Positions 1 through 54,713 of a stretch of DNA of 54,713 nucleotides are shown here, one piece after another. The stretch covers positions 12,216 to 66,928 of the forward strand of contig JAIXKS010000039.1 in assembly GCA_026928325.1 (NCBI GenBank), written 5' to 3'. Position 1 is the first letter of the stretch. Each line of letters opens with the position of its first letter. The DNA comes from Chitinophagales bacterium (GTDB lineage: Bacteria; Bacteroidota; Bacteroidia; Chitinophagales; Saprospiraceae). Under the pieces are notes generated by a model. It did not search any database, was not told the origin of the DNA, and saw only the letters and a program-made list of their open reading frames with translations. The position numbers and the translations under genes were made by a program.

Positions 1-92
1 CTCGTCATAGTTACCACTATGCCTGCGTTTTTTGCCTTGATCTTTAAAAAATAACTTCCATTATTATTTAAGTATTTTTATAGACAGAGCAC
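1..92 (+). repeat. MITE-like inverted repeat, copy 1 (cut by window edge)
   Basis: This is the right-hand part of the dispersed element. It contains the central hairpin CATAGTtaccACTATG, the GCCTGCGTTTTTTGCC block and the right terminal repeat GACAGAGCAC (83-92). The left half lies outside the window. Copy 2 starts after a single intervening base, so the two form a head-to-tail pair in the same orientation. Confidence 0.85.
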
Positions 93-93
93 T

Positions 94-252
94 GTGCTCC
101 GTCCACAAAAAAATCTTAATAAAATGTTGTTCTTTTTTCAAATCTCTTCGTTAAAAATACTCGCCATAGTTACCACTATGCCTGCGTTTTTTGCCTTGAT
201 CTTTAAAAAAATAACTACCATTATAATTTAAGTCTTTTTATAGACAGAGCAC
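94..252 (+). repeat. MITE-like inverted repeat, copy 2
   Basis: Full-length copy. The left end is slightly degraded (GTGCTCCGTCC instead of GTGCTCTGTC) and the right end GACAGAGCAC (243-252) is intact, followed by TA. It ends nine bases before the stop codon of the minus-strand 487-aa gene, so it lies just downstream of that gene. No open frame inside suggests a protein. Confidence 0.85.
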
Positions 253-260
253 TATGTAAA

Positions 261-1724
261 TCATTTCTGTAATAACAGCTGAATTTTTTCTTCTAGCCAA
301 GGTTTAGAAACGATACCTTTCGTGTCAAGGACTTCTTGGTATAGCTTTTCAATTTTCTTTTTATCTCTTGGGTGGATTTTAATAAGGTTATTAGTGAATT
401 TTATCAAATTGAGATAATGCGCTTTTCTATCCGTGGATAAAGACCTTTCTCGTCGAATAAACATCTTGAAGGCTTGTAAATGCGATTCAAGGGCATCAAA
501 TTCATCTAATTCGTAATAGGCAGCGATTAATAAGGTTTTTGCGTTAATATTGTACCATACATCTTCGTAGGATACTCTATATAGATGCTGCAATACTTTA
601 CCAAAGTTTTTGCGATAAAATTCCAATCTCGCCAAGCTAAACTCTACAGCATTATCTCTTAGCTTTTCATCGACATATTTCGAATATTCATAAATGAAAT
701 TTTCAGCCCAAACTGTTTCATCAACCCTTGTAGCTATTTGTACGACGTTTCTAAAGGTGGTAGGAGATAGACTACCTTCATGTAAGATCAAGTCGTTGTC
801 AATGACTTGCTTATAGAGTTGAAAGGTTTCTTGTTGAAAGCTAATATCTCCTTTATTGACCCTATTGATGCAGTAGCTAATGGCTGTCGAATAGATCTCC
901 CATTGTTCGTGCTCAGGAAAAAGATGGATGGAATTTTTGATTTGATTTTTTAAATTATCGTAGTGGACGATATTACTACTTTCACTATAGGTTAGGTATA
1001 TGTTGTAGTACATGTCAATGGCCGGAATAGACTTGTAATCCTCCGATTGAGCTAAAATAAGTATGTTTTCGATATGCTCGAGTTCAATATCAATTTTATA
1101 CATTTTTTGCCAGCTGAGTAGGGTACAGTATTGCCTAAGCTTCTCGGCGATATAAAAGTAATCTAGGTTGTCTGAAATGTTTTTAAGGTTTAATTCAGAA
1201 GAAATTTCGACCTTTTCATTCTTTTTTTCATTTTCGGTTTTTAATCTAAATAGATTTTTTTCTATCAAGTATTTGTTGAGATAAAATTCGGCCGATTGGT
1301 TCATTTCTGATTTAGAAAGCCTTTCTATGTCTCCAATAATACTATTGTATAATTTGCTCAAATTTCGTTTTCTAATGCCTTCCAGCTTCAAATTGGTCTT
1401 AAAACTCTCGGATTGATCAAATTCTTTTTGGGCAATGAACGACTCAAGTAGGTGGATCAAATCTGAATTAAGCTGTAAGAATTTTTGATTTTTAAAGGGT
1501 TTTCCGGGGAAAACGATATCCCAAATAAATTCCGGCGATAAATCTTCGATAATACCTTTTCGAATTGCATCTTCTAGGATATTATAGAAAACAATAAGAT
1601 TTTCATTAGCATTAAAGTAAGGAGAGCGTACATACTTACTAAAGCTATTAAGTTCGTACACAGAAAGGTTGCCAAGTGCAATTGTTATCTTTCGGTCTTT
1701 CAATTTAAATGAAAAAATATACAA
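261..1724 (-). CDS. Uncharacterised alpha-helical 487-aa protein
   Basis: I do not recognise this protein. It is almost entirely predicted helix with many Leu, Lys, Glu and Tyr residues, and its C-terminal half (about residues 280-470) reads like TPR-type helical hairpins. No signal peptide or membrane segment is visible, so it is probably cytoplasmic. There is no ATG near the 5' end: the frame opens with TTG at 1724, another TTG lies at codon 8 (1703), and the first Met is residue 141. An in-frame stop lies eight codons upstream of 1724. The start is therefore uncertain and must use TTG or another rare codon. The gene diverges from the dockerin gene at 2165, and its 3' end abuts a MITE-like repeat. 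The unbroken length argues that it is a real gene. Confidence 0.7.
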   Translation of the reverse strand: MYIFSFKLKDRKITIALGNLSVYELNSFSKYVRSPYFNANENLIVFYNILEDAIRKGIIEDLSPEFIWDIVFPGKPFKNQKFLQLNSDLIHLLESFIAQKEFDQSESFKTNLKLEGIRKRNLSKLYNSIIGDIERLSKSEMNQSAEFYLNKYLIEKNLFRLKTENEKKNEKVEISSELNLKNISDNLDYFYIAEKLRQYCTLLSWQKMYKIDIELEHIENILILAQSEDYKSIPAIDMYYNIYLTYSESSNIVHYDNLKNQIKNSIHLFPEHEQWEIYSTAISYCINRVNKGDISFQQETFQLYKQVIDNDLILHEGSLSPTTFRNVVQIATRVDETVWAENFIYEYSKYVDEKLRDNAVEFSLARLEFYRKNFGKVLQHLYRVSYEDVWYNINAKTLLIAAYYELDEFDALESHLQAFKMFIRRERSLSTDRKAHYLNLIKFTNNLIKIHPRDKKKIEKLYQEVLDTKGIVSKPWLEEKIQLLLQK

Positions 1725-2164
1725 TGTAAAGTTATAATAATTTAATCATAGCACAAAATAAATTTAGATTTTCAACATCAGAAGTTGTATTTTAATGGTT
1801 TATAGTTCATAGAAAAAAGGCTGATTTTATGCTGATATCTGGTAAACAAACTGCTTCATCTTTATTAAAAATATAATGTATAATATTTTTATTTTAATAG
1901 TTGTTATAAATGATAAAATTCCATTATTTGTCAAGTGAACTTCTGAAAATGGTTGTATAAATTGGCTATACATGAATATTTTTTACATGTATAAATAAGT
2001 GAGTTTAATTCATATTGGATACCAAAAAAGGATGTGATATTATATAATTATAAAAAACATATAATATTTTTTGTTGTTTATTTTGTAGTTTAATAATTAT
2101 TTTGTTTCTTTGCTCCTGAATTGTAACCAAAATCATAGGGATTCGTTCCCACAATTTTATTAAA
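1725..2164. other. AT-rich divergent intergenic region
   Basis: About 440 bases between two divergently transcribed genes, very rich in A and T. It must hold both promoters, but I see no exact TAnnTTTG box; the closest is TTTCTTTGC near 2104-2112, about 50 bases before the + strand gene. No repeat copy, RNA gene or credible short coding frame was seen. Confidence 0.5.
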
Positions 2165-4648
2165 ATGAAGCATATCAAAAATTTAAAGATTTTTATTTTG
2201 CTTTTGATTTTTTTGCCAAAGATTAATGCACAAATTAACGATGGTGAAAAATTCGTATATTTGCTTCAAGGGCAAGTTTACGAAGATACGATTAAAAGTA
2301 ATTTTCCGATTGTCGGTATTTCACCTCTTATTGAAAATTGCTATATCTCCAAAATTGCAAATTTAGGCAATAAGAATTACCGCATCGTAGTCAATCCCCC
2401 ACAAAGTAACCCCGACTATGTTGGTCCCGCAAAAGTGTCCGTTCAATATACTGATGGATTTAAACCTAGGTACGTAACGTGGCATATCACCTATTTGGCT
2501 TCGAAAATATCAACCACGGATGATTTTGTGGCTTTCGACACCAATGATGAAATCGCAATAGATCCTTTAGCTAATGATGTATTTTCTGGTAGTAGCTTAG
2601 AGATTTCTGGATTAGGTGTTGTCAAAGGAGGGACAGCTAGTTTTACAAAAGATAGTATTTATTTTACGCCAGATGCCGATGCAGACCTCGGATTCGTCAT
2701 TTATGGTGTGAAGGACGATTTAGGAGCCGTGGCTAATGGTACGATAAGATATATTCGTCAGCATAACAATTATCCGACTTTGGATTCAGTGGAATATACC
2801 ATTTTGAATTCACAAAGTCAAGTAATCACTTTTTCAACTCAGGACTTTACACTTACGAGTACTACTGAATTTGGTGACGTAGATTTCTTAACACCATTTG
2901 CAGCTAAATTCCAACCTTTACACGGTGTAGAAGGTCAAGAGCGATTAACATTTACAGATGCAAATGATAACCAGAGAATAGTTATAATTAATATTCTCAA
3001 TAAAGAACAGAATACATCTAGTGTAAGAGACGACGTTTTTTATACGCCTAAAAATACCTCAATTACTTTTGATGTTTTTGCGAATGATTTAAGTGAGAAT
3101 TTTCCAATTGTCAGTTATTCTCAAGATTTGACCTTAGATACGTTAGGTGTTTTTACATATAATCCACCTAGGGATTTTTCAGGTGTAAAATTCTTTAATT
3201 ATAAAGTTAATTATGGTCAATGGCAGTCAACCGGTAAAATTACCCTATATATAGGAAATTATGATCCGCTTACAACTGAAGACTATACTTTCCATACCTT
3301 AAAAAATGATCCATTAGTCCTGACTTATAACGTGCCGATTGATGGATATACCTTTAATGTCTTGAATCAACCAGCTTATGGCTCCGTAGAGATATTTAAT
3401 AATACTACTGTAAGTGAAGGTTGTGATGTGTTCTATTCTAAATCAACGATTATATACTCACCGGATTATCAATATTACGGTAGTGATTCTTTTGATATAG
3501 AATATTGTGCAGCTGATAATCCTTGTAAGATTTATAAGGTTTATATAAATATCCATGATGCCACACCTGATACCCTTTGTCATTGCAACGGGCCGGATTG
3601 TGTTTGGGCTGGAGATATGAATGGCGACGGTAGAGTATCCGTAACCGATTTGTTATCCCTTGGACGCTTTATCGGAATATCCGGCGATCAAAGAGAGGAT
3701 GTGGTATATACTTTCAGATCGGGACAAGAAGCAAGCAATTGGAATTATGATCAACCGAATGGCTTGAATATCAAGCATATCGATGCTAATGGCGACGGAA
3801 TCATAAATGAAGCTGATATGTCGTTGATTGATGCTTATTATGGTAATGTGCATCAACTGGTACCGGAAGAAATCCTTGCCATTAAGGATTACCCATTTGA
3901 TTTGATTCCAAATACAACAGAAGTTGATTCCGGAGACTTATTGATTCTCGATATAGTTTTAGGTAGTGCCTCAAAGCCGGTTGTTGACTTGTTTGGGTTG
4001 GCCTTCGCATTGAACATCAATCCAAGTATGATTGATACGGCAAGTCTGGATGTTAACTATTTTGACAATAGTTGGTTTAGCAGGGATCGTGCTACACTAC
4101 ACATGACAAAGCAACCTAAGGCCGGATTGTTACATACAGCCATCACCAATACCTATTCAATTGTAGAAGATGAATTGGAAGGCTTTAGACCACCAGGTAC
4201 GAGCGGTGCTGGTGCTATCGGCCAGATAGTGATGATTGTAGAAGATGAACTAGAAGGCTTTAAGACAGACGATGATTATATCATTAGAAGGATTAGCACG
4301 GATGGCATCCAAATAGAGGATGCAGATGGTACAAAATATTTGTTGCCTGATACTTATGTTGATATCCGGGTAAATAAGAAAAAACAAGCTACTGAACCAA
4401 CAGAAGATAAGTTGATTGTATATCCAAACCCTGTTAAGGACAAGTTGATGATACATTTCAATGGTAGAAATGTAATGCAATCGGTAAGTATCTATGATCA
4501 AGTAGGTATGTTGGTCGATGATATGCAAAACATAAATGCACAGTCTGTTCATCTAAATACATCGCATTATGCTGAAGGTATTTATTATATTCAGGTGCGT
4601 ACAGAGACCGGTGTGATTACTAAAAAGGTGGTAATTTTGAACAAGTAA
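2165..4648 (+). CDS. Secreted dockerin-domain protein with T9SS type A sorting signal
   Basis: A large secreted protein. Residues 1-22 form a signal peptide (lysines, hydrophobic stretch, then NAQ). The following ~400 residues are beta-rich, with cadherin-like or Ig-like segments ('DVFANDLS', 'YTPKNTSITFDVF'). A Cys-rich linker (CHCNGPDC) leads into two dockerin-type calcium loops, DMNGDGRVSVTD (484-495) and DANGDGIINEAD (540-551). A cohesin-like beta domain (about 575-730) follows. The last ~75 residues, beginning KLIVYPNPVKDK, are a T9SS type A C-terminal domain, so export to the cell surface or medium is expected. The phrase IVEDELEGF occurs twice, 76 bases apart. The exact role is unknown; a cohesin/dockerin-style surface scaffold is possible. 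A good terminator follows. Confidence 0.85.
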   Translation: MKHIKNLKIFILLLIFLPKINAQINDGEKFVYLLQGQVYEDTIKSNFPIVGISPLIENCYISKIANLGNKNYRIVVNPPQSNPDYVGPAKVSVQYTDGFKPRYVTWHITYLASKISTTDDFVAFDTNDEIAIDPLANDVFSGSSLEISGLGVVKGGTASFTKDSIYFTPDADADLGFVIYGVKDDLGAVANGTIRYIRQHNNYPTLDSVEYTILNSQSQVITFSTQDFTLTSTTEFGDVDFLTPFAAKFQPLHGVEGQERLTFTDANDNQRIVIINILNKEQNTSSVRDDVFYTPKNTSITFDVFANDLSENFPIVSYSQDLTLDTLGVFTYNPPRDFSGVKFFNYKVNYGQWQSTGKITLYIGNYDPLTTEDYTFHTLKNDPLVLTYNVPIDGYTFNVLNQPAYGSVEIFNNTTVSEGCDVFYSKSTIIYSPDYQYYGSDSFDIEYCAADNPCKIYKVYINIHDATPDTLCHCNGPDCVWAGDMNGDGRVSVTDLLSLGRFIGISGDQREDVVYTFRSGQEASNWNYDQPNGLNIKHIDANGDGIINEADMSLIDAYYGNVHQLVPEEILAIKDYPFDLIPNTTEVDSGDLLILDIVLGSASKPVVDLFGLAFALNINPSMIDTASLDVNYFDNSWFSRDRATLHMTKQPKAGLLHTAITNTYSIVEDELEGFRPPGTSGAGAIGQIVMIVEDELEGFKTDDDYIIRRISTDGIQIEDADGTKYLLPDTYVDIRVNKKKQATEPTEDKLIVYPNPVKDKLMIHFNGRNVMQSVSIYDQVGMLVDDMQNINAQSVHLNTSHYAEGIYYIQVRTETGVITKKVVILNK

Positions 4649-4669
4649 TAATATTAAAAAATAAATAAG

Positions 4670-4707
4670 AAAAGCGTAGTAATAGGTGGTATTATTGCGC
4701 TTTTTTT
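4670..4707 (+). terminator. Intrinsic terminator after dockerin gene
   Basis: Hairpin with outer stem AAAAGCG (4670-4676) pairing CGCTTTT (4698-4704), an inner GTAATA/TATTAT stem and a GGTGG loop, followed by a T run. It lies 22 bases after the stop codon at 4648. Confidence 0.8.
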
Positions 4708-4890
4708 ATGCTATAATAAAATATCTAAACGTGATGAATTACTAAGATTAAATCTGTCAATATCCCATTTTGAAGGGGATATAAAAAACTATCAGTAATT
4801 GCTAGTTGTTAATATCATAAATTGCCTTATCTTGGGCAGTTTTATAGAACGAATTAGACGTTGTAAAGTGTTTACATACAATCTTGGAAT

Positions 4891-5364
4891 ATGAATATAG
4901 CGGTTTTTCCCGGTTCTTTTGATCCGGTTACGGTCGGTCACATTGATTTGGTAAAAAGGGCATTGCCGATGTTTGATAAAATCATCGTTGCGATAGGAGT
5001 CAATAGCCAAAAAAAAACGTTATATTCGCTTGATCAAAGGTTGGCTTGGTTAAGAAAAGTATTTAAAGAGATGGATAAGGTAGAAATTGGTTATTTCGAA
5101 GGCTTAACCGCGAGTTACTGCAATGAAAAGGGCGCCAATTATCTGCTTCGAGGACTGCGTAACGGGTCTGATTTTGACTACGAAAAAACAATTTCACAAT
5201 TGAATTACATCATTGGGCATAAAATAGATACTTTGTTTTTAATAAGTCAACCCGAGTTTTCTTTTATTAGTTCTACGATTGTACGGGAGATTATTAGAGG
5301 TAAAGGAGATGTGAGTAGATTTGTGCCATCTAGCATTTTAGACGAATTATCAGATTTTAAATAA
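4891..5364 (+). CDS. coaD: Pantetheine-phosphate adenylyltransferase
   Basis: Transfers AMP from ATP to 4'-phosphopantetheine to give dephospho-CoA, the fourth step of CoA synthesis in the cytoplasm. The 157-aa length is typical. The nucleotidyltransferase signature GSFDPVTVGHIDL (8-20) has the TxGH-type motif, RGLRNGSDFDYE holds conserved substrate-binding residues, and ISSTIVREI near the C-terminus is the family's ISSTxVR motif. pruA starts 12 bases after its stop, so the two are probably cotranscribed although their pathways are unrelated. Confidence 0.96.
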   Translation: MNIAVFPGSFDPVTVGHIDLVKRALPMFDKIIVAIGVNSQKKTLYSLDQRLAWLRKVFKEMDKVEIGYFEGLTASYCNEKGANYLLRGLRNGSDFDYEKTISQLNYIIGHKIDTLFLISQPEFSFISSTIVREIIRGKGDVSRFVPSSILDELSDFK

Positions 5365-5376
5365 AAATATTATATT

Positions 5377-7008
5377 ATGGCAAATGCATTTTTTAAGGCA
5401 CCAATAGCTATTAATGAACCTGTCTTAGCTTATACTCCCGGATCAGCGGAGCGCAAAGCACTTAAGGCAGCCTTAAATCAATTAAAGGGTATGGAGATGG
5501 ATATACCTATGCATATTGGTGGTCAAAAAATCTTTACAGAAGACAAGCGGGTTATTCATCCGCCACATGAATTAGGTCACACCTTAGGTAGATATTCTAG
5601 AGGAAATAGAACCCATGTCGAAAAGGCTGTGCAAGCTGCCCTAGATGCTAAAGCGCAGTGGGAGAATACCCCGTGGGAAGACCGAGCAGCTATTTTTTTG
5701 AAAGCTGCGGATTTGCTTGCAGGACCTTATAGAGCTAAGATGAATGCAGCGACTATGCTAGGACAATCCAAAAATGTTTTTCAAGCAGAAATAGATGCTG
5801 TTTGCGAATTGGCGGATTTCTTCAGGTTTAACGTGCAATATATGACTGAAATCTATGCACAGCAACCCGAAAGCGCACACGGAACATGGAATAGATTAGA
5901 ATATAGACCTTTGGAAGGATTTGTATTTGCATTGACACCATTTAATTTTACGTCGATTGCAGGCAATTTATGTAGTGCTCCGGCTTTGATGGGTAATACG
6001 GTCGTGTGGAAGCCGGCGGAAACTCAGATATATTCAGCGCAAGTCATTATGGAAATATATGAAGAAGCAGGATTACCTCCTGGAGTGATTAATCTTGTTT
6101 TTGTCGATGGTCAGTCAGCCGGTGATGTTATCTTTAATCATCCGGATTTTGCTGGTATCCATTTTACAGGTAGTACGGGTGTTTTTCAAAAGATTTGGAA
6201 GACCATTGGCGAGAATATCACAAAATATAAGTCTTATCCAAAATTAGTGGGTGAAACAGGTGGAAAGGATTTTGTCGTGGCGCACGCTTCGGCTTGTCCA
6301 AAAGAAGTAGCTGTTGCCTTGTCAAGAGGTGCCTTTGAGTTTCAAGGACAAAAGTGTTCAGCAGCATCCCGAGCCTATATACCACAATCTTTATGGTCAG
6401 ATGTAAAGCGCTATTTGACGGAAGATCTAGCTGATTTTAAAATGGGAAGCCCGGAAGACTTTTCAAATTTTGTCAATGCGGTGATAGATGTCAAGGCTTT
6501 TGATAAGATTACTTCCTATATCGCAGCTGCTAAAGAAGACAAAAATGTAGAGATTGTAGCAGGTGGTAATTTCGATAAATCAAAAGGATATTTTATCGAG
6601 CCAACAGTGATTAAGGTCAATGACCCTAATTATGTGACCATGTGTGAAGAGTTGTTCGGCCCGGTGTTGACGATTTATGTTTATGAAGATAAGGATTTTG
6701 AAGCTACTTTGGATATCGTTGATAAGACAGGTCCTTATGCGTTGACGGGTGCTATTTTTTCAAAAGATAGATATGCACAAAAGGTCGGCTTCGATAAACT
6801 AAGGAATGCTGCCGGTAACTTCTATATCAATGACAAACCTACTGGAGCTGTTGTAGGGCAACAACCATTTGGTGGTGCTCGTGCATCAGGAACAAATGAT
6901 AAAGCAGGTTCTATTTTGAATTTATACCGATGGATTTCGCCGAGAACAATTAAGGAAAATTTTGTTCCGCCAAAGGATTATAAATATCCATTCTTGGCTG
7001 AAGATTGA
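5377..7008 (+). CDS. pruA: L-glutamate gamma-semialdehyde (1-pyrroline-5-carboxylate) dehydrogenase
   Basis: Oxidises glutamate semialdehyde to glutamate with NAD+, the second step of proline breakdown. The 543-aa single-domain length matches the stand-alone P5CDH family rather than a bifunctional PutA. Aldehyde dehydrogenase landmarks are present: LTPFNF (187-192) and GNTVVWKPAE in the cofactor-binding part, FTGSTG (263-268), the general base Glu293 in VGETGGKDFV, the nucleophile Cys327 in GQKCSAASRAY, and ELFGPVL downstream. No proline dehydrogenase gene is nearby. It follows coaD closely and ends at a strong terminator. Confidence 0.95.
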   Translation: MANAFFKAPIAINEPVLAYTPGSAERKALKAALNQLKGMEMDIPMHIGGQKIFTEDKRVIHPPHELGHTLGRYSRGNRTHVEKAVQAALDAKAQWENTPWEDRAAIFLKAADLLAGPYRAKMNAATMLGQSKNVFQAEIDAVCELADFFRFNVQYMTEIYAQQPESAHGTWNRLEYRPLEGFVFALTPFNFTSIAGNLCSAPALMGNTVVWKPAETQIYSAQVIMEIYEEAGLPPGVINLVFVDGQSAGDVIFNHPDFAGIHFTGSTGVFQKIWKTIGENITKYKSYPKLVGETGGKDFVVAHASACPKEVAVALSRGAFEFQGQKCSAASRAYIPQSLWSDVKRYLTEDLADFKMGSPEDFSNFVNAVIDVKAFDKITSYIAAAKEDKNVEIVAGGNFDKSKGYFIEPTVIKVNDPNYVTMCEELFGPVLTIYVYEDKDFEATLDIVDKTGPYALTGAIFSKDRYAQKVGFDKLRNAAGNFYINDKPTGAVVGQQPFGGARASGTNDKAGSILNLYRWISPRTIKENFVPPKDYKYPFLAED

Positions 7009-7033
7009 TTTTTAAAGGATTTATAAATAATGG

Positions 7034-7073
7034 CCGGAATAATTCTAGTATTAGATTTATTCCGGTTTTTTTT
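7034..7073 (+). terminator. Intrinsic terminator after pruA
   Basis: CCGGAATAA (7034-7042) pairs with TTATTCCGG (7057-7065) around a 14-base loop, followed by eight T. It lies 26 bases after the pruA stop. Confidence 0.85.
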
Positions 7074-7212
7074 ATGATGAGGGATGGTATGATAGGCATC
7101 GCAATGGACTAACGTTGGCTGCATTGCTTGTAGGACGTGCTATGTGAAACTGTATATGATTATAGAAGAAGGTTAGCCTTGCATATAATACAGCTTTTAT
7201 CAGTGATGGATC

Positions 7213-8115
7213 TTATTGTTCTGCGGGAAGCATTTCTTTAAAAGAATCATCAGGCGTTTTTCCTAGATTTTCGATTAAAAATTTGACATCATTGGCTAGC
7301 GAATCATTGGGATATATCTTTAAAAAGGTTTCATAGACTTTTTTAGCATCATCATATTTTTTTAAGGAATTCTCAATTTCGTAACCTTTCAAGAATAGTG
7401 CCATAGGAGCTTTGGAGTATTGTGGATAATAATTATAGACCCAATCGTATTGACCTACGGAAGTGTTCGGATCACCAATAGCACGAGCTACGTCGGCAGA
7501 AATCATCAAATAATTGGGAATAGCAGGATCGCCGGCAAAACCTAAAGAAAAAGCAATGACTTGATCAATATATTGTTGTCCTTTTTCGATATTTATATCA
7601 CTATCTTCTGATGCTTCGAAAACGTCATTTAATAGCTTTTTAAAATATAATTTGTGGTCATCTAATTTTAAAAAGATTTTGTGATTGATGTCTTTGATTC
7701 TAGGATCTTTAGGAAATCTTGATTTAAAACCCAAATAGATAAGACTTTGTAATTCTGTATTTTGCTCTTCTTCATAGATTTTTCCGAGTTGAAGGAGTTC
7801 GTCTGCCGTACCTTCTGGATCCGTTTTTATTAATTCCATTAAGAATAAAACATTGTATTCTGTAAATTCGGAATTCTTAGTTAGGTTAATTGCCTTTTTT
7901 AGATATTTTATTTTATCTTCCTTGTTTTTTGCCTTTGAGATTTCATGGCCATAGGCGTACACGAGTTCAGAAAAAACGTTTTCATCCTTGGTGTTTTGAT
8001 AGGTGGTTTCTAGCTGTTCAATCTGTTGGCTTACGTCATCCGAGGACTTGCTTTTAGTTGCGTTTTTACAACTGAAAAGGAATAATCCAACCACTATAAG
8101 TGCATATAATCTCAT
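7213..8115 (-). CDS. TPR-containing lipoprotein
   Basis: A 300-aa lipoprotein. The N-terminus MRLYALIVVGLFLFSCKN has a lipobox with Cys16 as the expected lipidated residue, so the protein should be anchored in a membrane facing the periplasm. The rest is helical with TPR-like repeats; the clearest is near the C-terminus ('AKKVYETFLKIYPNDSLANDV'-type, about 255-275), resembling the BamD/tol-pal TPR style. The specific role is unknown. A TATATTTGC promoter box lies about 40 bases upstream of the start. The ~140 bases between this gene's 3' end and the pruA terminator hold nothing I recognise. Confidence 0.82.
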   Translation of the reverse strand: MRLYALIVVGLFLFSCKNATKSKSSDDVSQQIEQLETTYQNTKDENVFSELVYAYGHEISKAKNKEDKIKYLKKAINLTKNSEFTEYNVLFLMELIKTDPEGTADELLQLGKIYEEEQNTELQSLIYLGFKSRFPKDPRIKDINHKIFLKLDDHKLYFKKLLNDVFEASEDSDINIEKGQQYIDQVIAFSLGFAGDPAIPNYLMISADVARAIGDPNTSVGQYDWVYNYYPQYSKAPMALFLKGYEIENSLKKYDDAKKVYETFLKIYPNDSLANDVKFLIENLGKTPDDSFKEMLPAEQ

Positions 8116-8154
8116 ATTTCCTAACTTAATTATTTGTTATTAGTAACATCAGAT

Positions 8155-8163
8155 GCAAATATA
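8155..8163 (-). promoter_or_regulatory. Bacteroidota -7 box for TPR lipoprotein gene
   Basis: On the minus strand the bases read TATATTTGC, an exact TAnnTTTGC match, 39 bases before the ATG. No convincing -33 TTTG was seen at the expected distance. Confidence 0.55.
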
Positions 8164-8211
8164 GGTTTATTCTGCCACCCTATAAATTATTAACTTATGA
8201 ATTATTATATA

Positions 8212-8367
8212 GCTCTGTCAACAAAAGAATCTTAATGAAATGTCCTTCCTTTTCCAAATCTCATCGTTAAAAATACGCATCATAGTTACCACTATGCCTG
8301 CGTTTTTGCCTTGATCGTTAAAAAAATAACTTCCATTATAATTTAAGTCTTTTTATAGGCAGAGCAA
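8212..8367 (+). repeat. MITE-like inverted repeat, copy 3
   Basis: Nearly full-length copy. The left end lacks two bases (GCTCTGTC) and the right end is degraded (GGCAGAGCAA), with TA on both sides. The interior, including the CATAGTtaccACTATG hairpin, is well kept. It sits in the ~430-base divergent gap between the TPR lipoprotein gene and the S9 peptidase gene. It is the one copy in a divergent promoter region, so it could not act as a 3' terminator for either neighbour. Confidence 0.85.
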
Positions 8368-8491
8368 TATATTATAAATTTATATTATTTTTTAATATTA
8401 GATATTAATGACTTGCAAATCCGGATAAAATTAATTGTAAATTTATCCAAACAATGATATCTCAAAAGAAAGAATTATGTAAATTTTATGG

Positions 8492-8499
8492 TAAATTTG
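8492..8499 (+). promoter_or_regulatory. Possible -7 box for S9 peptidase gene
   Basis: TAAATTTG matches TAnnTTTG and lies 43 bases before the ATG at 8543. No clear -33 element accompanies it. Confidence 0.4.
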
Positions 8500-8542
8500 A
8501 GCGATAATAATTTTTATAAATGTATTAAATATCTTCAAGTCT

Positions 8543-10963
8543 ATGAGAGGGTATTGGGTAATAGTAGGGTTATTGGTTATGTCGTTGAATTATATATATG
8601 CTCAATCCGAATTTGCATATCAGCAACCGGATGGAGATATACTGGCGCTTGCTGATGCAAGACCGGCGCCCGTGATACGGATGAAAACGGATGCTTCTAA
8701 AGCTGTTTTACTGTTTAGAAATAGTTATAAGAGTATTGCAGAATTGAGTGAACCTGAAATGAAATTGGCCGGAATACGGGTGAATCCTAACACCAATGGG
8801 CAAAGTAGAGGCATTTATTATACGGACGTAGAAGTACTCGATATTCAATCGGGAAAAACTTATCAAGTTACTAATAAACCAAACAATCCTCAATTGAGCA
8901 ATTTTAGTTGGAATTATGCTCAGGATAAAATGGCATTTTTGCACACGACAGAATCGGGTATAGAATTGTGGGTGTTGGATATAGAAAGCCGGGTTTGCAA
9001 GAGACTCAGTGGACCAATTATTACGACAGCAGTTGGTAGTGCATTGTTGTGGTCAAGAGATGATAAGTATATTTTTACAAAAACGATTCCATCTAATAGA
9101 AAACCACTGATTGACAAGCAGTCGAATATCCCGAGTGGTCCGATTATTTCAGAAAATGAAGGACAAAAGGCTCAGAATAGAACCTATCAGGATTTATTGA
9201 AAGGACCAATAGATGAAGAAAATTTTGAAACATTGGTAACTTCAGAAATCAGAAGATATGATTTGTTGGGTAACCATGATACCTTTTTACCAGCCGGAAT
9301 GTACACAGGTATGGTTTTTTCTCCAGATGGCAATTATTTGTTAGCCTATAAACTAAATAAGCCTTTTTCTTATATTGTTACTTATGACAGATTTCCTACA
9401 GATGTAGATTTATATGATAAGCAAGGGAAATTTATCAAGAAATTGCACACATTCCCACTAACGGAAGAATTACCGAAAGGATTTATGGCTGTTAGAAAGG
9501 GAAAACGCAGTATCCAATGGAGGGCAGACAAACCAGCTACCTTGGTTTGGGTAGAAGCCTTGGATGCAGGTGATCCTGAAAATGATGTACCATTTAGAGA
9601 TGCCGTTTATCAATTGGATTTCCCTTATTCTGGCGCTGGAAAATTGATGGTCAAAACACAAGATCGGTATGCTGGTATTGATTGGGGAAATGACCAAACT
9701 GCTGTTTTATATGAAAGATGGTGGAATACAAGAAAGTCGAGAATTCTGTTGTTCAATCCGTCAATTACCGACGAAAATCCAAGATTGTTTAACGAAAGAA
9801 ATTCACAAGACAGATATGCAGATCCTGGAGATTTTGTGACGCAAAAAAATCAATTTGGCCTTTATACCTTAGCTTTGAATGAGGGGAAATTACTGATGAT
9901 CGGTGATGGATATTCTGAAAAGGGTAAATTTCCATTTATCGATCAGTACGACTTAAAGACTTTTGATAAAAAACGGATTTACGAGAGTGTTGAAACGGAT
10001 CGTCTCGAACAACTGGTTACAGATATCGATACGAAAAAAGGACTTTATTTGACAAGGCTCGAATCAAAAAATGAATATCCGAATTACTATATTCGAGATA
10101 TTAAAAAACACACTACCAAGCAGATTACCTATAATGAAAATCCGTTTAAGATATTAAATGATGTTTATAAGGAAGTCATCAAATATAAAAGAAAAGATGG
10201 CGTAGAATTGTCTGCTACCTTGTATTTGCCCGTTGGCTATGATATGCGTAAAAAGGAAAAAATGCCAATGGTTATGTGGGCATACCCGACGGAATATAAG
10301 GACAAAGCTAGTGCAGGCCAAGTAACAGCTAATGACAATCAATTTACTTTTCCTTATTATGGATCTCCACTATATTGGCTAACCAAAGGATATGTTGTGC
10401 TAGATGGTGCTTCGTTCCCGATCATAGGAGAAGGCGACGCCGAACCCAATGATAGTTATGTCTCCCAATTGGTTGATAATGCTAAGGCAGCAATTGATGC
10501 AGTTGATCAATTGGGATATATAGATCCGTATAGAGTGGCGGTAGGTGGTCATAGTTATGGTGCATTTATGACTGCAAATCTATTGACGCATTCGGATTTG
10601 TTTGCAGCAGGTATCGCTAGAAGTGGTGCTTATAATCGGACGTTGACGCCTTTTGGATTTCAATCAGAAGAACGCAGTTATTGGGAGGCACCTGATGTAT
10701 ATAATACAATGTCGCCATTTCAAAATGCAGATAAAATGAAAACGCCTTTGTTGTTGATACATGGAGAAGAAGACAATAATTCGGGTACCTATCCGATGCA
10801 AAGTGAGCGATATTTTAATGCACTCAAAGGTTTAGGAGCAACAGCACGCTTAGTTATTCTTCCCAAGGAGAGCCATGGATATGCCGCGAGAGAATCCATT
10901 TTGCATATGTTGTGGGAGCAGGATCAATGGTTGGAAAAGTATGTAAAAAATCGAGAGAAGTAG
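8543..10963 (+). CDS. Secreted S9-family serine peptidase
   Basis: A prolyl-oligopeptidase-clan (S9) serine peptidase, probably periplasmic or secreted: residues 1-21 are a signal peptide ending IYAQ. The N-terminal ~550 residues are beta-rich and expected to form the propeller that screens substrates; the C-terminal ~250 residues are the alpha/beta-hydrolase. The catalytic triad is predicted as Ser671 (GGHSYGAF), Asp744 (IHGEEDNNSG) and His778 (KESHGYAAR). The ERSYWEAPDVY segment and 806-aa length resemble the glutamyl-endopeptidase-like branch of S9 more than classic DPP-IV, but specificity cannot be read from sequence. The adhesin gene begins 45 bases after the stop and may be cotranscribed. 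Confidence 0.9.
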   Translation: MRGYWVIVGLLVMSLNYIYAQSEFAYQQPDGDILALADARPAPVIRMKTDASKAVLLFRNSYKSIAELSEPEMKLAGIRVNPNTNGQSRGIYYTDVEVLDIQSGKTYQVTNKPNNPQLSNFSWNYAQDKMAFLHTTESGIELWVLDIESRVCKRLSGPIITTAVGSALLWSRDDKYIFTKTIPSNRKPLIDKQSNIPSGPIISENEGQKAQNRTYQDLLKGPIDEENFETLVTSEIRRYDLLGNHDTFLPAGMYTGMVFSPDGNYLLAYKLNKPFSYIVTYDRFPTDVDLYDKQGKFIKKLHTFPLTEELPKGFMAVRKGKRSIQWRADKPATLVWVEALDAGDPENDVPFRDAVYQLDFPYSGAGKLMVKTQDRYAGIDWGNDQTAVLYERWWNTRKSRILLFNPSITDENPRLFNERNSQDRYADPGDFVTQKNQFGLYTLALNEGKLLMIGDGYSEKGKFPFIDQYDLKTFDKKRIYESVETDRLEQLVTDIDTKKGLYLTRLESKNEYPNYYIRDIKKHTTKQITYNENPFKILNDVYKEVIKYKRKDGVELSATLYLPVGYDMRKKEKMPMVMWAYPTEYKDKASAGQVTANDNQFTFPYYGSPLYWLTKGYVVLDGASFPIIGEGDAEPNDSYVSQLVDNAKAAIDAVDQLGYIDPYRVAVGGHSYGAFMTANLLTHSDLFAAGIARSGAYNRTLTPFGFQSEERSYWEAPDVYNTMSPFQNADKMKTPLLLIHGEEDNNSGTYPMQSERYFNALKGLGATARLVILPKESHGYAARESILHMLWEQDQWLEKYVKNREK

Positions 10964-11008
10964 CTCGTTTAAAATGTAAAATGTTATAAAAGAAGAACTG
11001 AGTTTTTT

Positions 11009-14000
11009 ATGAAACATGTTTTTTATATCGTGTTGGTTTGTTTTAGCTTCCTTAAAAGCTATGGGCAAACTATAATATTTAGCAATAGCGGCGCAAGCTA
11101 CACTAATATTGATAATACACAACCCAATTATCCGGTTGTTGATACCTATGGGCCAATCGATATTTCCAATTGTACATCCGTACGCTTTAGTATGGATTTT
11201 GCTTTTAATGTTGGCTGGCCTGGATCCGGAAATATGGAATCTGCCGATGAATGTATGGGATGTTCCGGACAAGTACAAGATGCTTTAGTTGGAGGATGCT
11301 TTAGTTGTTGGGATTTTATGCATATTGAAGTTTTTATAGATGGAATTTCAGTTTACGCTGAACTTATAGGTGGGGCAGGAGAGACGAGACAAAGTGGAAA
11401 TCTTTTTTGGTCCGATTGTACCAATGGCGCTTCTAATATGACGATTGAGGTGACCAATATGAATTGGGCAATGGATGAAACAAATTCATTTAGCAATGTA
11501 CAAGTTGCATGTTGGGATGTGAATCCGACAGCGGATTACAACCCGATGCCGACGTGTGAAGGTCAACCATTGAACTTGGTAGGAACGATTTCAGTACCCG
11601 CTGATGCAAGTAGTCATATATGGAGTGGAACAGGTGGAATAATCGCAGACCCAAATTCATTGAACACGTCAGTTACAGGTGCAACGAATGGAAATGTTTA
11701 TACATTGACCGTAACTGATATTAATTCATGTACAGCCTCAAGTAGTGTAGCTGTTGCTTTGGATCCTATAGAAGATGCCTCATTTTTTTTAGACGATTTT
11801 TGTGCTCCGAATTCTGGAGCTGCGATTATAATAGGAACGTCCGGTGGGACATTTACCTTTGATCCACCACCAGGAGATGGAGCGACGATCAATCCTTCAA
11901 CCGGCGTTATTTCTAATGCCGTCGGCGGTCATTCTTATACTGTAAAATATACGACGCCTGGTAATTGTTGGGATGAAGCTTCAGTGAATGTAAACGCACT
12001 TGATGGGCCATCAGGCAATTTACAAGGAAGTGCGATTTTATGTCCGGGTCAATGTACCACTTTTTCTTTTTCGTTCTATAGCGGTACTGAGCCTTATACG
12101 CTACAATTGTCGGTTTCTCCTCCGGGATTTTCATTACCACCAATTCCTGGAGTTAGTACTTCTCAAGTATTTACCATTTGTTATATGGGTAGTGGGCCAT
12201 TTCCATCATTTGATCCCGGTACTTTTACCATCACCATACCGACGATTTATTCTGGATCTGGATCGTTGATTTTGACTGGGATTTCCGATGGCTCAGGTTG
12301 TCCAGGCACAGCATCGGGTAGCTTTGATTTGACCTTGACTTCAGGGCCGACTGCTAATGGAGCTGGACCTTTGACCGCATGTGCAGATATGAATGGAACG
12401 GCAACGTTTGACCTTACATCCTTGGATAATACCATAACAGGAGGCAATGGATCTTTGATTGTGAACTGGTTTGAGGATGCTGGAGGACAAACGCCAATTA
12501 CTAATCCATCTGCTTATGTTACATCCGGTGGCACTGTGTATGCGCAAGTGTCAAATGGAAGCTGTGCTTCTGATCTTGTGCCGATAACCTTGATTGTCGA
12601 TATAGGGATGGTGCCATTTATTAGTATGTTATGTGCAGATTCAGGCACAGATAACTGTACGTTGTGTTTAACAGGGAATTCTGTAGATTTGGCCTTCCTG
12701 TTTGGAAATAACGATGCTTACAATGTTACGGTTGTCGATTTGGCTACATCAACCCAATATAGTGGAACCGTCAGCAATTATAGTTCGCTAACGGTACCGG
12801 TGTTCGGTAGTACAACCTTTATGTTACTAGATATACAACCTATGGGTGGTTGCCAAAATATTAATACCTATATGGATCAGGTCAATATCAATATAGTAAG
12901 TGCTCCGGATATCGATCCTATCAGTATTGATCCTTCATGTAATAGTATTATTTTGCCTCCGATTACAGGTAGTAATTTGTCAGGAAATGCAAAATATTAT
13001 ACAGGTCCGGGAGGTACTGGAATAGGTTATGATCCTGGGATTGCGATTATGACCAGTCAAACGTTATACATATATGACGAAATTGGTGGGTGTTCGGATG
13101 AAGTAATCGTTAATATAACGATCATTCCATTGGTTTTATTTGATATTATTCCGGATTTGGAAGGATGCGGAAGTGTTGTTTTACCAGCAATAACTGGAGA
13201 TGGTGTGTCTTATTCTGCTTATTATAGCACGAATTCCGATGGTACAGGAACGATTTTCTACCCAGGAAACACAGTGAATACAAGTGTCGTTTTATACATT
13301 TTTGACCCGGTTGCTGATCCGGATTGTATCGGCAACGTTGTAGCGTTTTCAGTGTCGATTTTGGACTTACCTCCTGTACCGGTTATAACAAATATTGATT
13401 GTACCTCAAATAATAATACTGGAAGTTTTGAGGTTTTGAGCCCTTTAGGAACAGAATATGAGTATCAGGTAGATAATGGAGTTCCTCAGACAAATGTCAC
13501 TTTTGAAGGACTGCTCAACGGTAGTCATACAATCAAAGTAATCAATGTAGTGACAGGATGTGAGCAAACCTTATCGTTTAATGTCAATTGTAATTGTCTT
13601 AATCCTGCTACTATTTCTTTACCATCATTTTCAGACACAATTTGCGTAAATGAGGTCTTTTTTCTAGATAACATCATCGTTTCTAGCAATATAACCGACC
13701 TGAGATTTATTCATAATGGTTCAGGAACAGTAAATATCGGTGTTTCCGGACTTTTTACATTTAATTTTAAATATAATTCGGGTAGTGGGGATGCAGGTAA
13801 GGTCGTTACATTTACCATTATATCTAATGATCCGGATGGCAGCGATCCATGTGAACCTGCGACTGTAACCTTTTTATTGTATGTAAATGCTTTGCCAAGT
13901 GGACCGATAATGGGTCCGTCTTTAGTTTGTTCAGGTGAAGATGTCACTCTAGAAGTAACAGGAGGTAGCACCTACGATTGGTCTGATGGTGGTGGCTTTT

Positions 14001-16675
14001 TGTCGAAGGCATCTTTTAAAAATATAACGACCCCTACTACCATTTTTGTAACGGTAACTGATAATAAGGGATGTTCAAATGTTTTGTCGCATGATATAGA
14101 CATTACTTCATCATCTGTAGGACGTGATTCCTTTGCTATATTTTGTAATACAAATCAAGTAACGGTTAATCTTTTTGATTATTTAACTTTGGGTACATCT
14201 AAAAGTGGCGTATGGAAGTCAGGTAAAGACACAATCAAAACTCCGGAAGATTATTTAATAACAGCCTTACCTCTCGGTGATACGGTCTTGATGTACATTG
14301 TTTCTGATTCGATTTGCGGGGTGGATACAGCTCGTATTGCCGTTACGATCAATGGAGGTAACAATGCCGGTAAAGATTTTACGGGTCAGTATTGTGAAAA
14401 TAGTAATGTCGTTTTAGACTTGGGTACTTTGTTAGGAAATCATGACAAAGGTGGCATATGGTCGGTAGTACCTTCTGGAAGTATCGATTTGTCCAATCCT
14501 AGTAAAGTTGACTTGTCGGCGACACCACCAGGGAGATATATTCTAACTTATAAAATCGATGATAATAATTGTGATCCCGATAGTGCTGTCGTTACTATCT
14601 TTGTGATAGCAGAGCCTCATGCTGGTCCGGATGTAAATACGGCTTTATGTGTAGGTGCACAAATCGATTTATTCTCATTGTTGAATGGTGTTGATCTTAC
14701 TGGACGATTTCAAAATATCAATATGTATCCAGGTTTTAGTGGTTCTGTTTGGAATACGGCTGGTTTGGCACAAGGTAATTATACGTTTGAATACACGGTA
14801 GATGGAATATTCCCTTGTAATCATGATGTTGCATTGATATCGATAGACCTTAAATCCGCATTGAACGCAGGAGCTGACGTAGATGTCGATTTTTGTGATA
14901 CCAAAACGATAAATCTCTTTGATTATTTGGATGTCAATGCGGATGGAGGAGGCACCTTCTTGTATGGAGGGCAACCAGTAGATCATGGAGTTTTTGCTAC
15001 TTTTAATACCATCGATTCTTATACCTTTATCTATGAAGTGGGAGATGATATCGTCTGTCCAAAAGTATCTTCGGTTTTGAAATTTAATAAAATCAAAGCT
15101 CCTCCTTTCTTAGGATTGAATATCCCTGATATGTGTATTGGTCAATGTCAAGATTTATATGTTGGATATGATCCTGTCAATATTGATGAGATAACTTTGA
15201 CCGGCAAAGTATGGTCAACCAATGAACAGTTTACAGAGATCCATTATGCGATTGATGATGACGTTAGCGCAGATTTCGTGCTACTGAAAATTTGTTCTGA
15301 TAATAGCTGGCCTTCGGGAAGTACAGTTGTGTTGACGTTAGAATCCATAACAATGAATAATGGCTTGTGCGTTTTTGAAGTAGATCAACCGGTCACGCTA
15401 AATATAAATGATCTTCCTGTTAAAAGCATCCAAGAAGTCCTTTGTAATTCGGAATCTATCACGATTGGCGGTCAAGAGTTTTCGGCTTCGCATCCTTCAG
15501 GAGAAGTCATCCTTGTTTCTCAAGACGATACGAAGTGTGACACAATTGTTCAAGTCAATCTTCAGTTTTATCCTGAAGCTATTGGAATCTTTGAAGCCTC
15601 TTATTGCGATATTCAAAAGACGGTAGTTATCGGAAATGAGACGTTTTCCTATACAAAACCGGAGGGTATTGCCATTTTAAAAGCAGGTGCTACCAATGGC
15701 TGTGATAGTATTATCCATGTAAAGATTAATTATGATAAGATAACCATTACCGGAGCTTTCACTGTAACGACGTGTGATGATAATTATGAATTGAATATCG
15801 GCGGAGAATCCTTTAATAAAACGCATCCTTCAGGTCAAGCATTATTACCGGGTTTGGCAGTTGGTGGCTGTGATAGCTTGGTGTTAGTAAATCTGATTTT
15901 TGAAGATTTTAGATTTGATTACGAATTAGAGTATGCTTGTGATGCCTCGCCTGCCATACTGAATGTCGTTAGTGCTTCTCAAAGTGGACCTTATCGTGTT
16001 TTAGTAGATGGGACGGAAGTCAGCCAAGCAAATGTATTGCCTATAAAAATTCCTGTTTTAAGTGGGCAGCATATTATTCAGGTAGTCAATGCCGCTGGTT
16101 GCGCATCTCTGATAAACATCGAGGTGAAAGACAACGAACCTAGCCCGGACGTTACACTAACACAAGTTCCATTATCAGATGGTCGAGTTCAAATTATGGT
16201 AATTGCACCACAAAATAATATCTTTGATTTGGAATGGTCTCCATTTAGCAGCTTAACTTGCAAAGATTGTTTTGATCCTATTGCAAATCCTGAAGTAACA
16301 ACGACCTATGTATTGTCGTATCTTTATGGAAGTAATTGCCAAGAATTCCAAACCATCACTATTGAACGGATTGTAGCGGATGTGACGATTCCTAATGTTT
16401 TTAGCCCTAATAATGATGGTGTCAACGACAAATTTTTTGTGTTTGTTCCCGATAATTTATCGGCAACCATTAAAAATTTAAGCGTTTTTGACCGATGGGG
16501 CAATTTGATGTTTCAAGTGAAAGATGCTCCACCTAATGACCCTGAGTATGGTTGGGATGGAAAATTTGGCGGAAGGTTACTTAACCCAGGTGTTTATGTA
16601 TATTCTGTTGAAGTCTATTTCGGCGCATTAGCACAGACAAAACAATATTCTGGATCGCTGACGATTATTCATTGA
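11009..16675 (+). CDS. Giant surface protein with repeats and T9SS type B (gliding-motility) C-terminal domain
   Basis: An 1888-aa secreted protein. Residues 1-20 are a signal peptide ending SYGQ. An N-terminal Cys-rich beta domain of about 150 residues is followed by Ig/PKD-like modules. From about residue 1037 to 1355 there are four related ~80-residue units, three with an 'NAGxD/HAGPD…C' opening. Residues ~1478-1631 hold three tandem units of about 52 residues with the pattern C…IGG-x-x-F…P-x-G-x-A…CDS-x-x-x-VNL. The end, starting IPNVFSPNNDGVNDKFF and including VFDRWGNLMF, is the type B sorting domain shared with SprB-like gliding adhesins. Display on the surface as an adhesin is inferred; no enzyme motif is visible. 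A MITE-like repeat begins just after the stop. Confidence 0.88.
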   Translation: MKHVFYIVLVCFSFLKSYGQTIIFSNSGASYTNIDNTQPNYPVVDTYGPIDISNCTSVRFSMDFAFNVGWPGSGNMESADECMGCSGQVQDALVGGCFSCWDFMHIEVFIDGISVYAELIGGAGETRQSGNLFWSDCTNGASNMTIEVTNMNWAMDETNSFSNVQVACWDVNPTADYNPMPTCEGQPLNLVGTISVPADASSHIWSGTGGIIADPNSLNTSVTGATNGNVYTLTVTDINSCTASSSVAVALDPIEDASFFLDDFCAPNSGAAIIIGTSGGTFTFDPPPGDGATINPSTGVISNAVGGHSYTVKYTTPGNCWDEASVNVNALDGPSGNLQGSAILCPGQCTTFSFSFYSGTEPYTLQLSVSPPGFSLPPIPGVSTSQVFTICYMGSGPFPSFDPGTFTITIPTIYSGSGSLILTGISDGSGCPGTASGSFDLTLTSGPTANGAGPLTACADMNGTATFDLTSLDNTITGGNGSLIVNWFEDAGGQTPITNPSAYVTSGGTVYAQVSNGSCASDLVPITLIVDIGMVPFISMLCADSGTDNCTLCLTGNSVDLAFLFGNNDAYNVTVVDLATSTQYSGTVSNYSSLTVPVFGSTTFMLLDIQPMGGCQNINTYMDQVNINIVSAPDIDPISIDPSCNSIILPPITGSNLSGNAKYYTGPGGTGIGYDPGIAIMTSQTLYIYDEIGGCSDEVIVNITIIPLVLFDIIPDLEGCGSVVLPAITGDGVSYSAYYSTNSDGTGTIFYPGNTVNTSVVLYIFDPVADPDCIGNVVAFSVSILDLPPVPVITNIDCTSNNNTGSFEVLSPLGTEYEYQVDNGVPQTNVTFEGLLNGSHTIKVINVVTGCEQTLSFNVNCNCLNPATISLPSFSDTICVNEVFFLDNIIVSSNITDLRFIHNGSGTVNIGVSGLFTFNFKYNSGSGDAGKVVTFTIISNDPDGSDPCEPATVTFLLYVNALPSGPIMGPSLVCSGEDVTLEVTGGSTYDWSDGGGFLSKASFKNITTPTTIFVTVTDNKGCSNVLSHDIDITSSSVGRDSFAIFCNTNQVTVNLFDYLTLGTSKSGVWKSGKDTIKTPEDYLITALPLGDTVLMYIVSDSICGVDTARIAVTINGGNNAGKDFTGQYCENSNVVLDLGTLLGNHDKGGIWSVVPSGSIDLSNPSKVDLSATPPGRYILTYKIDDNNCDPDSAVVTIFVIAEPHAGPDVNTALCVGAQIDLFSLLNGVDLTGRFQNINMYPGFSGSVWNTAGLAQGNYTFEYTVDGIFPCNHDVALISIDLKSALNAGADVDVDFCDTKTINLFDYLDVNADGGGTFLYGGQPVDHGVFATFNTIDSYTFIYEVGDDIVCPKVSSVLKFNKIKAPPFLGLNIPDMCIGQCQDLYVGYDPVNIDEITLTGKVWSTNEQFTEIHYAIDDDVSADFVLLKICSDNSWPSGSTVVLTLESITMNNGLCVFEVDQPVTLNINDLPVKSIQEVLCNSESITIGGQEFSASHPSGEVILVSQDDTKCDTIVQVNLQFYPEAIGIFEASYCDIQKTVVIGNETFSYTKPEGIAILKAGATNGCDSIIHVKINYDKITITGAFTVTTCDDNYELNIGGESFNKTHPSGQALLPGLAVGGCDSLVLVNLIFEDFRFDYELEYACDASPAILNVVSASQSGPYRVLVDGTEVSQANVLPIKIPVLSGQHIIQVVNAAGCASLINIEVKDNEPSPDVTLTQVPLSDGRVQIMVIAPQNNIFDLEWSPFSSLTCKDCFDPIANPEVTTTYVLSYLYGSNCQEFQTITIERIVADVTIPNVFSPNNDGVNDKFFVFVPDNLSATIKNLSVFDRWGNLMFQVKDAPPNDPEYGWDGKFGGRLLNPGVYVYSVEVYFGALAQTKQYSGSLTIIH

Positions 16676-16692
16676 TCTGAACTTTTTTGCTA

Positions 16693-16851
16693 GTGCTCTG
16701 TCAACAAAAAAATCTTAATGAAATGTCGTTCTTTTTTCAAATCTCATCGTTAAAAATACGCGTCATAGTTACCACTATGCCTGCGTTTTTTGCCTTGATC
16801 TTTAAAAAAATAACTTCCATTATAATTTAAGTCTTTTTATAGACAGAGCAC
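16693..16851 (+). repeat. MITE-like inverted repeat, copy 4 (best preserved)
   Basis: The cleanest copy at 159 bases. GTGCTCTGTC (16693-16702) and GACAGAGCAC (16842-16851) are perfect 10-base inverted ends; including the flanks, CTA on the left and TAG on the right extend the symmetry to 13 bases. The arms pair imperfectly over the whole length and meet at CATAGTtaccACTATG. It lies 17 bases after the stop of the 1888-aa protein. Confidence 0.92.
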
Positions 16852-17118
16852 TAGAATTTAATATTTTTATGAATGTCGAAATTATTTTTTTAATTTTGAC
16901 TCGTAAATCGATTTTAAATACTTGTTGATTTATTATTATGTGTTTATTATTAAATATCAATGAGTTGTAATGGTGCTTGGCTATATATTTTACTTTTAAT
17001 AAAGGTCGGGACAAATAATATTCGATTAATTTTAAGTATTCTTATTTTGAATTTACAAAAAAAGAAATAATTTTATGGCTATGAATCATAATTTGCTAAC
17101 CTGCTTAAGTTTTTTTAT
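16852..17118. other. AT-rich intergenic region before metalloprotease gene
   Basis: Together with repeat copy 4 this fills the ~440-base gap. The repeat-free part is AT-rich. CATAATTTGC, about 30 bases before the ATG at 17119, is a near match to a -7 box but has only one base between TA and TTTG. Nothing else was recognised. Confidence 0.4.
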
Positions 17119-20100
17119 ATGTTTCGTATCAATTTTGTGAGCTTGTTTTTATCTATGCTGGTAAGTTTTTCTTTATTATCAGTTCATGCTCAAACCATCG
17201 GAAATAATGTTCCTAAAATTAATGAGGATTATTTCGGAACTAAAGAAAAAGTTACCATTTCTAATGATTGGGTAAATCAATTATTAAATGCTTCTGGAAG
17301 ATCAACAGTTCAGGTGGAATTACCCGTTTATGGGCAAACCTTAACGGTTAAGGCGATTCCTAATGATGTTTATACTGATGACGAGAGAGGTCATGATTTA
17401 GTGAAGACGTATGACATAAGGATTCCGGAACTGAACCATGTTTATGGAGCGCTGACTGTAGGCTCGGGATATCTATTTGTTACCATTTATAATTATGGTA
17501 AAATGATTAGTATCTATCCGGATTACAAAGCCTTCAACGAATATTGGATTGAGTACGGCGTTCAGCCAGAAATGAACCGATTACAACATTTTTGTGCGGA
17601 TCATCCGGCCAACGAAGAGGTTCAAAGAACTATGGATGTTTTCCAAGGTGGTAACAGAAGTAAGTTGACTATGGGTTCAAGTAGATACGAATATAATGTT
17701 GCTTTGGCCTGTACTGGAGAGTATTATGAAGGCAATGGAGGTGCAGACAATACCGTTAGAACATCTATGATTAACTCATTGAATGCAATAAGTGCAATCT
17801 TTAAAAATGAATTGTCTTATACGTTGAAAACGAGTAGTAGCATTATAAAACTATATAACAATCCTGCTTCTGACCCTTTTGATCCAAGTCGAGATAGAGT
17901 GCAGATGGCTCGGGAGGTTATTAGCGCAAATTTTACATCCAATAGATATAACTTAGGTCATGTATTTCATAAACATCAGGATGGTGATGGATGGGCCAAT
18001 GGTGGTGTTGCTTTATTGCAAGCAGTATGTAATGATGCGGGTTCAAACCCGGCAAAAGCAGGCGGCTGGAGTGGTTCTTATAGCAACGTGGGTAATGGAT
18101 GGATTAACTTATCCGCCCATGAATTTGCACATCAATTTGGTGCAACCCATACTTTCAATGGATTTGGTGGGAGTTGTACCGATAATATAAGTTCAGAAAC
18201 TGCTGTTGAAATCGGTAGTGGTACGACCATTATGTCCTATAATGGACTTTGTGATGCGGATCAAAATATACCCGGTAGCGGAATTTTGGATAATTATTTC
18301 CATATCATTTCTTTAGAGCAAATGTATAATTTTGTGTATAAAGGAAATGGAGGAAAATGTGGTACTAATAAAGCGTCAGATAATCTAGCACCTGAAGTAG
18401 TAGCTAATCCATGTAATGCTACCTATAAAATCCCTAAGAATACACCATTCTATTTGGAGGCGAAAGGTACATTCCCTGATGAGGATAATCATACTTTTTG
18501 TTGGGAACAGATTGATGAAGATGGTAGTGGTACGATAGTGACTCAAGGAAAAGTAGGGACGAGAGCAGCTAGTGATGCAAGAGCTCCTATTTTTAGATCG
18601 TATCCGCCGACAAATGTTCCTTATCGATATTTTCCTGCTCTTTCTTCGCTAAATACTGGACAAGTCAATCCTTTTGATATATTGCCTTCTGTAGCTCGGG
18701 TTTTAAACTTCAATGTTTCTTTGAGAGACAATAATGTTGATGGAGGCGCTGTGGCTAATGATGACGTATCTATTGTGGTAGAGAATAGCGGCCCATTTGT
18801 TATATCATCACCGAACGGTGGTGAAAAACTCAATGCAGGTGTTCCTACAGAAGTTAAATGGAATACAAACGGTTCGGATAATTTGTGTTCAAAAGTTCGG
18901 ATCAAATTGTCTTTTGACGGCGGTAATACCTTTAATTTTGTTGTAGCGGAAAATGTGAATTACAATGCAGGTTCCTATACGATTACCATTCCAGAAAGTG
19001 TAGTAGCTTCTAAGGATGCAAAAATGATGATAGAATGTATGGATTATAGTTGTTTCAAGATCTTTACGATTTCTAAAAACAACTTTGAGGTGATATCTAA
19101 TTGTATCGCGCCTTCTACCAAGGTTACACCTATTACTTTTGCAACTTTCTTAGAGGGCGATCCTGGATTGAAACTCAATATGAAGAACAATTTAGGTAAA
19201 AAAGTTACGAGTATATCAGGATCAGTTGCTAGAACTGATGCGGAAGGGAATTTGATATTTTTAGATAAAACACCTGCGGTTTGCGCAGGACCGTCTAACT
19301 CCAATAGATATGATGTGATTGAGTTTTCTGTCGATAAATCAGGTAATTATACTTTTAACGATGGAGGACCTTTTGGTACGGTGATGAATGTGTATGAATA
19401 TGAGTTTACAGGGACAAACTGTACAAATCATATTGGTAGTTCGGCTGTTCGACCTACTGGAATGGGTAGTATAAATATCGGTAGTCCATTGACTGTATCG
19501 TTGACCGCTGGTAAATTGTATTTTATGACGGTAGGAAGTTTTTCTTTAGATTTACCTACTATCCCATTCAATTATAAATTAACATTGTCAAATCAACCTG
19601 CTGGAAGTAGCCTTTTTGATGGTGTTTACCTTCCGGATGGTTATTTCTATACCTATATTGCGGTTAATAGTGCAACAGATGTTATAGCAGGTGTCAGTGA
19701 CGAAGCAGATTTCACTAACTTGCGTTTTGGCGAATATTGCATCTATGGAGTTATCTCTAGTGATACGAATGATCCGACTACTTGGATTGGGAAGACAGTA
19801 AGCCAGTCTATCATTGATGGAAATTGTATCCAAATTAGTTCTAATTGTAGAAGTATAGCTGTCAATGCGGGTTGTCGAATAGAATCAGTGACGCTTGGTA
19901 CGCAAACACCTTGTATTGTAGCAACCAATGTGTTTACACAAGAGTTGACGATTACTTACGATCGAGCACCAGATAGCGGTTTGATAATCGTCAATGGTCA
20001 AGAATTTAATGTAACAGAAAGCCCACAAACGATTGTACTTACCGGATTAGATTCTGATGGTCAACCGGTGGATGTGGATGCTTATTTTAGTGAAATACCT

Positions 20101-22992
20101 GAATGTAGATTTTTAGGAGAAGCATTATTTACGGCACCTAAAAATTGTTGTCCATTAGATGTGGATCTTGGTAATAAGGTAGAAAAATGTGTTGGTGAAT
20201 CCGTAACCTTGGATGCTGGAAGTGGTGGCGCCTCCTATTTGTGGAAACGCGATGGCGTGGAGATAGCAGGTAGTGTAGGTAGGACGATCACAGTCATGAC
20301 TACAGGTAATTATGAGGTAGAAGTAACTCATGCTTCGGGTTGTAAACAGTCGGATAGAGTCGATGTTGTCTTCCACGAGTTGCCTCAGGTCGTAAGTCTT
20401 CCTGAATTGCATTTTTGTGAAGGCGAAACCTATGAAATTAATCCGAGCATCACCGGTGCTACAGAGATACAATGGTATAAAGATGGCGTTATTTTGAATG
20501 GAGCTAATAATGGAAAATTGGAAATAACCGAAGGAGGTATCTATCAAGTAGTTGTTCGCAATCAATACAATTGTTCTAATGAAGCCACTATGGATATCGA
20601 AAGAGTTAAAGCTCCAGTGGTTGATTTAGGTCCAGAACAAAGTAAATGTGAAGGAGAATTGGTCATCTTAGATGCCGGTAATGATGGTACTACTTTTGAA
20701 TGGTATTATAATAGTGTTGTCATTCCTGGTGCAACTGCTTCGACACATCAGGCCGATAAATCAGGTATTTATAGAGTTGTCGTAACCAATGCAAAACAGT
20801 GTTCGTCGAATGCTCAAGTTAAGGTTAATTTCTTCGCATCTCCTGAAGTTGCCGATTTTACAGAATCAATAATCAATGCTTGTAAGGGCGAAACGATTAC
20901 CTTGACCACAGTAGCTAAGGGTTATAACACGATTACTTGGTTAAAAGATGGAGTAGGATCCCCGCTTTATGATGCGAAGACAGAAATAAGAGTTACGGAG
21001 AGTGGTGTTTATACGGTGGTTGCGACCAACACGGCTTTATGTCAGACCAAAAAATCTATTGAAGTTAATTTTAGAGATTTTCCTGCTGTAGATTTAGGTG
21101 ATCCAACTTTAGTTTCTTGTATTGGAAACCCGGTAACCTTGGATGGTGGAGCAGATGGACAATCGTTTGTTTGGTCCAATAATGGTGTGGCGTTACCAGA
21201 TAAAACGAGAACAATCTCGGTTACTACGGATGGTAAATATAAAGTAGTTGTAACGAATGAATATGGATGTGTGGCAGAAGATGAAATCAATATTTCGTTT
21301 ATTCCGGGTCCATCAGTTTCAGTTAGTGGAGATGCTTCATTCTGTGAAGGTGGCAATCATACCATTACCATAACCACTGATGCCTCAAATCCTGAAATCA
21401 AATGGTTTGATGTCAATGGGCAGATTGCAGGAGCTACTTCGACAAGTCTTAATGTGACTCAAGGCGGAACTTATAGGGTTTCAGTCAAAGGAGGCACGCC
21501 GGCATGCGAAGTATTTAAGGATATAAACATAACGGTTAATCCAAATCCGGTTGTCAATTTAGGCTCGGATATCAGCTTGTGTGAAGGAAGTACTAACCCA
21601 ACATTGGATGCTGGAGCAGGTTTCGCCTCGTACAGTTGGAGTTTAAACGGAACTCAATCGGGTACGAACCAAACCATCATCGCTACGCAAGGAGGAACTT
21701 ATAAAGTTGTCGTTGAAAACAGCTTTGGTTGTAGCGGTTCGGATGAGGTAAAAGTCGATTTTTTACCAATACCTGAAATCTCGAATTTAGAAGATTCTTA
21801 TGCTTTATGTGAAGGGAAAACGCTAGAAATCACGATCGTGTCTTCCGGAACTACCTTTGTATGGAAAAAGGATAATGTTGTTATTCCTGGTAACAATTCT
21901 AAGAGTATAACCATAACTTCAGGCGGTATATATAGAGTAGAAGCAAGCAATGCCGCAAATTGTAACGCATATAGTGATTTTGTAGTAGTTGATTATCCAA
22001 ATCCGGTACTGGATTTGGGCCCGGACTTTACTTTATGTCCAGGTGAAACTCGAACCCTTGATGCAGGTGGAGATCATATTTTATATCAATGGAATGTTCA
22101 GAATATAGGACCAACTTTGCTTGTTCAGAATAATGCACTAGGAGGGACAGTTACAGAAACGGTCTATTCAGTGAGAGTCGTTAGCTTCATTGGGTGTATC
22201 GCTGATGATAGCGTCAAAGTTACGAGCATCCCTAAAGTGGAAGCAAAAATCACTTCAAACCAACCTGGAGTATGTAATGGAGAGCCGGTTACGCTGACAG
22301 CATCCGGAGGTATTCGGTATGTTTGGACGGATCCATTGGATGGCTCTTTGTCAGCACTCAATGGAAATCAGGTAGTTGCGAATCCTAAGAAAACGACGAT
22401 TTATTCTGTTGAGGTTAGTGATGATGGCGCTTGTGCTAATAATACTTCCTCTGCATCTATAGAGATTAAGATTTACGAACCAGTCAATGTCTCGGCAGGG
22501 CAAGATACTTGTGTTATCGCCGGAAGAACAATCAGACTTCAGGCTACTGGAGGAATATCCTATCAATGGGATCATCCGGAATTAATCGTAGGAAGTAATA
22601 CCGTTGCAAATCCGGAGATCAAACCTACATCGGAGACCTTGTTTACAGTTACTATTACAGATGCTAATGGTTGTACATACACGGATCAAGTGGTTGTATG
22701 CGTGCGAGAGCCTAATAATCTAGACTTCAAATTAGTCAATATTATTACACCAAATGGAGATGGTAAAAATGACGAACTTTATTTTGGCGATTTATCGCAA
22801 TACCCGGACAACAAACTTCGGATTTTTAACAGATGGGGAAATACCGTTTTTGAGGCAGAAGGTTATCAACATATAGGTAAGTTGTTTGATGGAACGAGAC
22901 GAGGAGAAAGACTTCCGGCCGATACGTATTATTACATTTTGACCATTGGAGGTGAAACGTATAAGAGTGCATTAACCATATTGTGGGATTAA
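17119..22992 (+). CDS. Secreted M12B-like zinc metalloprotease with eleven Ig-like modules and T9SS type B domain
   Basis: A 1957-aa exported zinc protease. A signal peptide (1-25, ending VHAQ) is followed by a propeptide-like stretch and a metzincin catalytic domain: HEFAHQFGATH gives His334, Glu335, His338 and His344, and the Met-turn is TIMSYNG with Met372, as in reprolysin (M12B) relatives. Further beta domains follow. From ~1014 to ~1880 come eleven Cys-containing Ig/PKD-like modules. The first nine alternate between two types, giving a ~155-residue A-B period (A modules start near 1014, 1168, 1324, 1479 and 1631 with 'VDLG…LDAG'). The end (ITPNGDGKNDELYF, IFNRWGNTVF) is a T9SS type B sorting domain. 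PorP/SprF starts 26 bases downstream, probably in the same operon. Substrate is unknown. Confidence 0.92.
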   Translation: MFRINFVSLFLSMLVSFSLLSVHAQTIGNNVPKINEDYFGTKEKVTISNDWVNQLLNASGRSTVQVELPVYGQTLTVKAIPNDVYTDDERGHDLVKTYDIRIPELNHVYGALTVGSGYLFVTIYNYGKMISIYPDYKAFNEYWIEYGVQPEMNRLQHFCADHPANEEVQRTMDVFQGGNRSKLTMGSSRYEYNVALACTGEYYEGNGGADNTVRTSMINSLNAISAIFKNELSYTLKTSSSIIKLYNNPASDPFDPSRDRVQMAREVISANFTSNRYNLGHVFHKHQDGDGWANGGVALLQAVCNDAGSNPAKAGGWSGSYSNVGNGWINLSAHEFAHQFGATHTFNGFGGSCTDNISSETAVEIGSGTTIMSYNGLCDADQNIPGSGILDNYFHIISLEQMYNFVYKGNGGKCGTNKASDNLAPEVVANPCNATYKIPKNTPFYLEAKGTFPDEDNHTFCWEQIDEDGSGTIVTQGKVGTRAASDARAPIFRSYPPTNVPYRYFPALSSLNTGQVNPFDILPSVARVLNFNVSLRDNNVDGGAVANDDVSIVVENSGPFVISSPNGGEKLNAGVPTEVKWNTNGSDNLCSKVRIKLSFDGGNTFNFVVAENVNYNAGSYTITIPESVVASKDAKMMIECMDYSCFKIFTISKNNFEVISNCIAPSTKVTPITFATFLEGDPGLKLNMKNNLGKKVTSISGSVARTDAEGNLIFLDKTPAVCAGPSNSNRYDVIEFSVDKSGNYTFNDGGPFGTVMNVYEYEFTGTNCTNHIGSSAVRPTGMGSINIGSPLTVSLTAGKLYFMTVGSFSLDLPTIPFNYKLTLSNQPAGSSLFDGVYLPDGYFYTYIAVNSATDVIAGVSDEADFTNLRFGEYCIYGVISSDTNDPTTWIGKTVSQSIIDGNCIQISSNCRSIAVNAGCRIESVTLGTQTPCIVATNVFTQELTITYDRAPDSGLIIVNGQEFNVTESPQTIVLTGLDSDGQPVDVDAYFSEIPECRFLGEALFTAPKNCCPLDVDLGNKVEKCVGESVTLDAGSGGASYLWKRDGVEIAGSVGRTITVMTTGNYEVEVTHASGCKQSDRVDVVFHELPQVVSLPELHFCEGETYEINPSITGATEIQWYKDGVILNGANNGKLEITEGGIYQVVVRNQYNCSNEATMDIERVKAPVVDLGPEQSKCEGELVILDAGNDGTTFEWYYNSVVIPGATASTHQADKSGIYRVVVTNAKQCSSNAQVKVNFFASPEVADFTESIINACKGETITLTTVAKGYNTITWLKDGVGSPLYDAKTEIRVTESGVYTVVATNTALCQTKKSIEVNFRDFPAVDLGDPTLVSCIGNPVTLDGGADGQSFVWSNNGVALPDKTRTISVTTDGKYKVVVTNEYGCVAEDEINISFIPGPSVSVSGDASFCEGGNHTITITTDASNPEIKWFDVNGQIAGATSTSLNVTQGGTYRVSVKGGTPACEVFKDINITVNPNPVVNLGSDISLCEGSTNPTLDAGAGFASYSWSLNGTQSGTNQTIIATQGGTYKVVVENSFGCSGSDEVKVDFLPIPEISNLEDSYALCEGKTLEITIVSSGTTFVWKKDNVVIPGNNSKSITITSGGIYRVEASNAANCNAYSDFVVVDYPNPVLDLGPDFTLCPGETRTLDAGGDHILYQWNVQNIGPTLLVQNNALGGTVTETVYSVRVVSFIGCIADDSVKVTSIPKVEAKITSNQPGVCNGEPVTLTASGGIRYVWTDPLDGSLSALNGNQVVANPKKTTIYSVEVSDDGACANNTSSASIEIKIYEPVNVSAGQDTCVIAGRTIRLQATGGISYQWDHPELIVGSNTVANPEIKPTSETLFTVTITDANGCTYTDQVVVCVREPNNLDFKLVNIITPNGDGKNDELYFGDLSQYPDNKLRIFNRWGNTVFEAEGYQHIGKLFDGTRRGERLPADTYYYILTIGGETYKSALTILWD

Positions 22993-23018
22993 TTCTGATC
23001 ATTTTAAATTAAAGAAAT

Positions 23019-23951
23019 ATGCAAAAGATATATTTAAGTTTAGTTATCAGTTGTTTGGTGTTTTTAGTCGGTATTCCACTTCAAGCACAACAATTACCGA
23101 ATAGTTCCCATATTGGAGAAACGCGATCGTTATGGAATCCTGCCTTGACAGCACCAGATAATGATATGATTGTAGATGCATTCTTTAGAATGCAATGGCT
23201 GGGCTTTCAAGGTGCACCGCTATCTGGTTTTGCATCTTTGCAATATCCTTTTATTAAGCAAAATATGAGTGTTGGCGGATATTTGAATGTAGATAAAACT
23301 GGTCCTGTAAGTAAATTGGGACTTCAACTGAATTATGCTTATCATCTCAAGCAGATGTTTACGAAATATGGTCGGTTGTCCTTAGGAGTATCAGCAAATA
23401 TGCAAAATTATAGTTATAATGGTGCGGATGCTATCTACCAGGATTTCGATGATGATATTATTAATAACAGTCGTGTATCTTCATTCTTTCCTTCTGCAGG
23501 AATGGGTTTTTATTATACAAGTAACACGAGAGAATATGTAGGCAATGCATTTTTTATAGGAGCAGGTATCAACCAGTTTTTTACGACGAAGGTTTTGGTC
23601 AATGATTTTGATCAAGTGAGACAAAAGCATATTCACTTTAATGTAGGAGGTCGATTTGGTAACTACGACAGTTATATTGAGCCAATGATTACTGCTAATT
23701 TAGTGGAGCCAGGCTTGATAGATGTTTTGTATAGTTTAAGATATGAAATGAAAGATGCATTTTGGGCTGGTGTTGGATTTTCAAATGAAGGGATGGCTGC
23801 AATCCAAGGAGGTGTAATTTTGGACAGATTTGGCAATAGGTATTCCAAACTTAGATTGGGTGTTATAGCCAATTATGGGTTGACCTCAACCTTGTCTAAA
23901 GCAGGACCTGGAATGGAATTTTACGGAGCTTATCATTTTAACCTCAAATAA
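23019..23951 (+). CDS. PorP/SprF family T9SS outer-membrane protein
   Basis: A 310-aa beta-barrel-like protein with a signal peptide (1-24, ending LQAQ) and the family's N-terminal pattern 'NPALTAPDNDMIVDAFFRMQW', followed by amphipathic strands to an aromatic C-terminus (YHFNLK). Members of this family help anchor or export type B-domain proteins such as SprB at the outer membrane. Direct succession to a T9SS type B protein gene fits a dedicated partner role. Confidence 0.9.
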   Translation: MQKIYLSLVISCLVFLVGIPLQAQQLPNSSHIGETRSLWNPALTAPDNDMIVDAFFRMQWLGFQGAPLSGFASLQYPFIKQNMSVGGYLNVDKTGPVSKLGLQLNYAYHLKQMFTKYGRLSLGVSANMQNYSYNGADAIYQDFDDDIINNSRVSSFFPSAGMGFYYTSNTREYVGNAFFIGAGINQFFTTKVLVNDFDQVRQKHIHFNVGGRFGNYDSYIEPMITANLVEPGLIDVLYSLRYEMKDAFWAGVGFSNEGMAAIQGGVILDRFGNRYSKLRLGVIANYGLTSTLSKAGPGMEFYGAYHFNLK

Positions 23952-24191
23952 TTTGTTGCAATATATTTTACTTGTTTGTCGTTACGTTTAAGAGTTATAG
24001 AAGAAGTTTTAATTGTATTTGAGGTTACACTTGATATGATTATTATTTAAAATTTGTTAAAATATTAATAGATAACAACCTATAATCAGGAGATTTATAT
24101 AAATTTAGATTTTTAATATAAAATTAAGAATTTTCATAATAAGCGTATATATCTTGTAAGGTATTATATAAAATTATAAATAGTTATAACC

Positions 24192-25226
24192 ATGTCTAAC
24201 ACTTTTGCTTTAGAACAGAGTAATAAAACAAAAAGTAGAATCATCGCTGTACTTGTACACGCAGTGTTGCTCATCTTTGCATTATTCTATACTTTGCCAC
24301 CGGCAGTGGATAATTCCATCCAAGAAGAACCTTCTTATGAGATGAATTTGGATTTACCAGCATTTAGAAAGATAGCTCCGGTAACACCACCAAAAACAAA
24401 AGAACCGCCTTTAACAGAATTTAATCAAGAAAGTTCTAATAGTAGAATGTCTAGTGATGATGAAGGAGTGATGCGCTCCAAGTCAGAAAGTGCACCGAAT
24501 GAGGCACCTATGTCAAGGGATCCAGCTAGCAACTCAAATCCACAGGTGATAGATAATACTAAGCCACAAGTGATTACGCCGACGAAAGTAGATGTAAAGG
24601 TACCTGGCCCTAAAGTTACGCCAACGAATGATGATATTGTATCTTCTAAAGAAGATTCTCCAGTAAGTGCTCCAGAATCAACGAAATCATCCGGATCTAC
24701 TAAAACTGGGCCAACGACTACATCTGGCACAAAGGCATCAGGTTCGAATTTGCCAGGCAATAGCCCAACAAAAGGTTCGACAACTGGAACATCAAAAAAT
24801 CCACCTTCTACCATCGATGGACCCGGTGGTACGGGGAAAGGCAATACAGGTACTGGTGCTGGAATGAGTACGGGTACAGACGGAGATGGTGGCTATGGCA
24901 ATAGTAGTGATGGTACCGGTGTATATGATGGTACAGGAAACGGCGTATTCGGAAGAAAAGTGGTATATAGAGACCTTAGTGCAGCTAAAGCCGCGATTAA
25001 CGCAAGTGGAAAAGTGGTCACTAAAGTATGCATCAACCGAGCAGGTAATGTAACTTATGTCGAGTTGCTCGCTTCAGAGACAACGCTGAAAGATCGCGAA
25101 GGCTTAAAATTATATCTGAAAGCGGCACGAGGTTATAAATTCCAACCGGATCCTACAGCGCCTAAAGAACAATGTGGTAAACTTTCATTTATAGTTGATA
25201 ATACAGCTAATAATAAATTAAAATAA
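24192..25226 (+). CDS. TonB/TolA-like energy-transducer protein
   Basis: A 344-aa protein with a short cytoplasmic start, one membrane segment (about residues 17-37, IIAVLVHAVLLIFALFY), a long low-complexity Pro/Ser/Thr/Gly-rich periplasmic spacer (about 60-250) and a C-terminal alpha/beta domain (about 255-335) of the TonB/TolA-like type (GKVVTKVCINRAGNVTYVEL). Two cysteines in that domain may form a disulfide. Such proteins pass inner-membrane energy to outer-membrane machines; no ExbB or ExbD gene is in the window. The ~240 bases upstream are AT-rich without a clear promoter. A strong terminator follows. Confidence 0.8.
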   Translation: MSNTFALEQSNKTKSRIIAVLVHAVLLIFALFYTLPPAVDNSIQEEPSYEMNLDLPAFRKIAPVTPPKTKEPPLTEFNQESSNSRMSSDDEGVMRSKSESAPNEAPMSRDPASNSNPQVIDNTKPQVITPTKVDVKVPGPKVTPTNDDIVSSKEDSPVSAPESTKSSGSTKTGPTTTSGTKASGSNLPGNSPTKGSTTGTSKNPPSTIDGPGGTGKGNTGTGAGMSTGTDGDGGYGNSSDGTGVYDGTGNGVFGRKVVYRDLSAAKAAINASGKVVTKVCINRAGNVTYVELLASETTLKDREGLKLYLKAARGYKFQPDPTAPKEQCGKLSFIVDNTANNKLK

Positions 25227-25253
25227 GCATTCGCTTTATTATCGAATAAATAT

Positions 25254-25292
25254 AAAAAATCCGCTTAGTGATACGCTGAGCGGATTTTTTTT
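25254..25292 (+). terminator. Intrinsic terminator after TonB-like gene
   Basis: AAAAAATCCGCT (25254-25265) pairs with AGCGGATTTTTT (25279-25290) around a 13-base loop and runs into T residues. It is symmetric enough to act in both directions. Confidence 0.88.
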
Positions 25293-25484
25293 AATGGGAT
25301 CTATTTCATGCAGCCTTTTATGAAATTCATTAGAATAAATCTTATACAGAAAGGATATACACAGTCTTGGGTATGAAGCGTAATTCTAATCCTTGATATG
25401 GGGAATATGTACATTGATCCAATTTGAATGTCACTTTTGTATTCAGCCTATTTTGTCTGTTATGAATAATGAGCGGTCAAAGGC

Positions 25485-25517
25485 TTTGATAATGCACAAA
25501 ATATTCGTATTTTTGCA
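25485..25517 (+). promoter_or_regulatory. Bacteroidota-type promoter of thiolase gene
   Basis: TTTG (25485-25488), a 20-base spacer and TATTTTTGC (25509-25517) match the TTTG/TAnnTTTG promoter pair; this is the only site in the window where I see both halves at proper spacing. The ATG follows 33 bases later. The bases between the preceding terminator and this promoter hold nothing I recognise. Confidence 0.75.
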
Positions 25518-25550
25518 TTTCCAAATTTTAATTAACATTAATAATTAATC

Positions 25551-26729
25551 ATGCAAAAAGTATATATTGTTTCGGCTTTAAGAACGCCAATTGGTAGTTT
25601 TGGAAGTGGCTTGTCAACCGTTCCTGCCACACAACTTGGAGCAACAGTGGTTAAGGCTGCTGTTGAAAAATCTGGCCTAGCTATGGAAGACATTCAAGAG
25701 ATATTCATGGGACAGGTTGTTCAAGCGAATGCTGGTCAAGCTCCTGCTCGTCAGGTGGCTTTATATTCAGGATTAAAACACTCAACTCCCGCGACAACCG
25801 TTAATAAGGTTTGTGCTTCTGGTTTGAAAGCCGTTATGTTTGGTACTCAGTCTATTCAGTTGGGACTTAATAAGGTAGTCGTTGCAGGTGGAATGGAAAA
25901 TATGTCGCTCATTCCTTATTATTTGCCAAAAGGAAGATATGGACATGGATATGGACATGGAGAAGTATTAGATGGCTTGGTTAAAGATGGTCTTGCCAAT
26001 GTTTATGACGGTCAAGCTATGGGCTGTTTTGCTGATGCTACAGCCGTAAAATGTGAAATCTCACGAGAAGAACAAGATGCATTTGCTATCCAGTCTTATC
26101 AGAGATCCGCTGCTGCTTGGGAATCTGGGAAATTTGCCGATGAAGTAACACCAGTTGAAGTGAAAGATAGAAAGGGCAACGTCACGCTAGTTGCACAAGA
26201 TGAGGAGTTCAAAAATGTAAAATTTGAAAAAATACCCGGATTACGCCCTGTATTTACTAAGGATGGTACGGTTACAGCAGCTAATGCGTCAACCATCAAT
26301 GATGGCGCTGCTGCATTAGTTCTCGCTGATGAGGCCACCGTTCAAGCGAACAATCTAAAACCATTAGCAAGAATCGTATCTTATGCCGACGGTGCGCAGG
26401 AACCTGAATGGTTTACAACTGCACCTGCTATCGCAGCAGAAAAAGCTTTAGAAAGAGCCGGATTGACTATCAACGATATTGATTATTTTGAAGTAAATGA
26501 GGCTTTTGCTGTAGTTACGCTTGCTTTCATCAAGCATTTTGGCTTAAGCCAAGACAAAGTTAACGTTAATGGTGGTGCTGTTTCCTTGGGTCACCCGCTT
26601 GGATGTTCCGGAGCAAGAATAATAACTACTTTAGCCCATGTCTTACACCAAAATAATGCGAAATATGGTATGGTAGCGATTTGTAATGGTGGTGGTGGCG
26701 CAAGTGCCATGATTATAGAAAGAGTTTAA
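25551..26729 (+). CDS. Acetyl-CoA C-acyltransferase (thiolase)
   Basis: A 392-aa thiolase that condenses two acetyl-CoA to acetoacetyl-CoA or runs the cleavage in reverse. Catalytic residues are in place: Cys88 (NKVCASGLKA), His348 (SLGHPLGCSGAR) and Cys378 (AICNGGGGASA); the Asn-Glu-Ala-Phe motif (NEAFAV) is also present. The length and GHP/CNGGG context match biosynthetic or degradative acetyl-CoA acetyltransferases (AtoB/PhaA/ThlA type); sequence alone does not separate these roles. It appears monocistronic, with its own promoter and terminator. Confidence 0.94.
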   Translation: MQKVYIVSALRTPIGSFGSGLSTVPATQLGATVVKAAVEKSGLAMEDIQEIFMGQVVQANAGQAPARQVALYSGLKHSTPATTVNKVCASGLKAVMFGTQSIQLGLNKVVVAGGMENMSLIPYYLPKGRYGHGYGHGEVLDGLVKDGLANVYDGQAMGCFADATAVKCEISREEQDAFAIQSYQRSAAAWESGKFADEVTPVEVKDRKGNVTLVAQDEEFKNVKFEKIPGLRPVFTKDGTVTAANASTINDGAAALVLADEATVQANNLKPLARIVSYADGAQEPEWFTTAPAIAAEKALERAGLTINDIDYFEVNEAFAVVTLAFIKHFGLSQDKVNVNGGAVSLGHPLGCSGARIITTLAHVLHQNNAKYGMVAICNGGGGASAMIIERV

Positions 26730-26772
26730 GTACAGTTTGTGCTACATTTTAATATCACCATTCAATAAATTT

Positions 26773-26799
26773 AAAAGGAGCGTTTCTGCTCCTTTTTTT
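26773..26799 (+). terminator. Intrinsic terminator after thiolase gene
   Basis: AAAAGGAGC (26773-26781) pairs with GCTCCTTTT (26788-26796) over a short loop, followed by T residues. The 3' end of the convergent M1 peptidase gene lies 72 bases beyond. Confidence 0.85.
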
Positions 26800-26871
26800 G
26801 TTTTATGAAGGAAAGTAAAACACTTTTCTCCAATATTTTAGCTTAATAAATGATCATTCATGCATTGCAAT

Positions 26872-28551
26872 CTATTCCTTATCTTCTTCAAGTATGTAAG
26901 GTGTTCGATTGTCTATAATATTGTTAACTGTAAATTCACAATAGTACTTTTTACTCAACGATACTTCTTTGACGGGATTTCTGAAAGTCTTTTTTTGCCA
27001 ATTTGTTGATGGAGTGATGCTATGTTTTTCTCCATCAATTTCAACGATGACAGGTACAGAAAAATGGTCCACACAATTTTCCCACCGATATCGAATACCG
27101 TTTAAACTAATCATAATATGGAGTTTGGGTATTTGTGTTGTTCTTAGATATTGATCAAAAAAGCCTGAAAGGTCAAGCTGGAAAGCGTCAGAAATATAAT
27201 TCTCTATTTCTTCAGTCGTGACAATCTTGTGATAAAACTGTTGATTCAGACCTCGGAGTACTGCCCTCCATTTTTCATCATCATTGAGGATTGTTCTAAG
27301 CATAAGTAAAATGTTGGCTCCTTTGTAATACATATCTGTAGAACCTGTATGGTTGACACCATAAATACCAATTATGGGTATATCATTGCGGATATTGGCT
27401 CGTGTGCCTATGGTATAAGTCGTTGCTGCCTCTGTGCCAAAATGATAGTCTAAAAATAAATGCTCAGAATAACTCGTAAAACCTTCATGTATCCACATAT
27501 CGGCGATATCTTCATGGGTTATACTGTTGCCAAACCATTCATGCCCCGATTCATGGATGATGATAAAATCAAATTTCATGCCCCATCCAGAACCACTTAG
27601 ATCTCCGCCGAGGTATCCATTGCCATAGCGATTGCCATAAGTTACACAGCTTTGGTGCTCCATTCCTAAATAAGGGACTTCTACTAATTTGTATCCGTCT
27701 TCATAAAAAGGGTAGGCCCCAAACCAATATTCAAATGCTTCCAACATTCTACTGACTTCTTTAAAATGTACTTTCGCCTTATCTAGATTATAATTTAAAA
27801 CATAGTATTCACAATCTAAAGGGCCTTTTTCGCCGGGATATGATTCTTTAAATGATACATAATCACCGACATTGATATTAACTCCGTAATTATTGATTGG
27901 ATTTACTACGGCCCATACGAAGGACTTGGTTTTGTCAGAATTTTGGATAATATTCCGAAGTCTGCCATTGGATACACCGACTAAATGATCGGGTGCGGTT
28001 ATCGTAATCTTCATACTATCAGGCTCGTCATAAGTATGATCTTTACACGGCCACCAGATACTTGCACCAATACCCTGACATGCAGTTGCAATAAAATCTT
28101 TGCCATTTTTGTCTTTGGACCAGACAACACCGCCATCCCAAGGTGCATTTTTGGCCTGTTGTACCTTGCCTCCAAATTCAATATTTAATTGATGGATAGT
28201 ACCAGAAGGTTGAGTCTCCGGAAAGTCAATGTACCAAACACTTCCTTCTTTATTAAAACTCAAAGCTTGGTTGTCTTGCGTGACCTTGGTGATGAGCATC
28301 GGATTTTGTAAATCGATTTGCATTTTGGTATGACTTCCTAAAACCTGATAGGTAATCGTATTGCTACCAATAAAAGTTTTATCTCCAGGATTGACCTTGA
28401 CTTTTAAATCATAATGAAGAATATCCCACCAGGCTCTTTCAGGAGTTATGGAACCACGCAAGGTATCCGCTTTAGTGAAAGTTTCTGTTTGACCTTGCGC
28501 CATCGAGCTAAAAGCGACTAGGAGTATCCAGCAAAATAATCGTATTTTCAT
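26872..28551 (-). CDS. Secreted M1-family aminopeptidase
   Basis: A 559-aa zinc aminopeptidase of the M1 (aminopeptidase N) family. I place the start at the ATG at 28551, because this gives a clean signal peptide (MKIRLFCWILLVAFSSMAQGQ, 20 residues cleaved); an upstream in-frame ATG at 28608 would put 19 non-signal residues in front. Active-site features: substrate-recognition motif GMEHQ (297-301, replacing the usual GAMEN), zinc site HESGHEWFG with His333, Glu334 and His337, and the distal ligand Glu356 in IHEGFTS. It is shorter than four-domain M1 enzymes and lacks the helical C-terminal domain, as is common for exported Bacteroidota members. Confidence 0.93.
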   Translation of the reverse strand: MKIRLFCWILLVAFSSMAQGQTETFTKADTLRGSITPERAWWDILHYDLKVKVNPGDKTFIGSNTITYQVLGSHTKMQIDLQNPMLITKVTQDNQALSFNKEGSVWYIDFPETQPSGTIHQLNIEFGGKVQQAKNAPWDGGVVWSKDKNGKDFIATACQGIGASIWWPCKDHTYDEPDSMKITITAPDHLVGVSNGRLRNIIQNSDKTKSFVWAVVNPINNYGVNINVGDYVSFKESYPGEKGPLDCEYYVLNYNLDKAKVHFKEVSRMLEAFEYWFGAYPFYEDGYKLVEVPYLGMEHQSCVTYGNRYGNGYLGGDLSGSGWGMKFDFIIIHESGHEWFGNSITHEDIADMWIHEGFTSYSEHLFLDYHFGTEAATTYTIGTRANIRNDIPIIGIYGVNHTGSTDMYYKGANILLMLRTILNDDEKWRAVLRGLNQQFYHKIVTTEEIENYISDAFQLDLSGFFDQYLRTTQIPKLHIMISLNGIRYRWENCVDHFSVPVIVEIDGEKHSITPSTNWQKKTFRNPVKEVSLSKKYYCEFTVNNIIDNRTPYILEEDKE

Positions 28552-28778
28552 ATTGAAATCATTGTATAAGCCTATAAAAAAAGCATGTCGTATAGAAATA
28601 ACATGCAAGTTAGTGTTTTGGATTTGTATTTTGATAATGAATGTTGCTTTTTTGCTTTTTGAGCCACGATTTTTATAAAATCATTCTACCCGAAAGACGC
28701 AGTAAATTAGTAGGAGATTTAATTATTTAACATGAAGTTAATAGGTGTAATATTTTTAAAATGTTATATATATTTCGT

Positions 28779-28787
28779 ATCTTTGCA
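28779..28787 (+). promoter_or_regulatory. Bacteroidota -7 box for gyrA
   Basis: TATCTTTGC is an exact TAnnTTTGC match, 34 bases before the gyrA ATG. The -33 region is only T-rich (TTTTT near 28753). Confidence 0.65.
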
Positions 28788-28821
28788 CATTCATATTCAC
28801 AACAAATATACATATATATAA

Positions 28822-31287
28822 ATGGCTAATGATGAGCGGATTATTCCGATATTGATAGAAGAAGAAATGAAGTCGTCGTATATTGATTATTCGATGTCTG
28901 TTATTGTTGCAAGAGCCTTACCTGATGTACGTGACGGATTAAAGCCTGTGCATAGGCGCGTTTTGTTTGGAATGTCGGAGTTAGGGATTCCTTACGGGCG
29001 TGCACATAAGAAATCAGCAAGGATTGTTGGGGAAGTCTTGGGTAAATATCACCCACATGGTGACTCCTCAGTATATGATGCGATGGTACGGATGGCGCAG
29101 AATTGGTCGCTACGATATCCATTGGTAGATGGACAAGGTAACTTCGGATCTATGGATGGTGATAGTCCTGCGGCAATGCGTTATACAGAAGCTCGTATGG
29201 CTAGGATTACGGATGAAATGCTAGCTGATATCAATAAAAATACGGTTGACTTTAGGCTTAATTTTGACGATTCACTCGAAGAGCCAACTGTCCTTCCGGC
29301 TAAGATTCCCAATCTTTTGATTAATGGTGCCTCTGGTATTGCAGTAGGTATGGCAACCAATATGTTGCCACATAATCTTACAGAGGTCATAGCAGGTACT
29401 AAGGCCATGGTAGATAATCCGGATATAACTATAGACGAATTAATTACTTACATTAAGGCGCCGGATTTTCCTACTGGTGGTATCATTTATGGATATTCTG
29501 GCGTAAAAGAGGCGTTTGAAACTGGTAGAGGTCGGGTAGTCCTTAGAGGTAAAGCTAATATAGAATCTCATACTAATGGTAGAGAATCGATCATTATTAC
29601 GGAGATTCCATTCCAAGTTAATAAAGCCAATTTGGTAAGTAGAATCGCCGAATTGGTGAATGAAGGTAAGATCGACGGCATTTCAGATTTGAGAGATGAG
29701 TCCGACCGACAAGGATTGAGAATCGTCGTTGAGGTGAAGCGAGAAGCAATGGCAAGTGTGGTGTTAAGTCAGTTGTATAAATTTACACCACTGCAATCTT
29801 CTTATGGTGTGAATAACATCGCGTTGGTCAATGGTCGTCCTATGTTGTTGAACTTGAAGGATATTTTGAATGAATTTATCAATTTCAGATTGGAAGTCAT
29901 CGTTCGACGTACCCAATATGACTTAGATAAAGCCCTTGAACGTGCACATATCCTCGAAGGTCTCTTGATTGCGTTGGATAATATTGATGAAGTTATTAGA
30001 ATAATTCGTCAGTCTAAAACAGTCGATGAAGCCAAAGACGGTTTGATGGACACGTTTAAGCTTTCAGAGATTCAAGCTAAGGCCATCTTGGAAATGAGAT
30101 TGCAAAGGTTAGTAAGCCTCGAGATAGATAAAGTAAGAGAAGAATACCAAGAAATATTGGCTAAAATCGAATATTATAAAAGTATCCTTGCTAGTGAAGC
30201 GCTTCAAAGAGGCATCATCAAGGATGAATTGGACGAAATCAATGAGAAATACGGTGATGAACGACGCACCGAAATTTCCTATGCAGATGAGGAAATCAGC
30301 ATAGAAGACCTCATTCCAAATGAAGAAGTAGTTATTACGATATCTCACCTTGGGTATATCAAAAGAACAAAAACAGATGAGTTTAGACTTCAAGGTCGTG
30401 GTGGTAAGGGTTCTCGTGGTGCAAAGACTAGAGACACCGACTTTGTCGAACAAATGTTCATTGCCCATAGTCATGATTATCTATTGTTATTTACCGAAAT
30501 GGGACGATGTTATTGGTTGAGGGCGTTTGAAATTCCTGAAGCTAGCAAGACATCACAAGGTAGGGTTATTCAAAATATACTTTCTATTCCTTCTGACGAT
30601 AAAGTAAGAGCATACATCAAGATTGAAAACCTTGGCGATGAGCATTTTATCAATAATAACTATATTATTTTCTGTACGAAAATGGGCATGGTCAAAAAGA
30701 CGATTGTGGAAGCTTTCTCCAGACCGAGAGTCAATGGAATTAATGCCATAACGATCAATGAAGGTGACCAACTTTTGGAGGCTAAATTGACCAATGGTAG
30801 TAATGAAATCATTATAGCGAATATGGAAGGTAGAGCTATTCGATTTAATGAAACGAAGGTAAGACCTATGGGGCGATCTGCGGCGGGAGTTAAGGCGATT
30901 ACGCTAGGAGATGACAAGGATCAAGTAATCGGAATGTTGTCTGTAGATGCCGCTCAAGCGGAATATTCTGTACTTGTTATTTCTGAAAAAGGTAATGGAA
31001 AACGATCTTCATTAGAAGATTATCGTATTACAAACCGAGGTGGAAAGGGTGTTAAAACCATCAGTATTACTGAAAAAACAGGTAGCCTAGTAGCTATTAA
31101 GTGGGTGAGCGAATTTGATGACCTCATGATTACGACACAAGATGGTATCGTGATTCGAACTCCGGTTTCTGATATTCGATTGATGGGTAGGGCGACGCAA
31201 GGCGTTAAAGTGATTCGTATCGATGATAAAGAATCTATTGCGGATGTAGCGGTAATAAGTAGAGAGGAAAACGAAGAAGAGGAATAA
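28822..31287 (+). CDS. gyrA: DNA gyrase subunit A
   Basis: The 821-aa cleavage subunit of gyrase, which introduces negative supercoils with GyrB and ATP. The catalytic Tyr121 lies in [10 protein letters not shown]. The quinolone-determining region reads [13 protein letters not shown] with Ser82 and Asp86, equivalent to E. coli Ser83 and Asp87, so no classic resistance substitution is seen there. The GyrA box QGRGGKG in the C-terminal domain supports gyrase rather than ParC. A run of acidic residues closes the protein. It has its own promoter; gyrB is not in the window. Confidence 0.97.
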
Positions 31288-31413
31288 ATTCAAGGCAACT
31301 TGTAAGTTAAGTTTTTAACGGTTTTTTTCTTTATTTTAACATTTTCTTGTATAAATTTTTTAATGACAGACGTCTTATAATTGTTAAAGCAGATAAATTA
31401 TTAATATTTTTTC

Positions 31414-31421
31414 TACTTTTG
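31414..31421 (+). promoter_or_regulatory. Possible -7 box for TPR protein gene
   Basis: TACTTTTG matches TAnnTTTG and lies 30 bases before the ATG at 31452. Confidence 0.5.
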
Positions 31422-31451
31422 TATTCTAAACTTTAACCTATTTAATGTAAA

Positions 31452-32753
31452 ATGAAAAGATTTCTTTTAAATGCGATGATTTTAATGCTGGCTGTAAGTG
31501 TTTCTTATGGACAGGAGTATAAAAAACAATTAAAAAATGCCAACAAGTTGTTGAACAAGTATTATCAAGATCTTGATGGTAATAAAGCCTCTTTAGACGA
31601 AGCGCTTGCTTTGATTGATGTTGTTTTTCAATCCGAAGATGCAAAGGCAAGCGCAGATGCTTGGAATGCTAAAGGACAAATGTTCAATGAAATTGGCAAA
31701 AATGAAATGAATAAAAAAATCCTTGAAGAGCAATTGGGCAAAACTGTTCGACTAAATACGCCAGATGCAGGTCTTATTGCTTTAGCTGCCTTTGAAAAAG
31801 GTATGGCATTAGCTGTTAAAAAGTCAAAAGATGCGATCAATGGAATCAAAGAAAACGAAGAAGTGGTCAATAACATCGGGATTACTTTTTTCCAAAGCAA
31901 TGATTATGATAATGCCTATAAAAACTTTAATGCAGGAATCGAGGCTTATAAAATTTTAAATGCTAATAAGGAAAAAAGTCGTTTGGATATAGATGATGTG
32001 CGCAATGACCATTATTTCTATACTGCGGTTGCCGGCCATTTGACGAATGGTAAATATGATGTTTTGCCGATATTGAAAGAATTATACCAAGTAAAATACA
32101 ACCATCCTATGGTATATGAAGCGCTATTTACACTTACTGTAGATAAGGATGAAGCACAAGCACTAAAGTATCTTGAAACAGGTAAGCAAATGGCTCCTGA
32201 TGATAGTAGCTTGTTATTTGCAGAAATCAATTACTACTTGCGTGCAGGAAAATTGGATATTTTGATTGGTAAATTGAAGGCCGCTATTGATAGAGAACCA
32301 GATAATGTTTCCGTATATACTACGTTAGGAAACGTATATGATCAATTGAATCAAAGAGAGCGTAATGCTGGAAATGTAGCAGAAGCCAATAAGTATTTTG
32401 ATTTAGCTTTTGATTACTATGGTCAAGCCCTTGATAAGAATCCAAATACATTTGACGCAATGTATAGCCAAGGAGCTTTGTATTATAATAAAGCAGCTAG
32501 CATGACTAATCAATTGAATGAATTAAGTAATGACTTTTCAGCTGCGGGTAATAAAAAATACAAAGCGCTTAAAGACGAAATGGATGGCTATTTTAACCAG
32601 GCATTGCCTTTCTTCATCAAAGCTGAAAATTTAGATCCAAAGGATTTGAATACCAAAATTGCATTGAAAGAAATTTATGCTAGAAATGGAGACTTTGAAA
32701 AGTCTGATGAGTATAAAAAGAAAATAGAAAACATGGGAGGCGTTACAGAGTAA
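31452..32753 (+). CDS. Exported TPR protein
   Basis: A 433-aa protein with a signal peptide (1-20, ending SVSYGQ) and no lipobox, so probably periplasmic. The body is helical with several TPR motifs; the clearest are around 140-175 ('NNIGITFFQSNDYDNAYKNF'), 270-330 and the C-terminal 'KIALKEIYARNGDFEKSDEY' unit. TPR proteins are usually scaffolds for complexes; no partner can be named. A terminator follows, and the next genes run on the opposite strand. Confidence 0.82.
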   Translation: MKRFLLNAMILMLAVSVSYGQEYKKQLKNANKLLNKYYQDLDGNKASLDEALALIDVVFQSEDAKASADAWNAKGQMFNEIGKNEMNKKILEEQLGKTVRLNTPDAGLIALAAFEKGMALAVKKSKDAINGIKENEEVVNNIGITFFQSNDYDNAYKNFNAGIEAYKILNANKEKSRLDIDDVRNDHYFYTAVAGHLTNGKYDVLPILKELYQVKYNHPMVYEALFTLTVDKDEAQALKYLETGKQMAPDDSSLLFAEINYYLRAGKLDILIGKLKAAIDREPDNVSVYTTLGNVYDQLNQRERNAGNVAEANKYFDLAFDYYGQALDKNPNTFDAMYSQGALYYNKAASMTNQLNELSNDFSAAGNKKYKALKDEMDGYFNQALPFFIKAENLDPKDLNTKIALKEIYARNGDFEKSDEYKKKIENMGGVTE

Positions 32754-32795
32754 TTCCTTTCAGTTAATTATTGGGTTATAGAATAATTTATGATG

Positions 32796-32830
32796 AGGTT
32801 ACAAGGATTTTTTTCTTGTAACCTTTTTTT
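32796..32830 (+). terminator. Intrinsic terminator after TPR gene
   Basis: AGGTTACAAG (32796-32805) pairs perfectly with CTTGTAACCT (32815-32824), followed by a T run. It separates the gene from convergent murB. Confidence 0.9.
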
Positions 32831-32853
32831 ATGCTTTGATGAAAGTTGACAAT

Positions 32854-33864
32854 TTACCAGATATTTACCTCTGGAGTTATTTCGATGTTGAAAGTGCTTT
32901 TTACCTTTGCCTGGATCTCTTGAGCCAACATACGGACGTCTTGACCTTGTCCACTGCCATAATGCACGAGTACTAAAGCTTGATTTTTATGAACACCGAC
33001 TTCATTTCTAGTGATGCCTTTGAAACCCAGTTGGTCGATGAGCCATGCTGCGGGAATTTTAACGGAAGTATCAGAAACCGGATAATGTGGCAGATTCGCA
33101 TAAGTATTCCTTAATGTTAAAAATTGTTCCTTGGAGATTACCGGGTTTTTAAAAAAGCTGCCAGCGTTTCCTATGGTTTTAGGATCAGGAAGTTTAGATT
33201 TTCTAATCTCAATGATGGCTTCGGCAATGTCGTTACTTGAAGGGTTGCTGATATTGTGAGCATTTAAAACTTCTTCTATAGCGCCATAAGAGTAATGAAG
33301 ACTTTGCGGCTTTTTATAGAGTTGATAAGTAACGTGTGTAATGAAGTACTGATCTTTAAGTGTATTTTTAAAAATACTCTCCCTGTATCCGAATTGACAA
33401 ACTTCCTTTGAGAATTCATGAATCGATCCAGTTTCGATATGTACAGCCTCTAAGTGATGGAAGGCAGTTTCTTGTTCGACACCATAAGCACCGATATTTT
33501 GCATAGGTGCCGCACCGACAGTGCCAGGGATCAGTGACAAATTTTCTAAGCCGCTCAAATGATGGGACAAAGACCACATGACAAATTGATGCCATATCTC
33601 TCCGGCTCCGACTCGAACTAGGATTTGATCTTCATCTTCTTGGGTGATGGAAATGCCTTTAATTTCATTTTTTAGAATATAAGCATCGATGTTTTCAGTA
33701 AGCAGCACATTGGAACCACCACCTAATATTTTAAAGGGTTTGAAGTTTTTGCTAAGTACATCTTGAAGCATTTCCACTGAAAAGATGCGGATGATTCCTT
33801 TACAATGGTATTCAAAACCAAAAGTATTATAGGCCTTTAAGTTTGTTTCTAGTGCATGGTTCAT
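32854..33864 (-). CDS. murB: UDP-N-acetylenolpyruvoylglucosamine reductase
   Basis: An FAD enzyme that reduces UDP-GlcNAc-enolpyruvate to UDP-MurNAc with NADPH, the second committed step of peptidoglycan synthesis. I use the ATG at 33864 (MNHALETNLKAYNTFG), which aligns with the family N-terminus; the frame also opens with a GTG at 33876, which would overlap the previous gene. FAD-binding segments include KILGGGSNVLL, LENLSLIPGTVGAAPMQNI and the YRES segment, with SFFKNPV containing the active-site Ser. The length and YRES segment fit the E. coli-like (type I) class. The start lies one base after the stop of the upstream outer-membrane gene, indicating translational coupling. Confidence 0.95.
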   Translation of the reverse strand: MNHALETNLKAYNTFGFEYHCKGIIRIFSVEMLQDVLSKNFKPFKILGGGSNVLLTENIDAYILKNEIKGISITQEDEDQILVRVGAGEIWHQFVMWSLSHHLSGLENLSLIPGTVGAAPMQNIGAYGVEQETAFHHLEAVHIETGSIHEFSKEVCQFGYRESIFKNTLKDQYFITHVTYQLYKKPQSLHYSYGAIEEVLNAHNISNPSSNDIAEAIIEIRKSKLPDPKTIGNAGSFFKNPVISKEQFLTLRNTYANLPHYPVSDTSVKIPAAWLIDQLGFKGITRNEVGVHKNQALVLVHYGSGQGQDVRMLAQEIQAKVKSTFNIEITPEVNIW

Positions 33865-33865
33865 A

Positions 33866-34486
33866 TTAAAGCGCACTTTGTGGATTGTCTATTTTCTTCA
33901 ACATAGGTAAGTTGAAATCGTATTGAAAGCCTACATTTAGGGTGTTGCTTTTGTGATCATCCGGATTAAACCCGTATCTGACAATACCTTGTAATGTAAA
34001 ACCGCTAATACCAAATCCCCAGCCCGCTTGAACGACGTAAGTAGGAAAAAAGTCTCTTTTGACACCTTTCTCCGCTGCTTTATCGGTTAATCCCCAGAGC
34101 TCTGTTTTATTCCATTGGATACCACCTCCGATGCTAAATCCCAATTGTCCTTCACTGTTTAATCCACTGAGCCCTTTGAAGTTAAATTTTCCTAATACGG
34201 GAAATGCTACGGAACCCAGTCCTTTGTAATCTTTGGTCGAAAGACTCAAAAAACCTACAACGGCCTGACCTTCAGCTGAGAAAGAAAAACCCTTTCCGCC
34301 AATCCATATTTTCGGACCGGCACCTAGGTTTAGAATGGCACTTCCTGAAGAAGGCGACAAGATATCATCTTTGGGATTTACGTAGCGATGATACAAATCC
34401 GTGGAAGCAGTGAGGCCATAACCTATTTGAGCGTTCATTTGGAAGGCACTTAATAGCAGGAGTAAAAATATTGTTTTTTTAAGCAT
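33866..34486 (-). CDS. Putative outer-membrane beta-barrel protein
   Basis: A 206-aa exported protein with a signal peptide (1-19, ending MNAQ) and alternating hydrophobic/polar strands rich in Gly, Phe, Tyr and Trp, as in small outer-membrane barrels. I do not recognise a family-specific motif. It is directly upstream of murB, with one base between the genes, so both are likely on one mRNA; a functional link is not evident. The minus strand carries GATTTTTGC (34509-34517), a near match to a -7 box, 22 bases before the start. Confidence 0.75.
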   Translation of the reverse strand: MLKKTIFLLLLLSAFQMNAQIGYGLTASTDLYHRYVNPKDDILSPSSGSAILNLGAGPKIWIGGKGFSFSAEGQAVVGFLSLSTKDYKGLGSVAFPVLGKFNFKGLSGLNSEGQLGFSIGGGIQWNKTELWGLTDKAAEKGVKRDFFPTYVVQAGWGFGISGFTLQGIVRYGFNPDDHKSNTLNVGFQYDFNLPMLKKIDNPQSAL

Positions 34487-34630
34487 CGTTGAATTATATA
34501 TAACTTATTGCAAAAATCTTGAGTAATATCCCAATTCATTAATGGGTTGTATTTCTTATAACGTAAATGTAATAATTTTAGTTTGAAAAGTAAAAGCTAA
34601 GCTCAGATTATTGAAAATCGAGGTCGGATT

Positions 34631-36430
34631 TTAAGCTGTTTCAAACTGAAGTTTAGCTAAAGATGCATAAACGCCATTTTCTTTTTCGATGAGATCATGA
34701 TGTTTACCTGCTTCGCAAATTTTTCCGTTTTCCAGCACATAAATCCAATCCACATCTTTAATTGTAGCCAATCGATGGGCAATGATAATGGAAGTTCTGT
34801 TGAGCATCAACTTATCTAACGCTTCTTGAACCAATCTTTCTGACTCTGCATCGAGTGAAGAAGTCGCTTCATCCAAGATTAAAATTCTAGGATTTTTGAG
34901 CAAAGCTCTAGCTATCGCTATTCGTTGTCTTTGACCACCGGAGAGTTTGATGCCTCGATCTCCAACGATAGTGTCAAGTCCTTCCGGGAAAACGCTGATG
35001 AACTCCCAACTATTGGAAAGGTGAGCTGCCTCTATGATTTCTTCGTCGGTGGCATCCGGTTTTCCGTAGGAGATGTTTTCGCGAATAGTACCACCAAACA
35101 AAATGACTTCTTGAGGTACTATGGCTAGATTGTGCCTATATTGACTGAGATCATAGGAATTTATATCGTGACCATCGATCGTAATCATTCCGCTATCCGG
35201 ATTATAAAACTTCATTAATAATTGAGTAATCGTCGATTTTCCAGCGCCACTTTGACCCACTAAAGCCACTTTTTGGCCTGCTTGAATTTTAAGATTTATG
35301 GCATCTAAAATTTGCAAATCTTTACGAGTCGGATAAGAAAAACTGACATTTTCATAGGTAATATTACCTTCAAGGATAAGTGAATCTTTCGAAAAATTCT
35401 CTTTTTGGATAGGTAACTCTGAGGGATTGTCTAAAATTTCGAGAATTCGTTCTGTTGCTCCGATTGCAGTTAATATTTGCGTGGATAACGTACCCAAGCT
35501 TGCAATGGCACCTCCTAAGATTCCGGTGTACATGATGAATGAAAACAAGTCACCTGCTTCCATTTCGTGCCTTTCTAACATGAGTGCGCCTTGCCATAAG
35601 ATGAAAAATATGCCGCCAAATAATATGGTAATAATAAATGTGAAAAAGATACCCCGCATCTTGGCAAACGAAAGCGAAACAGCAACAATCTTATCGATGG
35701 ATTTTCCATATCTGATGGCTTCATACCATTCGTTAGCGAAGGCCTTGACGATGGCAAAGGATTGGAATGTTTCTTCTACGATAGTATTGGTATGCGCTAA
35801 TTCGTCTTGCCGTTGTTTGGATAGCCTTTTAATGTACCTGCCAAAAATCATAGCACTAATGACAATCGCAGGAAATGTCATCAACATAATCATAGAAAGT
35901 TTGGGTGTCCAGATGATAATGATGATGATGCCGGCAAAAAGCACGACGATTTGACGTATAAATTCTCCTAGGGTAACTGAAAATACAGATTGCAATTGTT
36001 CTACATCTGTTGTGATCCGGCTTGTGAGCTCACCAACTCGTCTTTCTTCAAAAAAGGTGATAGGTTGTGTTATAATCTTTTGATATAATTCCTTCCTTAA
36101 GTCGGCCATGCCTTTTTCAGAAACTACAGCAAACAAATACGTTCGAAGATAACTAAAAATACCTTGTAGGATTAAGATGACCAAAAATATCCAGCCAAAG
36201 TCCCAAACACTGATTCCTATATTAAATTTGGGTTTGCCCAATGCAATGTTTGCCATCTCTCCAGGTAAGCCCATTAATCCGACAAAAAGCAAACTACTCA
36301 ATACCAAAAAAGCCATACCAATCGTAAAATGCCAAAGGTATGGACGAACATATTTAAATATTTTAAGGGCTCGTTTTGCGGACTCTTTTTTGAATTTAGG
36401 TGCCTTTTTTTCTTCTTCTGGCTTACTCAT
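34631..36430 (-). CDS. MsbA-like ABC exporter, fused permease and ATPase
   Basis: A 599-aa half-transporter with an N-terminal six-helix membrane domain (about 30-330) and a C-terminal nucleotide-binding domain (about 360-595). Walker A GQSGAGKST (~390), signature LSGGQRQR (~496), Walker B ILILDEATSS (~514) and the H-loop IIAHRLATI are all present. It probably works as a homodimer. MsbA-type lipid or lipopolysaccharide export is the nearest guess from its architecture, but the substrate cannot be deduced. It starts 16 bases after the small membrane-protein gene, itself close behind tatC. Confidence 0.9.
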   Translation of the reverse strand: MSKPEEEKKAPKFKKESAKRALKIFKYVRPYLWHFTIGMAFLVLSSLLFVGLMGLPGEMANIALGKPKFNIGISVWDFGWIFLVILILQGIFSYLRTYLFAVVSEKGMADLRKELYQKIITQPITFFEERRVGELTSRITTDVEQLQSVFSVTLGEFIRQIVVLFAGIIIIIIWTPKLSMIMLMTFPAIVISAMIFGRYIKRLSKQRQDELAHTNTIVEETFQSFAIVKAFANEWYEAIRYGKSIDKIVAVSLSFAKMRGIFFTFIITILFGGIFFILWQGALMLERHEMEAGDLFSFIMYTGILGGAIASLGTLSTQILTAIGATERILEILDNPSELPIQKENFSKDSLILEGNITYENVSFSYPTRKDLQILDAINLKIQAGQKVALVGQSGAGKSTITQLLMKFYNPDSGMITIDGHDINSYDLSQYRHNLAIVPQEVILFGGTIRENISYGKPDATDEEIIEAAHLSNSWEFISVFPEGLDTIVGDRGIKLSGGQRQRIAIARALLKNPRILILDEATSSLDAESERLVQEALDKLMLNRTSIIIAHRLATIKDVDWIYVLENGKICEAGKHHDLIEKENGVYASLAKLQFETA

Positions 36431-36446
36431 TGTATGATAACTTGAA

Positions 36447-36914
36447 TTAAACTTCTTGATTTTTGTTAAGGGTTGACAAATACGCTTCTACTTCCGGATG
36501 GCTATTCATGAAGATTTCGTACAGTTGTTTACTTGCAAGAAAATATATTTTTCTACCTAAGCTGCTTTTCGCCTTGAGCTTAAATTTTACTAAAATAAAT
36601 CGACCTAGAGACGTGGTGGTTATTTCCTCGATATCATCGTAAATAAGCTTATAGGTCCTAAAATAATTGGTAGCGATATAATATTCAGGACCTAACTCAA
36701 CACGTTTTAATTGAAAAACGGTAAAATATAGAAATAGCAAAAAAATGACATAAAAGATTGTATAACCAATTTTAAAACTTGTGGTAGTCAGTACAGGTAG
36801 TGTCTGGCTACTTATCGTGAAAATGGTAATTAGGATTGATGTAAAAAATACAATCCAAACGGTTGGGATAAAAATCTTGAAAAATATGGTAAGGTTAGAG
36901 GTAACTCTGTGCAT
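36447..36914 (-). CDS. Small membrane protein with two transmembrane helices
   Basis: A 155-aa protein with two strong hydrophobic segments (about 10-32 and 47-70) followed by a ~80-residue soluble domain whose strand-rich pattern (VELGPEYYIATNYFRTYKL, DDIEEITTTSLGRFILV) resembles PH-like domains of bacterial membrane proteins. No confident family is assigned. It begins nine bases after tatC and ends 16 before the ABC exporter, so the three genes likely form one operon. Confidence 0.72.
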   Translation of the reverse strand: MHRVTSNLTIFFKIFIPTVWIVFFTSILITIFTISSQTLPVLTTTSFKIGYTIFYVIFLLFLYFTVFQLKRVELGPEYYIATNYFRTYKLIYDDIEEITTTSLGRFILVKFKLKAKSSLGRKIYFLASKQLYEIFMNSHPEVEAYLSTLNKNQEV

Positions 36915-36923
36915 CTCGAAAAT

Positions 36924-37772
36924 TTAAGATTGTTGTGAATGGCCGGCATTTCGTTGATGTTCCACTTTTTTGGCAACTCGAATGGAAACTTCATATAAAA
37001 TTACCATTGGAACACCCACTAAGATTTGTGAAAGAACATCTGGAGGAGTGATAACGCCGGCAATTAAAAAAATGATTAAGATTGCCTCACGCCGATACTT
37101 CTTCATAAATGCGGGCCCGATTAAACCGATTTTTGCTAGGAAATATATGATTACCGGCATTTCAAATGCAAATCCCACGGGAACAGTAAACATCGTCAAA
37201 TAGGTGATGTAGGAAGCAAGTGTCGGACTGTTAATCGCTTCGGTACCAACGGTGTAATTGCCTAAGTAAGTTATGGCAAACGGAGATATAATGAAGTATC
37301 CGAAAAGAACACCAATGATAAATAAAGAAGAAGTGACGCCTATCAAATTGCTAGCAACTTTTACTTCTTTTTCATATAATCCGGGTTTGATAAACAACCA
37401 GAATTCATAAAATAGGTAAGGAAAGGCGATGATAGCACCTAAATACAGAGATACTTTCATACCCATAAAAAACTGTTCTCCAAGTTCTCTTGTGATTAGC
37501 TGCATATCAGGAGGTCCGAAACAAGTAGCTTCAGAAATAGCACACATAATCCTATAAGTTATAAAGTTTGGTTTTTTTGGTGCGTAAATTATGTATTCGA
37601 AGATTTCATCTTGGAAGAATAAGGATATTCCTGCAATAGAAATGACAACTACTATGCCTCGGATAAGGTGCCATCTCAACTCTTCAATATGGTCTAAAAA
37701 TCCCATTTCTTTAGAATCTTCAGTCGGAGTTGCTTCCGATTTTTTTATGAGATTCTGTAAAAAACCTGCCAT
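36924..37772 (-). CDS. tatC: Sec-independent protein translocase subunit TatC
   Basis: The 282-aa core membrane component of the twin-arginine pathway, which recognises RR signal peptides and exports folded proteins. The conserved cytoplasmic N-terminal motif FLDHIEELRWHLIRGI is followed by six hydrophobic segments; the first periplasmic loop is long (about 55-105). The segment FAFEMPVIIYFLAKIGL is typical of helix 4 and the following loop. tatA/B are not nearby, as is common in Bacteroidota. A -7 box lies 28 bases upstream. Confidence 0.95.
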   Translation of the reverse strand: MAGFLQNLIKKSEATPTEDSKEMGFLDHIEELRWHLIRGIVVVISIAGISLFFQDEIFEYIIYAPKKPNFITYRIMCAISEATCFGPPDMQLITRELGEQFFMGMKVSLYLGAIIAFPYLFYEFWLFIKPGLYEKEVKVASNLIGVTSSLFIIGVLFGYFIISPFAITYLGNYTVGTEAINSPTLASYITYLTMFTVPVGFAFEMPVIIYFLAKIGLIGPAFMKKYRREAILIIFLIAGVITPPDVLSQILVGVPMVILYEVSIRVAKKVEHQRNAGHSQQS

Positions 37773-37799
37773 GTATGCTGATTAAATTTCATTAGAGTC

Positions 37800-37808
37800 G
37801 CAAAGATA
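37800..37808 (-). promoter_or_regulatory. Bacteroidota -7 box for tatC operon
   Basis: On the minus strand this reads TATCTTTGC, an exact TAnnTTTGC match, 27 bases before the tatC ATG. A divergent box for recR lies about 70 bases away. Confidence 0.65.
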
Positions 37809-37875
37809 CATAATTTGTAGTCTATGTTTTTAAAAAAATTAACTTATAAAAGTATGTAAGGTTTATTTAATATAT

Positions 37876-37884
37876 TAATTTTGC
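37876..37884 (+). promoter_or_regulatory. Possible -7 box directly in front of recR
   Basis: TAATTTTGC matches TAnnTTTGC but ends only three bases before the recR ATG. If used, transcription would start at or very near the ATG, giving a leaderless message. In this AT-rich setting it could also be chance. Confidence 0.3.
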
Positions 37885-37887
37885 TTT

Positions 37888-38499
37888 ATGAACTTTTCAT
37901 CTAAAATTCTTGAAGAAGCTGTTAACGCTTTAGCAACCCTGCCAGGTGTAGGTAAAAAATCTGCATTGAGACTTGCTTTACACCTGGTACAGGATACATC
38001 CCGTAAATCTGAAAGGATAGCTGCGGCATTATTAAAACTCGAAACTGACATTAAAAAATGCAGTATTTGCTTTAATATATCGGATCATGATACTTGTGAA
38101 ATCTGTATGATTCCGTCTAGAAATCAAAATGTGATTTGCGTAGTAGAATCGGCTAGAGATGTTATGGCTATTGAAGACACCGGGCAGTTTAAGGGTCGAT
38201 ACCATGTATTGGGTGGTGTGATTTCGCCATTAGAGGGTATCAGCCCACAAGATTTATATATTGATCAGCTCCTTTCTAGGATAAAAACTGAAGGAATCGA
38301 AGAGATTATAATGGCAGTCAGTCCGACCATAGAGGGAGAAACGACCATTTATTACATTTCTAAATTGCTTAAAGATTCCGGAGTGAAAGTAAGTATTATC
38401 GCTCGCGGTGTTGCTTTTGGTGGAGATTTGGAATATGCCGATGAACTGACGCTCGGTCGTTCTATCACCTTGCGAACTCCTTATGACGTCCAGACCTAG
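37888..38499 (+). CDS. recR: Recombination mediator protein RecR
   Basis: Works with RecO (and RecF) to load RecA on gapped single-stranded DNA. The 203-aa protein has the helix-hairpin-helix LATLPGVGKKSALRLALHL (about 16-34), a four-cysteine zinc motif (CSIC…CEIC, about 58-73) and a Toprim domain (from VICVVESARDVMAIED). The C-terminal GVAFGGDLEYADELTLGRSI is highly typical. The glycosyltransferase gene begins immediately after it. Confidence 0.97.
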   Translation: MNFSSKILEEAVNALATLPGVGKKSALRLALHLVQDTSRKSERIAAALLKLETDIKKCSICFNISDHDTCEICMIPSRNQNVICVVESARDVMAIEDTGQFKGRYHVLGGVISPLEGISPQDLYIDQLLSRIKTEGIEEIIMAVSPTIEGETTIYYISKLLKDSGVKVSIIARGVAFGGDLEYADELTLGRSITLRTPYDVQT

Positions 38500-38503
38500 G
38501 GCT

Positions 38504-40468
38504 ATGCATAGATTTGATATAGGTATTGTTATTGTAAGTTACAACGTTAGGCATTTTTTAGAAAGATGTTTGCTATCTGTTCAAAATGCTGTCGTCGATG
38601 GACTCAAAATCGAAACTTGGGTTGTAGATAATGCCTCGGTTGATGGCACTGCTGATATGGTGGAGTCTCAATTTTCTGAAGTGAATTTTATTGCAAATGC
38701 CGATAATGTCGGCTTTTCTTCCGCAAATAATCAAGCCATCCGAATGATGGACGCCAAATACGTCCTTTTGCTTAACCCGGATACCATCTTAGAAGAGAAA
38801 ACGCTGAAGATGTGTTTTGATTTTATGGAGGGCAAGCCTAAAGCAGGTGTTGTTGGTGTACGAATGATAGATGGAGCGGGCGTTTTTTTGCCAGAGTCCA
38901 AGAGAAGTGTTCCCAATCTTTGGAATTCATTCTGCAAATTATTTTATCTCTCGGATCTATTCCAATCCTCTAAAATATTTAGCGGGTATAACTTAGGTTA
39001 TCTTCCGGAACATGAAACGCATAAGGTGGAAGTTCTTTGTGGTGCTTTTATGTTCATTAGAAATGATGTCCTTGATGAAATCGGGCTTCTCGATGAGGAT
39101 TTCTTTATGTATGGAGAAGATATAGATTTGTCTTATCGGATTTTAAAGGCAAATTATGAAGTTTGGTATTATCCCGAGACAACCATTATTCACTATAAAG
39201 GAGAAAGCACTAAGAAGGGTAGTTTTAATTATCTGAAGACCTTTTATGGCGCCATGCAAATCTATGTCAATAAGCACTACGGACAAGGTGACGCTCGGAT
39301 TTTTGCAAAGGTAATTAATATGGCCATTGCTGTTAGAGGATTAATTAGTGGAATAGGTGCGGTTTTAGCGGTAGTTTTTCGTCCTATCTTGGATATGGTT
39401 TTAATTGTGTTCATGTTGTACCTAGTGAAAGCGGGCTGGGCCAATTATTATTTTGAAAATAACCATTACTATGATGAATCGCCGATATATTGGATTTTTA
39501 GCGGTTATGCTTTGATATGGGTGTTTGTATTATGGCTGAATGGATATTATGATCGCAATAGAGCCGGTGAAAGGAGTTTTCAGTCTTTATGGATAGGAAC
39601 TGTGTTGATTTTGCTGGTTTATGCCTTATTGCCTGTGTGGTTGCGAACCAGTCGTGCGATTATTTTACTAGGAACGATAGGTAGTTACATCATAGTAACT
39701 TTAACGGCGTGGTTTACAGGCTTGAAAAAGTCAAAACAAAATTATCGGGTCAAATCACCTACCATCGCCATTGTTGCTAATCAGGAAAATGCGGCAATAT
39801 TAAAAACAGTTATTGAAAGCACGATGGATTATGAGACTTGTTATTTTATTGCTCCAAATCAGGATCAGTACCATTCGTTTTTTACCAATACACTTGCTTC
39901 TTTACCTAATATCGTCAAAAAACTAGGAATCAGTGAAGTCGTGTATGGTAGCGAAGATGTGGCCATGAAAGATATCATACAGTCGATGACAGATATTGGG
40001 CAAAATGTAAGCTTTAAGATAGGAAGTGCCATATCTCAAAAAATCATAGGCTCAGACGATCGAAATGCACCGGGTGAATTTTTTTCTCTTGATGTTAAAT
40101 ATAAATTAGCAGATTTTAGAATGTTGCGATTTAAGCGGATTTTGGACTTGTGTTTGGCATTGATTTTTATTCCTTTTATTCCATTTCTATGGATATTGAG
40201 TGGGTTTTCGTCTAAGATTGTGGAAAATATCGTACAGGTCGTGTTGGGTCATCGAACTTGGGTAGGGTACACCGGACAGCAACAAGATTATCACTTCTTA
40301 CCGGAATTACCTCAAGCCGTTTTTCCTATAAATGCTAATGATATAGGTATAATCTACGATCAAAAGGATTTTAAGGCTATCAATACCGCTTATGCTAGAA
40401 ATTATAATATCTGGCAAGATGTTAAGATTGTTTTGACTAGTGCTCTGTCTATAAAAAGATATAAATAA
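38504..40468 (+). CDS. Membrane glycosyltransferase: GT2 domain fused to a degenerate sugar-phosphate-transferase-like region
   Basis: The start at 38504, four bases after the recR stop, leads straight into the GT2 fold (DIGIVIVSYNVR); an in-frame ATG at 38483 overlaps recR. Numbers count from 38504. Residues ~5-260 are a rhamnosyl-type GT2 domain with WVVDNASVDGT, LLLNPDT and EDIDLSYR motifs. Hydrophobic segments follow (about 265-400), then a small Rossmann-like region and a segment resembling the C-terminal half of WcaJ-type polyprenyl-phosphate sugar transferases (KRILDLCLALIF, then YARNYNIWQDVKIVLTSAL). The catalytic middle of that family (KFRSM and VGPRP-type motifs) is missing, so this part is probably non-catalytic. 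The last nine codons and stop come from a MITE-like repeat. A role in surface polysaccharide assembly is inferred. Confidence 0.85.
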   Translation: MHRFDIGIVIVSYNVRHFLERCLLSVQNAVVDGLKIETWVVDNASVDGTADMVESQFSEVNFIANADNVGFSSANNQAIRMMDAKYVLLLNPDTILEEKTLKMCFDFMEGKPKAGVVGVRMIDGAGVFLPESKRSVPNLWNSFCKLFYLSDLFQSSKIFSGYNLGYLPEHETHKVEVLCGAFMFIRNDVLDEIGLLDEDFFMYGEDIDLSYRILKANYEVWYYPETTIIHYKGESTKKGSFNYLKTFYGAMQIYVNKHYGQGDARIFAKVINMAIAVRGLISGIGAVLAVVFRPILDMVLIVFMLYLVKAGWANYYFENNHYYDESPIYWIFSGYALIWVFVLWLNGYYDRNRAGERSFQSLWIGTVLILLVYALLPVWLRTSRAIILLGTIGSYIIVTLTAWFTGLKKSKQNYRVKSPTIAIVANQENAAILKTVIESTMDYETCYFIAPNQDQYHSFFTNTLASLPNIVKKLGISEVVYGSEDVAMKDIIQSMTDIGQNVSFKIGSAISQKIIGSDDRNAPGEFFSLDVKYKLADFRMLRFKRILDLCLALIFIPFIPFLWILSGFSSKIVENIVQVVLGHRTWVGYTGQQQDYHFLPELPQAVFPINANDIGIIYDQKDFKAINTAYARNYNIWQDVKIVLTSALSIKRYK

Positions 40469-40601
40469 TAATGGAAGTTATTTTTTTTAAAAGATCAAGG
40501 CGAAAAACGGAGGCATAGTGGTAACTATGACGAGTATTTTTAACGATGAGATTTGAAAAAAAATAACAACATTTCATTAAGATATTTTGTGGACATCGCA
40601 C
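40440..40601 (-). repeat. MITE-like inverted repeat, copy 5 (opposite orientation, overlaps a gene end)
   Basis: Full-length copy in the opposite orientation to the others. It is flanked by CTA (40437-40439) and TAG (40602-40604). One end is the perfect GTGCTCTGTC (40440-40449); the other is degraded (GGACATCGCAC). The glycosyltransferase frame runs into it and stops at a TAA inside (40466-40468). The element lies between convergent genes, where a hairpin could act as a terminator. Confidence 0.9.
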
Positions 40602-40665
40602 TAGAATCAAAGAAATTAAAATTTCTTTAATTGGCATTTACCTCGGAAAGTTCTAATTCGATTGG

Positions 40666-43077
40666 CTATGAATATTTTTTAGGAAATACTTCCTGCATCA
40701 AACGCATGACTGCATCAAATACATCCTCGCCGTTTGGCTTTGTAAAATAGTCACCATCGGATCCAAATGGAGGTCTATGCGCTTTTGCTGTTAGGGTAAC
40801 TGGAGCTGAATCTAGATATTGATAAGCGTTCCATTTTTCTAAAACTTCGCGCATCATATAGGCCGTGGCACCACCGGGTATATCTTCATCCATAAAGATA
40901 ACTCGATTCGTCTTTTTAATAGAATGGGCTATAATGCCATGCTTGTCAAAAGGAAGTAAGGTCTGCGCATCGATAAGTTCAACGGATATCCCGAAACTTT
41001 GAAGCAGTTCGATACCTTTTTGAGCTTCTCTTACACAAGAACCATAAGTAACAAGGGTGATGTCATCTCCTTCTAAGAGGATTTCAGGAACGCCCAATGG
41101 CAATGTAAATTCTAGTAGATTTTGCGGAAGCTTTTCACGAAGCCTATAACCGTTCAAGCATTCAATGACGATGCCTGGATCATCCGATTGAATGAGTGCA
41201 TTGTAGAAACCGACGGCTTGCGTCATATTTCTTGGTACGCAAATGTAGATACCTTGCATTGAATTTAAAAGCATACCCATCGGAGATCCAGCATGCCAAA
41301 TCCCTTCCAGACGATGCCCTCTTGTTCGGATGATAGCCGGCGAACGTTGAATTCCATTACTTCTATATCGCACTGTAGCTAGATCGTCCGTCAATGCAGA
41401 AAAAGCATAAGCCAGGTAATCTAGATATTGAATTTCAGCTATGGGTCTAAGACCGCGCATTGCTCCACCTATGGCTTGTCCCATTATCGTCCACTCTCTG
41501 ATACCGGTGTCAAAAACGCGTTCATGACCGTACTTTTGCTGTAAACCGGCAAAACCTTGGTTGACATCACCAATTTGCCCAACATCTTCCCCAAAGGCTA
41601 TAACATAAGGATTGGAGGCTAGTAAAGCATCAAAATAGTGATTGAGTACTTGATAACCAGGAACCATTTCTGGTTCTAAACCATATTTGATAGCTGTTCC
41701 GGTAATGTTAATCGCAGCGTATTTATTGTCACTAAACAATTTTGTGCTATATCTTTTATTTCCAGCATCTAAACCTTCTGCAATGAAATTTTTCAATGCG
41801 TTTCCTTGGTCGTAGTTGAGTCGGCTAAGTTGGATGTCGAGCTTGCGTGCATTGCTGATAATCTCTGCAAAACTGATATTCAGAGAGGTGAGAAGTTGAC
41901 TTTCAAGATGAGTTATCGCATCTGTTTTTGTACTTTCGGGTAAAGCCTTGTAAATAGATTTGAGTTGATCTAAATAGTTATTAATATCTCCTCTATAAGC
42001 TTTCCAAGCATTATCCTTGGCTTTTTTTGTATATTCGATAGCATCTGTTCGGATAGCTTCTACTTCTTCAGCTGTTGCAATTCCTGATTCGATGATCCAA
42101 TCTTCCATCTTTTTGATACAATCGGTTTCTTTTTCCCAATGTAATCTTTCAGGAGATTTATATCTTTCGTGGGACCCACTCGTAGAATGGCCTTGGGGTT
42201 GTGTCGCTTCTTGAACGTGAATCAAGCAAGGTACATGCTGTTCTCTGACTTTCTGAGCCGCTTTCTCATAAACTGCACAAAGTGTAGGATAATCCCATGC
42301 TTTTACAGTATAAATGAGTATTCCATTACCGTTTTTATCTTGAAGAAAGCCTTCAAGAGATTTAGATATAGAACCCTTGTTGGTTTGCATTTCTACCGGA
42401 ACACTGATACCATAACCATCGTCCCAAACAGAAACGAGAAGCGGAACTTTTGTGACAGAAGCGGCATTAATCGTTTCCCAAAAGATACCTTCAGAAGTGG
42501 AAGCATCGCCTATGGTTACAAAGGAGATCTCATTGCCATTATCAGAAAAATGTCCTTTGCCGGGTATATCTAATTTCCGATATTTTTTTGAAGCCATAGC
42601 GATTCCTAAACTTCGCGCCATTTGGCCAGCAGTGGGAGAAATATCGGAAGAGACATTGTATTGTGTCGTTTGATTAAGCCACTCGCCTTCACCATCCATA
42701 AATGGCGTGGCAAAATGGTTATTCATCTGTCTGCCACCTGAAAATGGATCATTTTTTGTGTCAGAATAAAGTTGAGCAAATAGTTCTTCAACTGTACTTA
42801 ATCCACGAGCCAATATAAAGGTTTGATCGCGATAATAACCAGAACGCCAATCTCCTTTCTTAAAGGCTCTGGCCATTGCCACTTGGGCTACTTCTTTGCC
42901 ATCTCCGAAGATGCCGAATTTAGCTTTTCCATTTAAAACTTCTTTTCTACCTACAAGGCTTGCTTCGCGGCTTACGATACAAACCCATAGGTCGTTTAAG
43001 GTATTTTTTTTGAAGGCTAGGCTATCTTTATCAGGTGTTTCCAAGACTTCTAACGATGGTAAATCCGGTAAATTCAT
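40666..43077 (-). CDS. 2-oxoacid dehydrogenase E1, fused alpha and beta subunits
   Basis: The thiamine-diphosphate E1 component that decarboxylates 2-oxoacids, probably branched-chain (or pyruvate), and passes the acyl group to a lipoyl E2. The start is the ATG at 43077 (MNLPDLPSLEVLE), giving 803 aa; the frame continues upstream to a TTG at 43116, but a TATCTTTGC promoter box lies inside that stretch, making the shorter form far more likely. The N-terminal half is the alpha part, with the ThDP motif IGDASTSEGIFWETINAA and a phosphorylation-loop-like HSTSGSHERYKSPE; the C-terminal half (from about 455, YQVLNHYFDALLASNPYVIAF) is the beta part, with GEDVGQIGDVNQGF. E2 and E3 genes are not in the window. 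Confidence 0.92.
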   Translation of the reverse strand: MNLPDLPSLEVLETPDKDSLAFKKNTLNDLWVCIVSREASLVGRKEVLNGKAKFGIFGDGKEVAQVAMARAFKKGDWRSGYYRDQTFILARGLSTVEELFAQLYSDTKNDPFSGGRQMNNHFATPFMDGEGEWLNQTTQYNVSSDISPTAGQMARSLGIAMASKKYRKLDIPGKGHFSDNGNEISFVTIGDASTSEGIFWETINAASVTKVPLLVSVWDDGYGISVPVEMQTNKGSISKSLEGFLQDKNGNGILIYTVKAWDYPTLCAVYEKAAQKVREQHVPCLIHVQEATQPQGHSTSGSHERYKSPERLHWEKETDCIKKMEDWIIESGIATAEEVEAIRTDAIEYTKKAKDNAWKAYRGDINNYLDQLKSIYKALPESTKTDAITHLESQLLTSLNISFAEIISNARKLDIQLSRLNYDQGNALKNFIAEGLDAGNKRYSTKLFSDNKYAAINITGTAIKYGLEPEMVPGYQVLNHYFDALLASNPYVIAFGEDVGQIGDVNQGFAGLQQKYGHERVFDTGIREWTIMGQAIGGAMRGLRPIAEIQYLDYLAYAFSALTDDLATVRYRSNGIQRSPAIIRTRGHRLEGIWHAGSPMGMLLNSMQGIYICVPRNMTQAVGFYNALIQSDDPGIVIECLNGYRLREKLPQNLLEFTLPLGVPEILLEGDDITLVTYGSCVREAQKGIELLQSFGISVELIDAQTLLPFDKHGIIAHSIKKTNRVIFMDEDIPGGATAYMMREVLEKWNAYQYLDSAPVTLTAKAHRPPFGSDGDYFTKPNGEDVFDAVMRLMQEVFPKKYS

Positions 43078-43102
43078 AAAATTCGGGTTGGTTAAGGATG
43101 GT

Positions 43103-43111
43103 GCAAAGATA
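43103..43111 (-). promoter_or_regulatory. Bacteroidota -7 box for fused E1 gene
   Basis: On the minus strand this reads TATCTTTGC, 25 bases before the ATG at 43077. Its place inside the upstream-extended frame argues for the shorter protein. No clear -33 element was seen. Confidence 0.65.
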
Positions 43112-43402
43112 ATCAAAATTTTTCATTTTTCCTTAATATTCCCTTTGCCAATAAATAAATACTTACTTATGTTATGGGATGCTTTGGCGCATTTAGGCAT
43201 GTGTTTCATCTTCATGTCTAAGTACAAATATTAGTTTATATTAATAAATTGTAATGTGTTACTTCTTGAATTGTAAAGATAGGTACAAATAAGTTGATGA
43301 TATATTATAAGATTGAATGTATATAACTCCTAGTAAATGTATTTTGAAACCGAAAGGTGAATCGGTGTAACCCTTGTTACAAAGAGATGATTTTTATCAT
43401 GC
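43112..43402. other. Divergent intergenic region between E1 and sulfur locus
   Basis: About 290 AT-rich bases between two divergent promoters. I found no repeat copy, RNA gene or coding frame. TTG at 43374-43376 is a loose candidate -33 for the TauE promoter but is too far from its -7 box. An operator for a sulfur-responsive repressor could lie here, but no convincing dyad was seen. Confidence 0.4.
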
Positions 43403-43411
43403 TATCTTTGC
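43403..43411 (+). promoter_or_regulatory. Bacteroidota -7 box opening the sulfur locus
   Basis: TATCTTTGC is an exact TAnnTTTGC match, 24 bases before the ATG of the TauE/SafE gene. It is the best promoter candidate for the whole 43436-47950 gene set; gaps between those genes are short, from 13 to 57 bases. Confidence 0.65.
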
Positions 43412-43435
43412 GGTGTTAAAAAATAAAACAGAAAG

Positions 43436-44239
43436 ATGATAGAGGTTATTGGATATATCGCTTCCATATTAATAGGTGTTTCGCTAGGCTTGATTGGTAG
43501 TGGTGGAAGCATTTTGACAGTTCCAGTATTGGTTTATTTGTTTTCTGTGGATGCAGTTGCTGCAACAGCTTATTCTTTATTTATAGTTGGATTGTCAGCA
43601 GCCTTTGGAAGTTTTGAATATTTTAGGAAAGGTCTTGTAAATGTCAAAACAGCCATTGTTTTTGGAATACCTTCTATTGTGGCAGTTTTTTTAACTAGAG
43701 CTTACTTGGTGCCGGCGATTCCCAATGAGGTCTTTTCGGTAGGTAGTTTTGTAGTGACGAAGAGTATATTGTTGTTATTGTTGTTCGCTGTTTTGATGAT
43801 AGTCAGTGCCTACAGTATGATAAAGCCTTCCAAAAACAAAGAGGAAGATGCAGATGAAGCAACTGAACAAAAATTTAATTATCCCGTCATATTGATTGAA
43901 GGTCTTTTAGTCGGCATGGTAACGGGATTAGTAGGTGCAGGTGGTGGATTTTTAATCATTCCGGCCTTAGTGCTCTTGTCTAAATTACCAATGAAAGAAG
44001 CCGTAGGAACATCCTTAGTCATCATTGCCGCAAAATCTTTGATTGGATTTTTAGGAGAGAGTAGTGAAACCATGATGGATTGGATGTTGATGTCGAAGGT
44101 TGCAGCCTTTGCCATTGGTGGTATTTTTATCGGTACTTTTTTGTCTAAGAAGATTGACGGTAAAAAGCTGAAACCTACTTTTGGATGGTTTGTTCTAATT
44201 ATGGGTATTTATATCATTATCAAAGAAACATTATTGTAA
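43436..44239 (+). CDS. TauE/SafE family membrane transporter
   Basis: A 267-aa inner-membrane protein with about eight hydrophobic helices and the family's two Gly-rich inverted halves: GVSLGLIGSGGSILTVPVL (about 14-32) and GMVTGLVGAGGGFLIIPAL (about 160-178). Relatives export sulfite, sulfoacetate or other organosulfur anions. A short charged linker (KNKEEDADEATEQK) divides the halves. It is first in the sulfur locus; in other bacteria tauE is found next to cstB-type genes, which supports a role in removing sulfite formed during persulfide oxidation. Confidence 0.9.
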   Translation: MIEVIGYIASILIGVSLGLIGSGGSILTVPVLVYLFSVDAVAATAYSLFIVGLSAAFGSFEYFRKGLVNVKTAIVFGIPSIVAVFLTRAYLVPAIPNEVFSVGSFVVTKSILLLLLFAVLMIVSAYSMIKPSKNKEEDADEATEQKFNYPVILIEGLLVGMVTGLVGAGGGFLIIPALVLLSKLPMKEAVGTSLVIIAAKSLIGFLGESSETMMDWMLMSKVAAFAIGGIFIGTFLSKKIDGKKLKPTFGWFVLIMGIYIIIKETLL

Positions 44240-44296
44240 TTTATTAATTAAGCATACATTTTTACTTTTTATAAATCATATTTTAAATTTTTTATT

Positions 44297-45700
44297 ATGT
44301 TATTTCAGCATATTTATGACAAAAGTTTAGCTCAAGCTAGTTTTTTTATTGGATGTCAAGCACATGGTGTGGCTGCGGTTATAGATCCTAAGAGAGATAT
44401 AGATACTTATCTAGAGATTGCGGAGCAAAACAATATGAAAATTACTCATATTTTTGAAACACACATTCATGCGGATTTCCTTACTGGTTCTAGAGAATTA
44501 GCCGCTATCACAGGTGCTCAAATGTATTTATCTGACGAAGGTGGTCCGGATTGGCAATATGCATTTCCACACGTTGGATTAAAGCATAATGATCAAGTTA
44601 AAATGGGCAATTTGATTTTTGAAGTTTTACATACGCCTGGTCATACACCTGAAAGTATTAGCTTTTTGCTGACAGATACGCCTGCAAGTAAAGAACCGGT
44701 TATGTTGTTTACAGGTGATTTTGTTTTTGTAGGAGATATAGGTCGTCCGGATTTATTAGAAAAAGCTGCTGGCTTAGTGGGAACACAAGATGTAGGCGCT
44801 GTCCAAATGTACGATTCTATCAAGAAATTCGAGGCTTTACCGGATTATATTCAGGTTTGGCCGGGGCACGGTGCAGGTTCTGCATGTGGAAAAGCTTTGG
44901 GCGCAGTACCGAGCACTACAGTAGGTTATGAAAAAATCAGAAACTGGGCTTTTCAATACGGTGATGACAAGTCTGGATTTATTGATTACTTGTTGAGTGA
45001 TCAGCCTGAACCACCGAAGTATTTTGCAATGATGAAAAAGTTGAATAAGGTGGATAGACCTTTATTGACATCTGTACCTGCATTGAAAAAATTGACTTCG
45101 GCTGAATTGAAAGATGCTATGGATAAGGGTGTTAAAGTGATCGATACAAGACTAAAATCTGAATTTGGAGAAGGATATATTCCTGGAAGTATCAACATCC
45201 AAGGTACCAATTCGTTTTCAACTTGGGCAGGATGGTTCTTAAGCTATGATGAGCCTTTTATACTCGTGGCACCGGAAGACCAACACGATGATTTAGTTCG
45301 CAAATTGATGCGTATCGGCCTTGATAATATCATGGGATATATTCCATCTACTGAAACTTATACAGCTACAGGTGGCAAGTTAAGTACCGTAAAATATATG
45401 GATATGGATTCGCTTAAAGCAGAAGTAGTAGCTAATGCCGGCACGCAGATTGTGGATTTACGAGGATTGACAGAGTTTAATTCTGGGCATATTAAAGGTG
45501 CAAACCACGTTTTTGTAGGTACGCTTTTAGATAATTTAGATAAAATCAACAAAGATAAGAAAATCGTTATCCATTGTCAAGGTGGAGACCGAGCTACTAT
45601 TGGTTATTCATTGCTCAAAGCAAAGGGCTTCGATAATGTGTATAACTTTACTGAAGGTATGAATGAGTGGGTTGCCAATCAAAATGAATTAGAATTTTAG
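44297..45700 (+). CDS. CstB-like persulfide dioxygenase-rhodanese
   Basis: A 467-aa three-domain enzyme with the architecture of CstB: metallo-beta-lactamase persulfide dioxygenase (about 1-250), pseudo-rhodanese (about 265-355) and active rhodanese (about 365-465). The non-haem iron ligands are predicted as His56, His58 and Asp60 (THIHADF), His116 (TPGHTPES) and Asp141 (TGDFVFVGD). The middle rhodanese has no catalytic Cys (LVAPEDQHDD occupies the loop), while the C-terminal one has Cys427 in HCQGGDRAT. CstB converts low-molecular-weight persulfides to thiosulfate without releasing sulfite; the same chemistry is inferred. An ordinary ETHE1-type dioxygenase activity is the alternative. Confidence 0.9.
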   Translation: MLFQHIYDKSLAQASFFIGCQAHGVAAVIDPKRDIDTYLEIAEQNNMKITHIFETHIHADFLTGSRELAAITGAQMYLSDEGGPDWQYAFPHVGLKHNDQVKMGNLIFEVLHTPGHTPESISFLLTDTPASKEPVMLFTGDFVFVGDIGRPDLLEKAAGLVGTQDVGAVQMYDSIKKFEALPDYIQVWPGHGAGSACGKALGAVPSTTVGYEKIRNWAFQYGDDKSGFIDYLLSDQPEPPKYFAMMKKLNKVDRPLLTSVPALKKLTSAELKDAMDKGVKVIDTRLKSEFGEGYIPGSINIQGTNSFSTWAGWFLSYDEPFILVAPEDQHDDLVRKLMRIGLDNIMGYIPSTETYTATGGKLSTVKYMDMDSLKAEVVANAGTQIVDLRGLTEFNSGHIKGANHVFVGTLLDNLDKINKDKKIVIHCQGGDRATIGYSLLKAKGFDNVYNFTEGMNEWVANQNELEF

Positions 45701-45730
45701 ATTTGTTGGATCAAAAAATATAGACCAATT

Positions 45731-46948
45731 ATGTTGTCAAATTTTAAAAAGGTATTAGGGCTGGATTCCAGCTCTGATACCATCGCAGACGGTGCTTATG
45801 TGGTAGATGTGCGCAGTAAGGCAGAATATGCTTCTGGGCACGTCAAGTGTGCTGTAAATATCCCGCTTGAATTAATTGAAAATAACATTGAAGCGCTCAA
45901 GGCACACAACCAAGTTGTCGTGTATTGTCGGAGTGGTAACCGTAGCGAACATGCCAAAAGACTACTCAATCTAGGTGGACATACCAACGTGATCAATGCG
46001 GGTTCTCTTGAAGCAGCACATCAATCTCTGTCTAAAATAGGCTCATATGATGCCGAAATAGTTACAGAAGAAATAGATGTTGTCCAGCAATACAAGAGCA
46101 ACAAAGATAAGGATACGGCTGTCCTCAAGGTATTGATACCAACGGATTTTAGTGTTCAATCTGATTTTGCTTTTATGATGGTCCAGAAGTTGGAAGAGCA
46201 CTTAACGATTGAGCCGCATTTTGTGCATATTATAGATGTACCGGATACTGTGACGTTAGACGGCCATGGCAATATTACTACTTGTGGCGATATTGATGGA
46301 AGATATGTGCAAGCTCAAGTAGATATAGCAGAACAAAAGCTAAAACAGATTAAAGAGCAGCATGGTGATCATATTCAAACTTATGTGAGGTTTGGAAAAC
46401 TAACTGACACAATCAATTTGTTTTCATCCGAAATGGGTTTTGATTTGGTCGTTATGGGTACTAAAGGCACATGGGGTCTCAAAGAGAAACTGACAACTAC
46501 GAAGTCTCAACTTGTAGTTCGAAAGTCACAAGCTCCAGTACTAACGCTCATGTGTGATCGATCCGACTTAATCATCAATGACGTTTTATACGTCCATGAT
46601 TTTTCAGACGACGATAATAGCGATGTGCCGATTATGCATAAGTTTTCTGATTTCTTTCATGCAACCTTCCATTTATTACATATAAATGATGTCAATTCAG
46701 TAGCAGATAGTGGAAAAATTGAAAATAATATGAAAACTTATGCAGAGAATCATAATCTTCAAAAATACAAAACGCATATACTTGCTGCCAAAGATGTAGA
46801 AGAAGGTGTAAAGGAGTTCTTGAAAAAGCAAGATGCTGACATCGTATTTATCGGTACGCATGGAAAAGGGGGTAAATTCCATAAGAGTTATGCGGAAGCC
46901 CTTGTAAAACATTTGTTTAAACCCATTGTTACATTTCATTTTAATTAA
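45731..46948 (+). CDS. Fusion of rhodanese with two universal-stress-protein domains
   Basis: A 405-aa cytoplasmic fusion. Residues ~15-105 are a rhodanese domain with catalytic Cys66 in the loop CRSGNRS. Residues ~130-275 are a universal stress protein (USP) domain (LKVLIPTDFS… and DLVVMGTKGTWGLKEKL). Residues ~280-405 are a second, more divergent USP domain ending IVFIGTHGKGG…PIVTFHF. The usual ATP motif G-x2-G-x9-G-S/T is incomplete in both USP domains, so nucleotide binding is doubtful. It starts 30 bases after the CstB-like gene and 17 before the YeeE gene. A sulfur carrier or sensor role is inferred. Confidence 0.88.
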   Translation: MLSNFKKVLGLDSSSDTIADGAYVVDVRSKAEYASGHVKCAVNIPLELIENNIEALKAHNQVVVYCRSGNRSEHAKRLLNLGGHTNVINAGSLEAAHQSLSKIGSYDAEIVTEEIDVVQQYKSNKDKDTAVLKVLIPTDFSVQSDFAFMMVQKLEEHLTIEPHFVHIIDVPDTVTLDGHGNITTCGDIDGRYVQAQVDIAEQKLKQIKEQHGDHIQTYVRFGKLTDTINLFSSEMGFDLVVMGTKGTWGLKEKLTTTKSQLVVRKSQAPVLTLMCDRSDLIINDVLYVHDFSDDDNSDVPIMHKFSDFFHATFHLLHINDVNSVADSGKIENNMKTYAENHNLQKYKTHILAAKDVEEGVKEFLKKQDADIVFIGTHGKGGKFHKSYAEALVKHLFKPIVTFHFN

Positions 46949-46965
46949 AACAGATTTATAATTTC

Positions 46966-47523
46966 ATGATGACATTACTGACGCAGAGCTGGTCCTGGTG
47001 GTTTTCGGGATTAGTGATATCATCTATCATGTTTCTATTGTTATTTTTCGGTAAATCCTTTGGATTTTCAGCTAATTTAAGGACGATTTGTGCCGCTGCC
47101 GGTGCAGGAAAACATGTCAGTTTTTTTAATTTCAATTGGAAAGCTCAAACTTGGAATTTGATTTTTTTAGTTGGAGCCATTTTAGGTGGATTTATTGCAG
47201 CTACGTTTATGAGTGACGGATCACCTGCACATATTTCTGAAAATACTATTCGGGATTTAGCAGAATTAGGCTTTTCAAAACCAGAATCGATGCAACCTGC
47301 GGAGCTTTATGATTTTAGCGCGTTAATGACAGGTAAAGGTTTTTTAATTTTGGCTTTAGGAGGTTTAATGGTTGGTTTTGGTAGTCGCTATGCCGGTGGT
47401 TGTACTTCTGGACACGCTATCAGTGGATTATCAAATTTACAGTTACCTTCTTTAATGGCTGTTATTGGTTTTTTTATCGGTGGCCTATTGATGACCCACG
47501 TTTTATTTCCCTTTATTTTTTAA
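46966..47523 (+). CDS. YeeE/YedE-family transporter half (first)
   Basis: A 185-aa membrane protein with about four to five helices and the family signature GFGSRYAGGCTSGHAISG, with Cys146 in GCTSGH. The E. coli relative TsuA (YeeE) is one longer chain that carries thiosulfate through conserved cysteines; here the function is split over two adjacent genes. The partner gene starts 13 bases later. Uptake of thiosulfate, or movement of another sulfur species, is inferred. Confidence 0.88.
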   Translation: MMTLLTQSWSWWFSGLVISSIMFLLLFFGKSFGFSANLRTICAAAGAGKHVSFFNFNWKAQTWNLIFLVGAILGGFIAATFMSDGSPAHISENTIRDLAELGFSKPESMQPAELYDFSALMTGKGFLILALGGLMVGFGSRYAGGCTSGHAISGLSNLQLPSLMAVIGFFIGGLLMTHVLFPFIF

Positions 47524-47536
47524 ATAATATATAGAA

Positions 47537-47950
47537 ATGAAAGTTTTAAAATATTTGCTTGCAGGTATCGTTTTTGGCATTGTCATGGCTAAGTCAGAGG
47601 CTATATCTTGGTACAGAATCCAGGAGATGTTTAGATTTCAAGCTTTTCATATGTATGGGATTATTGGTGTTGCGGTTATCTTAGGTATGATTGGCGTATT
47701 CCTTATTAAAAAGTTTAAAATTAGGGATTATCACGGTAACCCTATCTTATTTCACCCAAAGGATCGTTCGATACCTAGGTACTTAATCGGTGGCGTTATC
47801 TTTGGTATGGGTTGGGCGTTAAGTGGCGCATGTCCTGGCCCAATGGTGGTGAATATCGGATATGGGTTTCTAACGATGACTATTGTTTTTCTTTTTGCCT
47901 TGGTAGGGACTTATTTATACGGAGTTGTAAAAAGCAAACTACCTCATTAA
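47537..47950 (+). CDS. YeeE/YedE-family transporter half (second, DUF6691-like)
   Basis: A 137-aa membrane protein with four hydrophobic segments and the second family signature GMGWALSGACPGPMVVNIGYG, with Cys99 in the position matching GCTSGH of the first half. With the preceding gene it would make one complete pore. A hairpin just after the stop suggests that the main transcript ends here. Confidence 0.88.
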   Translation: MKVLKYLLAGIVFGIVMAKSEAISWYRIQEMFRFQAFHMYGIIGVAVILGMIGVFLIKKFKIRDYHGNPILFHPKDRSIPRYLIGGVIFGMGWALSGACPGPMVVNIGYGFLTMTIVFLFALVGTYLYGVVKSKLPH

Positions 47951-47958
47951 TATCTACG

Positions 47959-47996
47959 AAAACTCAATTTTGTTACTATATGCTTGTTGAGTTTTT
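47959..47996 (+). terminator. Probable terminator after YeeE pair
   Basis: AAAACTCAA (47959-47967) pairs with TTGAGTTTT (47987-47995) around a 19-base loop, followed by a short T run. The long AU-rich loop makes it weaker than the others, so read-through into the rhodanese gene is plausible. Confidence 0.5.
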
Positions 47997-48026
47997 ATAT
48001 TTTGTAATTGATTATAATAAATTATC

Positions 48027-48344
48027 ATGTTGGGATTTTTAAAATCGCTTTTTGCGCCTAAGTTTGACGCTGTATTAGATCAAAAAATGAAATCAACCCC
48101 GTTCTTAGTAGATGTCCGAACCCCAATGGAGTATTCAAGTGGACATCCTAAAGGTGCTGTTAATATTCCATTGAGTAGTATATCTTCTAATTTGTCAAAA
48201 TTTAAAAATAAAAAGAATATCATTCTCTTCTGTCGGAGCGGAAATCGAAGTGGTCAAGCTGCTTCTATACTCAAAAGTAATGGCATTTCTGATGTATATA
48301 ATGGTGGCTCTTGGCAAAATGTAAATCGGTACTTACAGTCATAA
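48027..48344 (+). CDS. Single-domain rhodanese (sulfurtransferase)
   Basis: A 105-aa protein that is one rhodanese domain: DVRTPMEYSSGH (29-40) and the catalytic loop CRSGNRSG with Cys69. No signal peptide is seen, so it is cytoplasmic. Its active loop CRSGNRS is identical to that of the fusion protein at 45731, so they may act on the same sulfur pool. It likely passes sulfane sulfur between the YeeE pair and the persulfide dioxygenase. The 250 bases after it show nothing recognisable. Confidence 0.9.
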   Translation: MLGFLKSLFAPKFDAVLDQKMKSTPFLVDVRTPMEYSSGHPKGAVNIPLSSISSNLSKFKNKKNIILFCRSGNRSGQAASILKSNGISDVYNGGSWQNVNRYLQS

Positions 48345-48595
48345 TCTGAGCCCATCTTTCTTTAGGTATCGATTTATAGTCATTCTTATAGTCAAAATAT
48401 TTATAGATATCTTGATTGTGTATCCATCAACGAGTGGATAGGCTATGGGTATTGTATGTGCTTTAGAACTGGAATCAATAGCATCTTTATACGTGTTATT
48501 GGTGATGCGGTAGTTTTAAATAAATACGTACTAAGTTGTTTTGAATAGGAGTGAATTCAAAGGGTTTTTCTTTTTCTTTTGAAATATTTTTAAGC

Positions 48596-50020
48596 ATGGT
48601 AATTAAAAGGAATATAGCTGTTTTGTTTTTTGTGTTATGCTTTCAGTTTGTATATGCGCAACATCAAGAAGTCGGCGAAAAACCTGAGATTTGGAATTTG
48701 GCATTAACGGACTCTACAGAAAGCAAGAATCTTTTGCAAGCCTTTAAAAATGGTAAAACGCAAGGTCATGTTCGCTATGTGTTTTCCTCAACGACCAATA
48801 AGGGTGCACTGAGCGATTACTATGCGAATGCGATAGGAGGTGGATTGAGATATGAAACCGGATCTTTTCATAATTTCAAGGCGGTGATTAGCGGATTTTA
48901 TATTTTTAATTTAGGGTCTTCAGCCAATATTGCAGAAAAGGATCCTTTGACCGGTGCAGATTCTAGATATGAATATGGACTTTTTGACATTACCGGCAAG
49001 GAATCCATCAAAGAAATCAATCGCCTTGAAGAATTTAATTTGAGCTATAGTTATGGTGGTTTGAATTTGACCTATGGAAGACAATTGTTAAATACGCCAT
49101 TTATCAATCTTCAAGATGGTAGGATGCGCCCGACCGTAGTCGAAGGACTTTGGGCAAATTATAAACATAACGCCAATCATCAGTTTCAAGCGGGTTATAT
49201 ATACAAAGTATCGCCTAGGAGTACCGTCGATTGGTATGATTTGAAATCTTCGTTGGGTATTTATTCCGTAGGTAGAGATGCCTCAGGTGCTAAGTCTGAT
49301 TACAAAGGGCATACGAACTCTATTGGTGTTTTTATGGGCAATTACACATGGAATGCTTCCTCAGCTTTGAAAATTCAAGCTTGGGATATCTTGTTTGAAA
49401 ATGTATTCAATACCGCTATGATTCAAGGTGATTATCAGCATGCACTTGAGCGTAGTCGGTTATACTCGGGACTTCAATTGGCATTGCAATCCAAGGTCGG
49501 ACAAGGAGGTAACGAAAATGAGGCTTGGGCTTATTATACGAATAAAAAACTGGTGTGGATTCTAGGAGCAAGATTGGGATTGAAAAATTCAAAATGGGAT
49601 TATTCTCTAAATTTCAACAGAATTTCTAGCGGTGGAAGGTATTTGATGCCTCGCGAATGGGGTAGGGATTATTTTTATGCATTTATGTTGCGTGAACGCA
49701 CAGAAGGCGCCGGAGATGTTACCTCCATAAATTTGAAAAGCTCTTTTAATCTAAACGCATCTTCACAGCTCAATCTTGCCGCTGGATATATATCGATGCC
49801 GGACACGAAAAATTACTATCTCAACAAGTATGCTGTACCTTCATACGCCCATTTTGTTTTTGATTTTAAGCATAAGTTCAAAGGGATTTTCCAAGGTACA
49901 GAATCACAGGTCCTATACGTTTTTAAGCCCAGTATCGGTGAATACTACGATAATCTTTCAAGCCTATTTAATAAAGTGGATATGCATCTTTTTACCATAG
50001 TTGTCAATTTTAGGTTTTGA
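48596..50020 (+). CDS. OprD-like outer-membrane porin
   Basis: A 474-aa outer-membrane protein. I choose the ATG at 48596, because it gives a clean signal peptide (MVIKRNIAVLFFVLCFQFVYA, then QHQE); an upstream GTG at 48551 would add 15 residues. The mature protein is made of alternating amphipathic strands with turns and ends in Phe (VVNFRF), as expected for a barrel. The segment LNLTYGRQLLNTPFIN…RMRPTVVEGL resembles the OprD/OprQ family, which lets small anions and amino acids through. Its position beside the sulfur genes suggests entry of a sulfur compound, by inference only. A hairpin GCAACT/AGTTGC near 50035 is not followed by a T run. Confidence 0.78.
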   Translation: MVIKRNIAVLFFVLCFQFVYAQHQEVGEKPEIWNLALTDSTESKNLLQAFKNGKTQGHVRYVFSSTTNKGALSDYYANAIGGGLRYETGSFHNFKAVISGFYIFNLGSSANIAEKDPLTGADSRYEYGLFDITGKESIKEINRLEEFNLSYSYGGLNLTYGRQLLNTPFINLQDGRMRPTVVEGLWANYKHNANHQFQAGYIYKVSPRSTVDWYDLKSSLGIYSVGRDASGAKSDYKGHTNSIGVFMGNYTWNASSALKIQAWDILFENVFNTAMIQGDYQHALERSRLYSGLQLALQSKVGQGGNENEAWAYYTNKKLVWILGARLGLKNSKWDYSLNFNRISSGGRYLMPREWGRDYFYAFMLRERTEGAGDVTSINLKSSFNLNASSQLNLAAGYISMPDTKNYYLNKYAVPSYAHFVFDFKHKFKGIFQGTESQVLYVFKPSIGEYYDNLSSLFNKVDMHLFTIVVNFRF

Positions 50021-50082
50021 TAAATTTGGTAAAGCAACTTTTGATAGGTGAGTTGCGTTATAATGGTGTGGTTTTTAAGCTA

Positions 50083-50224
50083 GTGCTCTGTCAACAAAAG
50101 GATCTTATTAAAATGTCGTTCTGTTTTTCAAATCTCATCGTTAAAAATACTCGTCATAGTTACCACTATGCCTGCGTTTTTTGCCTTGATCTTTAAAAAT
50201 TAAGTATTTTTATAGACAGAGCCC
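50083..50224 (+). repeat. MITE-like inverted repeat, copy 6 (internal deletion)
   Basis: A 142-base copy with the left end GTGCTCTGTC (50083-50092), right end GACAGAGCCC (one mismatch), and CTA/TAG flanks. About 20 bases of the right arm are missing (the segment around AATAACTTCCATTATAAT). It lies 62 bases after the porin gene. Confidence 0.88.
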
Positions 50225-50314
50225 TAGTAGAAGAATATTCATAATCCATGTTGAAGTCTTTTATTGACAGATTATGGTGATTTCAACGAAATGATAGTTT
50301 AAAATTTTCAAAAT

Positions 50315-51052
50315 ATGCTTCCTAGGTTTTTATTTTTTATATTGGTGCTTGGTCTATTTTCTTGTAACTCAGATGATAAACCAGGAAATATTAATCTAAG
50401 ATTTCATCTGGTTTATGATGGAGCACCCATGGAGATGTTCAAAAATTATCCGTATCCTGGTACTGACGAATCCTTTTATTTTACGCGACTTTCGTATTAT
50501 ATTGCAGATGTAAACCTTAAAAATGCCAAAGAGAAAATAGCTATCAAGGATATTGATTTTTTAAATCTCACGGCTACGTTTACAGGTAGTTCTCCTATCA
50601 ATGGATATGAATACACCATAGGCGAAATCCCGGTAGGCGATTATACCAATCTCGAATTTGGTATCGGTGTACCCAAAGGCATGAATGCCAAATCTCCGGC
50701 AGAGTATCCCGCGGGGACGACACTAAGTAGTCCAACGGAATATTGGGAATCATGGAAAAGCTATGTGTTTTTTAAAACAGAAGGTAGTATTGTTTATAAC
50801 GAAAGTGCACCGGATGAATCCGATTTTGCACTACATTTGGGTGGCGATGAAGCCTATAGAACCATTTCTCTTCCTAGATCTATCACCATAGAATCGAATA
50901 AAACGACCAACGTAGATATCACATTAGATATGAAACGATATTTTGATGGTATTACGACTTATAATATTAAGGATACACCTAAGATTCACTCACAAAGTCA
51001 ATTGCCACTTATCAATCAATTGATGGATAATCTCGTGTTCGCTTTTCAATAA
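50315..51052 (+). CDS. MbnP-like lipoprotein
   Basis: A 245-aa lipoprotein with a signal peptide and lipobox (LGLFSCNS, Cys17). The pattern FYFTRLSYYIADVNL near residues 52-66, GDYTNLEFGIGVPKGMN and EYWESWKSYVFFKTEG fits the MbnP-like domain, named after the copper-binding periplasmic partner of methanobactin systems and widespread in Bacteroidota. The conserved Trp-rich region is present. MbnP-like genes usually sit beside a di-haem MbnH/cytochrome-c-peroxidase gene; none is here. It is assigned from motif memory, so moderate confidence. Copper or another ligand may be bound. Confidence 0.75.
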   Translation: MLPRFLFFILVLGLFSCNSDDKPGNINLRFHLVYDGAPMEMFKNYPYPGTDESFYFTRLSYYIADVNLKNAKEKIAIKDIDFLNLTATFTGSSPINGYEYTIGEIPVGDYTNLEFGIGVPKGMNAKSPAEYPAGTTLSSPTEYWESWKSYVFFKTEGSIVYNESAPDESDFALHLGGDEAYRTISLPRSITIESNKTTNVDITLDMKRYFDGITTYNIKDTPKIHSQSQLPLINQLMDNLVFAFQ

Positions 51053-51120
51053 TCAATTTGGTTTGTCCAATTCCTATTTTTTATCGTACTTTGTCCAATA
51101 TTTAATTTTAGGATACAGGT

Positions 51121-52272
51121 ATGAGTAACAAAGTTAGAATGGGTATGATAGGCGGTGGTCCCGGGTCTTTCATTGGCAATGTGCATCGGATGGCGGCTGC
51201 ATTAGATGGTGCTATAGAGTTGGTCTGTGGCGCTTTTTCTTCGGATGCGGCAAAATCAGAAGCGACCGGAAGTGCTTTATTCTTGGACCCGGCAAGAGTT
51301 TATCCTTCCTATCATGAAATGATAACTCAAGAAAGTCAGCTACCGGAGGATGTGCGCATGCAACTCGTCGCTATTGTCACGCCTAATCATGTTCATTTTG
51401 AACCTGCAAAATTGGCTATAGAAGCAGGATTTCATGTGATTAGCGATAAACCATTGTCTTTCAATTTAGAAGAGGCGTACACTTTAAGGGAGATACTCAA
51501 AAAATCTGACCGTATTTTTGCATTGACCCACAATTATTCAGCATATCCGATGGTTAAACAAGCCAAATTTATGGTGCAAGAGGGATTGTTAGGAAATATA
51601 CGCAAAGTAGTTGTCGCCTATCCACAAGGTTGGCTATCGACTTTTTTAGAATCAGCGGATAATAAACAAGCCTCATGGCGAACAGATCCGACTAAATCTG
51701 GGATTGCAGGTGCGGTTGGAGATATCGGAACTCATGCAGAAAATTTATTGCATTATATCACTAACCTGAAGATAACTGAATTATGCGCTGACGTATCTAC
51801 TTTGGTAGCCGGTAGGAAATTGGATGATGATGCGAATATCCTGATTCGATTAGAAAATGGAGCTCGTGGTATCTTATATGCTTCTCAAATTTCAGCTGGA
51901 GAAGAAAACAATTTAAAAATAAACATTTACGGTGAATATGGTGGCTTAGAATGGTCGCAGATGGAACCTAATTCTTTGATTGCACGATGGTTAGATAAAC
52001 CTATGCAGATATTCCGTACGGGAGGACCCTCGGTTTGTGATGCAGCTATGGCGGTTACAAGATTGCCTTCAGGACATCCTGAAGGATATTTAGAAGCGTT
52101 TGCTACAATATATCGCAATGTAGCTCAATGTATTCAAGCACAGACAGAAGGGCGCGAACCCGAGGCGATCTACAAGGATTTTCCAAGTATCGATGATGGC
52201 GTTCGAGGTATGCAATTTATTTATAAAGTAATAGAATCAGGACAAAGCGATTCAAAATGGATTTCTTTTTAA
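51121..52272 (+). CDS. Gfo/Idh/MocA family oxidoreductase
   Basis: A 383-aa NAD(P)-dependent sugar or polyol dehydrogenase. The N-terminal Rossmann domain has [16 protein letters not shown] and the EKP-type motif appears as SDKPLSF (about residues 119-125). The C-terminal domain holds [14 protein letters not shown] with the catalytic His. Substrate is not deducible. The next gene, a TIM-barrel isomerase, starts 25 bases later; this pairing is common in operons that process modified sugars or inositol-like compounds. A near promoter pair (TTTG at 51062-51065, TACTTTG at 51087-51093) precedes the ATG, one base short of consensus. Confidence 0.92.
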
Positions 52273-52296
52273 AATGAACATCAAAAAGATAAGGAT

Positions 52297-53349
52297 ATGA
52301 AAACAATACAAGGCCCTGGTATTTTTTTAGCCCAATTTGTAGGAGATCATCCACCAATGAATACCTTGGAAGATATATGTAAATGGGCTTCGGATCTCGG
52401 GTATAAGGGCATTCAGATACCAACTTGGGATGTGCGGCTGATTGATTTGAAGTTGGCAGCAGAAAGCAAGACCTATTGTGATTCCTTGAAAGGTCTTGTA
52501 GCAGCTTACGGATTGGAGATTACAGAATTAAGTACCCATTTACAAGGACAACTCGTAGCTGTTAATCCGGCTTTTGACTTGATGTTTGATAATTTTGCGC
52601 CGGATGCTTATAAGGGAAACCCTAAAGCCAGAACCGAATGGGCTATTCAACAATTGATTTGGGCGGGAACAGCAAGTTATAATCTTGGATTGAAGGCGCA
52701 TGCTACCTTCTCGGGTGCCTTGATGTGGCATACGGTATATCCATGGCCTCAACGGCCGAAAGGGCTTGTCGAAATGGGTATGAAGCACCTTGCCGAACGA
52801 TGGTTGCCGATACTGAACCATTATGAAGATTGTGGCACAGATATATGTTACGAACTACATCCCGGAGAAGATCTTTTTGATGGTTTGACCTACGAAAGAT
52901 TTTGGCAAGCAACAGGAATGCACAATCGGGCTTGTATCCTTTATGACCCGAGCCATTTTTTACTACAACAATTGGATTACCTAGAATTTATAGATTTCTA
53001 TCACGAGCGAATCCGTGCTTTTCACGTAAAGGATGCCGAATATAATGCCAATGGAAAATGCGGCGTCTATGGCGGATATGCAGATTGGAAAGACCGTGCC
53101 GGTAGGTTTAGATCCCTTGGAGATGGCCGGATTGATTTTAATGGAATATTTAGCAAGCTATCGCAATATGGATATGAGGGTTGGGCCGTGATGGAATGGG
53201 AATGTTGTATCAAATCGGCAGAACAAGGAGCAAGAGAAGGAGCACCGTTTATCAAGAAGCATATCATCGAAGTAACGAATAAGGCTTTTGACGATTTCGC
53301 AGGAGCTGAAACAGATCTAAATTTATTGAAGAAGATATTGGGTATATAA
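52297..53349 (+). CDS. Sugar phosphate isomerase/epimerase-like TIM barrel
   Basis: A 350-aa member of the xylose-isomerase-like TIM-barrel family. Metal and substrate positions are visible as ELHPGED, YDPSHF, HVKDAEY and VMEWEC, spaced as in this family. No signal peptide is seen, so it is cytoplasmic. It is paired with the preceding Gfo/Idh/MocA dehydrogenase, which suggests successive steps on one sugar or cyclitol. The exact reaction is unknown. No good terminator is visible in the 130 bases before the convergent porin gene. Confidence 0.9.
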   Translation: MKTIQGPGIFLAQFVGDHPPMNTLEDICKWASDLGYKGIQIPTWDVRLIDLKLAAESKTYCDSLKGLVAAYGLEITELSTHLQGQLVAVNPAFDLMFDNFAPDAYKGNPKARTEWAIQQLIWAGTASYNLGLKAHATFSGALMWHTVYPWPQRPKGLVEMGMKHLAERWLPILNHYEDCGTDICYELHPGEDLFDGLTYERFWQATGMHNRACILYDPSHFLLQQLDYLEFIDFYHERIRAFHVKDAEYNANGKCGVYGGYADWKDRAGRFRSLGDGRIDFNGIFSKLSQYGYEGWAVMEWECCIKSAEQGAREGAPFIKKHIIEVTNKAFDDFAGAETDLNLLKKILGI

Positions 53350-53478
53350 CCGGAATTGAGATTGTGCCTTTCGGATTGCAGCTCACTTAACTTTGCTCAA
53401 ATCACGTGGTATTACTTGGATGTTTAATAGTTTTTTAGCTATTACTCATCTAAATATCAATTGTGGCTCGACATACGT

Positions 53479-54713
53479 TTAGTCTTTGAGCATCCATTGA
53501 ATTCCAAACCTAAAAACAGGATCGAATACCGGATAACCAACGATATTATATATGTGATCTTTTATAAAGTATCTGGAGAAGTTGTCAAGAGAAAGTAACG
53601 CTCTAAAGCTAGATACCTTTGCATGAATAAAGAAATTGGCCTCGGGTGTAAATGCCAAAGGATCGTCTGTCAAATGATAACTTCCAAATAATGGCTGGAA
53701 GCCAGGACCATTATAAGCTGGAATAATCCTTCCTTCAAATCCTATGTTGATTTGCATCGCTGCGTCAAACCAATCTCCTTTATAGTAGATTTTATGGGTT
53801 GAAAAGAAATCTGGAACAGGATATAAACGATTGTTTTGTAGCTGGAAATAAGCACTGTTCTCAAATCCAAAATATTTCAACGATAAAGTATGATGAAGAC
53901 TTAATTGCGAAATGGTGAATAAACCATCATATTGCGCAGCACGGCTATCGGTATTCCAATAAACAGGATTGGTAATCAAATATTGATTGACTGAAGCTTT
54001 GAAATGAATCGATGGAATGTGCAAGGTTGCATGAAAATTGGTTCCAAATGGATTCGTAAATGAAGTGTCTATCCAAGTTATACCATTGATTTGTAGTTGG
54101 GTAGAACGATAGGAAGGTTCGTATCGGAATAAGCGCATGCCACCACTCATAGCGCCAAGTTTCTCAAATCTAATTTCTAAATCACCGGATAAATCAAAAG
54201 TTCCAATATTCTCTAATAGTCCGATTTTTCCTTTAACAGCAAGTTCTAAAGCTTTCAAAAAAGGAATATTTCCTTCGGCTATTGCCGTAAGATCCGATCT
54301 ATTGAACGATTTCGGGAGGTCTTTAATGCGATACAATTCATAAGCAAGCCCTATTTTTCCTTTGATACCTTGGTTATTATCACCATGAATAAAGAAACTT
54401 TCCGAATACTTTTTTACATCTGTATATCGCCTTATCCCGCTAGGAATCAATAACTCGTTCTTGATATCATAAAATGCTTGAGCTGTAGAGTCTATATTTT
54501 TATCCCAAAATTTATAATAATTCGGTTGATAACTCAGGTCATTGGAGAGGTAGAGCTTCCATTTTGGATGCGCTGAAGCATTGAGTCTGTAGTATTGAAT
54601 GAATGAAAGCGATTGCTCCTGATGCCTAGAAGACGCATTGGTCAAGAGGGTAGGGATGGCCTTTCGAAACCGTTCTGATAATAGGCTGTCTGCCAGAATA
54701 CCGCCATTAAATC
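53479..54713 (-). CDS. Partial outer-membrane porin-like protein (5' end outside window)
   Basis: The frame is open from the right edge of the window to a TAG stop at 53479; the apparent start at 54645 is only a TTG, and 22 further sense codons lie upstream without a stop, so the true start is beyond the window. The ~411 visible residues are dominated by amphipathic strands with aromatic girdle residues (YYRLNASAHPKWKLYLSND, HTLSLKYFGFENSAYFQLQ), typical of the Bacteroidota 'putative porin' (Porin_10-like) group. The C-terminal end is present (FRFGIQWMLKD). Function beyond an outer-membrane barrel is not known. Confidence 0.75.
   Translation of the reverse strand, partial: FNGGILADSLLSERFRKAIPTLLTNASSRHQEQSLSFIQYYRLNASAHPKWKLYLSNDLSYQPNYYKFWDKNIDSTAQAFYDIKNELLIPSGIRRYTDVKKYSESFFIHGDNNQGIKGKIGLAYELYRIKDLPKSFNRSDLTAIAEGNIPFLKALELAVKGKIGLLENIGTFDLSGDLEIRFEKLGAMSGGMRLFRYEPSYRSTQLQINGITWIDTSFTNPFGTNFHATLHIPSIHFKASVNQYLITNPVYWNTDSRAAQYDGLFTISQLSLHHTLSLKYFGFENSAYFQLQNNRLYPVPDFFSTHKIYYKGDWFDAAMQINIGFEGRIIPAYNGPGFQPLFGSYHLTDDPLAFTPEANFFIHAKVSSFRALLSLDNFSRYFIKDHIYNIVGYPVFDPVFRFGIQWMLKD

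Follow-up and report, generated by a model that had tools for sequence, protein, structure and literature searches.

The stretch of DNA analyzed here, referred to as the window (54,713 nt), corresponds to G000:C17:12216-66928, in a genome of 3.72 Mb and 74 contigs. All six copies of a short inverted repeat that an earlier note had claimed for it were recovered from the sequence, by repeat search and by folding (Table 1). The ends given in that note, GTGCTCTGTC and GACAGAGCAC, are indeed shared, most of the copies are about 159 bp long, and their identity to the genome consensus ranges from 0.924 to 0.987. Copies 1 and 2 stand head-to-tail, separated by a single base. The description of the repeat as a hairpin over its full length is also borne out, in that copy 4 folds beyond chance: as single-stranded DNA it reaches -26 kcal/mol (z -6.46) and its reverse strand as RNA -57.2 (z -9.35), and in both cases none of 200 shuffles folded as well. 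Intrinsic bending by phased A-tracts was considered and rejected, four sequences being no more curved than their shuffles. Elsewhere in the window, a direct repeat at 21539-21587 and 21995-22043 reads like an adhesin motif when translated by eye.

Table 1. Copies of the inverted repeat in the window
Copy	Position	Strand	Length (bp)	Remarks
1	1..92	+	160 (whole copy)	Right part; 68 bases lie beyond the window edge
2	94..252	+	159	Identity to consensus 0.962
3	8210 or 8212..8367	+		Ends degenerate; TATA flanks
4	16693..16851	+	159	Nearest to consensus (0.987); flanks GCTA / TAGA
5	40440..40601	-	162	Reverse; flanks TCTA / TAGT
6	50083..50224	+	142	Right arm with deletion

Copies, insertion sites, and orientation in the host genome

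The earlier note had extrapolated from the density in the window to hundreds of copies genome-wide, and this was right: allowing at most one mismatch over 3.72 Mb, the core ATAGTTACCACTAT has 239 matches (control, 6) and the TIR TAGTGCTCTGTC has 448 (control, 10). Abundance is taken from these pattern counts; a BLAST search of the genome returned at least 63 matches, with 40 of 315 first-look candidates scored and the window copies absent. The anatomy of the element was read from a nonrandom sample, 965 kb fetched around listed matches, which holds 139 core-bearing copies. Both TIRs were flagged in 101 of these, two being coordinate artefacts, and the remaining 99 include 57 copies of exactly 159 bp and 86 within 158-161 bp. 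Some TIR pairs (60 to 151 bp) carry an internal deletion. The host genome also has a second core, CGAACCAAGTGGTTCG, which is palindromic as well; three copies of the repeat that carry it (G000:C2:96361, 96822, and 97703) have identical flanks and lie within a larger repeated segment.

Among lone copies with both ends, 48 of 57 have TA on both sides (background TA, 0.085), and 28 of these 48 show the extended CTA/TAG context, with C and G outside. Using 75 joined flanks as queries, we found no empty site, so the case for a TA duplication is made from the flanks. Insertion would recreate CTAG at either end, which may account for the tandems described below. Only 2 of 107 placed clusters fall inside an ORF. 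The repeats are short, repeated, bounded by TIRs, and, given their length, without a transposase or other protein, as MITEs are, and the genome search that the note had proposed for its MITE-like family supports that designation, having returned many further copies with common boundaries and TA flanks in this genome. A repeat piece was found at most 110 bases from the contig end in 12 of 20 contig ends tested; the MITE family therefore also limits the assembly. One 1,210-bp TIR pair (C14:34399-35608) was rejected as a transposon, since a regulator-like gene has a left end on one side and a diverged copy of the repeat on the other.

Adjacent copies in the 965-kb sample form 30 pairs, every one head-to-tail, and in one pair the spacing is as short as 38. 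Tandem partners have a median difference of 0.050 (26 measurable pairs) versus 0.082 for all pairs, and 7 of the 26 lie above the 30th percentile; the low divergence in most pairs therefore suggests that duplication or conversion explains most tandems, though not all. The orientation of the copies follows replication-type skew: with copies masked and windows of up to 20 kb per side, cut by the fetched stretches, 72 of 103 clusters are oriented with the GC skew and 72 of 103 against the AT skew (contig-flip permutation, p 0.001, 31 contigs). Local gene strand does not set orientation (51/103 clusters at 10 kb and 57/103 at 3 kb). Neighbours less than 5 kb apart share their orientation in 52 of 52 cases, compared with 21 same and 14 opposite farther apart; 52 of 52 exceeds what the skew bias would suggest by itself. 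Close inverted pairs would form long palindromes, which may be unstable or may be lost at contig ends. As a general rule, same-orientation neighbours had to be rejected, since six named two-core loci elsewhere comprise three same and three opposite arrangements; two of the three opposite-oriented loci, in other genomes, carry different TIRs.

A common core with differing ends

As a rule, MITEs are identified from their ends, and their interiors drift. Here, a match to copy 4 was obtained in 18 of 80 genomes, its own included, and its alignments in other genera are mostly limited to the middle. (The copies in two genus genomes, G006 and G007, are the same as those in Saprospiraceae UBA7687 and Aureispira records, L173 and L141.) Outside the genus, inverted repeats of about 158 bp that have other ends carry a 46-bp core in their middle; they occur mostly in Saprospiraceae-like Bacteroidota and also in some Firmicutes, in Pasteurella testudinis, and in a Neisseria MAG. 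The core-pattern search of genome contigs, which is no census, gave at least 115 stretches. Among the matches listed, 11 of 80 records, from nine assemblies, are titled outside the Bacteroidota; isolates among the nine are P. testudinis DSM 23072 and Anaerotruncus colihominis JM4-15, and the others are MAGs, in which binning errors are possible. Exact matches in a 395-genome phylum sample were confined to the own genome and one same-family genome. The notion of one MITE family, as put forward in the earlier note, therefore holds for this genome, whereas beyond the genus it is mostly the centre that is common while the ends differ, and the picture becomes wider than a single family.

Because the core pattern fixes letters, conservation at these letters is by construction. 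However, pattern-free columns are also conserved in the 86 unique cores: TTC or TGC precedes GTT in 66, GC or TA follows GTTAAAAA in 82, and CC follows CTCG in 44. Two arm blocks, TTTT (-14 to -17) and AAA (+12 to +14), equal the core's free columns in conservation, which indicates that drift in the arms is not simply unconstrained. Once flank positions were restricted, a TIR score of at least 12 was reached by 54 of 101 core matches, versus 23 of 1,000 mispaired flanks, and these 54 TIR-paired elements have a mean length of 158.0 (sd 4.3). A crude rule sorts their TIRs into 27 clusters, of which some differ from others by a shift. By reading, several TIR types occur within single genomes. The Neisseria element lies outside the 54, and its ends were read by eye.

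According to PMC4596501, BrickBuilt and other MITEs of Porphyromonas gingivalis, likewise from the Bacteroidota, have TIRs that match IS5-family elements; their TIRs are similar and their interiors differ, whereas here the interior is common and the TIRs differ. A second comparison is offered by the CREE of Neisseria, which PMC2649163 describes as short inverted repeats, mostly of 104-108 or 153-157 bp, with a directional conserved core, no encoded protein, and an inferred mobility. The present elements are alike in being inverted repeats of similar size with a directional core (PMC2649163), but their ends differ from the TATAG-type ends of CREE and the core is unmatched by profile.

Given these likenesses, it is tempting to speculate that both derive from one lineage, and some words are, by eye, common to both cores. 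Three Correia cores have mean alignment scores of 13.3, 20.0, and 17.1, above those of random Neisseria stretches (5.4, sd 4.2), yet 10, 2, and 6 of 200 shuffles, respectively, reach the same means. Moreover, a profile built on 92 cores returned 14 matches (E <=10) in 20 Neisseria loci, and none overlaps the 11 Correia-like stretches located there by a narrow rule, although the profile did match A-run cores of another kind in the same loci. Homology to Correia elements was thus tested and not established, and we consider a common descent unlikely.

None of 16 loci with related elements matched Rfam at the gathering score. Searches of plasmids and phages returned no match to the window copy, and plasmids none to the Neisseria element. 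One viral contig did match, with a core element at L316:2551-2596 that adjoins what by eye is a phage-integrase-like gene. We found no description of the core in the literature searched, an absence that is weak, as most subscription journals fell outside its scope. At two further loci (L310 in G003 and L314 in G006) the same TIRs enclose a longer unrelated sequence in place of the central hairpin.

Strand asymmetry of the predicted fold

Covariation in the central stem amounts to 428 of 551 pairs, against a mean of 240 and a maximum of 269 in 200 mispairings. The fold is predicted to favour one strand. With DNA parameters, the better fold belongs to the minus strand, defined as the one opposite to GTTAAAAA...GTTTTTTGCCT, in all 86 named elements and in 99 of 100 of the genome's own copies; when the arms alone are joined by one neutral loop, the same holds for 86 of 86 elements and 38 of 38 arm clusters. 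The mean energy of the arms alone is -30.7 for the minus strand versus -24.1 kcal/mol for the plus strand, compared with -14.5 versus -12.6 for mispaired arms. Since mispaired arms show a lean in the same direction (143 to 25 of 169; 1.9 versus 6.6 kcal/mol), part of the asymmetry must be attributed to base composition. Transition mismatches in the arms number 283 to 59, a ratio of 4.8 versus 1.85 upon mispairing. With RNA parameters, whole elements again favour minus (84, versus 2 plus), whereas the core alone shows the opposite lean (64 plus, 22 minus).

Resident copies carry 27 and 29 distinct wobble changes in the two directions, 4 compensatory changes, and 90 others; cell counts of 131 to 67 include inherited changes repeatedly. 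Pairing is therefore not kept by resident copies, suggesting that the constraint would act on the moving element rather than in the host. It cannot be separated from a strand-specific mutation process acting while the element is single-stranded, which would leave the same mark. The loss of pairing also bears on the idea that the host retains the core at gene ends as a transcript element, either a terminator or an RNase III site. Convergent gaps are indeed over-represented (31 of 96 clusters versus 125 of 644 gaps, from simple ORF calls), and Correia RNAs are RNase III substrates according to PMC2649163. However, beyond the decay of pairing in resident copies, gene direction shows no clear preference (26 to 18) and no terminator was called in 16500-17050, so that such a role appears improbable to us.

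Alternatively, an asymmetric hairpin whose copies are biased in orientation could be what a Y1 single-strand transposase acts on, as in REP/RAYT systems, and Y1_Tnp matches are present in 10 of 10 genus genomes. Against this, the core is absent from all 30 Y1 loci (E 0.1; 30 of 32 matches had loci), with a single TIR-like word only in 4 of the 30, and neither TA on both sides nor symmetric TIRs are expected of REP/RAYT. We regard this as very unlikely.

Transposases with matching ends

The earlier note had also suggested looking for a transposase gene bounded by these terminal repeats, and here the outcome was negative: searches with PF13358, PF01609, PF13586, and Y1 revealed none among the loci examined in the host genome. 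PF01609 has 13 matches there, none of the 10 loci looked at being an IS with these ends, and PF13586 has one. An IS with this TIR was found in neither the host genome nor the genus genomes searched. The end GTGCTCTGTC has 11 exact matches in the 8 of 9 other genus genomes that were covered (all but G008); they are repeat copies or their remains, plus one lone end in G001 that has no transposase next to it. Also rejected was C13:126573, where the end of a gene remnant, which we take to be IS66-like, lies against a TIR and reads as a nested insertion.

The TA flanks within a CTAG context call to mind an IS630/Tc1-type MITE that targets CTAG/TA and is moved by an IS630-family DDE_3 transposase, IS630 being known to prefer CTAG. 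Yet PF13358 has no match in the host genome, so no DDE_3 partner is seen there, and the partners seen elsewhere are IS5-type or PF01609-bearing, which makes this origin rather improbable. In the Neisseria MAG, a core-bearing element is followed by TA and then by an IS5-family IS whose TIR is almost identical. The IS end reads GGGCTTCCTGACAATT, the left end of the element GGGCTTCCTAACAATT, and its right end, read inwards, GGGCTTCCTGACAG; 15 of the first 16 bases of the IS match the left end of the element. The transposase is assigned to NCBIfam IS5_3 (E 6.7e-75) and to Pfam DDE_Tnp_1 and DUF4096. Unlike the adjoining element, this IS, by reading, has a transposase and lacks the core. In a Lactobacillales MAG, AGAACCTGTTAACTTGTCTC is common to a core-bearing element (L122) and to an end that borders a broken PF01609 gene (L276), the decayed gene lying inside an end that shares 20 identical bases with that of the element. 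Eight of 10 core-element genomes have PF01609 matches, 19 in total, and matching ends were found in these two MAGs only.

Taken together, the repeats appear to be a small mobile element unable to move alone. We think it probable that they form a nonautonomous, TA-flanked MITE family that has grown to about 240 copies in the Saprospiraceae-like host genome, and that this family belongs, as a single branch, to a broader group of elements of about 158 bp that share a central, strand-asymmetric hairpin core and differ in their TIRs. The copies would have been cut and pasted by an IS5-type transposase that has since been lost from the host or was not found in it, with insertion into CTAG and duplication of TA, and the lineage may have acquired new TIRs on meeting other transposases. 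As pairing is lost in resident copies, the folded strand would presumably matter during movement.

What deserves attention are the common centre with its changing ends and the one-strand fold. It is tempting to go further and to propose a lineage of mobile hairpins that spans phyla, in which the centre is heritable, the ends are swapped to suit each transposase, and a step of the movement folds one strand, perhaps at the replication fork; we hold this extended proposal to be doubtful. If the common centre and the strand bias hold in an unbiased survey, something besides end recognition by a transposase would constrain core-bearing elements, and searching by the core would bring together elements that tools relying on the ends would divide among many families.

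A further IS of the host genome, with a 563-aa DDE transposase and the TIR GAGGCTGTCCGAAAAG, lies in the region of G000:C49:25939-26682 (L253), between two head-to-tail copies of the repeat whose abutting ends are missing.
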